Below, piece by piece: positions 1-64,000 of a DNA stretch of 64,000 bases. The stretch comes from Corbicula japonica (Eukaryota; Mollusca; Bivalvia; Venerida; Cyrenidae): NCBI GenBank assembly GCA_038501625.1, contig JAZAYU010000172.1, forward strand, positions 868,001-932,000, read 5' to 3'. The position numbers and the translations under genes are program-made. The notes under the pieces are model-generated. The model did no database searches. It was not told the origin of the DNA and worked only from the letters and a program-made list of their open reading frames with translations. Positions within the stretch are counted from its first letter, which is position 1, and each line of letters opens with the position of its first letter.

Positions 1-169
1 TATAATACTGAAAAGTCTCCAGTTTCAAATCAAATGCATATGACTGGGTGAAATGGAGACATATATATATATATAATGGCAACTTAAATTTTAGTTTTTA
101 CTCCTAGCATTAATATTGCCTCAAACCTGAAGCATTACGAAGCATTAAGCTAAGCAAACATATGGAATG

Positions 170-405
170 GGTTAATGACGCTCACACACTATACTGAACA
201 CCTTTGATTTATACTGTTTTGTTCATTGTTATGGTTTTGAGAAAACATATCCATGCCATCTGATCAGGATCTACACTGTTTGCTTATAGATTCAAAAGGT
301 TATTTCTGACCTAGATGCAACCATTCAAGATCCAGATAAGACGGCTGGTCAGATCTACACTGATCACAAATGTGTTAAATGCATTAATATGGAGAAAACA
401 GTTAA
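170..405. repeat. R2 palindromic TTAA element
   Basis: Left end eroded. Contains CTGATCAGGATCTACACTG and GGTTATTTCTGACC. Its right TTAA is the left TTAA of the next copy. Confidence 0.75.
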
Positions 406-649
406 CCCTTTCCTCCATAGACACTACTTTATTGCGTGGGCGAACAGTTTAGATCCTGATCAGCCGGCATATCCATGCCATCTGATAAGGATCTAAACTT
501 TTCGATTTTTTATTTTTGTTAGGTTATTTCTTACCAAAATGGGACCAGTGCAGATCCTGAGCAGACGGCACGGATGTGCTGCCTGACTTGTATCTACACT
601 GGTCACACACGCATAAAAAGGCGTATATAATTATGGAAGGAAGTGTTAA
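402..649. repeat. R2 palindromic TTAA element
   Basis: TTAACCCTTTCCTCCATAG at the left, TATGGAAGGAAGTGTTAA at the right; inner GATC-rich arms mirrored about TTAGGTTATTTCT. Confidence 0.85.
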
Positions 650-695
650 ATGATATCACAGTAAAAGCTTGGTGCGTCACATGTAACAGCTATAC

Positions 696-933
696 CTGGA
701 AACTGTGCAGTACAAGACTGATTTTTCTTGTCTTGAGGTCAGTTGTATTTATTTCTTTAAGCACCGGCTGAGCTCGTAGAATTGTACAGTGGTAACAGAA
801 GCCCATTGTTGCTTGAACCTTGTAATCCATTGGCATTTTATCCACGCTATACTTGTCATTGCTGTGGGGGATCCATGTAAAATTCCCATTTTTAGACTCA
901 AACTCAAACTGGTTGGTAGGATAGATTTCCATG
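696..933 (-). CDS. ATP6AP1: ATP6AP1 exon 8 (last visible)
   Basis: Encodes MEIYPTNQFEFES through GFCYHCTILRAQ to LVLHSFQ, aligning with the conserved FHCEY...QDFQI block just before the membrane anchor. Donor CAG/GTATAG in phase 0, so at least one further exon is needed; positions 1-695 show only R2-type repeats. Confidence 0.88.
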
Positions 934-3900
934 CTGTTAAGAAATTGAAAAGGTGATTTATAAATATAATGATTATTTTTTAATGTTCAGAACTCATATC
1001 ACTCACAACGCCTAATCAGTTATTCTGCAATAATTCCGTAAGAACAAGAAAATTTTATTTCCTTTTTGTATAGTATTCCAAGTTAATAAAGGACATTTTC
1101 TCAGAATTTAAATAAAAGTATGTCGAGTTGATAATAGAGTTTGAGCATAAAATTGTTTTTGATATTGTTCATGATATTGGGGCCTGTGCCCAAGATAATA
1201 AAACTAAATTTAGAGACCAGTCTGTTGCCATTTCAGCCAATAAGATGCTTGAGATTTGAGACTGATCTCCAGATTTAGTTATATGATCTTGGGCACAGGT
1301 CACATAAGGTTTTTCAGGTTATTCCAATCAAAAATCGAACAATGAAGATTCTTATAAAACTGGGTGGGTCTGCAGTCTGACCTGAATTCACAATGGTCAC
1401 CAACTGGATAAAACAAGAATTTGGTGTTATTGGCAACACTAATGTTCCACGCTCCTACAGACAGAATAAGATCTCTATGTGTGTACCTGGTAATGCAGGC
1501 AACGAAAAAGTGATATTCCATGTAGTTAATATGAAGGGTTTAAATGAACAATAAAACTTTCAACATACTAGATTTCAGCTGTTCCATTTCCTGGTTCATC
1601 AAAGTTGAGAGTTATACTGTAAAACATAAAACAAACTATCAAGGCAAGGACAAAGGGCTTTATTAAACATATGTATCAGTGATTCAAATATTAAAAAATA
1701 TTTTGATTTGAATTAATTATATCACTTTTAATATTTATTATTAAGTTAGGTCTGACTGGCAAATTCATTACAATGGAATATCTGATTATTAAAAGTTGGA
1801 TCCAAGGGGTTGACAAATATAAAATTTGTAGCATGAATAATTGCCAATTGTTTTATTTTTGGCAAAAGTACAGGCTGGAAACCATTCATATTATGGTACT
1901 GAACTAATGCTGTTGCTTTTTGTTGTGGGGGGGGGGGGGGGGGTGGGAGTTGGTGTGGGGGATTTGACGAATTGAAAGTAATGGGCCATAAAAGTCAGGT
2001 CTAAAAGCCTTCCAGCACAACATATCGTAAAGATTTTTCTTTAAAATTTAGAATTAATCACCTGTATGTTTCATTTTCGTAAGTGATTACAGCCTGTGAC
2101 TCATTCTTAAACAGGTAGACGCCTGATAAGCTTTCTGCCTTCCCCTGATCTCCTTCTGTCACGGTCACAGTCACTGTAATGTTGTTCAGAAACAGCATTA
2201 GCCCATTATAGGACACGAATGTGCCATTGTGAGATTCTCCTGCTGCTTCCGTTCCTGTTTCTAGGAGATGACGACCTTGACGACTCTCTTCCTGCACCTA
2301 AACATATCCGGGATACATATTTAAAAATAATAAAGAGGCTGTGAGAAGTCAAAATAAAGCAGTAGACACAGTTATAATGTGGAAGGATGTATCATGAGTA
2401 ACGTAACCTGGGTCCAAGATCATAAACCAGAGTTTGGAGACCAGTCTCAAATCTCAAGCATCTGATTGGCTGAAATAGCGACCAGTTGAAGCATTTTCAC
2501 AACCATTGCAGCCAATCAGATGCTTGAGATTTGAGACTGGTCTCCTTTTTTAGTTTTATGATCTTGGACCCTGGAGTATAAAATATTTCATGTTGTGGTC
2601 ATTGCTAGGAGACCGTGACCTCGACTGATATATGAGTGATATTCTGATTATTTTGAAGATGCATCATGATCAGGTATAACTTCAATCCCATCACACTTCA
2701 TAAATATTTTTGAATTGAAACAGTATAATCATGAATACAATTATGGATGTGATGTTTATATTTTTTTATCCATTAGTAGTCCAAGATCAGTGATTGTCCA
2801 CAGATGAACCATTTGCTAACAGAAATGTGAACTTTGTTAGGTTGTTAATTGTTGTAAAATCCTATGTTAATGTGTCACTTGTTTAAGAATATCTTCCACA
2901 TGATTTATAAGAATACTTGTTACCCTCCATATGTAAGGTAGCCTCAGTAATTTTATAATAATGAATAGACTGTATACAATTATGATAACTACAATATTTC
3001 CCAATTACAGGTTATTTTCGTATTTTATTGGTATACTTTTCATCATACAGTCTTAACTACAATATTACTCAGCTATAGGTTATCTTCATATTTTATTTTA
3101 TTGGTATACTTTTCATCATACAGTCTCCTTAGTATTGCCCTCTATCTGTACCCTACTTAGTAAAATTAAATTAAATACAAACAAGAGGGCCATGATGGCC
3201 CTTATATCGCTCACCTGAGTACAAAAGTACTCTCAGCTTGTGGTTTCAGACAAGAAGATTTTTAAAGTTTTTCCTATATCAGTCTATATAAAATAAAGTG
3301 AACCCTGGGGCAGGGCCAATTTTGACCCCAGGGAAATCATTTGAACAATCTTTGAAGATTTCCACTAGAGGGTGCTAAATGCCAAATATCTAAGCTCTAG
3401 GCCTTGTGGTTTCAGACAAGAAGATTTTTAAAGTTTTTCCTATACAATTCTATATAAAATGAAGTGACCCCTGGGGCGGGGCCAATTTAGACCCCTGGGA
3501 AATAATTTGAACAATCTTTGTAGAGTTCCACAAGAGGATGCTTAATGCCAAATATCTAAGCTCTAGGCCTTGTGGTTTCAGACAAGAAGATTTTTAAAGT
3601 TTTTCCTATACAAGTCAATATAAAATGAAGTGACCCTTGGGGCGGGGCCAATTTAGACCCCTGGGAAATAATTTGAAAAATCTTTGTAGAGTTCCACTAG
3701 AGGATGCTAAATGCCATATATCTAAGCTCTAGGCCTTGTGGTTTCAGACAAGAAGATTTTTAAAGTCTTTCTTATACAAGTCTATATAAAATGAAGTGAC
3801 CCTTGGGGCGGGGCCAATTTAGACCCCTTGGAAATAATTTGAACAATCTTTGTGGAGTTTCACAAGAGGATGCTTAATGCCAAATATCTAAGCTCTAGGC

Positions 3901-6900
3901 CTTGTGGTTTCAGACAAGAAGATTTTTAAAGTTTTTCCTATATAAGTCTATATCAAATGAAGTGACCCCTGGGGCGGGGCCACTTTAAACCCCAGGGAAA
4001 TAATTTGAACAATCTTTGTAGAGTTTCACAAGAGGATGCTTAATGCCAAATATCTTAGCTCTAGGCCTTGTGGTTTCAGACAAGAAGATTTTTAAAGTGT
4101 TTCCTATATAAGTCTATGTCAAATGAAGTGACCCCTGGGGCGGGGCCAATTTAGACCCCAGGGAAATAATTTGAACAATCTTTGTAGAGTTCCACTTGAG
4201 GATGCTAAATGCCAAATATCTAAGCTTTAGGCCTTGTGGTTTCAGACAAGAAGATTTTTAAAGTGTTTCCTATATAAGTCTATGTAAAATGAAGTGACCC
4301 CTGGGGCGGGGCCAATTTTGACCCTAGGGAAATAATTTGAACAATCTTTGTAGAGTTCCACTAGAGGATGCTAAATGCCAAATATCTAAGCTCTAGGCCT
4401 TGTGGTTTCAGACAAGAAGATTTTTATAGTTTTTCCTATACAAGTCTATATAAAATGAAGTGACCCCTGGGGCGGGGGCCAATTTTGACCCCAGGGAAAT
4501 AATTTGAACAATCTTTGTAGAGTTCCACTAGAGGGTGCTTAATGCCAAATATCTAAGCTCTAGGCCTTGTGGTTTCAGACAAGAAGATTTTTAAAGTTTT
4601 TCCTATATAAGTCTATGTAAAATGAAGTGACCCCTGGGGCGGGGCCAATTTTGACCCCAGGGAAATAATTTGAACAATCTTTGTAGAGCTCCACTAGCGG
4701 ATGCTAAATGCCAAATATCAAAGCTCTAGGCCTTGTGGTTTCAGACAAGAAGATTTTTAAAGTTTTTCCTTTCGGTTGCCATGGCAACCAGAGTTCTGCA
4801 TGGAATTGATTTCTTTGAACAACTTTGGAAGAGCTTCATGCAAGGAACATACGTGGCAAGTTTCATCAAAATTGGCCAAGCCGTTTCAGAGAAGAAGTCG
4901 ATTGAAGCAATTGTTGACGACGCACGACGGACGACGGACATCAGGCGGTCACAAAAGCTCACCTTGTCACTATGTGACAGGTGAGCTAAAAAGGTAGTGT
5001 TGGAAGATATGATTTGAAAAGTAGCCATACACATCTTTTGTTAATTGTTTTAACAAATCAGAATTAAGCCTTGTTTTCTTTATGCATGTAAGTGCATTCC
5101 TATGTTGTTGTTACTTTTACTTTTATTTGCTGCATTATGTATACATTGATTGCAATGTCATGTAACATGACCCATGATTGGAAAATTAATTTATTCTATT
5201 CTATTCTATTCTATTCCTCTACTCAAAGCATTTAAATGCTGGAACTGTTCCATTTATCAAGTAAATCATGCAGTTTATTATAACACAAATCTGAAAGCGC
5301 AACATGTAAGCAATACAGCTTTGAAGCTGTGACATATTGAAGTTAATACATGTAACAAGATATTCCACATCAGACCTTTTGATTTAAGATTTTCAGTTGT
5401 GCTAGAACTTTGATTTATTGAAGAAAGTAATTTAACCATTAAAGTGCCAGACAGCATTTGTCAAATTTGTGACCAGTGAAGACCCAAAATAACCGGCATG
5501 GATGAGTCAGCTGATCTAGATCTACACTGATAGCCCATGTGGTAAAATCTGTAACCATGGAGTAAAGAATTAAGGCTAACAACTTTTACAACTTGACAAA
5601 CTCTTGTCAACAACTTACCTTAGAAGATGACTCAGCAGTGTAGATGGCACTGTACTTCACTCCACGTTTGTTGAGATGATGTAAACACTGACCAATGGCC
5701 TCATCTGTTAAGAAATATATCTGTTCTACTAATGGTGTATAAATCTAAGAGAGTTAACACAGTTATGAAAACAGTCAACATTAACCCTTTACTCAATGGG
5801 ACCTGGGTTGAAGGTTATAAAGCTGAGATTGGAAACCAGTCTCAAATCTCAAGCATCTGATTGGCTGAAATGGCGACCAGTTGCCATTTCAGCCAATCAG
5901 ATGCTTGAGATTTGAGACTGGTTTCCATGCTCAGTTTTATAACCTTGGGCAATGGTTGTTATCCCAGGGGGAACACATCAGCTAGCAATCTGTGCTGTCT
6001 GATCAGGATCTACTCTGTTCGCTATTAGAATCAGTGGGTTATTTCTGACCATGAGGCAACCAGTGTAGATCTTGATCTGATTAAAAGGATGTGCTTGTTG
6101 ATCTAGATCTACACTGGTTGCACACAAGTTAAAAGGCATATAGTATAATACATTGAGTAAAGTGCTAAGTCATGTTTTGCTGTGTTTTTATACAAGAGTG
6201 TACATCTACATGAGTAAAATGCCTTTAAAAGGAACCAAAGTAGGAAGCAGTGTTTAACTATGACTTCAGCAAATGGGTTTCTATAGCAACAGGGAATTAT
6301 TGCCCAAACCTCTCACAGCATTTGCTTCCCCTTCCAGTTACAGCATGGAACATTCTAAGAGAATATGTTAAAAGTTATATTTCTTATTTTTACCATGTAA
6401 ATTTATAACATTCTCATTGATAACATAATTATTACCAGATTTTGTATACCTCTGGAATCACAAAATTAATCATGAAAACATAAAATATTGATAGAAAAGG
6501 ATAAAACATATCGGTATTTGCCACCGTCAAATGATATTTATATTTATCATCACTATGTTTAGATGATGTGACACTTGTGACAGCAGCCATCTGTGCCAAT
6601 CTATTCCTGGAGATTGCATATTACAAGTTTATAATGATATCCTTTACCAAGAAAAATATATGTTTATACCATTTCTCTTGAATGAGCCATATTCTTCTTG
6701 CGGCTGTATTGGCTCAAGGTCAACTATGATAAGGTAACTCTTGCCATCTTCAAGGTTCAACTTTCCAAAGTCATCAGGATTAGCTACCTTGACCAGCTCT
6801 CCAGGAAAAGAGGAGGAAATGGCCTCAATGCTAGCTTTGGTGTCACTAACAGCTGGCAGGTGCACAGAAAACTGATCATCCATTGCTGACTGGAAGGCAA

Positions 6901-9900
6901 TGTAATAACAACAACTGTACCAAGAAATAAATCTATACAAGTGTTGAATGTTCAATTAATCTAATTGTAAAATTCTTGTTAAACCCCCAACTCCCTACCT
7001 CCTAGTAATCAATGTCCTCTATCAACAAGATTTAAAAATTGATAGCCCAAAATATTTAATGCAAAAAATAAAATCAATGTATTCACTAAATTAACTTCGC
7101 TTGCATATTTCGACCTTTTCCTAATTTCATAATAAAGTAAGATACAGTGGAATCGCGATAACTCGAAACCCGATAACTCGAAATGACGGTTTAATTCGAA
7201 GTCGGCCGCCGGTCCCGTCAATGTTCCTTATATATTCATTTAAGAAAAGTTGCGATAATTCGAAATGCGATAATTCGAAATTCGCGATATATCGAACATA
7301 TTAATAAGTCCCTTGAATAAGGATTAAGAACAATTTATTCGCGATAACTCGAAGTACATTTATTGACTCGGTTTTTCACACCTCCCGCAAGAATGTTCGG
7401 AGTCTTTTGTTTATCGCCAACTTGTCAACAAGAGTTGCTAGTGGCACGTCATTGTAATGATATGAGTGTGAAGCAAACAATAAGAGTGATTTGTCTCAAA
7501 TTAATGTCAAACATACATTTGGAGTTGTTAATTTTCCTTTCTATAAAACGTCCTTTAATTGTCCAATTTCTGTATTCTACAGCTTGCATTAATCAGCAAA
7601 TGACACTTCGCATTTGGCGTAACGAAAAATAATAAAACTATTAATAACATTTTGTCCGAGTAATCCAGCGAATGGCCCGGGTAACTGGGAGGATACCTTG
7701 ATCGGAAAACAACCCATATGGTGCCGCAATAATTACACGTCGTTACTTTCTAAAACTCACATGGTATTCTGGAAAAGTCAAAGTTGCGATAACTCGAAGT
7801 TCGCGATAATTCGAAGTAAATCGTCGGTCCCTTGGGACTTCGAGTTATCGCAATTGGACTGTATATGGAAGGTCGAAAGTATGAGAAAAAAAATCAAAAC
7901 TGCTTCTATTAATAAGCAAGAATCTGTTTCATTATAAATTGATGTTTATAGGATATTACCTTTGGTTGTTTGGACAGCAAGAACTTCTTTGCTGCTGAAA
8001 ACATTTTTCTTTCCACTCTTGGTATGTGCATCACTGAACTTACCTTGACATTTTTGAATGCACCACCATCACTGTTTGGGTTGTAAACATCAGCATGGTT
8101 TGTGAAATCCTCAACACTCAACTTAAAATACAAATATAAATGTATTGAATTTAGTAAAGGTTTCCTGTTACAACTTACATAGATTTTTTCCATATATTCC
8201 ATATAAATTTCGGGGATAACCAGACTCAGTACTGCAAATGAGACTTATGGCCTATGCAACAAGTGTAGACCCAGTTCACATTCTGATCAAGGTCTATACT
8301 GTCACAGAAACATTTTAATGCATCTAAGAAGCAATATAAATCCTTATCATTTGCAATCTGAATTACTAATATAAAAGTCAACAACAAATAATCCTCATTT
8401 TCCATGGTTAGTCACATATAACTGGGCTTAACATGCTTATATGAAAGTTGCTGAAAGTAATGAACAGCAATTCTTCAAGTTGATTCGAAAGTAATTATTT
8501 CAAAATTATTAAGGTATACAATAAATTAAGTATTTTAAAAGTATGAATTTCTTTGTTTTACACTGTAACGATTTTCATGGGTTCACGAGTTTGCTTTCAT
8601 TTATCGATACCTCAAATCTCAAATACTTACATATTTTGTTGGGGTTTAAGTTTCCTCATTATATCCACTAAATTTAGAACCCCAAATAGTAATTTATTCA
8701 CAATATACAGATGACAGACAGCCCTCAATTTCCAACATTCGCATTAGCAGGGCCTATGATTTTTACACTTAGAGACTTGATGAAAGTTATTGATTGGTCA
8801 ATCAAGAAAATTTAATTCACATTTCAATCAATCAGCTGCTTGCGATTCTAGACTTGTCTCTAGTCTCAATCTATATTAAGGTGTTATGTCCAAGAAAACA
8901 CATGATGTATCAACCTTACCTTGTCTTGCATAAACACTACCAAAGAGTGGCCTCCATTTGATGTCAATGGTTCAAGAAAGGCTTTGTTAAACGTCTCCCC
9001 ACTTAGCGTTTCTCCAGCATAGCTTTGTGGCAAGTCACTCAGAGGTCTGTAAAGACATCATACAGAACTGGATGATAACATATGTTGTTATAGTAAAAAA
9101 AAACTCTGAATCAATTTTGTCTTATAGAACTGGGTTGAAGGTTATAAAGCTGAGATTGGAAACCAGTCTCAAATCTCAAGCATCTGATTGGCTGAAATGG
9201 CGACTGGTCGCCATTTCAGCCAATCAGATGCTTGAGATTTGAGACTGGTTTCCATGCTCAGTTTTATAACCTTGGGCACTGAAGAACATTATATGCAGCC
9301 ATAAGAAGATTGGTGGCATTGTGCAGAACTTTATCTCAGACTAAACCGATGATCCTTTAAATGAGCAGCTTTAAACCATGAAATTTATTTCACATGAAAC
9401 AGAAAAATACAATGGCTTATTTAAAGAACTGAAAATCCAGTATAAATCTGATGACACCAAGATTTTGTACTTTGGTAGATCTACAGGCTTTTCATTGGCG
9501 CCATCCGCTTTTTAAATAATAAAACCATGCTAAAACTTTTTATTTACATCAGGTCTTATATTACCCTTATACAGTCAATACTTTCTATTTAACCCGTAAG
9601 ATCATTTATGGCCCTCTGCCTGTTGTAACTTTCAAAAAAAACCTTTAGAGGAATCAAGCATAAAATTTCAAATAATTAATAATATCCTGACAAGAAGATA
9701 CAAACCTGATTAGATTTAAAAATCAGCATCCATGGGAATAGCTAATGTCCTATTAATGTGTAGGCCATAAGGGGAATGTTGGGTTTCCAGAGGTGTACAA
9801 TTCTACTGGACTGCTCGCCATGGTAAGTATCCTGGTCATACCTATTACCACGAGTCTTAAGTTGGCCAGGGTATATTAAAACAAATTTACAACAACAACA

Positions 9901-12722
9901 ATCAGCTTTTATGAATGTAACTAAAACGATCCATTATCTTTAGAAAACAGATGATTTTTTTAAAATTCGAAATCCTTTATAATAAAATTCGATTTTGCAA
10001 TGAACCACTGTGTCAGCCATTGGTTTTTCATTGTATACATATTACCATGATTCAGCCAATTAGGATACAGGAACAGAAATCTGGTGATAAAATGTAGCTT
10101 ACTTGACTTAAATTCTGCTGGAACAAATCATTAGTAACTGAAAAATGTTTACTTCATGGAATTACAAATATAAAAACCTTTTGAAGTTATGCTTTTTGAT
10201 AAACAGTGGTTATCCAGTTCTGTATGAAGTTATTTTTTTCTGCTAAAAAGTAGATATTTAGAAACTTGATATATTTTGCTGTTCAATTTGTTTGAGAGAT
10301 GTTGGGAGATGTTGTAAACAAATCCCAACAGAAAAAGAAGTGACATCATCATGTATACATGTGAATTTGTTCTTACCAAGGCACTGGCGGTAATAGGTAT
10401 ATCCTAGTAATAAGTATAGTGAGTATAAATGATCCGTTGGGTAAATGAAGCGGATGAAACACAAATGACTGGATGAATGAATTTTTCAGAATCTGTTTTC
10501 ATCAGAAAATGAAATATTTTCCCTTTGTTTACAGAATACAATTTGATTTCCAGTGTTTTCTGCCAATTTCCAGTGTATTTGGAATTTTTCCAATGGAAAA
10601 GTAACAGCAGCTCACTGGGTTTCCCAAAAGGCTGCAAGTTTCCCACATGTCAAAATGTCCAAACAAATGAAAACCTAAGTAGTAGACACCTGGAAATATT
10701 TTTTAAAATGTAAGGGAGAGTCTACTTTCTGCAAGGGCAAGTGCACTTTTTCATTCACTCAACCTGCAAGGCCAGCGAGTCCAAAAAGTGTACAGCCGTC
10801 AGTTTCTGGGACATGCCTTAGTCCTATAAATATGACGTCGTAAATGCTTATTTATCATTTTTTATTTTATGGCAATTACGAAGTCATATCGCCGAACGCA
10901 GTTTTCCTGTCGCATGTTCTGACGGATTATCAGTTAAGACAATTAATGAATTATCTATGTTATCTGCAAATTTACAACATGACAAGCCTAAATATAGCAA
11001 TATTTCATTAATATTACACTTATTCTTGCTTCAGACACAAAAATTACTAACATTTTCCAGTTATAAACTACTATAATCCATTTTAATTTACACCACAGTA
11101 TTTTTGTATATGCGGCTCTCAGCCGTGTAGACATTGCTCGATTCTGATTGGCTCATGTAAATCATGCAACCGCCTCATGTTATACAGTACTAATTGGACA
11201 AATTATTGATAAATAGATGTTTTTTATAATATATATCATACTTCCCCATAAAATCGGACAGAAATATATATTTTAATGATAATTTAAGTAAAATTACAAT
11301 AGTTTGATTGTTTTTCTTACTGTTTAAAGGACATAACCTGACTATTGAAAATATTATTTTTGTCTACGAAGTTTTTACGCAACTGTCGATCTGCAATATA
11401 TGTCAAGTGAACATTCTGCTTACACAGTACTTAAATATAATTTCTTACCGGATTTAATTCATATTTATGATGATTTGATGCACAAAGGTGAATTTTGTTA
11501 TATATTTTCAGTGTCTAATCAGGGCTTTTTCAGGGTTTTTTGGGAAAAAGGCCCCCACCCAAATTGGGAATTTTTGACGCGGTAAATAGTCAAATTTGGG
11601 AAAAAAGTATCGTCAAATCAAACAAAATTGGGAAATTTCAACATTTTTTTTATCTGCATTATAGCTTGATTTTCCTTGCTTTAGTGTCCCTGGAGGTGTT
11701 ACAGCTTGATATATCACTTATACAGTTTATGTAGAATGGCCATTTTCTGATACCATTTTTGATTCATCCTTTCTGTTTTGTACGCAGTCAAACGATTATC
11801 GCGAAAAAACATTTGTTCACAAAATAAAAAAATAATTTCTGTTAATATTCTAACCAAAAATTGACCATAATATAAGTTATTTGGAATCGTGGGCGCCGCG
11901 CTCCATCTTCAACTTGCGGTACGGTAAATACCGGTTTTTACACCAGTACAAACATATTTCACGGAAAGTAGTTTTCACAGATCGCCGAGTAAACGTAAAC
12001 AAACGATTCACGAATATTTGAAAAGTCTCGATTTTATAGTTTCTTCGTTTATTAATTTTTAAAGGCAAAAGGCGTTTCGGATCAAAAGGGGAATAAATTT
12101 ACGAGATTGGGAATTTTTTTCTTGAAATTGGGAAAAATGGTCGCTATTTTGCATTGGGAACAGGGCCGAATATCGGCCCCGTGAGACGGGCTGAAAAAGC
12201 CATGCTAATCAATAGAAGCTGAGATTATGACTTTCTGTAAATTTTTTGTTAAAACTAAATATGCGACATGATGCATGGTGTTTAGAGGTAACGCTTGCCA
12301 ATAAATGAAAAATATAAAATGTCAAAATATTACATTTATGTTAAAGAAGCATGCGTTCCTCTAAATATTTGGAGTATGACACGCCTCCACTCTCTGCATT
12401 TCTTCATAACATTGATGTAATCTGGTGCAATCTGGGGGTTCTGATGCGAATAATGTGGATTCATTCGTGTACACGCGTAAAGGCAGCTACGCGCCTGGTA
12501 TTCTTTAGATTAATTATCCTTCTTTCGGATTAGAACTGAAAAACATGACCACTGATGATGATCAGATGATCAACAGACACACATATAGACACAAAAGCGA
12601 ATAGTCTGTGAAAAATATACATTTAAATGTTACCTGCTAGAAGACCAAATAAGTACAGGTGACTTCGCACAAAGAATGCAAACGCTATTTGCGAAAACGG
12701 TGAAAATCACGAATTTGATCAT
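696..12722 (-). CDS. ATP6AP1: V-ATPase accessory subunit S1 (ATP6AP1/Ac45), 3' end beyond window
   Basis: Eight exons join in frame into 393 codons: 12634-12722, 8920-9046, 8044-8121, 6670-6889, 5619-5704, 2062-2297, 1382-1486, 696-933. The product is the luminal part of Ac45, a type I membrane protein that assists V-ATPase assembly and targeting. Family signatures seen: a signal peptide (about residues 1-19), then PVLIWSSS, LVVFMQDK, SVEDFTNHADVY, DEAIGQCL and, near the end, a Cys pair GFCYHC followed by LVLHSFQ. Many N-glycosylation sequons (NGT, NIT, NES, NET, NIS, NTT) fit a luminal protein. A dibasic RQGR site early in exon 6 sits where mammalian Ac45 is furin-processed (inference). Mammalian Ac45 is about 470 residues, so about 75 C-terminal residues with the transmembrane anchor are missing and should lie left of the window. 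An in-frame ATG 27 nt upstream (12747-12749) is an alternative start; 12722 is preferred for its A at -3. Confidence 0.9.
1182..1299. repeat. R1 palindromic repeat, left arm deleted
   Basis: Ends CCTGTGCCCAAG and CTTGGGCACAGG are intact, but about 30 bp of the left arm, including the ATTGGCTGAAAT segment, are lost. Lies between exons 7 and 8 of ATP6AP1. Confidence 0.8.
1382..1486 (-). CDS. ATP6AP1: ATP6AP1 exon 7
   Basis: 34 full codons, RYTHRDLILSVGAWNISVAN to DHCEF, with phase 2 at both junctions. Acceptor ATTACCAG, donor TTCAG/GTCAGA. Similarity to the family is weaker here than in the flanking exons, but the frame joins cleanly. Confidence 0.8.
1927..1943. repeat. Poly-G run (17)
   Basis: Uninterrupted G run followed by TGGGAG, within an ATP6AP1 intron; G-quadruplex-prone on the plus strand. 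Confidence 0.9.
2062..2297 (-). CDS. ATP6AP1: ATP6AP1 exon 6
   Basis: Begins VQEESRQGRHLLETG, carrying a possible RXXR proprotein-convertase site, and continues with the beta-rich, sequon-rich FLNNITVTVTV segment to AVITYENETY. Acceptor TGTTTAG, donor ACAG/GTGATT, ends in phase 2. Confidence 0.85.
2410..2571. repeat. R1 palindromic repeat
   Basis: Full copy with a longer loop (GAAGCATTTTCACAACCATT inserted). Ends GGGTCCAAGATC and GATCTTGGACCC. Confidence 0.85.
3182..4989 (+). mobile_element. Element E1 (166-bp satellite core, hairpin ends)
   Basis: Starts CAAGAGGGCCATGATGGCCC (5' hairpin), then GCTCACCTGAG, then ten copies of GGTTTCAGACAAGAAG at 166-bp spacing (3241, 3407, 3573, 3739, 3905, 4071, 4237, 4403, 4570, 4736). 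Ends with a GACGACGGACGACGG stretch and the hairpin AGCTCACC...GGTGAGCT followed by AA. The short ORFs here are by-products of the repeat. It lies in the ATP6AP1 intron between exons 5 and 6. Confidence 0.85.
5188..5216. repeat. TTCTA pentanucleotide microsatellite
   Basis: Four to five copies of TATTC after an AAATTAATT stretch, possibly the tail of an old retroelement. Confidence 0.7.
5436..5570. repeat. R2 fragment
   Basis: About half a copy: GACCAGTGAAGAC, GATCTAGATCTACACTG and a GGAGTAAAGAATTAA end. Confidence 0.65.
5619..5704 (-). CDS. ATP6AP1: ATP6AP1 exon 5
   Basis: Too short to stand out as an ORF. Encodes DEAIGQCLHHLNKRGVKYSA and IYTAESSSK, matching the NDEVIGQVL...YTAALTA stretch of the family. 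Acceptor TTAACAG, donor AAG/GTAAGT, phases 1 to 0. Confidence 0.87.
5805..5950. repeat. R1 palindromic repeat
   Basis: Full-length hairpin. Arms AACCAGTCTCAAATCTCAAG and GCATCTGATTGGCTGAAATG are mirrored on the other side with GCGACCAGTTGC at the tip. Confidence 0.9.
5953..6166. repeat. R2 palindromic element, ends eroded
   Basis: CTGTCTGATCAGGATCTACT and GATCTAGATCTACACTGG arms flank GGTTATTTCTGACC. It abuts the R1 copy at 5805-5950. Confidence 0.75.
6670..6889 (-). CDS. ATP6AP1: ATP6AP1 exon 4
   Basis: The acceptor is TTCCAG and the first residues are SAMDDQFSVHLPAV. The segment through SYLIIVDLEPI aligns with the SSLVLPAV...LLLIRLPY region of mammalian Ac45. It ends in phase 1 at AATG/GTATAA. 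Confidence 0.88.
7145..7861. mobile_element. Non-autonomous pogo/Tigger-like element
   Basis: Begins CAGTGGAATCGCGATAACTC and ends with the inverse GAGTTATCGCAATTGGACTG, flanked by TA on both sides (7143-7144, 7862-7863). Subterminal GCGATAACTCGAA words recur several times inside both arms. No transposase frame is evident; the 89-codon plus-strand ORF inside is unrecognisable. Lies in an ATP6AP1 intron. Confidence 0.75.
8044..8121 (-). CDS. ATP6AP1: ATP6AP1 exon 3
   Basis: 26 codons from LSVEDFTNHADVYNP to AFKNVK, corresponding to the IEDFT...F(S/K)N block of Ac45. Phase 0 at both ends; donor AAG/GTAAGT. Confidence 0.88.
8225..8325. repeat. R2 fragment
   Basis: AACAAGTGTAGACCCAG and GATCAAGGTCTATACTGTCA remain of an R2 arm. 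Confidence 0.45.
8920..9046 (-). CDS. ATP6AP1: ATP6AP1 exon 2
   Basis: The acceptor TTTACAG completes the split Arg codon. The exon encodes RPLSDLPQSY through LVVFMQDK, matching the Ac45 segment that ends LLFLQDK in vertebrates. The donor is AAG/GTAAGG, phase 0. Confidence 0.9.
9132..9278. repeat. R1 palindromic repeat
   Basis: Full-length hairpin with a GGCGACTGGTCGCC tip; outer ends differ slightly (GGGTTGAAGG against CCTTGGGC). Confidence 0.9.
9280..12633. other. ATP6AP1 intron 1 (remaining part)
   Basis: Large first intron. Apart from the hAT-like element at 11521-12205 I see no exon, RNA gene or familiar repeat; 10250-10720 holds overlapping short ORFs without recognisable similarity. 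Confidence 0.6.
11521..12205. mobile_element. hAT-like non-autonomous element
   Basis: Left end CAGGGCTTTTTCAGGG and right end GGGCTGAAAAAGCCATG are imperfect inverted repeats, with CTAAT on both flanks. AAATTGGGAA words recur near both ends. Interior has no coding signal. It lies in ATP6AP1 intron 1. Confidence 0.5.
12634..12722 (-). CDS. ATP6AP1: ATP6AP1 exon 1 (signal peptide)
   Basis: Encodes MIKFVIFTVFANSVCILCA, a clear hydrophobic signal sequence, followed by KSPVLIWSSS, the start of the mature family consensus. The donor reads AGCAG/GTAACA and the exon ends in phase 2. It is 3.6 kb from exon 2. Confidence 0.85.
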
Positions 12723-12830
12723 TTTTAATGAAGTTACTTCCGGTGTCATGTGAGGTTTAGTGTAAATGACACACTATCCGGTACCCATAATACCACCACT
12801 TCCTGTAGCCTGCTTCCGGTGGACAGACCA
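12723..12830 (-). promoter_or_regulatory. Putative ATP6AP1 promoter/5' leader
   Basis: Directly upstream of exon 1 the plus strand shows CTTCCGG-type ETS motifs at about 12737-12743 and 12813-12818, an ACTTCCTG at about 12799, and GTCATGTGA at 12745-12753, an M-box/CLEAR-like E-box of the kind bound by MITF/TFE factors that control lysosomal genes. No TATA box is obvious. The E-box overlaps the alternative ATG, so it could lie in the leader. Function is inferred from motifs only. Confidence 0.4.
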
Positions 12831-14024
12831 ATTTCATTAAAATGCCCTTGGCGATTGATAGTTTGCATCACTAAAAAAATTCTGAATCTTCATCTCCAGG
12901 CCAGCACATCAGCATTTTGTGTTCTGATTAGACTTTTAATTTACTGTATGGATCCTGTATCTTCATTCTTTTTGTTAACCTTTACTTAAAAATTAATGAA
13001 TTAATTTTATTCCTAGAAGAAACTTAAAACTCTGCCATCAATCTTTAAGTTGTTTGGTGAATGTTTAATGATGTTATCCTTACATGAACACTCGCAATTA
13101 TTGAATCACAATGCAGATGAGATAACAGATTGTTGTTTTGTGAAATTGTAAAGCTGAATGTTCATTTCTTTAGCCGGAAACAAATTTGCAATGTTCGAAA
13201 TGTTTTGCTGATACGAGACATAGTCCGATTTTTCAGTGAAAATAGTGCTTATTTCAGTTTTGATTTCTCAAATTTCACGTCTTATAAGTAAATATGCACT
13301 TTTCTGTTGTATATAAATATATTTTTTCATTTTTAAATATATAACTTTCCAAAGATGCCTACCTATTTCGCTGGACAGTGCAATTAGCAAACTTGGTTTT
13401 GTGTGAAAGTGTGCTTTTGCATGCAACATTATTGAGTCATGGTAGGGTTGAGGTTAATTCACCAAGGCAACATGTGCACGTTTGTTGATATAGGCTAAGT
13501 CGCCTGAATTTACGTTATGTCCGGACAGTAGAAGCATATAACATATTCTGTTAGGCGTCAAAACAAATTACTTGTAGCATAACTTTTTGTGGGGAATAGC
13601 TGTATGTATTTCTTCCCTAAATGCAATGGTCGTTTTTGCATTGCTTTATAGTATCGCATTTACTTCCTCTACATTGTTGAGACTCTGCTATGAAATGTTC
13701 AAGAAGTTGACATTTAAGGCAAAGGCACATGATTATAAATTGATTAATTGTTCTTGCCTCCGTAAACGGTAGAGCAACAATTTAGAGCAAGTCGACGCCA
13801 TACCTTCATGACCACTTGACTTCAGTACGGACTTTTGACAAGGTGTCCTGTCGACGCAGAAGGGAGTTAAAGACTATTAGTACAGTTACAAAAAATGCAC
13901 TTGCAATAGAGCAATGCAGCTTTGCTTTCAACAAGTGCCAGCGCAGCAACAAACTCTTTTAATAAGTACAATGTATTTCATATGTAGCCATGTGCACATT
14001 ATTTCCGACCATTTCTGTTAATTT

Positions 14025-14256
14025 TAAGGGCTTACCACACTCCTCCCAACCACGTTCATCGATAAAAAGAAAATTATCAAAATCTCAATAATGGCAAAAT
14101 TACTTTTCTAACGTGTCGTACCATATGCAAAATAAAGATACATTAGTAACATTCATTTGTGCAAAGTTTCATTGAACGGCATTTTGCCATTATTGAGATT
14201 TTGATAATTTTCTTTTTATTGATGAACGTGGTTGGGAGAAATGTGGTAGGCCCTTA
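14025..14256. mobile_element. TTAA-flanked MITE with about 75-bp inverted arms
   Basis: TTAAGGGCTTACCACACTCC at the left is inverted at the right (GTGGTAGGCCCTTAA). The arms match over about 75 bp (AACCACGTTCATCGAT, AAAATTATCAAAATCTCAAT, AATGGCAAAAT) around an 80-bp loop. Flanking TTAA is compatible with a piggyBac-type target site. Confidence 0.75.
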
Positions 14257-15135
14257 ATATGCATCGTCGTTTTAGTTGTAATAGGAATCTGATCATAGGA
14301 ATATTGATCGAATAGTTATGTTAATTGTTATAACATTTCATAGAAAACAGCATTAGATTTTCAGGTAAATCGTAAGACGGCCTCGTTGTTATTCAAGACT
14401 GATCGTTGAAGTATCTCACATTCAGCTAAATGAGCCGGAGTTAGTGTTTAATAATAGTACACACTTTTGATGACTACCCAGGCCTACAAAGTTTGATTAA
14501 ATGGGAGATAAAACCTTCGTTTGATAATGTATTTTCCGTCGGTTTGAAAAGTGAAGCGAATTAGGCGGAAAATATTTTCCTTTGATTGGGTAAGATCTTT
14601 TGAATGTACCAATCAAAAGTTTTTTTGTTCATTGGTTTAATGCACGAGTTCTTATGTGTATTGTTCGTTTATGTATGGTCATTCAGCTTTGGGCATTCAA
14701 CGCTTACAGACACAATTTTAAGTACGGGAAAACTATACGGTATATATAAATAGTATGTATAGGCATTTATGATAAGATTACAGATTGAAATCAATAAATG
14801 TTTTATGTTAAAAGTTCCAAGTTGTATAACGTATGTTTGATGTTTTTATGTATCGGATACGGTGAAGAACATTCTGTAAGCTTTGCCCAATTGCTCAGTT
14901 CAATATATACATTATATGAAACAGTATGTCTTTGTTGTTTACTTGTACTAAGATCTGTGAGGTCAAAGGAATCTTACGTGCCAATAGGCTGAATACTATT
15001 CTAGATCAGGTTTTGTAAAGAAAACAAACATGAACTTTTGCAATAATGTCTATTTATCTACAACACTGAATATCTAGCGCAAATACAATGCTCCATAAAA
15101 CATACTTTTGATTCTAAATAATACTACTGTAAGTA

Positions 15136-15329
15136 CACCTCACAAAAATTAAAGAACCCCACAAAAGCTCAGCTTTGGTAAACATGGGTCTTGATATTAT
15201 GTAACATCCAGTTTATTAGACAAATGAGCAACTTATTATAACCGGAAGTCAACAATCAAAACAACTACTACAACAACAAAACGCGACACTCTAGTTGTTT
15301 AATTTTGGTACTAAAATTTTTGTGAGGAG
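15136..15329. mobile_element. Tc1-like MITE
   Basis: CCTCACAAAAATT (15138-15150) is exactly inverted at 15315-15327, and the left end reads TACACCTCACAAAAATTAAA, resembling Tc1-type termini after a TA. The 190-bp interior is non-coding. Confidence 0.55.
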
Positions 15330-15860
15330 CAGAAACATTATCACAGTTATAAACACAAATCAACACTACATTTCTTAGTATACATATACAAAGATCTATA
15401 ATATCTATTTTCTAACTAATTTCAAGTCTACACACTGAAACTGAAACAAATATTCTACTCTTGTGTTTATTATTGCATTAAAAATAGTTTAACGGCTAAC
15501 AATGAAACCGCCATTTTTGAAGTGAATAAATGTGAAATTTAATCAATAAACCAAAAACAACAACATGTTTATTAAGTCCTGCAGTGACTGAATAGAAGCT
15601 GTATTTGCTGTACTGTCGGTTTTATAGATAAACAGTCTAAAACTTTACAAAAACTTATAAACTCACTATCTCAAACTATCTCCTTTTCTTCAAATTATTG
15701 AAGAAAAAAAACAAGCAAGAGACATGTACAGTATTACAGTAGTTTAAACATCCATTATGATAGTCATTCTAATACTAATTATATTGCACTGCTTTTTATG
15801 GTTCCGCTTCAGATTTTTCAGTTGTGTGATTCCGTTCCAGGGGCAACTACAAAACAACAA

Positions 15861-18153
15861 CAAGAGGGCCATGATGGCCCTATATCGCTCACCTGAGTAC
15901 AAAAGTACTCTCAGCTTTACCCCAGGGCCTACATTTAAATAATGCTGGTAAAGGGTCTCTTCACAAAACTCAATATCCATGGTCTAGTCGCATTAGTTTC
16001 AGAGAAAAATGATTGTTTATGTTTGCCTATATAAATCAATGTAAACTAAGAGAACTCTGGGGCGTGGCGAATTTTGGCCCAGGGGACATAATTTGAACAA
16101 ACTTGGTAGATATCCACTAGACAATGCTACATACCAAATATCTAAGCTTAAGACATTGAGGTTTCCAGGAAAAAGATTTTTAAAAATTGCCCTTTTTACA
16201 TATTAAGGGACCCAGGGCGGGGCCAATATTGACCCCCAGGGCCAACATTTAAACAATGTTGGTAAAAGGTCTCTTCACAATACTCAACACCAAATATCTA
16301 AGGTCTAGTCCTATTAGTTTCGGAGAAAAATAATTTTTCATGTTTTCCTATATAAATCAATGTAAACTAAGAGAACCCTGGGGCGTGGCCAATTTTGGCC
16401 CAGAGGACATAATTTGAACAAACTTGGTAGACATCCACTAGACAATGCTACATACCAAATATGTAAGCTTAAGGCATTGAGGTTTCCAGTAGGAAGATTT
16501 TTTAAAGTTTTCCTTTTTAACATATTAAGGGCCCCCAGAACGGGGCCAATTTTGACCCCAGGGCCAACATTTAAAAAAAGTTGGTAAAGGGTCTCTTTAC
16601 AATACTCAACACCAAATATCTAAGGTCTAGTCCTATTAGCTTCGGAGAAAAATGATTTTTCATGTTTTCCTATGTAAATCAATGTAAAGTAAGAGCCCTG
16701 GGACTTGGCCAATTTTGGCCCAGGGGACATAATTTGAACAGACTTGTATAGACATCCACTAGACAATGCTACATACCAAATATCTAAGCTTTAGGCATTG
16801 AGGTTTCCAGTAGAAAGATTTTTAAAGTTTGCCTTTTTCACATATTAAGGGCCCCCGGGGTGGGGATAATTTTGACCCCAGGGCCAACTTTTAAACAAAG
16901 TTGATAAAGGGTCTCTACACAATACTCAGCACCAAATATCTAAGATCTAGTCCTATTAGTTTTGGAGAAAAATGATTTTTTATGTTTTACCTATATAACT
17001 ATATGTAAACCAAGAGAACCCTAGGGCGTGGCAGATTTGCCCAGGGGACATAATTTGAACAAATTTAGTAGACATCCATTAGACAATGCTACTTACAAAA
17101 TATCTAAGCTGTCTAAGTTTTTCCTATATAAATCTATGTAAAATGAAGTGACCCCTGGGGCGGGGCCAATTTTGACCCCAGGGAAATAATTTGAACAACC
17201 TTTGTAGAGTTCAACTAGAGGGTGCTAAATGCCAAATATCTAAGCTCTAGGCCTTGTGGTTTCAGACAAGAAGATTTTTAAAGTTTTTCCTATATATAAG
17301 TCTATGTAAAATGAAGTGACCCCTGGGGCGGGGCCAATTTTGACCCCAGGGAAAAAAATTGAACAATCTTTGTAGAGTTCCACTAGAGGATGCTAAATGC
17401 CAAATATCTAAGCTCTAGGCCTTGTGGCTTCAGACAAGAAGATTTTTAAAGTTTTTCCTATATAAGTCTATATAAAATGAAGTGACCCCTGGGGTGGGGC
17501 CAATTTTGACTCCAGGGAAATAATTTGAACAATATTTGTAGAGTTCCACTAGAGGGTGCTAAATGCCAAATATCTAAGCTCTAGGCCTTGTGGTTTCAGA
17601 CAAGAAGATTTTTCAAGTTTTTCCTATATATAAGTCTATGTAAAATGAAGTGACCCCTGGGGCGGGGCCAATTTTGACCCCAGGGAAAAAAATTGAACAA
17701 TATTTGTAGAGTTCCACTAGAGGATGCTAAATGCCAAATATCTAAGCTCTAGGCCTTGTGGCTTCAGACAAGAAGATTTTTAAAGTTTTTCCTATATAAG
17801 TCTATATAAAATGAAGTGACCCCTGGGGCGGGGCCAATTTTGACCCCAGGGAAATAATTTGAACAATCTTTGTAGAGTTCAACTAGAGGATGCTAAATGC
17901 CAAATATCTAAGCTCTAGGCCTTGTGGTTTCCGACAAGAAGATTTTTAAAGTTTTTCCTTTCGGTTGCCATGGAATTGATTTCTTTGAACAACTTTGGAA
18001 GAGCTTCATGCAAGGAACATCCGTGGCAAGTTTCATCAACTTTGGCCCAGGGGTTTAAGAGGAGATGTTGTTTAAAGCAAAAATTGACGACGCACGACGG
18101 ACACAGGGCGATCCTAAAAGCTCACCATGAGCACAAGTGCTCAGGTGAGCTAA
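15861..18153 (+). mobile_element. Element E2 (E1 family, two-part satellite core)
   Basis: Same ends as E1. Its first part (about 15960-17110) is a dimeric array of about 320-bp units (TCAATGTAAA at about 16039, 16360, 16679, with a weaker fourth copy near 17000); the second part (17120-17930) is a 166-168 bp monomer array nearly identical to E1. It ends with ACGACGCACGACGGAC and the nested hairpin AGCTCACCATGAGCAC...GGTGAGCT. Confidence 0.85.
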
Positions 18154-18398
18154 TAAAAACAACATGTGCAGTTCGGAGAAAATCGACTTATAAATACGGT
18201 TCCAAGATGTTAAGTACTCTCTTTTCAGGTTACCAAGGTATCACAGAAAAGTCTCTCGCCCCTTTTGAGAAAGAAGACAAATATTATAATTTAACATTTA
18301 TAGACCATTTTAAATACTATTTTCTACACAATAATGAAACTTAATTAGGGAAGTCCAAGTGTCGACCTACTTTTAAAAGTTTGTGCTGCAGTAATAGT

Positions 18399-19232
18399 CT
18401 ATTCTCGTTTTATTGCACCATTTTCGGCTTTGTTCTTGTTACTGTCCTCAAAATTCCAGTCTACGGGGTTTATCATTTGAACTGTTTTCTTGTATGTCCA
18501 ATAAGGTGTCATAATGAAGGTTACTAGGAACAGCTGAGTGTAAAGTAGCGCGAACATCCCCCAAGGCATTGCTTCCCAGACTCGAGCCCAATTTTGGTAT
18601 GTCAGATACCATAACATGCACTCTACAACTGAGCGCAGGTGGAAGGCGTGAACAAGCAAGAACTGGTTTGCTTTCCATAGTAGAGTGTTTGCCATATCGG
18701 CCTTGAGTAGTGTCCAGCAAAGGCAACTAAAGGGCGTGCTCATTTCTAATATTAAACCCTTGGTACCGAAATAATGAGAACTCTCCAGGTACATGAGAAG
18801 CGAGTAACCGACCAATGATAGCCAATGATGAAGGTTAAGGAGAATATTGAATTGTTTATAATAAATGTCTGACCACATAATCATAGAACATTCAAAAACA
18901 AAAAACCCGACGGTGGTTGTCATGGCAAAGTAGCTTGTAGGCGTGGTTGCGTAAACGACGTCTTTTTCAAGTTCAGTGTCAACGAAAATAGCCCATATGC
19001 CAATTATGATGCAAAATAGTCCATAGACTGCTCTAACTATAGCAAGGTGCCAGAAGATCTTTTCTTTCATTCTGAGGTTTCTGTACGTCCATATTGCGGA
19101 AGACACGATTGTGGAGATGACGTAAACGATGCAGAAGAATACAAAGGATGCCGCTATATACTTGAGTTTAACAGACGTTTGTTTATAGTCTACTTCCGCC
19201 AAGGACGGGTGGAGATATTCAACCAGACCCAT
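18399..19232 (-). CDS. CLN8: CLN8-like ER transmembrane protein (TLC domain)
   Basis: A 277-residue protein in a single coding exon; human CLN8 has 286. CLN8 is an ER/ER-Golgi cargo receptor for lysosomal enzymes with a TRAM-LAG1-CLN8 domain. Recognised blocks: EKIFWHLAIVRAVYG (57-71), TTTVGFFVFE (105-114), LLNLHHWLSLVGY (131-143), LILEMSTPFSCLCWTLLKA (160-178), HAFHLR (195-200) and TPYWTYKKTVQMINPVDWNF (242-261). Hydrophobic segments lie near 25-48, 62-83, 102-119, 135-149, 186-208 and 224-242. The C-terminus ends IKRE rather than the KKXX-like KKRP of human CLN8, so the ER-retrieval signal is weak. The start is the ATG at 19230-19232; the reading frame continues upstream through a CAA-rich tract to TTGCAG, which looks like a 3' splice site of a 5' UTR intron (exon beginning about 19253). 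Confidence 0.92.
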   Translation of the reverse strand: MGLVEYLHPSLAEVDYKQTSVKLKYIAASFVFFCIVYVISTIVSSAIWTYRNLRMKEKIFWHLAIVRAVYGLFCIIIGIWAIFVDTELEKDVVYATTPTSYFAMTTTVGFFVFECSMIMWSDIYYKQFNILLNLHHWLSLVGYSLLMYLESSHYFGTKGLILEMSTPFSCLCWTLLKADMANTLLWKANQFLLVHAFHLRSVVECMLWYLTYQNWARVWEAMPWGMFALLYTQLFLVTFIMTPYWTYKKTVQMINPVDWNFEDSNKNKAENGAIKRE

Positions 19233-20548
19233 GGTTGTTGTTGTTGTTGTTGTCTGCAATTATAAAAATAGCTTATCGTTAAAAAGGAACAACGACAGCG
19301 TAGTAATTCTTAGTCTATATAACGTATAATAGTAGTGTTATACATAACGAGTACAGTTCACCCAATGCAAAGACCATGCGCTGCCAACAGTCCCACCTAC
19401 CTCTTATCTTCCCACCCAACCTTATTGGTGTGATAAAAAGGTAAACTTTTGAGGTTACAAGTTGTGGTCAAACCGACTTTTCAGTAAGAAACCCGTTACT
19501 TTCTGGCGGTTTTTGAACAAAAAATACCATCAATTTATTTCAAGACTGACTATTTTATTTTCACTGTGGTTCTCTTATTTTTGTGGTGTCTTGTCTGTTT
19601 AAAGTGATCATACTTACTCAATATAATATTAAGCCGTGGTAAGATAAAAGTATATCATGTACTTTTAGAAATCATACAACATCCTATATATATGTTCATT
19701 AATGTAAAAATGACTGATGCAAATAAATATGTTATCTTATCAATAGTATCGATGATATGAGACAATACTTCAAAATTTACATGTATAGAGACAGTCCCCG
19801 ACTTAACGGCATAAGAAACGTACTGTCCTTATATGTCTTTTATTAAAAAAAGATACCAGAGCTTTTAAAATATTTGGCAGATATATATTTATGCAACTTT
19901 AATAAAACAAAAAATATTTAAATTTGTCATGAAATTTCGTTTTAGACGGATTTTATTTATATCACGCACTATTTTAATAACATATCAGTTGGGTCAATCA
20001 CGATAGAGGGCTATGTCAATTAAACCTTAGATAAAAATTACGATAAAATCGGTAAATTTATTATGTAAAACTGCAAAGAAAGGTAAATATGAAATAACTA
20101 TTTTGTTTTTTATGAGATGCGTGAATGCATATTATTCTTTGCCAGTTTGCTAAACAGGTGCTTCCATGCATCCGCCGGTGGCAGAACATGGCGTTGATGG
20201 ACCACAATGCCCTTCGCTTTAGGCCGGAATAGCCTCATACAGCACGTGTTTAGCCAAAACGCATCGCATTGGTCGGCAGATCACCTTTAAACATATGATT
20301 CACGTGCAACATTACGTCTTATAACTGGAGAATACGTTAAGGTCTATATTAGTGAAAAAAACAACAGTGGCCTTGACGGTTTTTAGGTAGTGCTTACACC
20401 CGAAATGTATTCTAAGATAAATGACGATAAATGGGTTAAATGTTCCAATTTTAAAATTCAAAAAAAGATTTCTATGAAATCATGTTTTTTTTTGTTTTTA
20501 TGAGATGCGTGAATGCAAGTTAAAAGGAAAATTACAAACCTGAGAAAT

Positions 20549-20782
20549 TAACTCTTTACTGCATACATACGACTTTTATCGCATTGGCAAACAGTGTAGA
20601 TCCAGATCCATATAAGCCAGCACATCCTTGCCGCCTGATTTGGATCTACACAGTTTGCTACCTGGTAAGAAATAACCTTATGAATCTTAAAGCAAACAGT
20701 GTTTATTATGATTAAATGGCACGGATTTTAGCTGATCTGTTTCTACATGAAATACACCCATATCCTATTGAGTGAAGGGTAA
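20549..20782. repeat. R2 palindromic TTAA element
   Basis: TTAACTCTTTACTGCATA to GAGTGAAGGGTAA; both arms present but diverged. Upstream of CLN8. Confidence 0.8.
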
Positions 20783-21799
20783 AAATTGCAGAATCTGTTT
20801 GAGTGAGTATGTTCTCGGACAATATAGAAAATGCAACTTTCTGTGCACGCAAACTACCCAGGAACAAACGAGTTCAATATTTCATAATATTCACTTACAC
20901 TCTAGATTACAGTTGAGTTGCAGTACAGCCCTTCAGAGGTTATTGCTTACTCAATACATCTTGAAATTGGATAATAAATCAGTTATTTACTAAACAAAAT
21001 CGCGCAAAAAGCAGCCACAACATGTCTAGCATGTTTTATTTTTTCAAACACTTTTTGAAACATCCAGTAATGCCACCCATAATCCTTTCCTCGTGTAGTG
21101 ATGACTGCGTTTTTTTAATTGCTTATAGTAGGTCCAAGTTTTGCTGTTTTTTTGTAGGCGCAAGGATAAAGCACTGCGTAGCATTGTGTGGGCATATCGA
21201 TGTGCGTAATATGTGACACCTAAAATGAACATGAACAAAAAGCAAACAAAATAAACACGACTGTTTTTAGTAGACCATTAACCGCGTTAAATGAAGGTTT
21301 TCAAAATCGGATTACTGTTGGCATAAAAACTTGCTGATTTCCAGCAAATGATAATACTTTCGGGATTCAAACCTTCTTAAGTGAGATGCATATATTGATA
21401 TTCTCTCCCTCCAAACAACTCTCGACATATACAGATATCGCGAAAATGCAAGAAGTAATTTAATTAAACTTACGTTGTTCGTATTTCAAAAGTCCTGTTT
21501 GAAAGTCTTCCCGTTCTCTAGCAATCGATTTTTTTAGTTTTTATACGGGAAGAATATACACAGCCTCACTTTCTCTCATCACCTCCACTAAAACAGTGAA
21601 ACGAAATTGTCCAGTGAGAGTATATGTGTACGTACGTCTGTGCGTACGAGTTTATCACATGCGGGTAACGTGACGGTCATTTGTTTTAGTTTAGGGCCAG
21701 ATAATAACTAGGTAAGTTAACCGAGATAAACCCGTAGCACAAAGTGCATACTTTAAAACTTCCATATTTATCGACCGCGATTTTAAGAAGAATCATATT

Positions 21800-21837
21800 T
21801 AATTTGCTGCAAATATTATAATATTTGCAGCAAATTA
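21800..21837. repeat. Perfect 38-bp palindrome
   Basis: TAATTTGCTGCAAATATTA is followed directly by its exact inverse, with no loop. It lies between CLN8 and the R1 copy at 21961. It could be a cruciform site or a small element remnant. Confidence 0.8.
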
Positions 21838-21960
21838 ATAATGATTAGTGTTCCTTCTTTTTCATTGTCTTGTATATTATTTATCTTTAATGTTTTGATT
21901 TTGAAACGCCGGATTGAAAACATGAAGTAAAAATGGTCGCAGTATATCATGGCGGTCTCG

Positions 21961-22087
21961 GCCCAAGATCATAAAACTAAAACTGGAGACCAGCCTCAAA
22001 TCTCAAGCATCTGATTGGCTGAAATGGCGATAGCCAATCAGATGCATGAGATTTGAGACTTTTCCAGATTTAGTTATGATCTTGGGC
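21961..22087. repeat. R1 palindromic repeat
   Basis: Slightly shortened copy: the second arm lacks part of TTTCAG and GGTCTCC. Ends GCCCAAGATC/GATCTTGGGC are intact. Confidence 0.85.
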
Positions 22088-22436
22088 ACAGGTCGCAGTA
22101 TGTTGTGGTGCAGGCTGTCGATCTATCTGGGTTTTTTTCCCTCCCGTTATTTTTTTGTGATTTCTATCAACAACTGAAGAACAGTTTGACAAAAATAGAT
22201 TAAAAATTTAAAAGGTCGAAGTATGTTGTGGTGCATTTTTCCCATCCGTCTGTTTGTCCTTCCGTTATCTTATATGTTTTTCGATCAACAACTGAAGAAC
22301 AGTCTGTGACCAAACGTGTGAGGGAGGCTAATCTTTATGTATAAATAATTCTAAATGATTTTGGCTCAAAAGGTCAGATTTCAAGGTCACTGACTTTTAG
22401 TTCCAACTCCATCGGTTTCCGATCAATAACTATTGA

Positions 22437-23670
22437 TATTTTGGCGTTATCTCGTTATTTCGCCAGGTTCTTTTTTTGCTAAAGCGCGTTTTCGTTATTT
22501 CGCAGGGCGGTTTCTCGATATTCCGATTGGCGCTTTTCCTGATTTTTTCCGGTGTTGGTTTGCTTTTCTTATGAGTGTAATACAAACGCGCGACTTTATG
22601 CGGTAGCTAGTCCTGACTGAGTTTGAATAAGACGGGCGTACATGCCCCACTATGCTGTTCTCATGTTCGATTTAAAATTTCAAAGGCTCGATTATTTAAC
22701 ATTTCATTAATGGAGTTAACTGATCTTACTACATGAATGATTATTGTCAACACTGAAAATTATCAGTAAGATAAGTTTTCGATACCTATTCTCAACAAAT
22801 TTGCTTATCCTTCAATTTATTTAATTAAATATAGTTTTAACCTTTTCGGTTTACAAAGGACACAAATAAAAGAATAACTACTGTCAGTGGTATCGCGTTC
22901 AAATGCACTTTGAGTTGGACATCAACAGACTGCCAAGAACCTATTAACCAACACATTCAACCTTCTAAATTAATAACAAGAACAAATAGGGGCGATTCGT
23001 GTATCAGACTTGTACAGGTGCACTGGTGGTGGACAGTTGTATCGGATTATCCGATAAGATGAAAATAAAACTAAGAAATGAACTAACATTTGTTTATGAT
23101 TGTTAAAGAGTGATGTAACAATGTCAGACAGTGGCTATTTATGATATAAAATTGATAAAATGTTATCATTGACAAGTTGATAACAAAATCACAAAATTAT
23201 GGCGGCTGGCATATACCATCTCATTTTTTTCGTTATTTCACCAATATAACGCCAAGCGAAAAGACGAAATAAGGAAGAAAACGCCATGCGAAAGGCGAGA
23301 TAACGAAAAAAATGCCAGGCGAAAAGACGAAATAAGAAAAAAAAACGACACGCGAAATAACGAAAAAAAGACGGCTGTATGCACAAAATGCAGCCAAGAA
23401 AAATAAGACAATTTTAACTTAATAAAATAGCATTTTTCTTTCTTCGTTCAGCGTTTAGGCCTAATAGTTATTTCACATATTTCGCGTGTCGTTTTTCGCT
23501 TAACGCTTTTCCAAATATCGCTTGGCCTCTTTTCTTTTTGTCGTTTTTGCGTTATTTCGCTTGGCGTTTTTTTTTCGCTTGGCCTCTAATCGTGTATTTC
23601 GCACTGTTATTTCTTTGTTTTTTTTTGTGCTTGCGTCTTTCGCATTATTCGTTGGCGTTATTTCGCAATA
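22437..23670. mobile_element. Fold-back-like element with GGCGTTATTTCGC arms
   Basis: A block at 22440-22560 repeats GGCGTTAT(C/T)TCG and related words on the plus strand. The block at 23225-23370 carries the same words inverted (GCGAAAAGACGAAATAA, GGCGAGATAACG). A third block at 23460-23665 returns to the plus orientation. The 22560-23220 core is unlike the arms. Arms made of short internal repeats around a unique core are the architecture of fold-back transposons. The class is inferred. Confidence 0.5.
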
Positions 23671-23764
23671 ATTGTTAAATACTCATCTAAAAAGTTTAAT
23701 CATGACCTGTTAGCTGGAAAATAGTTTGATAGTATCAATTATAGATCGCGGCAACTATCCAGGC

Positions 23765-23912
23765 TTCAAAACTGAGACTGGTCTCAATTCTTAGTTCTAT
23801 AACAGTTGGTTTGATTGGTTAAAATTTACCTCAGTCTCAGAACTGACATATTGCAAGTTTTACTACTGAAGCTAGTCTCCAGACTCAATTATACAACCTG
23901 TGGGACGGATTG
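23765..23912. repeat. Degenerate R1-related segment
   Basis: AAAACTGAGACTGGTCTCAA, GATTGGTTAAAAT and CTAGTCTCCAGACT words in R1 order, strongly diverged; an old copy next to the full one at 23962. Confidence 0.5.
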
Positions 23913-23961
23913 GCTGAAATTGAGTAACAATTACAAGCTTGGAATCGATGGGAAGATCAGT

Positions 23962-24104
23962 GCCCAAAGTTATAAAACTGAGCATGGAAACCAGTCTCAA
24001 ATCTCAAGAAATCTGATTGGCTGAAATGGCGACAAGTCGCCATTTCAGCCATTGAGATGCTTGAGATTTGAGACTGGTTTCCAAATTCAGCTTTATAACC
24101 TTAT
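23962..24104. repeat. R1 palindromic repeat
   Basis: Full copy with GCGACAAGTCGC at the tip, an extra AA in the first CTCAAG(AA)ATCTG arm, and TTGAGATG in place of AATCAGATG in the other. Confidence 0.88.
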
Positions 24105-26394
24105 GTCCAGCATCACAGTTAGTGTACAGTGGATTGAAATCAGGTCTAGAAAAATGAATGCCCATCACCATGCCATGTTTCTCGTTTGAATTCGTGTATC
24201 TTTTAAGTGGTACATAGTTGTTTTATCAAAAATAAACATCATACATCGTCCTGTATCTGGTAAATTTTTGACCATCAGTGTTCTTGATATATTTTGGCGA
24301 TTACACTTAACAGATATAACCGTTAGTAACTATTTTTATTCATTGTCAAATGATTAATGTAAGTTACTATTTTTAAACACTTCATTGCCAACCACATATA
24401 CTACTAAAACTCATAATGGCAAGTCTAGAGCATCCATACAGGTCTTTCAGGAATTATTGAATTGTTGAAGTCTGTAGTGCAAATGAGATATTATTACCCA
24501 CAACATAAGTAAATGCTGGCAAAGTCTGCAGTAAATGGTTAAGTCATGGCCAAACTTTTTTCTTTAAATGTTGGGGGCTTCCATAACAAACTAATTTCAC
24601 GTTTATCATGAAAAGCTATAAAAAGAAAAGCAAGCTTGTCACCTTTTATCAAAATCCAATTATTAAACACTTTACATGTTTCTTTCCATCTAAAACTTTA
24701 GCTTACAAAATGTCTTAAACACAACTCAGTTTTGGGGAATGTATGTGGGGTTTTCTAAACAGGATCATAATCTTTCAGCCGAAAAACTAAATATCGAGTG
24801 TTTGCTATCTTAATATTAACTGATAAACAAGTCTAAATTTCATCCTACGTCTGGCTCTTGAAAAGACACCATTACATATGGGATTCCCAAACATAAAGTA
24901 AGATACAAGTCCATTATGTCAGTTTATTAAATAATAATAAACAAAAACAACAAACAGATGTGTCACAGGATATGTATGGTGGCATATACCAAACAAGATA
25001 AGTTAAACATCTTTAAAAATTGGCAAAGCAAATAATAACAAATCTTAATTCCTCATAGATGTTTATATTCTTTTTAAGAATACCAAGATTAAGATTTTGC
25101 AGGATTTGACATTAAAACACTTCATTTCTGGTTTCAAATTATGAAAATGACGAAATATAAAGTATTTCCATTATCTGTTTCATTTAAATTATCCAAAGTG
25201 TTTTCTAATATATTTCTTGGCTTAAGCAACAAATTTGTTGCTCAGAAAAAAATATTTCAATATTTCAATAGGCTTACTATGACTGTCCTGTTCACACACA
25301 ACTATCTTTTTTCATTAAATAAACATGTGTAAAACAAGCACATCTGCAAACGTTTTAACAAGTTTTAATGATAAAAACTACCAGCTAAGTAAAGATGTGT
25401 CGATATAAGTTGGCAATAAATAACTCATATCTTTCACTTTGTATTAAAAAATTGATTGTGAACACTACTGCAGTAGCAATTCCTCTGCTATGGCACACAC
25501 TTTCACCATCTTAGCCTTCATTGTTGTTTTTTTTAAACATTATAACAACTTTTAAAACAAATTTTAGTGAAACTCAAAATACTGGTTATTATATGTAGTT
25601 TAACACAGGTGCCTTTTAGATTATTTTGCTCCAATTGCAATGGCGACTTATGCAATATGCTATTTAATGCTGCCTATGGGTATGAACAATCAGGGGGAAT
25701 ACTTCAATTATTGACAAAATAATTATCAGCCAAATTGTAAACGTGAAATGTGAAAATGGCTCTAATGCATTTACTTAAGAATCAAGAAAATACAAATTCT
25801 TTTCAATTTGATTGTAATGCAATTAATCATAAAATCAGAATGAAAACTATTTTTAAAGCAAAGATCCATGGATTTCAACAAATCAATGAAGAACTGAAAT
25901 ATTTAGAAAAATATGTGTTTGCCATGGAAACAATTTACACACATTTTATCTGTCTATGTAGATGATGAAATCTCCCTTCTCAGGAATATGAGCATATAGT
26001 GGCGATATAATGGACATATAATTATCAGCCAGTTTCAAACATTACTTAACTGTATGGCAAAGGAAGAATTTCCTATGTCCTGTTAGAGTTAAAGCTTTGT
26101 ATCACATTTTAAAATAGCTCCTACAATGCTATCAAAGTTATAACCATAATGCTGTCAACTAAATTTAATGAAGTGCAGGACACAAACTAAAAGCTTTGAT
26201 CCCTAAAGCACTAGAATGCAACAGATGCAAGTACATGAAAAGCAAAAAAGTCCTCAAATCATACAATCTGAACAGCGGAATAAAACAACTTGAACAGTAG
26301 GATAAAAATTACATTCAATAATTTTTCAAATTAAAACAGATTTCATTCCCATTCAAAATGCAAGAAAAAAACATCTCCTTTTTCTGTATTAGAT

Positions 26395-26576
26395 CTATGT
26401 TGATTATGAATTTTCAGGATCAGGATCTGCACTGGTCACATTTTGGTCAGAAATAACATAATGAATAAAAACAGCGAACAGTTAAGATCCTGACCAGACG
26501 GCACAGATGTGCCGGGTGATCTGGATCTAAACTGTTCGCCAATGCAATTAAAGTGTGTCTATGTAGGAAAGGGTTA
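26395..26576. repeat. R2 element, left end lost
   Basis: Central GGTCAGAAATAAC and complete right arm ending GGAAAGGGTTAA. Confidence 0.78.
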
Positions 26577-26975
26577 ACACATAGCGACAGCCTATTATCA
26601 AAACCTCATGTTGAACAAGTTTTCTTTTTGGAAAAAGTGGGATTACAGAAAAACTAGCGCAATATCTGTCAAAATCTTGAACCTCAATGCCAATGGGAAA
26701 GGTTCCAGATAGCCATGTGTTGAAATAACCTATTCTGATTGGTGGATATTTCATAAGTTTCTAAACCTCGCTCAAGGTTTTGATATCAGACTGTCAAAAA
26801 CATATTCATATTTCACTTAACATCACAGACTTCAAGGATTTCTTATCACATATAACTAAATATATGTGTATATCAAACAAGCAAAAAAATATATAAATAA
26901 AACATCTTGATTGTAAAGGAATATAGGTAGATCTGTATAGAGAAATAATCAAACAATGAGAACAATTGTACAAGG

Positions 26976-27118
26976 TCCCAAGATCATAAAAATAAGATGG
27001 AGACCAGTCTCAAATCACAAGCATCCGATTGGTTGAAAAGGCAACCAGTCGCCATTTCAGCCAATCAGATGTTTGAGATAGGAGACTGGTTTCCAGATTA
27101 AGTTTTATGATCTTGGGC
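26976..27118. repeat. R1 palindromic repeat
   Basis: Full copy, more diverged (CACAAGCATCCGATTGGTTG), ends TCCCAAGATC and GATCTTGGGC. Confidence 0.85.
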
Positions 27119-27531
27119 AAAGATGGTCAAATTAAGATTAGTGTCAAATCAACAATAGATCAAGTATAGAAATAGACATAAATATAAAAATAACATATCC
27201 TGAGAAATTGTTGTTTTGTAACAAAACAGAAATATTTAAAAAAATACTGTCATGATGCTAATGTAAATGTTATGGAATTCCAAATGTTCAAAATTACATA
27301 TGGCTGCACCATACAACATTTTTTTTTAAATGTGATGTCATTCTTGGATATGATGTCAAAATGTTCAGCAATAAAAGCACCCACATACAAATTTGCTTTT
27401 AAATTTGATGTCATTCCTTCAAATGACATCCCAAGTTGAGTTGACAACATTGTTTTTTCATTTAATTCTTTATAATGTTGTTATCATTTGTAACAAAACC
27501 CTCATCTCTAAAAAAATGGATATTAAATAAT

Positions 27532-27789
27532 TTTACCCTTTACTACATATATAACCATTTTATCACATGTGCAACCATAGTAGATCCAGATCAGCTGGCA
27601 CATCCGTGTTGTGATCAGGATCTGCAATGTTTGCTTTTTGGTCAGAAATAACCTAATAACCAAATAGTGAACAGCGAACCAAAAAGTTAACAGCGCAGAT
27701 CCTGCTCAGACAGTACAAATGTGCTGGCTGATCTAGATCTACACTGTTTACCCAAACCATAAATAAATATATATGAAGTAAAGGGTTAA
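27532..27789. repeat. R2 palindromic element
   Basis: TTACCCTTTACTACATA to GAAGTAAAGGGTTAA, with a duplicated AGTGAACAG segment in the centre. Confidence 0.82.
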
Positions 27790-28219
27790 AATATTTATTT
27801 TTTCTAAAACTACCAACAGCACAGATTATCAAAAATAACATTGAAGACATGTTCTCCATGACATGGTTCACAGAAAATAAACAACACAAACTCAAATAAA
27901 ATTTCAATACATGCAAAATCAAGTCTGGCTTCTAAAAAATCCTAAAATAGTATGCACAAAAAAATAAATCAATAAACTCGATATGGTTTGCCATGGCCTA
28001 AATGTACACATAAAAAATCTCTGATGTATTATGCATTAAGGATATTAGCAAAATATTTCTGCTCTTCTTTGGGATTAAATGAGGCACAGGAAAAGGTATC
28101 TTTGGTATTATTTGTGACATTTTAGTTATTACTGTATTTGGACAAAAAACAATTATATATTATTTATTATAATTAAAAAGTAATTTTATTACACATTTGA
28201 CTATAAAAATGAATGTGAT

Positions 28220-28395
28220 TTTTAGCATGAAATGCACACTTCATGATGTCTGGTCAGGATCCATGGTGTCTGATCAGGATCTGAAATAACCTTAAAAATC
28301 AGAAAGCAAATAGTGAACACCCTAATCAGACATCACTGATCTACACTGATCACCAATGGATAACAGCCATATTATATGGAGTAAAGGTGTATGGT
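28220..28395. repeat. R2 element, left end lost
   Basis: Two tandem GTCTG(A/G)TCAGGATC words, then AGAAATAACC and a right arm ending GGAGTAAAGG. Confidence 0.65.
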
Positions 28396-29823
28396 TTTTT
28401 TAACCAGGCTGCCACAAAAATGGGGTTTTCTGATTCAAAACCTCCTCCTCATAGGGTAAACACAATATACACACTAAAATTGACAAAATCAACTAAATTC
28501 ATGCCACATCATGCCATAATGTGTCTTAGGTACAATAGTATCATTTAACTCATTCATCCATATATATACGCACTTTTATGTGTGTGCGACCAGTGTAGAT
28601 CAAGATCAGCCGGCACTGATATCAAAGTAATGATTTTACATTTTCAGTTTTTGCCATAATTATAGAAAGAACACACATTTAAATTTCATCTAAACTTAAA
28701 AGTATGTGATAATCATAATTGTTACTAATTTTGACTGTTCTATGTTTATTTCCCCTTTAAATGCCTAATAAGCAATGTCTACTGCTATATTTCTTTAATA
28801 GTTGTACATCAACTTGCCAAAGACACATTTTCACATGGCACTCCTTGTTTCATATTCAGGCAAGTAAAGACTTGACTAGCAAACTTAACAGTGAACATAA
28901 CACCAAAATAAATATCACATACGTCAATGTAAGTTTATGCACAAATGGTCTCATTACAGACATATAACCACACAATTTTAATTAACTACAGGTAATTATT
29001 ATACCCGGTAGTTACCTCAAAGGCAACAAAAGTTTTGGTGGGACATAGCATATTTTTTACTGTTTTTGAAGAAATGAAAACATTTACAAGAAAAAATGTC
29101 AATTATTTTGAAAATATTCTTACCACATATTTTATGAAATTAGAACAATAAGGAAATATAAGTAGCTCTTATATAAGTATTGTTCTATAAAAATCCTATG
29201 TATGAATCATTATTCAAGTTTTTGGTTCGTTTTTTTTTTACAAGCAACATCATCTAAAGCAAAATGAAAGGGAATAATACCTAGTCCCTGCATATTATTA
29301 ACTTCGAATGGAATGTTCCATAAACATTTTTAAAATTTGATTTACAAAACAATACTTAAATGATTTTGACATTAGATTAAATGTTGACAAAATGATATTT
29401 CCCAGATTATATTTTGTATAAATCTGAATTAGCAGCTCTTTAAAGAACAAACAAAAATAAATACAAATTTTAAGGACTGTTATTCTAGAACTTAGTACAT
29501 TGTACCGATACACAGTTTTCACAAACCCTCAGTATGTCTGAATGTATAGTTTAATGCAGACTCAATTAAATAAACAGATTGAATCTGTTCATTTTGTAGA
29601 TAAATGTTAATCACAAAACTACTTGGTATGATAAAACCATCAATGGGCTTGAAATCATAAACCAGTCTTTTATCTTGAACAGTTGATTGATTTTTATCAA
29701 ATTCATTCTCTAAACTAATCAATTACTCGTTAAAGATTCAGGACTGGTTTCATCAGTGGGTTTTTGGTTTTGAGCTTATGCCCTGGTCCAAGTCACTGGG
29801 ATAACTTAACTTTATAGTATGAG

Positions 29824-30265
29824 TTAACAACACAACTTGGCACAAAGGCACCCTTTGCAACATTTTTTCTTCTCTTCTGTGGGCGGAATTTGATTTTGTG
29901 TAAATGTCAAAAAGATTTGTTCCAGCGTTGTTTGATGCACAGAGTAGTCTTCAACATTCAACCTTTCCTTCGCCTGCTCCATGACACCAAATATTTGACC
30001 TAGTTTTGCATTGTCATCAGGTATCCGGAAATGCACGTATCCCTGATTGTCGTCAAAAACTTCCGTATCTTGGAACGTTGTTTTAATGAAATTTACAAGA
30101 TCAGCACTCCCAGCAACCAAACCATCTTCCCTGAGCCCCATTCTGCAGAACAGGGTGTAGCCATGTCCGAACTTGTTCTTCAAATGCTGGGGGCTTCCAT
30201 AACAAACAAATTTCCCATTTACCATGATGACTAGCCTTGTACAAAGTGCATCACACTCCTCCATA
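29824..30265 (-). CDS. ABCA3: ABCA visible exon 16 (C-terminus and stop)
   Basis: [36 protein letters not shown] and [15 protein letters not shown], followed by a tail [17 protein letters not shown] and TAA. No AATAAA is obvious close behind the stop, so the 3' UTR end is unknown. Confidence 0.93.
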
Positions 30266-33200
30266 CTGCAAGATGAAAGGTTTCATCATTATAACATCAA
30301 AACATACAAGGCCAGTGATTTATACATCAAAGTTTGGCTGGTTAAAAAATCTGAGGCTGATTATAAATACATTATATCAACATTCAGCTGGTTAACAAAA
30401 TCTAGGGCCACTTGTTTATGTATCAACATTCAGCTGGTTTAAAAATCTTGGGCAAGTTGATTACATACCAATATTCAGCTTGATGAAAAATTCTGGGAAT
30501 AGCTGTTCATATATCAATAATCACCTTGCTAAAAATATATTTTACAGATGTAATCAAATGAAACCTGCCAACCACAATGATGAAATAACACAAACCTGTG
30601 AGAAGTCAATATAAGAGTTCTGCCGCTGGCCCTAACATCTGACAAAACATTCCAAAGTTGTCTTCTCGCTCCTGGATCCATACCGGTTGTCGGCTCATCC
30701 AAGAAGATAAATGGTGGGTCTCCAATCAGGGCTATAGCTGTGCTCAACTTCCTCTTGTTTCCACCACTGATAAAATTTAATATAACAATCACATAATACT
30801 ATATTTATCCTTAATTTGCTGAAGATATTTTATGGACTTGCCATTGTTTTAATTTGAGACAGTCCACTGATTGCTTTGCAAAAATTAATGCAACAGGACT
30901 AGCCATCCAATTCAGAAAATACTTAAGAGCTTGACTGACAACCTCAGAAAAGCAGAAAAGGTTGCATGGATAACCCTGATAAACATGACCATTAATATCT
31001 GACAATATTTTGATTTATACCAATGACTCCTATGGTTCCCTTGCTGCAAAACAGCATTTTTGCAAATTGTAACTGATAAAGGCACAGATCCTGGAATTAA
31101 ACTGCTATGGAAACAGTGTCTAGCATCACAATTCTGGACCATGCAACCGAGCTAGCCAGGAAAATCCAAAAACAATTTGAGCTGATAACCATGATAATGT
31201 GATCATAATTATAAGACACCAGTTCCAATTAATACTGATTATAGTGAAGATTTATGAAACAATGACAGTGATTGGAACTCAACCACTGCCCCAAAATCCC
31301 TCCTGGCACATTCTCATCTCAAATCAACTGACATTTCTGCACACCCACCTGTAATTCATTGTCTGTTTGTCTGCATGTTTCCTCAGCATCAACGTATCAA
31401 TGACTTGGTTAACAATATCCTTAATCTGAGCTTCTTCTATGCCACGTAAGCGGGCGTACATGGTGAGTGTCTCGCGCCCAGTCATCTGATCAATCAAAGC
31501 ATCAAACTGAGGGCAATAGCCGAGATTCTGCTGAACCTAGAATAATAACAGTATACTCATTAATTCAAAATTGTGGCGTACTAAAAAAAGCCCAATTTCC
31601 CACTATCAAGTTCATTGAAGTACAAAGCTAGTATACTAATTAATTCCAAATTATGGCGAACTCAAAAAAGAAAGCCTGATGTCCCCACCTCATTAAGTTC
31701 ATCAAATCACAAAGCTCTTGGAATATCTCAAAATTATGTTATCAATGCTCAGGTAAAGAATTCTTTAAAGCTGCCTATTCAAAGTTCAGGGACAGTCAGT
31801 TGACCTTACTGCAGCATTTTTTGCCAAATTTTTGGACAAATAAGTACAATTTAGGATCTATTGTGAGTGAATTTCACTGTTATAGAAAATGGTACAACAG
31901 GGTACAAGAACTGGAGCTTCAAATTTATTCACTTGTACATTGACTGAGTAAAATTACTGCATCACAAATAATTCCCCATGACTTATGCTATAAAATGTTT
32001 CAACAATTTAGCATTCCCACCTTGGGGAAGATCTCAACATTGTGTGCACTTAAACACATTTTTAAGGAGGTAGTTTGATTCAAAAGATAAATTAAAAAGG
32101 GTTCAATGTACATGTTTTATGTCTCCTTTCACAGAATGCTTCTTGAGGTAGGCATTTCCAGTGGTTAAAGTTTCATCGCCAGTAAGCATCTTGAACGTTG
32201 ACGTTTTCCCTGCTCCGTTCTGTCCAAGCAGGCCAAAGCACTCATTAGCTGGTATCCCGCATGAAACATTCTTTACTGCACTGAATCCAGAGCTGTAAGT
32301 CTTACTGACATTCTGGAAGCACAAAGAAATAGTAGGAGAATTAGTAATGCCGCATAGTTTTACTTCAATTATGTGTTAATATTCTAATAATGGAATTTTA
32401 TAATTCAATTAGTCAGGGTTCAACATCAAACCCATGATCTATAGGTTATATCAGGGCCAGATGCAAGATTTACAGAAAGGCAGTTCATCTGGGGCACACT
32501 AAAGGTAATTACGTCCATCTATTCTGTCATAGCATGACCTACAATGTTCACTTTTTTTTATTCATTTAGGTTATTTTTGTACAAGAAATGACCATTGTAG
32601 ATAAGTATTAAATTACACAGATTTACCAGCTGATCTGGATTTACAATCATTTCCCATCTGATAAAAGGCATGAACTACGTTATTCTGTATGTAATAATGC
32701 TTTCGTGCAATAAATGTTTTTGTTGCACTGTGATATGGTTCGACTTCATGGTGTTTTAATTTCTGCATATTTCGCGCTAGGGAAAAAAAGTAAGAAATAA
32801 AACACAAGCGAAATCAAAGCCTTGATTACCTGGTCTTATGAGAATAACATAAGTGAGCATATTTTTGCGCACAAGAAAATGTTATTTGTTTTTATGTGCA
32901 AAATTTAATTCTGTCAAAATTAAATGCTACCAAAGTAAATAAAATAGTTATTATAATTATAAATACAATACCTTGATGATAAGAGAATCTGTTGTCATAA
33001 GCTGATCCAATGGTGTATCATTAATTCTCTTACTTTCCTCGGCAACATCACTGTCTTCGTTGTGTCCGTGAAGATTGACCTCTGACCCTACTGTAGCAGG
33101 TTTGCTATTTGAAAACATCGACACGATTCTTCGTAGGATGCCAGTCTCGGTCAACAAGACAATAGCAAAGAAGAAAACTCCCTGGAGCAGCATAAACAGG

Positions 33201-36200
33201 CACTCTCGACCGATACCAGGCTTCTCCCATGTCAGGAAATTGTCGTAAAATGTGAAACAAAAGTCTGTCGGACAGTTGTCTGTAAATATAACAGTACAGT
33301 ATATCAAATTAAGGGTTGCATGCAAACTATTGTAAGTGTTCTTTACTTCAATCATTCTTGCATGTATTCCTTGAAATTTAAATTACAATCCTTGAAATTT
33401 TATTACAGTATCAATAGTCAGTAATTTCAAACACATGTATTCAAATTAAGCTTTTACTCCATGAGCTATGGCTGTTGTCCATGGACAAGCAGCTGATCAG
33501 ATGGCACATTCATGCTGTCTGGAGAGGTTCTTTACTTTTGGCATTTTTTTTATTCATTAAGTTATTTCTGATTGTAATATGCACAGTCCTAGATAGCAGA
33601 GTGAAGCAGTGCCCAAGATCATAAAATGGAGATTGTATACCAGTCTCAAATCTCAAGCATTGGATTAGTTAAACTGCAAAGTAGTTTTCATTTCAATCAA
33701 TGGAATGCTCCAGATTTGAGATTGATTTCTGATCAGTTTTATGGTCTTGGACTGGTTTCTATTTCAACCAATAAGATGGCTAAAATTTGAAACCTGTATA
33801 CAATCTCAGTTTTATGATTTTGGGCAAAGGTTAAAAAGAAATGACTCACCTGGGAAACAGCACGGGTCAAAACGTGTTCCATTATATTTCAATTTGATGA
33901 TCTGGCATACTTGTTTGTAGTTGTAACCTTCACATGTATCTTTGTAGCCGGCATTAGTATACATGTCCATCAGAGCAAGGCCAAGGTCATAATTCGGCAG
34001 GAATATCACAAAGATCCACTCCAAAGCTTTGCCGACATCCTCGGCACCCAACTGAGGAATACTCAGTGTATATGTAGCTAACAGGAACACCAGACCTGAA
34101 AAATAAATACAGTGGCATGTAAAATTCTGTATCTGCTTATTTCTGTGTCAAAGTGATTACAAAGATAAATAAGGCACCTAATAGGAAAATGTATGTTCTT
34201 ACAGTTGATGTCAATCCTTGTAAAAGTCTCATAATGTTGAGAAGATGACATTAATTATTATGCATTTGTGGGAAATATACCATTAAATTGTCAAAATTTG
34301 TTACAAAATTACTTTATAGTTACAAGAAAATAATATTAAATAATTGCAAGTTCTTTCCAAATGCATGAATAGTAACAACTAAAATGTTAAAAAATATTAT
34401 GGAAGACACCTTTTCTGGAGACACCCCTAAATATACAATGTATATTAAAATTATCTTAATTTTTAAATCCACTGTAAAAAAGTGAAATATGCTTAATATC
34501 AGGAATAGCCGCACTCAGAAAACACAGCCTCCCCACACAGTCACAAATCCACTAATGAAGATCATACCCAGCTGATCTGGATCCACTATCTTTACCCACG
34601 CAATAAAGGGCCCAAGATCATAAAACTAAGTTTTGAGATCAGTCTCAAATCTCAAGGATCTGATTGGCTGAAATGGCGACTGGTCGCCATTTCAGCCAAT
34701 CAGATGCTTGAGATTTGAGACTGATCTCCAGATATAGTTTTATGATCTTGGGCAAAGGTGTATTTATGGAGTAAATGGTTAATCGAGATTGCTGTCAAAT
34801 CTGGATCTAAATACAAGATAAATAATCTGACTTACCTGAGAGAAGATTTATCATGGAGACAACAACCATTCCAGTTGATGGAATCATAAACAAATAGTGC
34901 AACATGTACACAAATGGCAGCACAGCCCATCCATATAGCATGAAAACCAGAAACACTAGTCCTAGACGATGATCATTCACATAAGCATCCGTTTGAAATG
35001 CGGCAAACACAATAAGGATGATGAGAACTGGTATCGTGTAGTTAATTATATCCCAGACAAATGTAGATGTCCAATAGGCGAACGGACCGACACCACTGAC
35101 AACCTGAAGATGTTTGGCTCCGACAGACCGCTCTTTGATCAGGAAAATGATGAAACTGGTTGCCATGAACGCCATTCCAAAGAGGATTGATATGGCAATA
35201 GTGAATCCAGTACCATTTGTTGAGAAGAAAAGACGACGGGAATTATCATTTATTTTCTTCGGTAATGGATGATTTATAACTTCAATGTTGTTGGCGGTGT
35301 TGTTGGTAATCTGTTTAAGGAGACCATTCATCATGTAGTTGAGAGATATCGCAATTCCGTGGTATGGCTGACCATTGTAGTGGGCGGTGGAAATTACACC
35401 AGTATTATTGTCAACAAAGTCACCAGCAACAATATAGCGTCTGTAAACATTAATACAGCTTGTCATTATCTTATGACACTCTATCTATCCATGGATTGAT
35501 ACAATACTAGGCTAAAGGTTATAAAACTGAGATTGGAAACCAGTCTCAAATCTCAAGCATCTGATTGGCTGAAATGGCAACTAGTTGCCTTTTCAGCCAA
35601 TCAGATGCTTGAGATTTGAGACTGGTTTCCATTCTCAGTTTTATAACCCTTGACACTAGTCTAACTCATACAGAAATGTAAATGAGATCATCCAGTATGC
35701 ACCAAGTCCATGCTATATAAAGAAGACTGTCTGCTCTTACATATAATAATTTCAAAGGTGTAGTGTTCAGTATTATTTTGGAGTTAAGGCTTAAGACTGT
35801 TGGAAAAACAATCCTCAAAATATTGATTATTAAAATTGTGCAAAATGTATAAATTACATGCTAATTCAAAAGTTTCAAAGTTTTACTGTACCTGTTGAAA
35901 GTAGAAATGCCAGCATCGTCTTGTATATGTTTGAAATAGTCGTCCATCTCTATGTAAGTTGTCCTGGATACTGCCTCCGTGTTTCCAGTGAACTGATTCT
36001 TGTAGAAAGTGGCCATGTCTGTCGTGTTTGTAGAAGAGGTACTTCTGTATGCCACCCTGTAGTTACTGAAAGGGGCCAAATCCAGGGTCAAAGCTGGTTC
36101 ATCACCGACGCTAGGGATAGCTTTCTCTACTGACAGTGCCAAGATGGTGAAAATAATCGGCAGCAAGAGTTGTGCTGCTGCCACTGCGATGTTACGCCGG

Positions 36201-39200
36201 GCATGAATAAATTTCTTTACAAACATGCCATAGAACTGCTGCATGGAGAGTCTGATTCCTTTGTTCTTGTTGATTCCTTCATTGTAACCTAAAAAGCAAA
36301 TGACCCAGTAAGTAAAACGTTACAAAGAATAGCAGTTTTATGCAAAATTACATGTTGATTATAAAATCTTCGAACATGTCAAGTGTCCATTATTTTGTTG
36401 TTTATTAATGTGGTTTACAATACACATAAATTATTGACCATTTAGAAGCAGTCAAAAGTTTGTAAAGTTTAACTTAATTGTCTTCACAACGATAATTGTT
36501 GCTTCTTTCGCCCCATATAATGATTGCATTGTATTTGTATTTGAAGAAATACAAAACAACTATAAATAACTGAGTAAATAAATATTTAAGAAATTTTATT
36601 TTCCCATGCAACAACAATAAATTATTATTACCAATAAAGTTTCTTTTGGGCATCCTTTCCATGGCAACGATAGTGTCTGCTTTTCCATCATTATAATATG
36701 CTTGATTTGCAATTCCATTCTTATATCCATCAACCAACGATCCTGAAGCAATCTTTTCTTTTGTCTGAACATGAGGTACCGCTCCATTTTCCTCACTGGT
36801 ACTGTTTGATTCAAATGCTAGTTTAGGTGCTTTCCCTGTGCTTCCATAGCCGGTGTTTTCATTGTGGCCATTTAGTGTGGGAAGAGGTTCTATGCCTTCA
36901 TCCTCACCAGTTCCCTCTCCAACCCTGAGAAAATCTTGTAGTTGATTATTGTCTGCCAATTTATATGTGTGTGTGTGTCTGTGAGTGGTTGAAGTGGGTG
37001 GGGTTTGTGTGGATGCATGTGTGGTCGGTTGGAAGAATTAATTTTAGATAAAAATATATGGTTAACATCACTAATACAATCTGTCTACAAGTATCAGGAA
37101 AAAACTTATGTATGACATTTTTTAATTTCAAAGAGACTAACAAGTATATAAAGGTACAAGCCACATATATATCTTCATTTAATTTAACCTTTATGCCATG
37201 GATACAACTTATACCATTTTACATAAACAGTTGGACCCATCTAGATCGTATATTAAATTCCTTTGTTTCAGGTGAGCTAAAAACGTTTAACCCTTTCCTC
37301 CATAAGGTACACCTTAATTGCAAGGGCGAACAGTTTAGATTCGAACATCCGTGCCGTCTGATCAGGATCTACACTGTTCACTTTTTAATTAATTAGGTTA
37401 TTTCTGACCAAAATGTGACCAGTGCAGATCCTGATCAGACAACACAGATGTGCCGGCTGATCTGGATCTACAATGGTCACACATGCGTAAAAAATGTGTA
37501 TATATGGAGGAAAGGGTTAAAATCCTGTGTAGAGCATTGTAAAATGGACTGAAATTCACACTGTGTACTTCTGTAAATATTGAGCTTAACATTGAGGTAG
37601 GCAAGTAACACACATTTCCAAAACTGTCCATTATTTATCAAACTACATCTGCAACATTTTCAGTTTAAGTGAACAGTTTTGCACTATTTTTCAATCCCAA
37701 ATGAAGACCAACCCACCCCACTAATGGGATAACTCCTTTCAATTCCAGAGGTGGTCTTATTACTGGGCTGAAGGTTATAAAACTATGATTTGAAACCTGT
37801 CTCAAATCTCAAGCATCTGATTGGCTAAAATGGCAACTGGTCGCCATTTCAGCCAATCAGATGCTTGAGATTTGAGACTGGTTTCTATGCTCAGTTTTAT
37901 AACCTTCAGCTTACGGCTTTCACTGTAGCATAGTACATGATCAGAAGTAACGGTAAAACACTCAAAAGTATCACAAGTATCAGAGCTTAACATTTATCTT
38001 TGATTATTATTTAAACAAAGTCCTTACTTCAGAAAAACTTCTTCCATTGTCGTAGCTGAACTGCCAAAGCTGTTCACCCCTAGATTTCCCATCTGGCTCT
38101 CAATTTCTGTGAAGAGTTTCTCAAATTTCTTGGATTCACTAAATGGTAGGAGATACGAGACTTCAGCACTGATCTGACTTTCAACAAAGGCAGAGGGAAT
38201 GTGGGATTGTACAACTTTTGTTAGCCTGTCAACATCACATGACTTTCCTTTTACAACAACCATGTGGTAACCAGCACCTAAAAGAAAAGTAACTTCAGTG
38301 GGTAAGTTTCTGTAACTAATCATTATGAGCATAGTCTTAATCTGAAAATCAGGATCTGATGAAGAGTCATTAAAACATCAACAACTTTACGGACCAATCA
38401 AATTGTCGCCTACAAAAATTGCAAAATGGCATGATGAACGTTGTATTGTGTATATTGTAACCTGCATGAAACATTAGTGAAGATTAGTGTTACTTTGTAG
38501 AGTACTGCATTCATTTACACTGAAATTACATAATCAGGTCATTTTTCGACCTTTGCCGATAGCTTTATGAATCGACTGTTCAAAAAATAGATATAGGGGA
38601 AAACCACTACAGCTAATATTAGGTATTTGCAGGCCATCATTGTCATTATTAGATCTGACTTTAGTGAGATTGAGCATAGCCTGATATTTGAACTTGTTCT
38701 ACACTAGAATTTCCTACTGGTTCCCCACTAGATCTCTGTTCCACACAATATTTTTCTGCTTCTTTCCCATCGATTTTCCTACTTGTTCCCCATGTATTTT
38801 TCTCTCTTTTCCGCAGCCCAATAAATTTTTCATCATGTGCACCCAATGTAGATCCAGATCAACCATCACATCCAAGCTGTCTGATGTTTCCTTTATTCAT
38901 CAATTAGGTTATTTCTGCATCTGATCTGATCTGGATATAAACAAACATTTTAAAATGTGGAAATAAAGGTTAAATACAGCAAAAATCGTTGTACCATAAA
39001 GTTTCTTCAGAAACATTGAGGTGCCGCAACATTTGACAACCCCATCAGCCATGATAGCAATCCTGTCCCCTAGAATATCTGCTTCATCCATGAAATGTGT
39101 AGTCAGGATAATGGTACGACCCTCACGATACTTCTGTAGTATGCCCCAAGTCTGACGTCTAGCAGCGGGGTCCATGCCGGATGTTGGTTCATCAAGGATG

Positions 39201-42200
39201 ACAATCTATGATTAAAATGCAGAGTAATTTTTACCTTAGACCAATAATGGTATAAATATCATTGAAGTATAAATGAGATATACATTATTGCATTATGGCA
39301 GCAAGATCTTTTATTATTACTGGATCACACAATGTGCAATGTCAACAAGTTTTTTTAAATAACAGAAAAAATGAATGACAAATAAAGATCCATCAATAAA
39401 TGCTTATTATGTATTGAAAGGTTTACTTAACCCTTTAAACAGCACAGAATTTGTCATATTTGAAAACAGTGTAGACCAAGATCAGCTGCTGATCTGGATA
39501 TATATACTGCTTGCACATTGGATATAAGCAATATCTATGATGTATAGGTTTAATGGCCCTTACCTTAGAGCCTGCAATGAGTGCTATACCCACGGAGAGC
39601 TTGCGTTTCTGACCGCCGGACAGGGTGCTGGACTCGGCATATCTTTTCTGCTCCAGGCCTAGTACAGCTATCATGTCATTCACTTCTTTGTCGACATCTT
39701 TACTGGGACAACCTTTCAACTAAAATATCACAGACATGCAGTATTCGCTATATTAAGTAAGTTTTGCAACACCAAATAGTGGTACATGTATCACTTTTAA
39801 AAATTTTCACTGCATTATTTGGCCAAATTAAGGAAACACATGTTAATCACAAAAATTACTGAAAAAATGTCAAGTCTGTATTTTAAAAGTGATGCAAATA
39901 AAATATTCAGGAAAAAAACACAATATGTTTTTTTTTCTCATATTTTATGTAAAAGGGAGGTAATTTCACAAAAAATGTTTAACAGGCAAAACATTCATTA
40001 AATGTTACCATGGGAAGAAAAAAAGCATAAGAACTTTTTTTGAAATATACAATTAAACATGGTCTTCTTAACAATGTAGCCATCATCTTGAAGTACCGGT
40101 ATCTGAGACTTAAGGAACATTACCTTGGCAAAAAACTTGAGATGTTCTTCAACATTAAGTAGGTCAAACAAAATATTATGTTGCGGACATAGTCCCAAGT
40201 TCGCTCTCACTTTGTTGATGTCTGTACGAATGTCATATCCATTCACAATTGCTGTACCACTTGTGGGCTCCAAAAAACCTAAATGTAAACATATCTGATG
40301 TCAAATCTTTTCTAGAAATTTACATTACTTAATAAACACTTGACATGTAAGTGTTCTGTATAGAATTATGAAGAAGATATATGTGAAATTCATTGAGAAA
40401 ACATGGCTTATAGTCTGTGTTATAAGTGCAGATCCAGACCAGACTTACTAGGTCCAAAAATATTCAATTTGAAACTGTTTATTAAGACACATATGAAATC
40501 AAACTGCCCATACTGGGTATCAGACCCAGACCAGACTTACTAGGTCCAAAAATATTCAATTTGAAACTGTTTATTAAGACACATATGAAATCAAACTGCC
40601 CATACTGGGTATCAGACCCAGACCAGACTTACTACGTCCAAAATATTCAGTTTGGAACTGTTTATTAAGACACATATGAAATCAAACTGCCCATACTGGG
40701 TATCAGATCCAGACCAGACTTAATAGGTCCAAAAATATTCATTTTGGAACTGTTTATTAAGACACATATGAAATCAAACTGCCCATACTGGGTATCAGAC
40801 CCAGACCAGACTTACTAGGTCCAAAAATATTCAGTTTGGAACTGTTGATTAAGACATATATGAAATGAAATTGCCCATGCTGGGTATCAGTCCCAGACCA
40901 TACAGAAACAGCACCTAGCCAAGTAAATCCATTATACTACTGAGTGAACTAGCTAGAATAACCCCCAAAAGGATTGTGCAGATAACTCTGATAAACTTTA
41001 TCATCATTACTGCCATCAGTAACCAATTAACTTCTTGTAATAAACCTGTCTTAATCAGCCACCCAAGGGAGTGACAAAAAGTGGCTGCTTAACACAGGTG
41101 GCTGTTAAAGACAGGTAAAAATTAGCACAAAATGTCAGTTTAGGACAAAATCAAACTGGCTGTTTAAGACATGTGATTGCTATTTGCAGGTGGCTGCTAA
41201 GGCAGGTTGAACTTTATATGTACACTATGAAATGCTTCTCGGACTGAACAGCGAACAGTGCAAACCCTGATCAGACTATGCTGATGCATTTAACATCCTA
41301 TTAACTAAGGAAACTTTAATTAATGCAGACATCGACACCAGAGCATGTACATTAGCTTGCATTTTTCTTTGAAAAGTCATTAATAAAACAATAGGAAAAC
41401 TTTTGATTATAATGTGCAGTAGAACTTTAGGGAACAAGAAGACACTGCAATGCGATGAAACCTGGATTTCTTCTTAAATTTTCAGTGAAAAAGGGGCATA
41501 ACTATGATCAAATACAGTCAAGAGTTATGAAACTTGTCCTGATAATTGTTATTGTGATGTCAAACAACAATGTTAAGTTTCAAAGCTCTATCATGAATGG
41601 TTACTGAGAAAGAGTGAACTAAGAGTGAACAGCTCAGAACCTAAGTAACTTTTTCACATCAAAGATTGAAAACATTCGTGATGAAATCAGATCTAATCAG
41701 ACCGATGATGCAACTGAATATGAAATAGAACCCCAAATGAACTCTAGACTTTCAAACTTTCTACCAGCCTCACAAGAAGAAGTTAGAAAAATCATTCAAA
41801 GTTCGCCCAACAAATCATGTGAACTAGACCCCATACCAACATGGCTTCTTAAATCATGTCTTGACAAACTTCTGCCTGTAATCACAAACATCATCAATGA
41901 ATCACTCAGTTCTTGCCATGTACCAACGGAGTTTAAAAGTGCTGTTATAAGACCTCTTCTGAAGAAACCGGACTTAGACCCTAATGTACTGAAAAACTAC
42001 AGACCCGTTTCTAACCTCCCTTTTATATCAAAGGTTTTAGAAAAAGTTGTAGATAAACGTATCAGTGGCCATCTAGTTTGGAACAGCTTACACGAACCAC
42101 ATCAATCGGCATATAGGAAACTTCATTCTACAGAAACAGCCTTGCTCAAAGTACATAACGATATTCTTCAAACACTAGACAACAACTGTGTCACTGTTCT

Positions 42201-45200
42201 TGTGTTGCTCGATCTGTCAGCAGCTTTCGATACGATAGATCATACCACATTACTGAGCCGTTTAGAAAACCACTATGGAATCAAAGCTAACGCCCTTTCC
42301 TGGATATCAGCGTACCTTCATGGTAGAAAACAAACTGTTTGTGTTGAAGGAGAGCTATCTGATCCAGTTACTATGAATTTTGGTGTTCCACAGGGATCCG
42401 TATTAGGACCGAAATACTTTACGATGTATACCAAGCCAGTAGGTGCTATCTGTGGTAAACATGGTCTAGTGCATCATTTTTATGCTGATGATTCACAACT
42501 GTACATTTCATTTAAACCCATTGACATTGTGTCCAAATCTGAAGCAATAAACCACGTAGAGTACTGTCTAACGGAAATCATTATGTGGATGAATAGAAAC
42601 ATGCTAAAACTGAATGCTGAGAAAACAGAAGTTATGTTGTTTTCTTCCAAAAATAATCTCAAACATGTCGAAAACATGACTATCACGGTTGGTGAGACAT
42701 CTATTTCAGCTTCAAATGACAGCATCAGAAATCTTGGCGCTCACTTCACGCCACAAATGGACATGGAGAAACACGTCAACACTGTCTGTAGATCTGCCTA
42801 CTACCAGCTGAGAAACATCGGACGCATACGGAAATACCTTACAACCGATGCTACAAAAACATTAGTTAATTGTCTAGTAACATCAAAGCTTGACTATTGT
42901 AATTCGTTGCTCTTCGGTATTCCAAAACTGACAATGAATAAACTACAACGGGTTCAGAACACAGCTGCCAGAATCATCACAAAAACTCCTCGTCATGACC
43001 ATATAACACCAGTGCTCAAGGAACTTCATTGGCTACCAATATGTCAACGGATCAATTACAAGGTCCTACTATACACTTACAAGGCTCTCCATGGACAGTG
43101 CCCACAGTACATTATTGACTTATTGTGTGTGTACCGACCAGCTAGAGACCTTCGTTCTAGCAGTTCTTTAACACTTGTAGTACCACGTACCAGAACTGTG
43201 ACTTTCGGAAACCGTAGCTTTAGCCATGCTGCACCAAGGTTATGGAACGCACTGCCAGAGTCAGTTAGAAACGCCCAGACACTTAACGCTTTCAAAAGAC
43301 AGCTAAAAAACACACCTTTTCCGCTCCTACTATGTTCATTAACTGGATATATAAACAATCATAAGACATTGGGTTGATTTTAAACGGAAAGTGATGCTAT
43401 AATGTGTTACATTGTATCTACACATCAACGCACTTGTTTTTTAACTTTCTACTATGTTTTTTCATGCAAACTTTATCCAAGTTTTATTTCTTTTATTTAT
43501 TTTTTTCTAAGTTTTATTTGCCTGTGCTTAATTAATTCTTATTGTATTATATTGCTATATCTTGCTTGTTGTAAAGCACTTTTGAACATATGAAAAGAGT
43601 GCTATATAAATCTGGTAAATAATAATAAATAAAATCTGGTAAATAATAACTAAAACGAAAAACGTAATAAAATGTTGAACCCAGCAAAATCAAACCATGA
43701 AAATCCATAGAAAACCTGATTAACAAAGTTAGCAAGACAGACGTTCACCTGTAAGCATGGAGATAGTGGTTGTCTTGCCAGCTCCGTTGTGTCCAAGCAG
43801 GGAGGTGATCTGTCCCTCAAACATGTTAATGCTGGTGTCCTTCACTGCAACCTTGCCTGTGAAACTCTGCAAATATATTAAAATCTTTGTTATCTTAGTT
43901 TTCAACATAATTATTAATTATATAAGATATATATACTTAGCAGTTATCCATAATCAATGTTCTTCATTATGCACCCTTCCAGGGAGGTAATTCAATCAAA
44001 TCCCAAAGAAAATTTAGTAACGATGCTCCCCTTTAAATGATGCCTGATATTGATTGTAATATAAACAAGTAATGAGTGCGATTACTTTTATAAATCTTAA
44101 TCTTCAGGAGTTGTTTTCCAGTTGGAAAAGAGACACAGCAGCAAGAGTCACCCATTTGATTGATATATCTTGAATACCAAAGATAGATTCGCTACATCTT
44201 ATATACTCTTCAAGACAAAGACTTGATTTACTTGCAAATTACAAAATTCATGATTATATACTACTCAAAATTTGATAAGGATCTCTTAAAAGATTGTGTT
44301 TATTCCTTACATAAGGTTGAAATGATAAAATATTTGCTGTGATTCTGAAAATTTGTTCATTTGACATCAGCTTTGTGCCTAAGAAGGAATGATCCGACAA
44401 ACTGTTGAAGCGGAACAGCAGTTGAAACTTGGTAGGGGCAATGATTCAGGATAAAAACAGAAAGCAATCCCTATCAAATTTTGAGTAGTAAAAGACTTTA
44501 TAAGAATTTACTGTGAAACTATTTATATTCCTGTGCATGAACTCTGTGTGGGTTCTTAATTTCAATTTTCTTAATTAATGTACTATTTTACACTATGTAG
44601 GAGTTTTAAACTTGTGGATAGATCTGCTTTCGAAATCCACCATAATTTAAACCCTTTTCTCCATTTATACGCATTCTTACGCATGTGCGACCAGTGAGAT
44701 CAGCTGGCACATCCGTTCCGTCTGATCAGGATCTGCACTGGTCGCATTTTGGTCAGAAATAACATAACAAATAAAAAAGGAACAGTACAGATCCTTATCA
44801 GACAGCAAGGATGTGCCGACTGATCTAGATCTACACTGTTCGCCCATCCAATAAAGGTGTGTCTATGGAGGAAAGGTTATAACTGCTATTTGATAACAAT
44901 TAATGAATTCAATGTATTAAACTTGCAAATTTATTACATGATAATTATAGAATACTGATATTTTTTGTGACTGCAAACTTTAAAACTCTTTGTTGAGTAA
45001 AAAATTTAGAGACAGTGCATAAGCACTTCATGAATATATCTTGGTTAAAGTTAGGTGAAAAATCTTTACCAATATAAATATTGTATTTATTAACGGTAAG
45101 ATTGTACTCTATACTCCAACGATATGGCTTATATCACACGTGCAAACTCTGTAAATCCAGGTTAGTCTGCACATATACAAAATCTGATCTGGATCTGCAC

Positions 45201-48200
45201 TATTTGCTCCTTGTATAATAATAATCTTATAAATGTTAACTGACCAATGTAGATCCTGAACAGAGTGTATGTGTGCAGGATGATCTGTTACTATACTGGA
45301 CACATGGGATATGAACCATATCCCATATTCATGTTGTAAAGGGTTAAAGAAAAAGCATTTTTGTAAGAGTCTTGAGAGAAAACAACAACAACAACAAGCA
45401 ATGTTAAGCTAAGAATAATCTTTGTCACATTCCCAAATGTTTTCTGTCGGGAAAACCAATTCAGCAATACTTTAAGACATTGAATCGTAAAGGGTTAAAT
45501 AAAAAGCATTTTTGTAAGTCTTGAAAGAAAATAACATCAACAAGAAAATAAAGGCAGGGAATAATGTTTGCACAAATGTTCCATATATTTTCTGCTGACC
45601 AAAAATCAGCAACTCTTTGGGACATTGATTTGATTTGTTCATACACAGAAGTATAATTTACATATCAAGCACAGGAAAAGTTCAAATAAAAATACAGAAT
45701 CATTTTACAAGGCATTTCTGTGTCTAATCTAATATTATGGATATGTTATGCATAATGACAAAATGGAGCTTATGACTTATGTGTAGAACCAGATGAGCCT
45801 GTCAGAGAAGCTTCCTAAATGAATCTTGTAAACAGTTAAGATCATTATAAGTGTTCAAATCATACAATGCACAATTTGATCAGAGTCTAAACTATCAGTG
45901 TCAGCAATTCCCATTTGTTCATGGCATGTCACAAATGGGGCGTGTCACAGGAAAAGGTACATTCGGACATTTGACGTCAATTCTGCAAAACGTGTCATAA
46001 AGTTTAGGAGATGACATTACTTTCTTTGCATTTTGCTGTAAAAATAATGTTTAATTGACAAAATATGCAACAAATTAATAATTAGTTATGAGAAAATAAT
46101 AGATAATTGTATGTCCTTCAAAATACAATGTATATTAACGACAACTAAAATGTCATAAAATATAACTGAAGACACATTTTCCTGTAACATGCCTCATATA
46201 AAAACTATATATTTGACCCTGTGCACAAACATTATCACCAGAAAAAATAAAACAGAATGACTACTGGTAATTCTATAATATTTTCCATCTAAGGCCAAAA
46301 ATTAGTTAAAAAAGATAAAATCACTTGAAACATCAAACAAAATAAACAAACTTCGTTTGAAACATAAAAAAAACGAAAAAAAAAGTTGTGTGAAACATCA
46401 AACATAAAGAACACTGATACATTAACAAACTAAAAAGGTATTTTGCTGATAAAGGCCTTGTTTACTCCAGAGATGGTCAACAGTAAAGAAAAAAGATGTT
46501 CAAGAGCAAAGGGGAAAGGTTAAAGAACTCAATTGAACTAAAAGCAATAGTAAACTGCAAAAAAGACAAAACAATTAGTAACAGAAAACATCAAAAAGCT
46601 AGTGCTGATTCTTACATCTCCGGTTTTAGATTTAAAGCACTTCTTCAAACCACCTTCATCAAAAACCTGTTGTAATAGACAGTATACAATTAAATGATAT
46701 ACTAATTGAATTTTAAAATTATGGCTCCAAAGATGCAAGTTAATCTGAAACATCTATCTTTGGGTATCTTTATTTAACCCTTTCCTCCATATATACGCCT
46801 TTTTACAAGTGTGCAACCAGTGTAGATCCAGATCAGCCAGCACTTCCATGCTGTCTGATCAGGATCTGCACTGTTCTCTTTTTGGTCAGAAATAACCTAA
46901 TAAATAATAAAGTGAACAGTTCAGATCCTAATCAGATGGCTGATCTGGATCTACACTGTTCACATGCAAAAAAGGTGTATATATAGAGAAAAAGGTTAAG
47001 AACCACAGAGTACAAACCCAGGTTTCACTCAAATAGAAAAGTTCAGTATCTTTAAATTTTTACATTTAAGGACTGAATCTACGAATATCTGCGGTTATCA
47101 CGGTAAGAAAAACATTTGGGTTGTTTAAGGTATGTGAAGCCCTTATGATTAGGACGGACTGATGGACGGAGACCATTCCTATATCACCCAGCCGCTATGC
47201 AGCGGGGGATAATAAAACTTACTTATTTGGTTGAATGATGTCAAAATTTTATAAAAATGGCTTATTTGTCAGTTATAGACTTTACATTCTAAATTTTTTT
47301 TTATAGAATACTGCAAAACATATGAAGGGATAAACATCATCATGGGTTAATAAAAAAACAGCCTTGATCACAGTTATCGCAGCGCTAGTTCTATATTTAC
47401 TGTGGTATCATTTAATTTCACCAGGCCTCACTTAAGCACATACATGTATAACCCTTTCCTCCATAGATACACCATTAATGCGTGGGTGATTAGTGGGCGA
47501 TAAGTTTAGATCCAGATCAGCCAGCACATCCGTGCTGTCTGATCAGGATCTACACTGTTTGCTTTTTGATTCCTTTGGTTATTTCTGACCAAAAAGCGAC
47601 CAGTACAGATCCTGATCAGATGGCACAGATGTGCTAGCTGATATAGATCTACACTGGTCGCACATGCCTAAAAATCCGTATATGTGGAGGCAAGGGTTAA
47701 TGCATAGACAATAATAGGCCGGTGGCCAGGAACATGTTTGCTCCCCCCCCTTAGGGAATTTTGTAGACATGATTTTTCTGAAAGCCTGTTATGTCCCGGA
47801 TATTTTGCAGTTTGTTTGCATTCTGGCAATGGGGCATAAGGGTGTTACGCAGGTTTTAATATGTTACCCCTAAAATTTGTAGAAAAAATATATGGATTTT
47901 GAACCTTGAATTCTGCTCTATTCCAGCTATGACTTCTTAAAACTAATATTTTTGTATAAGGATGATGTATTCTCTTTTGATTGATGTAGTTTTCATTTCA
48001 AACTTTTTACTCTTACCTAACATATTAAGTATGTCACACACATAACCCTAAAAAGATGAAATTTAAGTCAGAAACTTACCTGTAGGATTTTTGTTTGTAA
48101 GGAAATTTAGGCAATAATATATGTTTTTGAAAGCTGCGTGATCAAGCAATATGAAGCAGTGTGTTTTTCATGAAAATCACACTGGCAAAAGTTAAAATTT

Positions 48201-51200
48201 TACCATAATCTAATATGTTACCCTATTGCTAATTCAATCATAATATTTATGTTTTGAGATGAACAAGCAAAAAATATAGCGTTTAATTGAATAATTGTGC
48301 TTGATAGCTGTAAGTGTTCTTGAAACTTGCATGACTTCAAATTTTTCACATACATAACATATGTTACTCATTAAAATAAGGCTTATTCCCTTGTATTTAT
48401 TTGTTTTAATGGTGTTAGCTGATATCTATTTGAAGAAATTAATCATGTGTGCTCTGTGCAATGTCCTGATGTTTGTTAGCCCTGTGTAGATTTCTAATTG
48501 CATTGACAGTCGTTTTTTTAACTAATATTACTGATTGAATGACGTATTTTCTCTAAAACTGATATTGTTGTACAAAGAACTGAACACATTTACAAAACTG
48601 TATCACAACTATGCAATCATTTTGGATTAAACTATAATATAATAATAGTAAGTAGTTTATAGTGTATACTATGTTATGTTATGTTATGTGGTTAAAATGT
48701 TAAAGTGTTTAAGCTTGTCCATTTTTAACCCTCAAATCTCTGTAACATACAATTCTGAAGTTACAATATTGACAAAGTACAATTCATTTATAAATTAAAT
48801 GATTAGACTGAAATTCAAAAAAAAATAATTTTTTTAGAATTGTTTCCAAAAAAGTGAAAAGACAAGAGTTAAAAATATTGCTTTAAAAAGTGTTACAAAT
48901 AAAACTAATTAATATTAATTATATGTTACCTAATTATTTAATTAATGTTTTTAGAAAAATGACTTAGCATAAAGAAAAAAAAATCTAAACCGTGTTATAG
49001 TTTGTATCTAGTTACCGTAGAGTCATTCATAATGTGAATATGAACTTTCTATAAACTATGTTTACTTAAAACAAAGTTGAAAGCACCAGTTAAGGTCTTT
49101 TAGAGCAATAATAACTGATATTACTGGTAAATAAAACATGTGAAATATGAAAAATAAATTGTCCTAAATAAAACATTATATTTTCCATTGTTCAAAGAAA
49201 GCTTAAGAATTTGTTAAGAATTCCTTAAGATCTTTGTAGAATGTTTTTTTTGTAAGACAAATAAATGTTAAAGAGAAACATCCTAATTTGAAAGTCAATC
49301 TGTGTAATGCAGGTGATGGTAAGCTAATAGACAAGTTAACTTTGACTTATGTATAATATTTTTTTAGGTAAAAATTCTTTTACTCTAGTTAAAAAATTGC
49401 TATACAATGCTCATGCTGTTTTAAATGTTTTACAAATTCTACACTGTGTTAGTATTTTAGATGAATAAAACTACTTTTAAAAACATTTCTAACATCATAT
49501 AATTAAGTGGGATAATTTTTGCAATTTAAAGTTTAAATTAAGTAGCTTTTAAATTTGTTATAGATCAACTTTAACATAATAAAATATTGTGTAAAAATAT
49601 TTATCAAAATGTTAACTAATTGTTTGCAGTTTCTTGCATTTCTTATTATTTTTGCTTATTATTAAAGTAAAAATTGGTAACATATTATAAGATGACAAAA
49701 TACATAAATAGAACAATAAAATGATAAAAAATTGTAAATTTTGTTTATTCTTTCTTTTCTACATTTTGTTAGAACATATTAATGTTATCTGTCTCAATCG
49801 AGAGTATCTTGACTTAGCTTTACACTGGATGCAACAGCCCATAATTAGTGCAAACGTAAGCTGTACTACAATGTTGTCGCTGAGCCATATTGATAGGTTT
49901 ATTGTTAATTTAAAAAGATTTAAAAAAGGACGACCATCTACATCATACATATTTATTTGAAGACATATTGAGCAGTACACAGATCATTAACCTCTAAAGT
50001 TTAACAACATTTAAATTAAAAATACACCAGCATCAATACCTTAATTTCCTTTTGTAACATAATTCTTATATATTACCTATTTTAATACAAGATGCAGGAA
50101 GGTTGTTAACCGATATACTGGATTAAGATACTAGTTCATTAAAACAAAACTGGCACTGTTTACTGTTTTATCAAAGCAACAGTCATATTACCTCATCTTA
50201 CTTATGGTTATAACAGTCGCTACGCATCAATTACAGGTAATTTTAATGGAGATGTATATTGCTTGTCCTTGAATAAAATAAATAATAAAAAATCAATATG
50301 ATATCATGAATAAAACACATTTATTTACTCATAATATTCTTGACAACACACTAATAGCTTATCAAATGCAAATAATTTAATAGCTTTTTATTACCAACTT
50401 GAATTTCATAATTTCTGAGTCACCTTTCTTTGAGAACAATTGATTAAATTTATCACCAGAATCACTATTTCTTAAGGATATAATTGTAACTTAATACAGA
50501 AATTCATCTTAACATGTCTCCTTTACAAACAAATGCAGGCTGATGTGTGTTGGTTCTTAAAATACATTATTGTCGCAATTTGTCATGAAAGAAGGTATGT
50601 AATTTATATCGCTATTGTGCAGTAACTAAAATAGTTTAATACGTTCTTTTGGGTAACATATTTAAAAATGGTGATTTTTGATATGGTATTTATTTTTATT
50701 TTTATATATTTTATTTATTTATTTTTTAAGAAGTGTGTCTCAATGTGACCTTATAACATTTGAATACTGCATTATTATATATATTAATAAATTAAACAAA
50801 TAAAACAGAAATTACTTGCTAATGCAAGTAAGAAATGTTTCATACCACTTTTTAAACTAGGTTTTGAAGTGAAGTAACATATCTTAATGACTATTTATAG
50901 ACCTATACCTTAGGTTGCAGATGTTTTATTGCATTAAAAATTAAAAAAAACATCTTCCTGGTGTAGAAACAAGAGCTGTCAGAGGAGACAGCGTGCTCGA
51001 CTATTCGAATCATTTGAAACAAATGCAATTTAAAGATTAAAACAATAACAACTATGGCCATACATTCATGTTCAATCAGCAAAAATATTAACAAGTGAAT
51101 GGTAAGAGAGAAATTCATTTCAAATAACAGAAATAATTTCTGTGACCTTGACCTTGGACATACTGGCATGGGTAATATACCCAACACACTGCCTTGTCAT

Positions 51201-54184
51201 GGTGAACATTTGTGCCAAGTTATTTTGAAAACCCTCCATTCAAAACAAAGTTATAGCCCGGACAAGAAAATTCTATTTTTAGTTACAGTGACCTTGACAT
51301 TGGACCTACAGGCATGGGCATGGTAAGCAACACACCACATTGTCATGATGAACATTTGTGTCAAGTTATTTTGAAATCACTCTATTCCTAATGAAGTTAC
51401 AGCCCTGACAAGAGAATTCTATTTTTAGTAACAGTGACCTTGACCTACAGGCATGGGCATGGTACGCAATACACCACCCTGTCATGGTTAACTTTTGTGT
51501 CAAGTTATTTTGAAATCCCTTCCATTTTTAATAAAGTTATAGCCCAGACAAGAAAATTCTATTTTTAGTAACAGTGACCTTGACCTTGGACCTTCAGGCC
51601 TGGGTATGTGCAGACACACTGCCTTGTCATAGTGAACCTTTGTGTAAAGTTATTTTGAAATCCCTCCATTCATAACAAAGTAACAGCCCAGACAAGAGAA
51701 TTCTATTTTTAGTAAAAGTGACCTTGACCTTTGACCTACAGGCATGGTATGTGACACACTGCCCTGTCATAGTTAACATTTGTGTAAAGTTATTTTGAAA
51801 TCCCTCCATTCATAACAAAGTTACAGCCTGGACAAGAAAATTCTATTTTTAGTAACAGTGACCTTGACCTTGGATCTACAGAAATGGGTATAGCGTGGAC
51901 ATACCGCCTTGTCATAGTGAACCTTTGTGCCAAGTTATTTTGAAATCCCTCCATTCATAACGAAGTAACAGCTCGGACAAGAGAATTCTATTTTTAGTAA
52001 CAGTGACCTTTACCTTGGACCTACAGGCCTGGGCATGTACGTGACACACCGTCTTGATATGGTGAACAATAATACTAAGTTATTAAAAAATCCAATAGAA
52101 AACAACAAAGTTACAGAGCGGACACGATTTTGCAAGAAAATTCTATTTTTAGTAACAGTGACCTTGACCTTGGACCTACAAGCATGGATATTGTACGCGA
52201 CACACCGCCTTGTCAAGGTAAACATTTATGCCAAGTTATTTTGAAATCCCTCCATTCATAATGAAGTTAAGGCCCAAGTGTATATTTTGCTTTACACAAA
52301 ATGTAAGTGAAAAAGGGGCATAATTTAAAAAATATTGGATGCAGGGTTATGGGTCTTGTTGGTTATGATGTAGATTTTGATAGTGAAAATATATTTCAAG
52401 TTTCAAGGCAATATCTTAAGTAGTATTAAAGTTATGGGCAAATTGCTTAACACAAAATATAAGATAAAGGGGCATAACTTGAAACATATTGACAGCAGAG
52501 TTGTGGGTCTTGTTGGTAATGATGTAGAATTTGATGGTGAATATATATTCCAAGTTTCAAGTTGATATCTCAAGTAGTTTACAAGTTATGGACCAAGTGC
52601 ATATTTTGCTTAACACAAAATTTAAGTAAAAAAGGGGCATAACTTAAAAAGTATTTGTAGCAGAGTTATGGGTGTTGTTGGTAATGATGTAGAATTTGAT
52701 GGTGAATATATATTTCAAGTTTCAAGTTGATATCGTAAGTAGTTTTCAAGTGATGGACCAAAGTGCATTTTTTGTTTAACGCATTTGTTTAACGGACGCC
52801 GACGGGAACGCCGACGCCGACACCGGGGCGAGTAGGATAGCTCCCCTATTCTTCGAATAGTCGAGCTAAAAATAGGTTTATTTCAGAACTTTTATACTTG
52901 GCAATTATTTCTTCATAGCATAAAATTTTCTCAAAGGTCACATATTCAAACAGGCGTTACGGTAAAACTCCCCACTCGCCAGAAAGCAAACAAACTGCAA
53001 AAGGCGAAGAATGGCATAGGCTTTCAGAAAAACATATCCTTCAAAATTCCCCCAGGGGTGGGGGTCTATTGGCAGCTCAAGGTCTAATACATTATGTCCT
53101 GTTTTCCCATTTTCTTTTCTTTTGGTAACATATTTCAATATAGCGTTACGGGCTTATGTCCCAATGTATGTCACTGTATTACATTTGTCCTAAATTATCA
53201 TTATCTTACTATATTTTACTTATAAGCACAAATTACTTGCTACTGCACGTAAGAAATGTTTCATACATCTTATTTTACTAGGTTTTTATGTTAAGTAACA
53301 TAACTTAATCACTATTTTAGACCAATACCTTAGGTTACAGATGTTTTATTGCATTAGTAATGTAGATAAGAGCTTCCTGGTGTAGAAAAAATAGGTTAAT
53401 TTTAGAACTTTTATAATTGTCAAATATTTCATTCTTACAAAAACTTTTTTCAAAGGTAACATATTCAAACAGGCGTTACAGAAAAACGCCCCACTCGCCA
53501 GAGTGCAAACAAATTGCAAAATGCGTAGAATGGTATAGGCTTTCAGAAAAACATACCCTTCAAAATTCCCTCAGGGGGGGGGGGGGGGGGGTCTATTGGC
53601 AGCTCAAGGTCTATAATACACAGGAATAAATTCGCGCAGTTGTATCATTCTTCTCATAGCACAAGAAATCATGGTTAATATTTGCTGGTGTTTGATTTCA
53701 TGCTTACTGCTTAGTATAAAATATGAGAAAATAAACCCTTTATTCAACAGATTCACATTTTTCATGGACAAACAGTGAAGATCCAGATCAGCCAGCACAT
53801 CATTCTGTGCCATCTGATCAAGATCTACACTTAACGTTTTGGTTTATAATGTTTTTTCTGACCAAATAGCAAACAGTGCAGATCCTGATCAGATGGCAAG
53901 TATGTGCCTGCTGATCTTGATCTACACCGGTTGTAAATGCGTAGAAATTTGTATATCTGGAGTACAGGGCTAAAACCAGGCAAAATACAATGATTCCACA
54001 GTATATCCTATAGCATGGGAGAATAATATATAATGTCATATTAATCTACCTTTCTCAGATGTCTAATGCTGATCCCTATTTTAGCCCCAGCTGGGTCACG
54101 CTCAAAGTTCCGACCTACAGTTCCAGTGCTCTCATTACTTTGGTAGCTAGAATCTTCTACCTTTGAACCGCACCAAAATGATGG
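29824..54184 (-). CDS. ABCA3: ABCA3-like lipid-transporting ABC transporter, 5' exons missing
   Basis: Sixteen exons join without a phase break into 1308 codons plus stop. Full ABCA transporters have about 1650-1700 residues, so roughly 400-480 N-terminal residues (TMD1) are missing to the right. Order in the visible part: YWCG-like SFWCG segment (1-45); NBD1 with Walker A GHNGAGKT (87-94), signature LSGGQ (186-190), Walker B VILDEP (207-212) and H-loop His (242); acidic/glycine linker of about 97 residues; TMD2 with a glycosylated extracellular loop; NBD2 with Walker A GQNGAGKT (about 1005), signature [10 protein letters not shown] and Walker B FIFLDEP; and the ABCA C-terminal block [19 protein letters not shown]3-type proteins export phospholipids into lysosome-related organelles. 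Assignment to ABCA is secure; the ABCA3 subgroup rests on [17 protein letters not shown] and [14 protein letters not shown]. The tail is cysteine-rich ([12 protein letters not shown]), unlike vertebrate ABCA3. Introns hold a LINE, E4 and many R1/R2 copies. Confidence 0.92.
30596..30766 (-). CDS. ABCA3: ABCA visible exon 15 (NBD2 signature, Walker B)
   Basis: [19 protein letters not shown], then [20 protein letters not shown] and LILTSH. Signature, Walker B and switch His are all present. Acceptor TTATCAG, donor CACAG/GTTTGT. Confidence 0.93.
31349..31536 (-). CDS. ABCA3: ABCA visible exon 14 (NBD2 Q-loop)
   Basis: [20 protein letters not shown], then [15 protein letters not shown] to DKQTMNY. 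No long ORF marks it, but the match to the family is very strong. Ends in phase 2 within the Ser codon of YSGGN. Confidence 0.93.
32112..32312 (-). CDS. ABCA3: ABCA visible exon 13 (NBD2 Walker A)
   Basis: 67 codons: [17 protein letters not shown], then [20 protein letters not shown] with an intact P-loop, ending KGDIKH. The donor CAT/GTACAT is non-ideal after the exon boundary, but the next exon restores the KV(R/Q)Q(N)LGYCPQ consensus. Confidence 0.9.
32535..32660. repeat. Degenerate R2 fragment
   Basis: CAATGTTCACTTTTTTTTAT, TTAGGTTATTTTTG and GCTGATCTGGATTTACA remain. Confidence 0.45.
32972..33279 (-). CDS. ABCA3: ABCA visible exon 12 (last TMD2 helix)
   Basis: [20 protein letters not shown], then the final helix [19 protein letters not shown], a short charged segment ([14 protein letters not shown]) and [10 protein letters not shown] leading into NBD2. 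Phases 1 to 0. Confidence 0.92.
33611..33825. repeat. R1 repeat, one and a half copies
   Basis: A diverged full copy to about 33752 followed by a second right arm ending TTTTGGGC. Suggests nested insertion or unequal exchange. In the ABCA intron between exons 11 and 12. Confidence 0.75.
33850..34095 (-). CDS. ABCA3: ABCA visible exon 11 (TMD2)
   Basis: [17 protein letters not shown] through [20 protein letters not shown] to [15 protein letters not shown] is the ABCA-typical LPN motif. Phases 1 to 1; donor CCAG/GTGAGT. Confidence 0.92.
34540..34790. repeat. R2 fragment split by R1
   Basis: AGCTGATCTGGATCCACT and CAATAAAGG before, GGTGTATTTATGGAGTAAAT and GGTTAA after the R1 copy at 34610-34754. 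Confidence 0.75.
34610..34754. repeat. R1 repeat nested in an R2 copy
   Basis: Runs GCCCAAG to CTTGGGC with GCGACTGGTCGC at the tip. R2 sequence flanks both sides, with AAAGG repeated at each junction, consistent with a short target duplication. Confidence 0.88.
34836..35440 (-). CDS. ABCA3: ABCA visible exon 10 (TMD2 core)
   Basis: The longest exon, 201 full codons. Loop with NNT and NGT sequons, then helices around [20 protein letters not shown], the cytoplasmic [16 protein letters not shown] coupling segment (hallmark of ABCA), [37 protein letters not shown], and MINLLSG. Confidence 0.94.
35511..35652. repeat. R1 palindromic repeat
   Basis: Full copy 70 bp upstream (in gene direction downstream of exon 9) of the ABCA exon 10 acceptor; tip GGCAACTAGTTGCC. 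Confidence 0.88.
35892..36288 (-). CDS. ABCA3: ABCA visible exon 9 (TMD2 first helix and loop start)
   Basis: [20 protein letters not shown], then [11 protein letters not shown], a first hydrophobic helix ([18 protein letters not shown]) and the start of the extracellular loop with NTTD and other polar residues. Ends in phase 2 at AACAG/GTACAG. Confidence 0.9.
36632..36924 (-). CDS. ABCA3: ABCA visible exon 8 (inter-domain linker)
   Basis: About 97 residues, hydrophilic and low in conservation ([19 protein letters not shown] to [11 protein letters not shown]), rich in Gly, Asn, Glu and Ser, as expected for the cytoplasmic linker before TMD2. The frame joins both neighbours. Confidence 0.85.
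37287..37520. repeat. R2 palindromic TTAA element
   Basis: TTAACCCTTTCCTCCATAAG to TGGAGGAAAGGGTTAA; TTAGGTTATTTCTGACC in the centre. In the ABCA intron between exons 7 and 8. Confidence 0.88.
37764..37911. repeat. R1 palindromic repeat
   Basis: Full copy with tip GGCAACTGGTCGCC; outer ends GGGCTGAAGG and CCTTCAGC are almost complementary. Confidence 0.88.
38028..38277 (-). CDS. ABCA3: ABCA visible exon 7 (end of NBD1 region)
   Basis: [18 protein letters not shown] to [14 protein letters not shown], the conserved regulatory subdomain after NBD1. Acceptor TTTTAG, donor CTGAA/GTAAGG, ends in phase 2. Confidence 0.92.
38995..39205 (-). CDS. ABCA3: ABCA visible exon 6 (NBD1 Walker B, H-loop)
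   Basis: Starts [17 protein letters not shown], continues [20 protein letters not shown] and ends FLKKLYG. All Walker B, D-loop and switch-His residues are intact. Ends in phase 1. Confidence 0.94.
39427..39552. repeat. R2 element with deleted centre
   Basis: TTAACCCTTTAAACAG left end, AGATCAGCTGCTGATCTGGA in the middle: the two inner arms are missing, leaving a short hairpin 12 bp from ABCA exon 5. Confidence 0.65.
39564..39719 (-). CDS. ABCA3: ABCA visible exon 5 (NBD1 signature)
   Basis: 52 codons from [15 protein letters not shown] to GIALIAGSK, including the ABC signature [10 protein letters not shown]. Phase 0/0; donor AAG/GTAAGG. Confidence 0.93.
40124..40278 (-). CDS. ABCA3: ABCA visible exon 4 (NBD1 Q-loop)
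   Basis: [17 protein letters not shown] through [20 protein letters not shown] to FFAK. CPQH carries the Q-loop glutamine. Phases 1 to 0; donor AAG/GTAATG. Confidence 0.93.
40432..40902. repeat. 92-bp tandem repeat, five copies
   Basis: CAGACTTACTAGGTCC recurs at about 40440, 40532, 40624, 40715 and 40807 (spacing 92, 92, 91, 92). Copies 1-4 are almost identical; the fifth is more diverged at its end. It sits in the ABCA intron between exons 3 and 4. The left flank resembles an R2 fragment (GTGCAGATCCAGACC). Confidence 0.9.
41640..43645 (+). mobile_element. 5'-truncated CR1/L2-like LINE
   Basis: Homology to LINE ORF2 begins around [14 protein letters not shown] at about 41650 and runs to a 3' tail of TCTGGTAAATAATAA-type short repeats (43605-43650), preceded by the GCACTTT...GTGCTATATAAAT end typical of CR1/L2 LINEs. 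The endonuclease part is absent, so this is a 5'-truncated insertion. It lies antisense to the ABCA gene, in the intron between visible exons 3 and 4. Confidence 0.85.
41737..43377 (+). CDS. LINE reverse transcriptase (ORF2 fragment, intact frame)
   Basis: 546 codons with no stop or frameshift. Reverse transcriptase motifs in order: [18 protein letters not shown] (85-102), [13 protein letters not shown] (157-169, catalytic Asp), [11 protein letters not shown] (215-225), YADD (249-252, catalytic pair) and the C-terminal [11 protein letters not shown]...[14 protein letters not shown] typical of CR1/L2 elements. The frame remains open upstream of the first ATG, so the ATG is probably internal. 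The intact frame suggests a recent insertion. Confidence 0.9.
43749..43866 (-). CDS. ABCA3: ABCA visible exon 3 (NBD1 Walker A)
   Basis: [20 protein letters not shown], then [19 protein letters not shown]. Contains the complete P-loop. Acceptor TTTGCAG, donor ACAG/GTGAAC, ends in phase 1 within the Gly codon that follows LT. Confidence 0.93.
44648..44881. repeat. R2 palindromic element
   Basis: TTAAACCCTTTTCTCCATTT to TGGAGGAAAGGTTATAA; right terminal TTAA mutated. Confidence 0.85.
45110..45347. repeat. R2 palindromic element, diverged
   Basis: GATCTGGATCTGCACTATTT and GACCAATGTAGATCCTGAAC arms; right end GTAAAGGGTTAA. Confidence 0.7.
46616..46666 (-). CDS. ABCA3: ABCA visible exon 2 (51 bp, A-loop insert)
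   Basis: 17 codons, [17 protein letters not shown], between AACAG and GTAAGA sites, phase 0/0. It adds residues between RHLRK and [10 protein letters not shown]. Because it is symmetric and short it could be skipped without frame change. Confidence 0.7.
46774..46999. repeat. R2 palindromic TTAA element
   Basis: TTAACCCTTTCCTCCATATA to TAGAGAAAAAGGTTAA. It starts 108 bp beyond the acceptor of the 51-bp ABCA exon. Confidence 0.85.
47449..47700. repeat. R2 palindromic element
   Basis: TAACCCTTTCCTCCATAG to TGTGGAGGCAAGGGTTAA, with GGTTATTTCTGACC in the centre and both inner arms intact. Confidence 0.87.
47735..47885 (-). repeat. Inverted copy of the 53430-53610 segment
   Basis: On the minus strand this matches the right part of the duplication: poly-C against poly-G, then AGGGAATTTTG, TTTTTCTGAAAGCCT, GTTTGCA(T/C)TCTGGC and GTTACGCAGG against the inverse of GGCGTTAC. 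Similarity fades beyond about 47885. It may be one end of a 5.9-kb element whose other end is at about 53620, or simply a dispersed repeat. Confidence 0.65.
47886..50639. other. AT-rich intronic stretch without recognised genes
   Basis: Lies between the inverted repeat and the duplication, in the ABCA intron between visible exons 1 and 2. Very AT-rich, with no R1, R2 or E-type copies, unlike all flanking DNA, and no ORF above 80 codons. A short ATGTT pentamer run occurs near 48671-48690. I see no coding signal. Confidence 0.6.
50640..53620. repeat. Local tandem duplication, first copy split by E4
   Basis: Copy 1 (50640-50969 plus 52870-53104) and copy 2 (53111-53618) share AAATTACTTGCTA, ACCTTAGGTT, CTTCCTGGTGTAGAAA, GGCGTTAC, CCCACTCGCCAGA and TCTATTGGCAGCTCAAGGTC in the same order. 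Copy 2 is uninterrupted at GTAGAAAAAATAGG (53384-53395), where copy 1 carries E4. A run of 18 G is present in copy 2 (53574-53591). Confidence 0.85.
50970..52869 (+). mobile_element. Element E4 (ACAGTGACCTTGACC core)
   Basis: Begins CAAGAGCTGTCAGAGGAGAC (hairpin GCTGTC/GACAGC), then GCTCGACTATTCGAA at 50995-51009, whose exact inverse is at 52852-52866. Core A is eight units of about 145 bp (51140-52250); core B (52260-52770) is about 3 units with GGGGCATAACTT and a GTTGGTAATGATGTAGAATT-type segment. Ends with GACGCCGACGGGAACG-like sequence, a hairpin and GAGCTAA. It interrupts one copy of a local duplication. Confidence 0.85.
53732..53974. repeat. R2 palindromic element
   Basis: TAAACCCTTTATTCAACAG to CTGGAGTACAGGGCTAA; GTTTTTTCTGACC in the centre. 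Confidence 0.8.
54050..54184 (-). CDS. ABCA3: ABCA visible exon 1 (pre-NBD1)
   Basis: 45 codons beginning [11 protein letters not shown], equivalent to the SYWCG motif after TMD1, and ending [14 protein letters not shown], the lead-in to NBD1. Acceptor TTTTAG at 54185-54186, donor AAAG/GTAGAT, phase 0 at both ends. It shows that an upstream exon must exist. Confidence 0.82.
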
Positions 54185-54226
54185 CTAAAAGTATAAATAG
54201 AATACAATATAAATATTATAGACTGG

Positions 54227-54366
54227 TCCCAAAGTTATAAAACTAAGAATGAAAACCAGTCTCCAATCTAAGGCATCTGATTGGCTAAAATGGTGACTGG
54301 TTGCCATTTAATCAGATGCCTGAGATTCGAGACTAGTTTCCAATCTGGGTTTATAATCTTCAGCCC
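54227..54366. repeat. R1 palindromic repeat
   Basis: Diverged copy 43 bp right of ABCA visible exon 1, i.e. just before its acceptor in transcription order; ends TCCCAAAG and CTTCAGCC. Confidence 0.8.
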
Positions 54367-55063
54367 AGGCTGTATACAATGCAACAACTACCAGTATAAA
54401 ATTTAGCAAATTGCAAAAGGGATTGGCTTAGGTAGTCGTAACAGCAATAACTTTTTCTAAATTTAGGAAGAAGTCAACTAGGATTTTGACTTTCCATATG
54501 AAACATACACAGAAAAATTTCTCCTCCTCTGAGCAGAGGGAGATTTTCTGGACATTTGGGAGACTATTTCTCCCTCTACGATTTTGACATAATTATTGTA
54601 TAAAATGTTGCCATGTGTTTATCATTAAACATCATGATGTCATATGCTCAAACAAGTGTCCCCATCGCAGCTAACATTGATATGTGAAAATTGTGAATTC
54701 AAAACTATTCATTAGGTACTAATTGAATTTTGTGGGCAATTAAATCCATTAATTAAACAGATTTAAAGTCATCACAAAATATATAAAAAATTGTGTTAAC
54801 TACTGTTTTATAACTCTAGAAATTGATCTTAACCCCCAACTCACCATACATACACATGCATTTGTGAAACACCGGACACAGACATTGGAAACTGGGAACT
54901 GATCTTTATCACAAACTACATTGACAATACACTGTGGCAATAAAATATTTTTTTGTGTTACAGTTAGTGTTTTTAAGTGAAGTTTTATTTTACAAGTAAG
55001 AAACCCTAAGGGAACAAGCATGGTCACACAGAATTTTTTTTCAAATTTCACTATAAACACTAA

Positions 55064-55983
55064 CAACAAGTAAATCTGTGAGCTTATGCTCACTAGTGAT
55101 ACCCCCGCTGTGAGAAATATGACTTTCGAAATGTAATTTGCATTTTTCAATAAAGATCCCCTTTGGTTTATGCAATGCACCTTTATAGTGATAAAGATAC
55201 CCTTTGGATTGTGTAGCACACCTGTATAGTAACAAAATCTAAAAATAGTCTGTAAACAGGAAGTAGATGAGCTAGGAGCATAAAATCGCTTTTTACCATA
55301 TGGAACTATAGGATAAAACAATATGCAAAACATCAGGCTGCTGCATGTTATAGTTGCTTAGAAAACTGCGACAGAAATTGTGCATGTTTGTCATCTATGT
55401 GTAAAAATCTAAGAATTCAGTAAACAGGAAGTAAATGAGCAAGGAGCATAAAATGGCTTTACACCATATGGGACAATAGGATAAAGCATTATGCAAAATA
55501 TCAGGCTGCTGCATGTTGTAGTTGCTTGGAAAACTGCGACGGAAATTGTATGTCAATTATGTGTAAAAATGTAAGTATTCGGTTAACAGGAAGTAGATGA
55601 GCAAGGAGCATAAAATCGCATTACACCATATGGGACTATAGGATAAAGCAATATGCAAAATGTCAGGCTGCTGAATGTTATAGTTTCTTAGAAAACTGCG
55701 ACGCAAAATAAAAATGCCCTTTGGTTGATGAAATGCACCTATATAGTAACAAAATCTAAAAATATGCGTCAAACAGGAAGTAGTTGAACAAGGAGCATAA
55801 AATCGCTTTACACCACATGAGACTATAGGATGAAGCAATATACAAAGTGTCAGGCTGCTGCATGTTATAGTTGCTGAGAAAACTGTGACGGAAATTTTGT
55901 TACGGACGGATGGACGGACGGACGCACGGATGGACAAGGGTAAAACAGTATACCCCCCTCTTCTTCGAAGCGGGGGTATAAAT
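55064..55983 (+). mobile_element. Element E5 (TACCCCCGC ends)
   Basis: Hairpin GTGAGC/GCTCAC (55078-55093), then ATACCCCCGCT (55099-55109), inverted at 55969-55979. The core is four units of roughly 165-190 bp containing ACAGGAAGTAGATGAGC and CAGGCTGCTGCATGTTATAG. It is followed by GGACGGATGGACGGACGGAC and the 3' hairpin TACCCCC...GGGGGTA. The minus-strand ORFs of 147 and 177 codons here are repeat by-products. Confidence 0.75.
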
Positions 55984-56041
55984 ATAGTGTTTGACCTCAT
56001 CTGACCAGCTCTTTCAGATGCTATGTCATTAATATGGGTTA

Positions 56042-56467
56042 TTAACCCTTTACTCCACAGATACCACTTTTATCACCAGAGAGAACAGTGTAGTTCCAGA
56101 TCAGCCGGCACATACATGCCTTCTTATCAGGATTTACACTATTTCAGGAGTTCCATTTGACCCAGGAGATGACCCTTACCCTTGAAATTTCCAAAAATCC
56201 TTATTTTGACCCTCAGGATTTCAGCTGAAGGGTAATTTTTTCCTTAAATTAGGGGTATTTTTGCTTATAATTCAGAGAACCCCCATAAAATGGATAAAAT
56301 GACCCTTTAGAATCAGAAGCTAGTGGAACCCCTGCTATTTCTGACCAAGAAACCAAGAAGCAAAATGCTTTGATCCTTATCAGACTGTGTGGATATGTCA
56401 GCAGATCTCAATTTACACTGTTCACACAATCATGCAATAAAATTTATATATATCAAGTACAGGGTTA
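56042..56467. repeat. R2 element interrupted by a hAT-like MITE
   Basis: TTAACCCTTTACTCCACAG to CAAGTACAGGGTTAA; the 190-bp insertion sits near the centre. Confidence 0.8.
56145..56334. mobile_element. hAT-like MITE nested in an R2 copy
   Basis: CAGGAGTTCCA at the left and TGGAACCCCTG at the right are inverted repeats; CTATTT flanks both sides. The surrounding R2 copy (56042-56467) is continuous if this segment is removed. It contains a degenerate CAGGATTTCAG/GACCCT internal structure. Confidence 0.6.
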
Positions 56468-56650
56468 AACAAAAGTGTTGCTACTGTTTTTGGCCACTGA
56501 CCATAATGAATTAGCTTTATATACACTTTATATAATATTGTGGCATAACTGAATTACAGAAATGTCAAAAAACAATTTAAGTTTTATCTTAAAAGATTAA
56601 ATGGATGCATATTTTATTTACTGCAATTGATTTGAATGACTTGAACAATT

Positions 56651-56790
56651 TAGTCTCCATTTAAGCCAATCAAATGTTTGAGATTTGAGATTGGTCTCCA
56701 TTCCTTGGGCCCTGTGAGCAAGATCACAAAACTAAATCTGGAGACCAGTCTCAAATCTTAAGCATATGATTGGCTGAAATGGCAAACAGT
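56651..56790. repeat. R1 repeat, halves in swapped order
   Basis: A right arm (AGCCAATCAAATG...GGTCTCC...GGGCC) is followed by a left arm (AAGATCACAAAACTAAATCT...GGCTGAAATGG), the reverse of the usual order: junction of two truncated copies. Confidence 0.7.
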
Positions 56791-56904
56791 CCACCAAGCT
56801 CAACTAAACAACAACAAAAGGTTAGAGACTGTGCAGAAAGTAGGGGCATCACTGATACAGACTTCTTTATTGATATATATATATATATAAGCAAACACTA
56901 ATGG

Positions 56905-57146
56905 TTAACCCTTTCCTCCATAAATACGCCTTTATACGCATGTGCGACCAGTGTAGATCCAAATCAGCCAGCACATATGTGACGTCTGATCAGGATCTGC
57001 ACTGGTCGCATTTAGGTCAGAAATAACCTAACAAATCAAAAAGCGAACAGTTTAGATCCTGATCAGATGGCACGGATGTGCCAGCTGATCTGGATCTAAA
57101 CTGTTCACTGATGCAATAAAGGTGTATCTATGGAGGAAAGGGTTAA
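56905..57146. repeat. R2 palindromic TTAA element
   Basis: One of the best copies: TTAACCCTTTCCTCCATAAA to TATGGAGGAAAGGGTTAA, arms nearly complete. Confidence 0.9.
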
Positions 57147-57503
57147 AATGCAAAGCTTAGTAGACAAACAATTCTGGACCTTTTACCAACTGTCAACGAT
57201 TGCTGATACATCAATACGGTTCTGTTCATTGATGCCCCTAGCAGTAATACACAAACACCAAACAGTGTGTGTAGTAAATGTTTGACACTACTGTATTTAT
57301 TCTTGAAAAAAAGATGAGTCAGAAATATGAATTAAAGTGTGATTATTTACAAAGAGAAAATACTACACTAAAGAAATTTATTCTATACTATAGTTATAAA
57401 GCTAACCAGGTCAGATATTCCCATTTAAGTAAGCATACATGATGTGACAATTTATCTGCATAGTTTTGTTTTAAAATTTATCTACCGGTATGTTATATTT
57501 CAT

Positions 57504-57723
57504 TTAACCCTTTACTTCACAGACACTTTTACTGTGTGGGTGAACAGTTTAGATCTGCCGTCTAATCAGGATCTAAACTGTTCGCTTCTTTATTAATTAG
57601 GTTATTTCTGATCAAAATTTAACCAGTGCAGATCCTGATCAGATGGCACAGATCTGCCAGCTGATCTGGATCTACACTGGTCGTACACGCGTAAAAATGA
57701 ATATTTATGGAGGAAAGGGTTAA
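57504..57723. repeat. R2 palindromic TTAA element
   Basis: TTAACCCTTTACTTCACAG to TATGGAGGAAAGGGTTAA; its right TTAA is shared with the next copy. Confidence 0.88.
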
Positions 57724-57939
57724 CCTTTTACTCCGTCTAAATTGGTTTTATCGCATGTGTGGAATGTGTAGATCCAGATAAGATGACACATCCGTGCAGT
57801 CTGACTAGAATCTACTCTGTTTGCTATTTGGTCAGAAATAACTAATGTGAACAGTACAGATCGAGATCAGAAAGCATGGATCTGGATCTAAACTGTTGGC
57901 CTATGAATAACAGTCATTTCTCATGCGGTAAAGGGTCAA
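57720..57939. repeat. R2 palindromic element
   Basis: TTAACCTTTTACTCCGTC to GCGGTAAAGGGTCAA; shares the TTAA at 57720-57723 with its neighbour. Confidence 0.82.
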
Positions 57940-58091
57940 GTGACCTAAATGGGCAGAATTTTTATATGATCCAATTCAATTTAGACAGAGAAATAAAATT
58001 ATGGCATTAAATGTTATTGTTCGTGATTTTATGTGCACACCAAGACTTTTGTGAATCGTTTTATCATGTAACATATATGTGTATACTTTCA

Positions 58092-58286
58092 CCGTTTACT
58101 TTATGGGATATGGCTGTTATCATATGGGCAAACATTGTAGATCTTGCCTTCTGATCAGGATCTACAGTGTTCACTTTTGATTCAACCAGTGTAGATCCAA
58201 CTTAGATGGCAGGGATGTGCCAACTGATCTTTATCTACACTTGCAGCACACATGGTAAAACCAGTATATGTGGAATAAAGGGTTAA
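58092..58286. repeat. R2 palindromic element, shortened
   Basis: CGTTTACTTTATGGGATATG left end, centre reduced, right end TGGAATAAAGGGTTAA. Confidence 0.75.
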
Positions 58287-58615
58287 CAAATGAATACTTA
58301 GCAGTCCCTTAAAATTTGGCACCGCCTTATTATTCACCAGGTCAGTACAATGGTGCGCCCATGACAGTAAAAGGAAAATATGAATGATCATTATATAATT
58401 AATCTACACACATGTTATAAGGAGAACCACACATCTAGCATCAAAATATCAAAATGACCTTGTTTTTTCCGCACCAGTATGTCCTCTACAATTAAATGTA
58501 AAAATATTTAAGCCATGCAATAGATGATCTTCTGAGGATTTGTGAATTGTAAAAATGTGATAAAATAACAGACAATATTGAGGGGACAACAGTTTCTTTT
58601 AACCTAATGAATCAA

Positions 58616-59770
58616 CAAGAGGGCCATGATGGCCCTGAATCGCTCACCTGAGTATGCTTTTTCATGAAGCAACACTGCCTTGCTATGAAATGTTGGCACA
58701 ATATGAGTTTCATCCTCGATCACAGACACCTGTGTAGCAATCCCAAGCTGTTTTTGATATAAGCTACCCATACAACAAGTTTGGAGTCAATAGGCCAAAG
58801 CAAACTCAAGTTATTAAGTGAAAATTGAATTTCTATTTTTAGCTACAGTGGCCGTGACCTTGACCACAGACATTTAGGTAGCAATCCCAAGCTGTCCGTT
58901 GATAAAAAATACCCATATACCAAGTTTGGAGTAAATAGGCCAAAACAAACTCAAGTTATTAAACAGAAACTGAATTTCTATTTTGATCAATAGTGACCTT
59001 GACCTTGATCACATACACCTGGGTAGTAATCAAAAGCTGCTTCTTAGTATAAGCTACCTATACAACAAGTTTGGAGTCAATATGCCAAAGCAAACTTAAG
59101 TTATTGAGTGGAAACTGAATTTCTATTTTTAGCAACAGTGACCTTGACCTTGATCACAGACATCTGGGTAGCAAACCCAAGCTGCCTTTTGATATAAGCT
59201 TACCACAAACCTAGTTTGGAGTCAATTGGCCAAAGCAAACTCAAGTTATTGAGTGGAAATGGAATTTCTATTTTTACCAACAGTGACCTTGACCTTGATC
59301 ACAAACATCTGGGTAGCAATCCCAAGCTGCTTCTTGAAATTAGCTACCCATACACCAATTTTGGAGTCAACAGGCCAAAGCAAACTCAAGTTATTGAGTG
59401 GAAATGGAATTTCTATTTTTAGCAACAGTGACCTTGACCTTGATCACAAACATCTGGGTAGCAATCCCAAGCTACCTCTTCATATAAGCTACCCCACAGA
59501 CCAAGTTTGGAGTCAATAGGCCAAAGCAAACTCAAGTTATTGAGCAGAAACTAAATTTCTATTTTTAGCAACAGTGACCTTGAACTTCACCCTATGGTCA
59601 TGATTTGAACAACTTTTGCAGACATTAGTGCCAGGATGCTCCAGGACAAATTTGGTTAAAATCCGTACAGTGGTTTCAGAGGAGATGTTGTTTAAAGGAA
59701 AATGTTGACGGACGACGGACAAAGACCGGTCACAATAGCTCACCATGAGCCTAAAGCTCAGGTGAGCTAA
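58616..59770 (+). mobile_element. Element E3 (E1-type ends, E4-like core)
   Basis: The 5' end CAAGAGGGCCATGATGGCCC...CGCTCACCTGAG and the 3' tail GACGGACGACGGACAAAG...GGTGAGCTAA are those of E1/E2. The core is about six units of roughly 145 bp sharing TTCTATTTTTAGCAACAG and TGACCTTGACCTTGA with E4 rather than the E1 satellite. Located right of ABCA visible exon 1. Confidence 0.8.
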
Positions 59771-59772
59771 AA

Positions 59773-59986
59773 AGTAAACAGTGCAGATCCAGATTAGAGC
59801 ACACAGATGTACGCTCACCTGCCTAGTTTTTGCCAATCTAATATCTCACTTTTATCATAATTGAAAAATCTGGATAAAAAAATAACAGTGTAGATCCTGT
59901 TCAGAATGGAATGGATGTGTCAGCTGATCTGGATCTACACCGTTTTCCCATGGATTTTAGCCATATCCTATGGAGTAAAGGGTTAA
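59773..59986. repeat. R2 element abutting E3
   Basis: Left arm begins directly after E3 (AAGTAAACAGTGCAGATCC), right end TGGAGTAAAGGGTTAA; E3 probably inserted in or replaced its left end. Confidence 0.72.
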
Positions 59987-61030
59987 CTAATTCACAGTAT
60001 TTAACTTTAACTTTTCAATATATGAACTTTTTTTTTACGTTTTACTTCCATTTTATAAGTGATTATGATACCACTTTTGAATGCAATATTCATTTAATTT
60101 AACAAAATGCACAATAACAATACATTTAGAATGTTTAACCATAATATGTCATTTTAAGTTTAATTTAAATAATCACACCTTAATCTTTAGAAATGTTTAT
60201 CTTCCTTTTAACAAAAAATTTTCTCACTTACTAGACAGAAAAATCTCTATTTTTAGCCGTGTCAGATTTCCTTATCTGGCATGGCCTTATCTAACGCTCC
60301 GCGTGCTCGCGTACTTTCGTATTATTGCGCATCATATTAATTGAGCACTTTCATTATTGATTTAGACTACGTCATGATGCTTATTTCTACGTCATAAATT
60401 TGTAAAGTGACGTAATTAAACGAATGTTTACATTTTCAAATAGAGCAATCTGTTGATTTTGTTTGATCAGGATTTTGTTCAAAAATCATTTGGAAAGGAT
60501 ACACTCGGAGGTTGCTAAATTCCTAACGCTGGAACTTGGAAGTGTTTATCGTGGTATGAGTCTGAAATTGCTACTTTTTAAAGTGTTTCATTCTTATACC
60601 GCTGTTGCGAGCTTCGTTAAACATCAGGATCTATGAATAAAGTGAATGGAAAATAAAATAGGAAATATACTGCTGTTAAATCGGGATATTTCAACTGGTA
60701 TGTACAATTCATTTTTTTAAAATTTCAAATTGTGACGAAATCACGGATAACCTTACAAATTGCAGATCTGTTATCCGTTTTCAACGAATGAACCAGCTGT
60801 TTTCATGCAATGAAAAAACGATTCTTTTCATTTCTTTTATTTGTAACGATATTGTTGAAGGCCTCCATGTTAGGGGTGTTTAACTTTGACAGGACTGTGT
60901 ATTCGTGGCTGATTTACCATTCCTACTGGAAGTTACGCCAAAGAAATAGTTCTCTAAAATTCTTGCGTTTTTTTTTTATTTTTGAAGAATTTTGTTTGAA
61001 TCTTTAAGAAGTAAGTGAGAAAAATAATCA
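59987..61030. other. Stretch with clustered CRE-like sites
   Basis: CpGs cluster at 60260-60330, followed by TACGTCATGATG (60364), CTACGTCATAAA (60388) and GTGACGTAATT (60408). Such TGACGT half-site clusters suggest a promoter or enhancer, but no coding exon is visible on either strand nearby. Confidence 0.35.
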
Positions 61031-61172
61031 ATCATTGGTATTCGGCGAAGATCGCGGTATCCCAACCCTCGGGCAATGCTTTCCAGACGGAAACTCGGCA
61101 CAGCCTCGTTTCCGTCTGGAAAGCATTACCCTCGGGTTGAGATACCTTGATCTTCGCCGAATACCAATGATA
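61031..61172. repeat. 142-bp near-perfect hairpin
   Basis: TCATTGGTATTCGGCGAAGA at the left is inverted at the right, and the arms continue through GGTATC, CAACCCTCGGG and AATGCTTTCCAGACGGAAAC around a short loop near 61100. Long, GC-richer than its surroundings, and not a member of R1 or R2. Confidence 0.8.
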
Positions 61173-61973
61173 GATTCTCTTTATCTTCAATACAAGGTTT
61201 TACTTTTTTTTCCAAACCAGAATTAGGTCAAAATATTTGGAAATCACATCTTCATTCCAACAAAAAATATCTTCAGTACAGAAAATGAAATCTTCTGATC
61301 TTAGAATTTACATCTTCCTTTAAAGAAATGACATATATTTCCTGAAATCACATTTTCCCACAAGGCTGGTAATAATTATGTTTCTTCAAAACCCTAATAG
61401 ATCTAAGTTGGTGTACCTGTCGAAGTGTAAACTGATGTCTGTGAGTAGTGTAGACCCATGGCAGCTGGCACAACGTTTTAGGTTAGGGTCTACATATTTA
61501 CCAATAATCTATGAATTCCGTTCACATACTTAACTAAAAAAGCTCATCATCTATCAGGGCTTCTTTTTCTTTTTGAAGCAGACCTCATAGATACAACTTT
61601 TTTGGCATGAGCAATCAGTCTTGCTGTTTTAAGTTCTTTATTAGCTGCTTTTTGTTTTCTAAGACTGTTTATGACAGTCTTTAGTTCGCAGATACATATA
61701 TTTTTACTGTATACAAACTGTATACAGAAGTACAGTTTTCTTGAATTTCTTGAAAACCGTAACATTATTTTGATGAATTGGCATTAATTATTGTAGACCA
61801 GCATATATATTTTTTTCATGTATGAGTTGTTTTGGTATGTTGTCCATGAATTTCAGTTCTCGTGCAAATGGTTTTTCTTTTGTTTTAGTATGTGTTTAGT
61901 AATTAGAACATGAATTACACTAAACTGAGCTGGCAAACATTAGTGCATCCTTAGATAAATAGATTTCTTAACT

Positions 61974-62323
61974 AAAATTGAAAAATTTGTAATCAAGTTC
62001 AAATTTTATGAATGAGTTAAACTTACCAATCATATTTATTTACATGTAGGATTTACTTCCCTTGTTTACAGTCAGAGGCGCATGCATGTAATGCTTGAAT
62101 AAGAAAATCAAGCATCTCGGTGATATCACCGCGCATGTGCCAGATCAGTTTTACTGAACAAGTGAAAGCAGTAATTTATGACAAAAAATTACTGTGGGGT
62201 GGTGGTGGGTAACTAGTATGACTGGTAAGTTTAACTCATTCATAAAATTTGAACTTGATTACAAATTTTTCAATTTTATTTCATTCGTTAAACTTACCAG
62301 TCATATTTATTTACATGTAGGAT
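61974..62323. repeat. Inverted plus direct repeat at the DIRS 3' end
   Basis: A 60-bp arm at 61974-62033 recurs inverted at 62218-62277 with about one mismatch and a 184-bp loop. Half of the same arm with its outward extension (36 bp) recurs directly at about 62018-62053 and 62288-62323. This triple arrangement resembles the inverted termini plus internal complementary region of DIRS elements. Confidence 0.7.
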
Positions 62324-64000
62324 AGATTCCAAAGCAATGTACTCACCTCAAAAAAGGTGGTGTTTGGTAATTTTTTGATGAATATGGTAATCCTCTTTGG
62401 TACCAACATCAACAAGTTCACTTATGTGTAGAAAAAACCAATTTGACCCACACAGTAGATAACTCTACAAAAACCACTGTATACATTTATGTTACCTAGC
62501 TGTTAACATAAATTGGAACAACTAAGTCCCGCGACTCGCTGAAAGTAACTCTTATACTTTATCAATTCTTTTAAAGTTCATTTCAAAACAAATGAAGTTC
62601 TATTTACATCCCGAAGACAAAAACTGGGGAAATATTGACTCTATGCTCCAATCTGCTGAGGCTAAGATGGATTTCAATGATGCTCCTTGAAACAGAGCCA
62701 ATGACAGACCAAGAGCTCTCGTACTATTAGCCTTGACCTTCAAACTTTTGTCCTGAAGAGTTCATTTCCAAGTCTGAACAATCCAATTTGATACTGTCTG
62801 TGAACTAACTGGGTTACCAGGTTCGTTTAACCCAAGAAAAAGATGTGTTACATCTTCACCAGTTCCTGACTTCCTGTATTTTTTAGCTGCTTTTAAATAG
62901 TAATACAACGATCATTTAGGATCTAGCTTCTTGTTTTCTGGGAAGGCCAGAATAAAAATTGTCCCCCAAAATGGGAAGGCCTATCTTGCCTGTGTAAACC
63001 ATGACTGATGAAGGTAATACCTCTTTACTTAATGTTAACAGAACCTTCTCCTAACCTCAAACAGCGTGTCACTGCCTCTCCGGAAAGAAGTAAAGGCAAT
63101 TAAAAACACTGTTTTATATGTTACTTACTTTAAAGAAGCTTTATGCATCGGCTCAAAAATGCCTTTTGTAATGCTTCAAGCACCTTCAAGTTCAATAAGT
63201 CCCATTCAGGTATTAGCCTAATTGTTGGAGGACTGGAATTAAACATTCCTTTTAGTAACCGAATCACATATGAATGCTGACCTACTCTATGACCTTCAAT
63301 TGGAGAGAGTACGGCTGACAACATTGATCTATAACCACTTACTGTGCGGTATTGCAAACCTTTGTGGTAAATATCGGTAAGAAAGAGAGTCTTTAGTATA
63401 TCCAATCTTTCCGTACTGTCTGTCGACAACATCCAGATTTGTAAGTTGAAACAATCCTGGATTTGGATGGCCAATTTGTGTTTTTGGTTGTACTAAGAGA
63501 TCCGGAATCACTGGCAGTTTTAGAGGGCATGCTGCTAGTAAATTCAGAATTTCCGTGTACCAATGTCCTCTCTGACACCAAGAAGCTATGAGAATAACTC
63601 GGCAGTGGAATTGCGACATATGTACCTTCGGGAACAGGCATAGGGGAGGGTAGGCATAAGCATACATGTTTCCCCAAGAAATACTCAGAGCATCTATTGC
63701 AAAAGCTTGATTGTTTGTGAACCATGAACAATACACTGGTGCCTGATGGTTCTCCACTGAGGCAAAAATATCACTAACCGAAGTTCCCCAAACTTGAAAT
63801 ATTTTGTGTTCTACTGAAGGATTCAGAGACTACTCTGTTTCCTTAATTTTGTGTCAGCTGAACTGATCCCCTGTGTTCAGTTTCCCGACTATGTGTACTG
63901 CTCGTATTCAAATGTTGTTTGGATAGCTAACTTCCATAAAGTCCAAGCCTGAAAGCACAATTGACTCGACCGTGTGCCCACCCTGATGTTTATGTACTGA
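61974..64000 (-). mobile_element. Decayed DIRS-type retrotransposon (RNase H and tyrosine recombinase), runs off edge
   Basis: On the minus strand, 63980-63550 translates, with stops and frameshifts, into the DIRS RNase H region: HIVGKLN, FQVWGTS, NQAFAIDALSISWGN, FPKVHMSQFHC. Then 63480-63130 gives a recombinase start (YRTVSGYRSMLSAVLSPIEG, VIRLLKGMFNSSPP) and 62950-62560 the C-terminal recombinase (GEDVTHLFLGLNEPG, STRALGLSLALFQGASLKSI, SADWSIESIF). The order RT/RNase H then tyrosine recombinase defines DIRS-like elements. At the 3' side is a 60-bp inverted repeat (61974-62033 against 62218-62277). RT would lie beyond position 64000. Not functional. Confidence 0.8.

Follow-up and report, generated by a model that had tools for sequence, protein, structure and literature searches.

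Probable HINEs with satellite-like arrays in the bivalve Corbicula japonica, and Rep-coding Helentron relatives of one family

Five elements (E1 to E5) in a stretch of 64,000 nucleotides of the Corbicula japonica genome (assembly GCA_038501625.1, contig JAZAYU010000172.1, positions 868,001 to 932,000; hereafter the window) are very probably HINEs, that is, non-autonomous Helentrons, with satellite-like arrays, and the family formed by E1, E2 and E3 (family A) has relatives that code for Rep. The class of element is already known from oysters and flies; the new part is the parent link, namely Rep-coding Helentrons with matching ends and the array. The 2020 oyster paper, in its available text, did not settle whether satellite-carrying HINEs are mobilised by autonomous elements and, if so, by which (PMC7492417), and we found no later link between them and an autonomous Helentron in molluscs in the open literature, including the available part of PMC12628747. 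The elements and their parts are located in the window as follows:

3182..4989, minus strand: E1, probable HINE with family A ends and a 166-bp array, 1808 bp
4956..4989, minus strand: 5' subTIR and IR hairpin of E1
4916..4939, minus strand: GTCC-type microsatellite of E1
3237..4770, minus strand: 166-bp tandem array of E1, also found behind the 5' end of four Helentrons
3182..3219, minus strand: 3' subTIR and palindrome of E1, terminus CTCTTG
15861..18153, minus strand: E2, probable HINE with family A ends and 166-bp and 321-bp arrays, 2293 bp
50970..52869, minus strand: E4, probable HINE with the subTIR GCTCGACTATTCGAA and 145-bp and 165-bp arrays, 1900 bp
53168..53620, plus strand: paralogous empty site of E4, 82.6% alignment to its joined flanks
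about 55067..55981, minus strand: E5, probable HINE with the subTIR ATACCCCCGCT and a 162-bp array, 915 bp (coordinates approximate, the outer 3' border being placed either at the hairpin or at the CTTG beyond it)
58616..59770, minus strand: E3, probable HINE with family A ends and a 145-bp array unrelated to those of E1 and E2, 1155 bp

As far as the available text of PMC4067079 and PMC7492417 goes, HINEs are built of a 5' subTIR and IR, a GTCC-type microsatellite, tandem repeats and a 3' subTIR with a palindrome, and they insert at T|T with no duplication of the target. Read on the minus strand, each of E1 to E5 consists of a subTIR and, directly behind it, its inverse (together a hairpin), a microsatellite of the GTCC-like type (GTCGGC-like in E4), an array, a second subTIR and an unrelated palindrome. 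A sequence-only reading of the window had proposed a common plan and a single class of non-autonomous elements, and both proposals held, all five elements and their parts being confirmed in the order of the published HINE plan. Its orientation had to be reversed: what it took for the 3' hairpin is the 5' subTIR with its IR, and the elements run 5' to 3' on the minus strand. All five lie on this one strand (3182-59770).

The inverse motif, announced as 9 to 15 bp long, is present in every element and measures 9 bp in E1 (GCTCACCTG), 11 bp in E2, E3 and E5, and 15 bp in E4, so that the subTIR length of about 11 to 15 bp that characterizes Helentrons and HINEs was found, E1 having only 9 identical bp. 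The motif of E5 occurs exactly twice in the window, in inverted orientation, with none expected, while strings similar to GACGGACG (at most one mismatch) number 23 against 4.7 expected. E1 to E4 begin with TTAGCTC and end with CTCTTG, and E5 begins with TTATACC; the outermost CAAGAG and GAGCTAA previously noticed in E1 to E4 are thus shared as the pair TTAGCTC...CTCTTG, but CAAGAG alone is at chance level in the window (28 occurrences against 26.9 expected). Folding of the terminal segments, a check that the sequence-only reading had proposed, gave energies below the shuffle mean at all 10 ends (z from -1.9 to -7.5, the weakest being the left end of E3 and the right end of E4 on the plus strand, both about -1.9). 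The tandem cores have periods of 145 to 166 bp, and of 321 bp in one part of E2, with 9.2 copies of 166 bp in E1 and six of 145 bp in E3. In oyster elements of the pearl/CvA type, the central tandem repeats are also near 160 bp in length. A generic scan of the window for the plan was unspecific, giving 147 matches at the loosest setting (77 + 70; shuffle mean 25), many of which are other dispersed inverted repeats; it recovered E2 to E5 and missed E1 because it required 11 bp.

The insertion sites are also those of Helentrons, with integration at TT and no target duplication, as seen from the E4 empty site and the T-flanked borders. The joined flanks of E4 align with 53168-53620 in one continuous alignment of 460 columns (82.6%); the empty copy has six A at the junction and the element is flanked by three plus three, hence no target duplication took place, with the A run hiding the exact base of insertion. 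Four other copies of E4 in the genome have an identical start point, each time preceded by a T run beyond which the flank is unrelated. No empty site for the joined flanks of E1, E2, E3 or E5 was found within the window. The flank base adjacent to the border is T at nine of the ten ends, the exception being the 5' side of E2 (TTTTA). Canonical Helitrons start with TC, end with CTRR and insert between A and T, and neither these termini nor this target was found here (TTAGC...CTCTTG, flanked by T).

These ends are abundant in the assembly (1.07 Gb in 1630 contigs). The 5' end of E4 has 4214 copies (at most one mismatch), the 3' end of E1 to E3 has 3135 exact copies, that of E5 has 665 (at most two mismatches), and a sister 3' end, GCGGGGGTATTAATCAC-N5-GTGAT-NN-CTCTAG, has 402 exact copies; the reversed-pattern control gave 0 in each case.

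The link to autonomous elements comes from the Helitron Rep domain (PF14214), which has 104 matches in the genome, some of them pieces of one element; 15 of them have an open frame of more than 2000 aa, one of these 15 with a stop inside the match. Among the 46 matches whose 3' sides were read (in 47 extracted segments), nine loci (C7, C662, C824, C393, C92, C268, C43, C155 and C1343) carry the 3' end of E1 to E3, made of the subTIR CAGGTGAGCG, a GGGCC palindrome and CTCTTG (the variant CTGTTG, with last letters GTTG, in C824), and followed by T in all nine. The palindrome of C43 is exactly that of E1 to E3, GGGCCATCATGGCCC, and the other A-type Helentrons have variants of it; no paper turned up in a literature search for the palindrome string of E1. 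Matches among the A-type copies cease at this 3' end or at most 16 bases from it. On the upstream side, the four copies read (C7, C43, C662 and C92) all have TTAGCTCACCTG and the hairpin start followed by the 166-bp array, with a start similar to that of E1 in C7, C662 and C92, and to that of E2 in C43.

The element in C7 spans about 10.7 kb (C7:1233157-1243833, by arithmetic) and contains, in this order, the E1-like start, the array, an open frame of 2528 aa, and CCCAGGTGAGCG...GGGCCCTCAGGGCCCTCTTG|TT. PF14214 Rep and a C-terminal Exo_endo_phos domain are found in this single frame, so that family A has, besides the 3' palindrome, another mark of Helentrons, a partner with Rep and a fused C-terminal endonuclease. 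PIF1 had no match in the C7 fragments scanned, which exclude the helicase core stretch, and was matched in six of seven further Rep loci that were scanned, none of which is A-type. In the C7 frame (L043:4941-8999), matches to Herpes_teg_N and DUF6570 precede the Rep domain. The Helentron in C43 may be broken, its coding sequence being split over two frames or more (stretches of 694 and 464 aa).

Judging by alignment, E1 and E2 resemble Helentrons from which the coding part was removed by internal deletion. Positions 1-1753 of the 1808 bp of E1, array included, are 94.4% identical to the first 1.76 kb of C7, and its last 58 bp are 91.4% identical to the 3' end of C43. E2 aligns best to the leaders of C43 and C662, and its last 58 bp are 93.1% identical to the 3' end of C43. 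The subfamily rule given in the available text of PMC4067079 asks for a partner at least 80% identical over the last 60 bp; E1 and E2 exceed this identity with C43 over 58 bp, and E3 aligned over 39 bp (94.9%), its first 166 bp being 72% identical to those of C43. No single Helentron was the best match of E1 at both ends (C7 at the 5' end, C43 at the 3' end), hence the immediate parent was not seen. The array of E3 did not come, by alignment, from these A-type Helentrons.

It could be argued that the array beside each Rep frame belongs to a separate HINE lying upstream, in which case these Helentrons would not be the parents. HINE 3' ends do occur near C7 (L043 1777) and C92 (L065 351), upstream of the element start, and the sequence after the array in C662 has no match to that of C7 in the stretch read. 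However, each of the four copies has a single 5' end and a single array, with no HINE 3' end behind the array in the stretch read, their 5' flanks are mutually unrelated, and C7 and C92 share the sequence directly after the array (88.5% over 96 bp). Considering these points, with the stretch from array to open frame covered in C7 and C43 only, we regard a separate HINE as improbable and keep the Helentrons as relatives that carry the array themselves. A more tentative extension, one that we hold as possible and by no means favored, is that the array, rather than being cargo captured by HINEs, is a lasting 5' leader of the autonomous Helentron, kept for an action in cis (Rep transcription or single-strand copying), and that HINEs are deletions that leave leader plus 3' end. 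If so, the dispersed satellites of this genome type would be Helentron leaders.

The sequence-only reading had described the families as unrelated. Their sequences do differ, but not entirely in the cores: among 15 pairs compared, two exceed the nulls, E1-E2 and E3-E4, the latter scoring 52 where the highest of 100 nulls was 29. A box around TTCTATTTTTAG..ACAGTGACCTTGACCTTG is common to the cores of E4 (51142-52269) and E3 (58714-59587); TGACCTTGA may resemble a nuclear receptor half-site. Pieces of both cores also match the leader of C43 (83-86% over 48-53 bp for E4, 90% over 29 bp for E3). Ends and cores therefore mix, as reported likewise in the available text of PMC7492417.

In the same reading, the elements were recognized by their structure, with interchangeable sequence. 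This is not supported, since the type of end goes with the lineage of the endonuclease. A tree was built from the C-terminal endonuclease part (29 rows, of which eight are less than half filled; L035 and loci with no endonuclease-like stretch excluded); it carries a long-branch warning. All nine A-type rows group in a single clade with 14 rows (support 96/96), and the three rows with E5-like ends in a second one (99/98). Over the full set of end labels, nine changes are required against 14.0 when shuffled (0 of 200 shuffles as low). Five changes are required for the A label alone, because rows in which no end was found are interleaved; well supported branches account for at least two of these, and shuffles need 7.8 on average, with 7 of 500 as low. 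The completeness of the match between subTIR and lineage is limited by the other five rows of the A clade, of which L044 diverges from C7 early and L048, L068, L069 and L074 show no end in the stretch read. A further pair of Helentrons, L056 and L057 (C30 and C16), 99.5% alike, ends with GGGGGGGCATTTGTGTTTGACAAACACCTCTTG at TTTT; they share CTCTTG with E1 to E4 and have an endonuclease outside the A clade.

A role of structure has support in part, from compensatory change in the hairpin stems. In the 5' hairpin of family A, three pairs changed on both sides with the pairing kept (six distinct sequences), and in the 3' palindrome one pair did so (eight distinct); pairing of the latter is kept in 12 family A sequences (eight distinct), with one G-T pair. 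The compensatory changes fall in few sequence types and therefore represent few events. Taken together, this suggests, as far as sequence comparison goes, that the subTIR sequence is lineage-specific and that the inner stems may change while remaining paired.

The Rep elements with the same asymmetric ends for which a search had been proposed were found for E1 to E3 and not for E4, with a lead for E5. C1527 and C24:5675151 have, behind the endonuclease, GCGGGGGTAT with an adjoining palindrome and CTAG|TT; C116 has an end of this type with one mismatch, and another such end lies 1.2 kb beyond the end of C92 itself (L049). E5 and these ends have 10 identical bp, where a partner would be expected to share a subTIR of at least 11, and their palindromes and outermost bases differ, so that the link of E5 to the GCGGGGGTAT Helentron clade, drawn from 3' ends, is a lead. 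Exact and fuzzy E4 end motifs gave no Rep element with E4 ends at the 46 Rep loci (47 segments), and an extra stretch of C496, a locus whose protein branches off basally to the A clade, gave none either.

Three independent classes of element could have converged on similar hairpin ends, as their different subTIRs, the distribution of end types over different endonuclease clades and the lack of an E4 partner at the 46 Rep loci might suggest. Nevertheless, the parts follow the same order, TTAGCTC...CTCTTG is common to E1 to E4, and the partners of family A and (weakly) of E5 are both Helentrons, which makes convergence very unlikely. Pearl-type elements were first filed as classical MITEs or derivatives of cut-and-paste DNA transposons. 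Such an origin is barely credible for E1 to E5, since the short inverted motifs at both ends and the high copy number that would favor it are met by asymmetric ends and the E4 empty site with no duplication, and it is contradicted for family A, since Rep and endonuclease domains are coded for by the elements that bear A-type ends.

The closest known systems include the HINEs of Crassostrea gigas. The available text of PMC7492417 describes 11 of these Cg_HINE elements, among which are some that are "divergent in all segments" and have the same substructures. Like E1 to E5, they have a subTIR with IR, a GTCC-like microsatellite, a satellite-like array, a 3' subTIR with palindrome and a T-rich target with no TSD, and some elements differ in every segment. 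Ten autonomous C. gigas elements with the Helentron Rep motif were, in the same text, not relatable to the Cg_HINEs, whereas in C. japonica Rep-coding relatives of family A possess both ends and the array. The pearl elements and the oyster CvA, CvE and CvG likewise combine different sequences with a common structure and central tandem repeats (PMC7492417; PMC11136912, in their available text, the latter describing the structure of CvA, CvE and CvG as common and their sequence as different); all these likenesses are between descriptions of structure, not sequence alignments. DINE-1/HINE elements and Helentrons, as presented in the available part of PMC4067079, share the subTIRs, the IR, the 3' stem loop, the TT target and a partner Rep-helicase with a C-terminal endonuclease; the partners here differ in carrying the 166-bp array behind the 5' end, as well as in host and sequences. 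This array may not be new in itself, given that tandem repeats are reported from some DINE-1/HINE copies in the same source.

By analogy with the Helentron family, the HUH Rep and endonuclease of the parent would nick the T-T junction at the ends marked by subTIR and hairpin, and a single strand would be copied out by rolling circle, ending at the 3' palindrome. HINEs that retain both ends would be moved in trans. E1 and E2 most likely arose by deletion of the coding part of an A-type Helentron, and E3 joins these ends to a different array; E4 and E5 would work alike with other lineages of Helentrons, in the case of E5 perhaps the GCGGGGGTAT clade. With the family A link, a deletion model for the origin of the dispersed array-bearing copies, which number in the thousands, becomes testable, and a mobility assay would have its candidate Rep protein and its ends.

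The window contains other repeats. A 92-bp tandem array at 40429-40900 has 5.1 copies, 95% alike, and its flanks, read by eye, have no HINE ends like those of E1 to E5. A second dispersed repeat contains blocks of GATCAGGATCTACACTG, with up to 16 copies per family, and a fold-back repeat, about 150 bp long and with inverted arms that by reading measure about 70 bp, has about a dozen copies:

246-345, 5985-6160, 37335-37520, 44699-44880, 46774-46946, 47499-47700, 56903-57146, 57548-57728: repeat with GATCAGGATCTACACTG blocks
2402-2559, 5797-5956, 9124-9283, 34600-34759, 35501-35660, 37757-37916 and others: fold-back repeat

An open reading frame of 546 aa at 41737-43377 appears, by eye, to be similar to a LINE reverse transcriptase.
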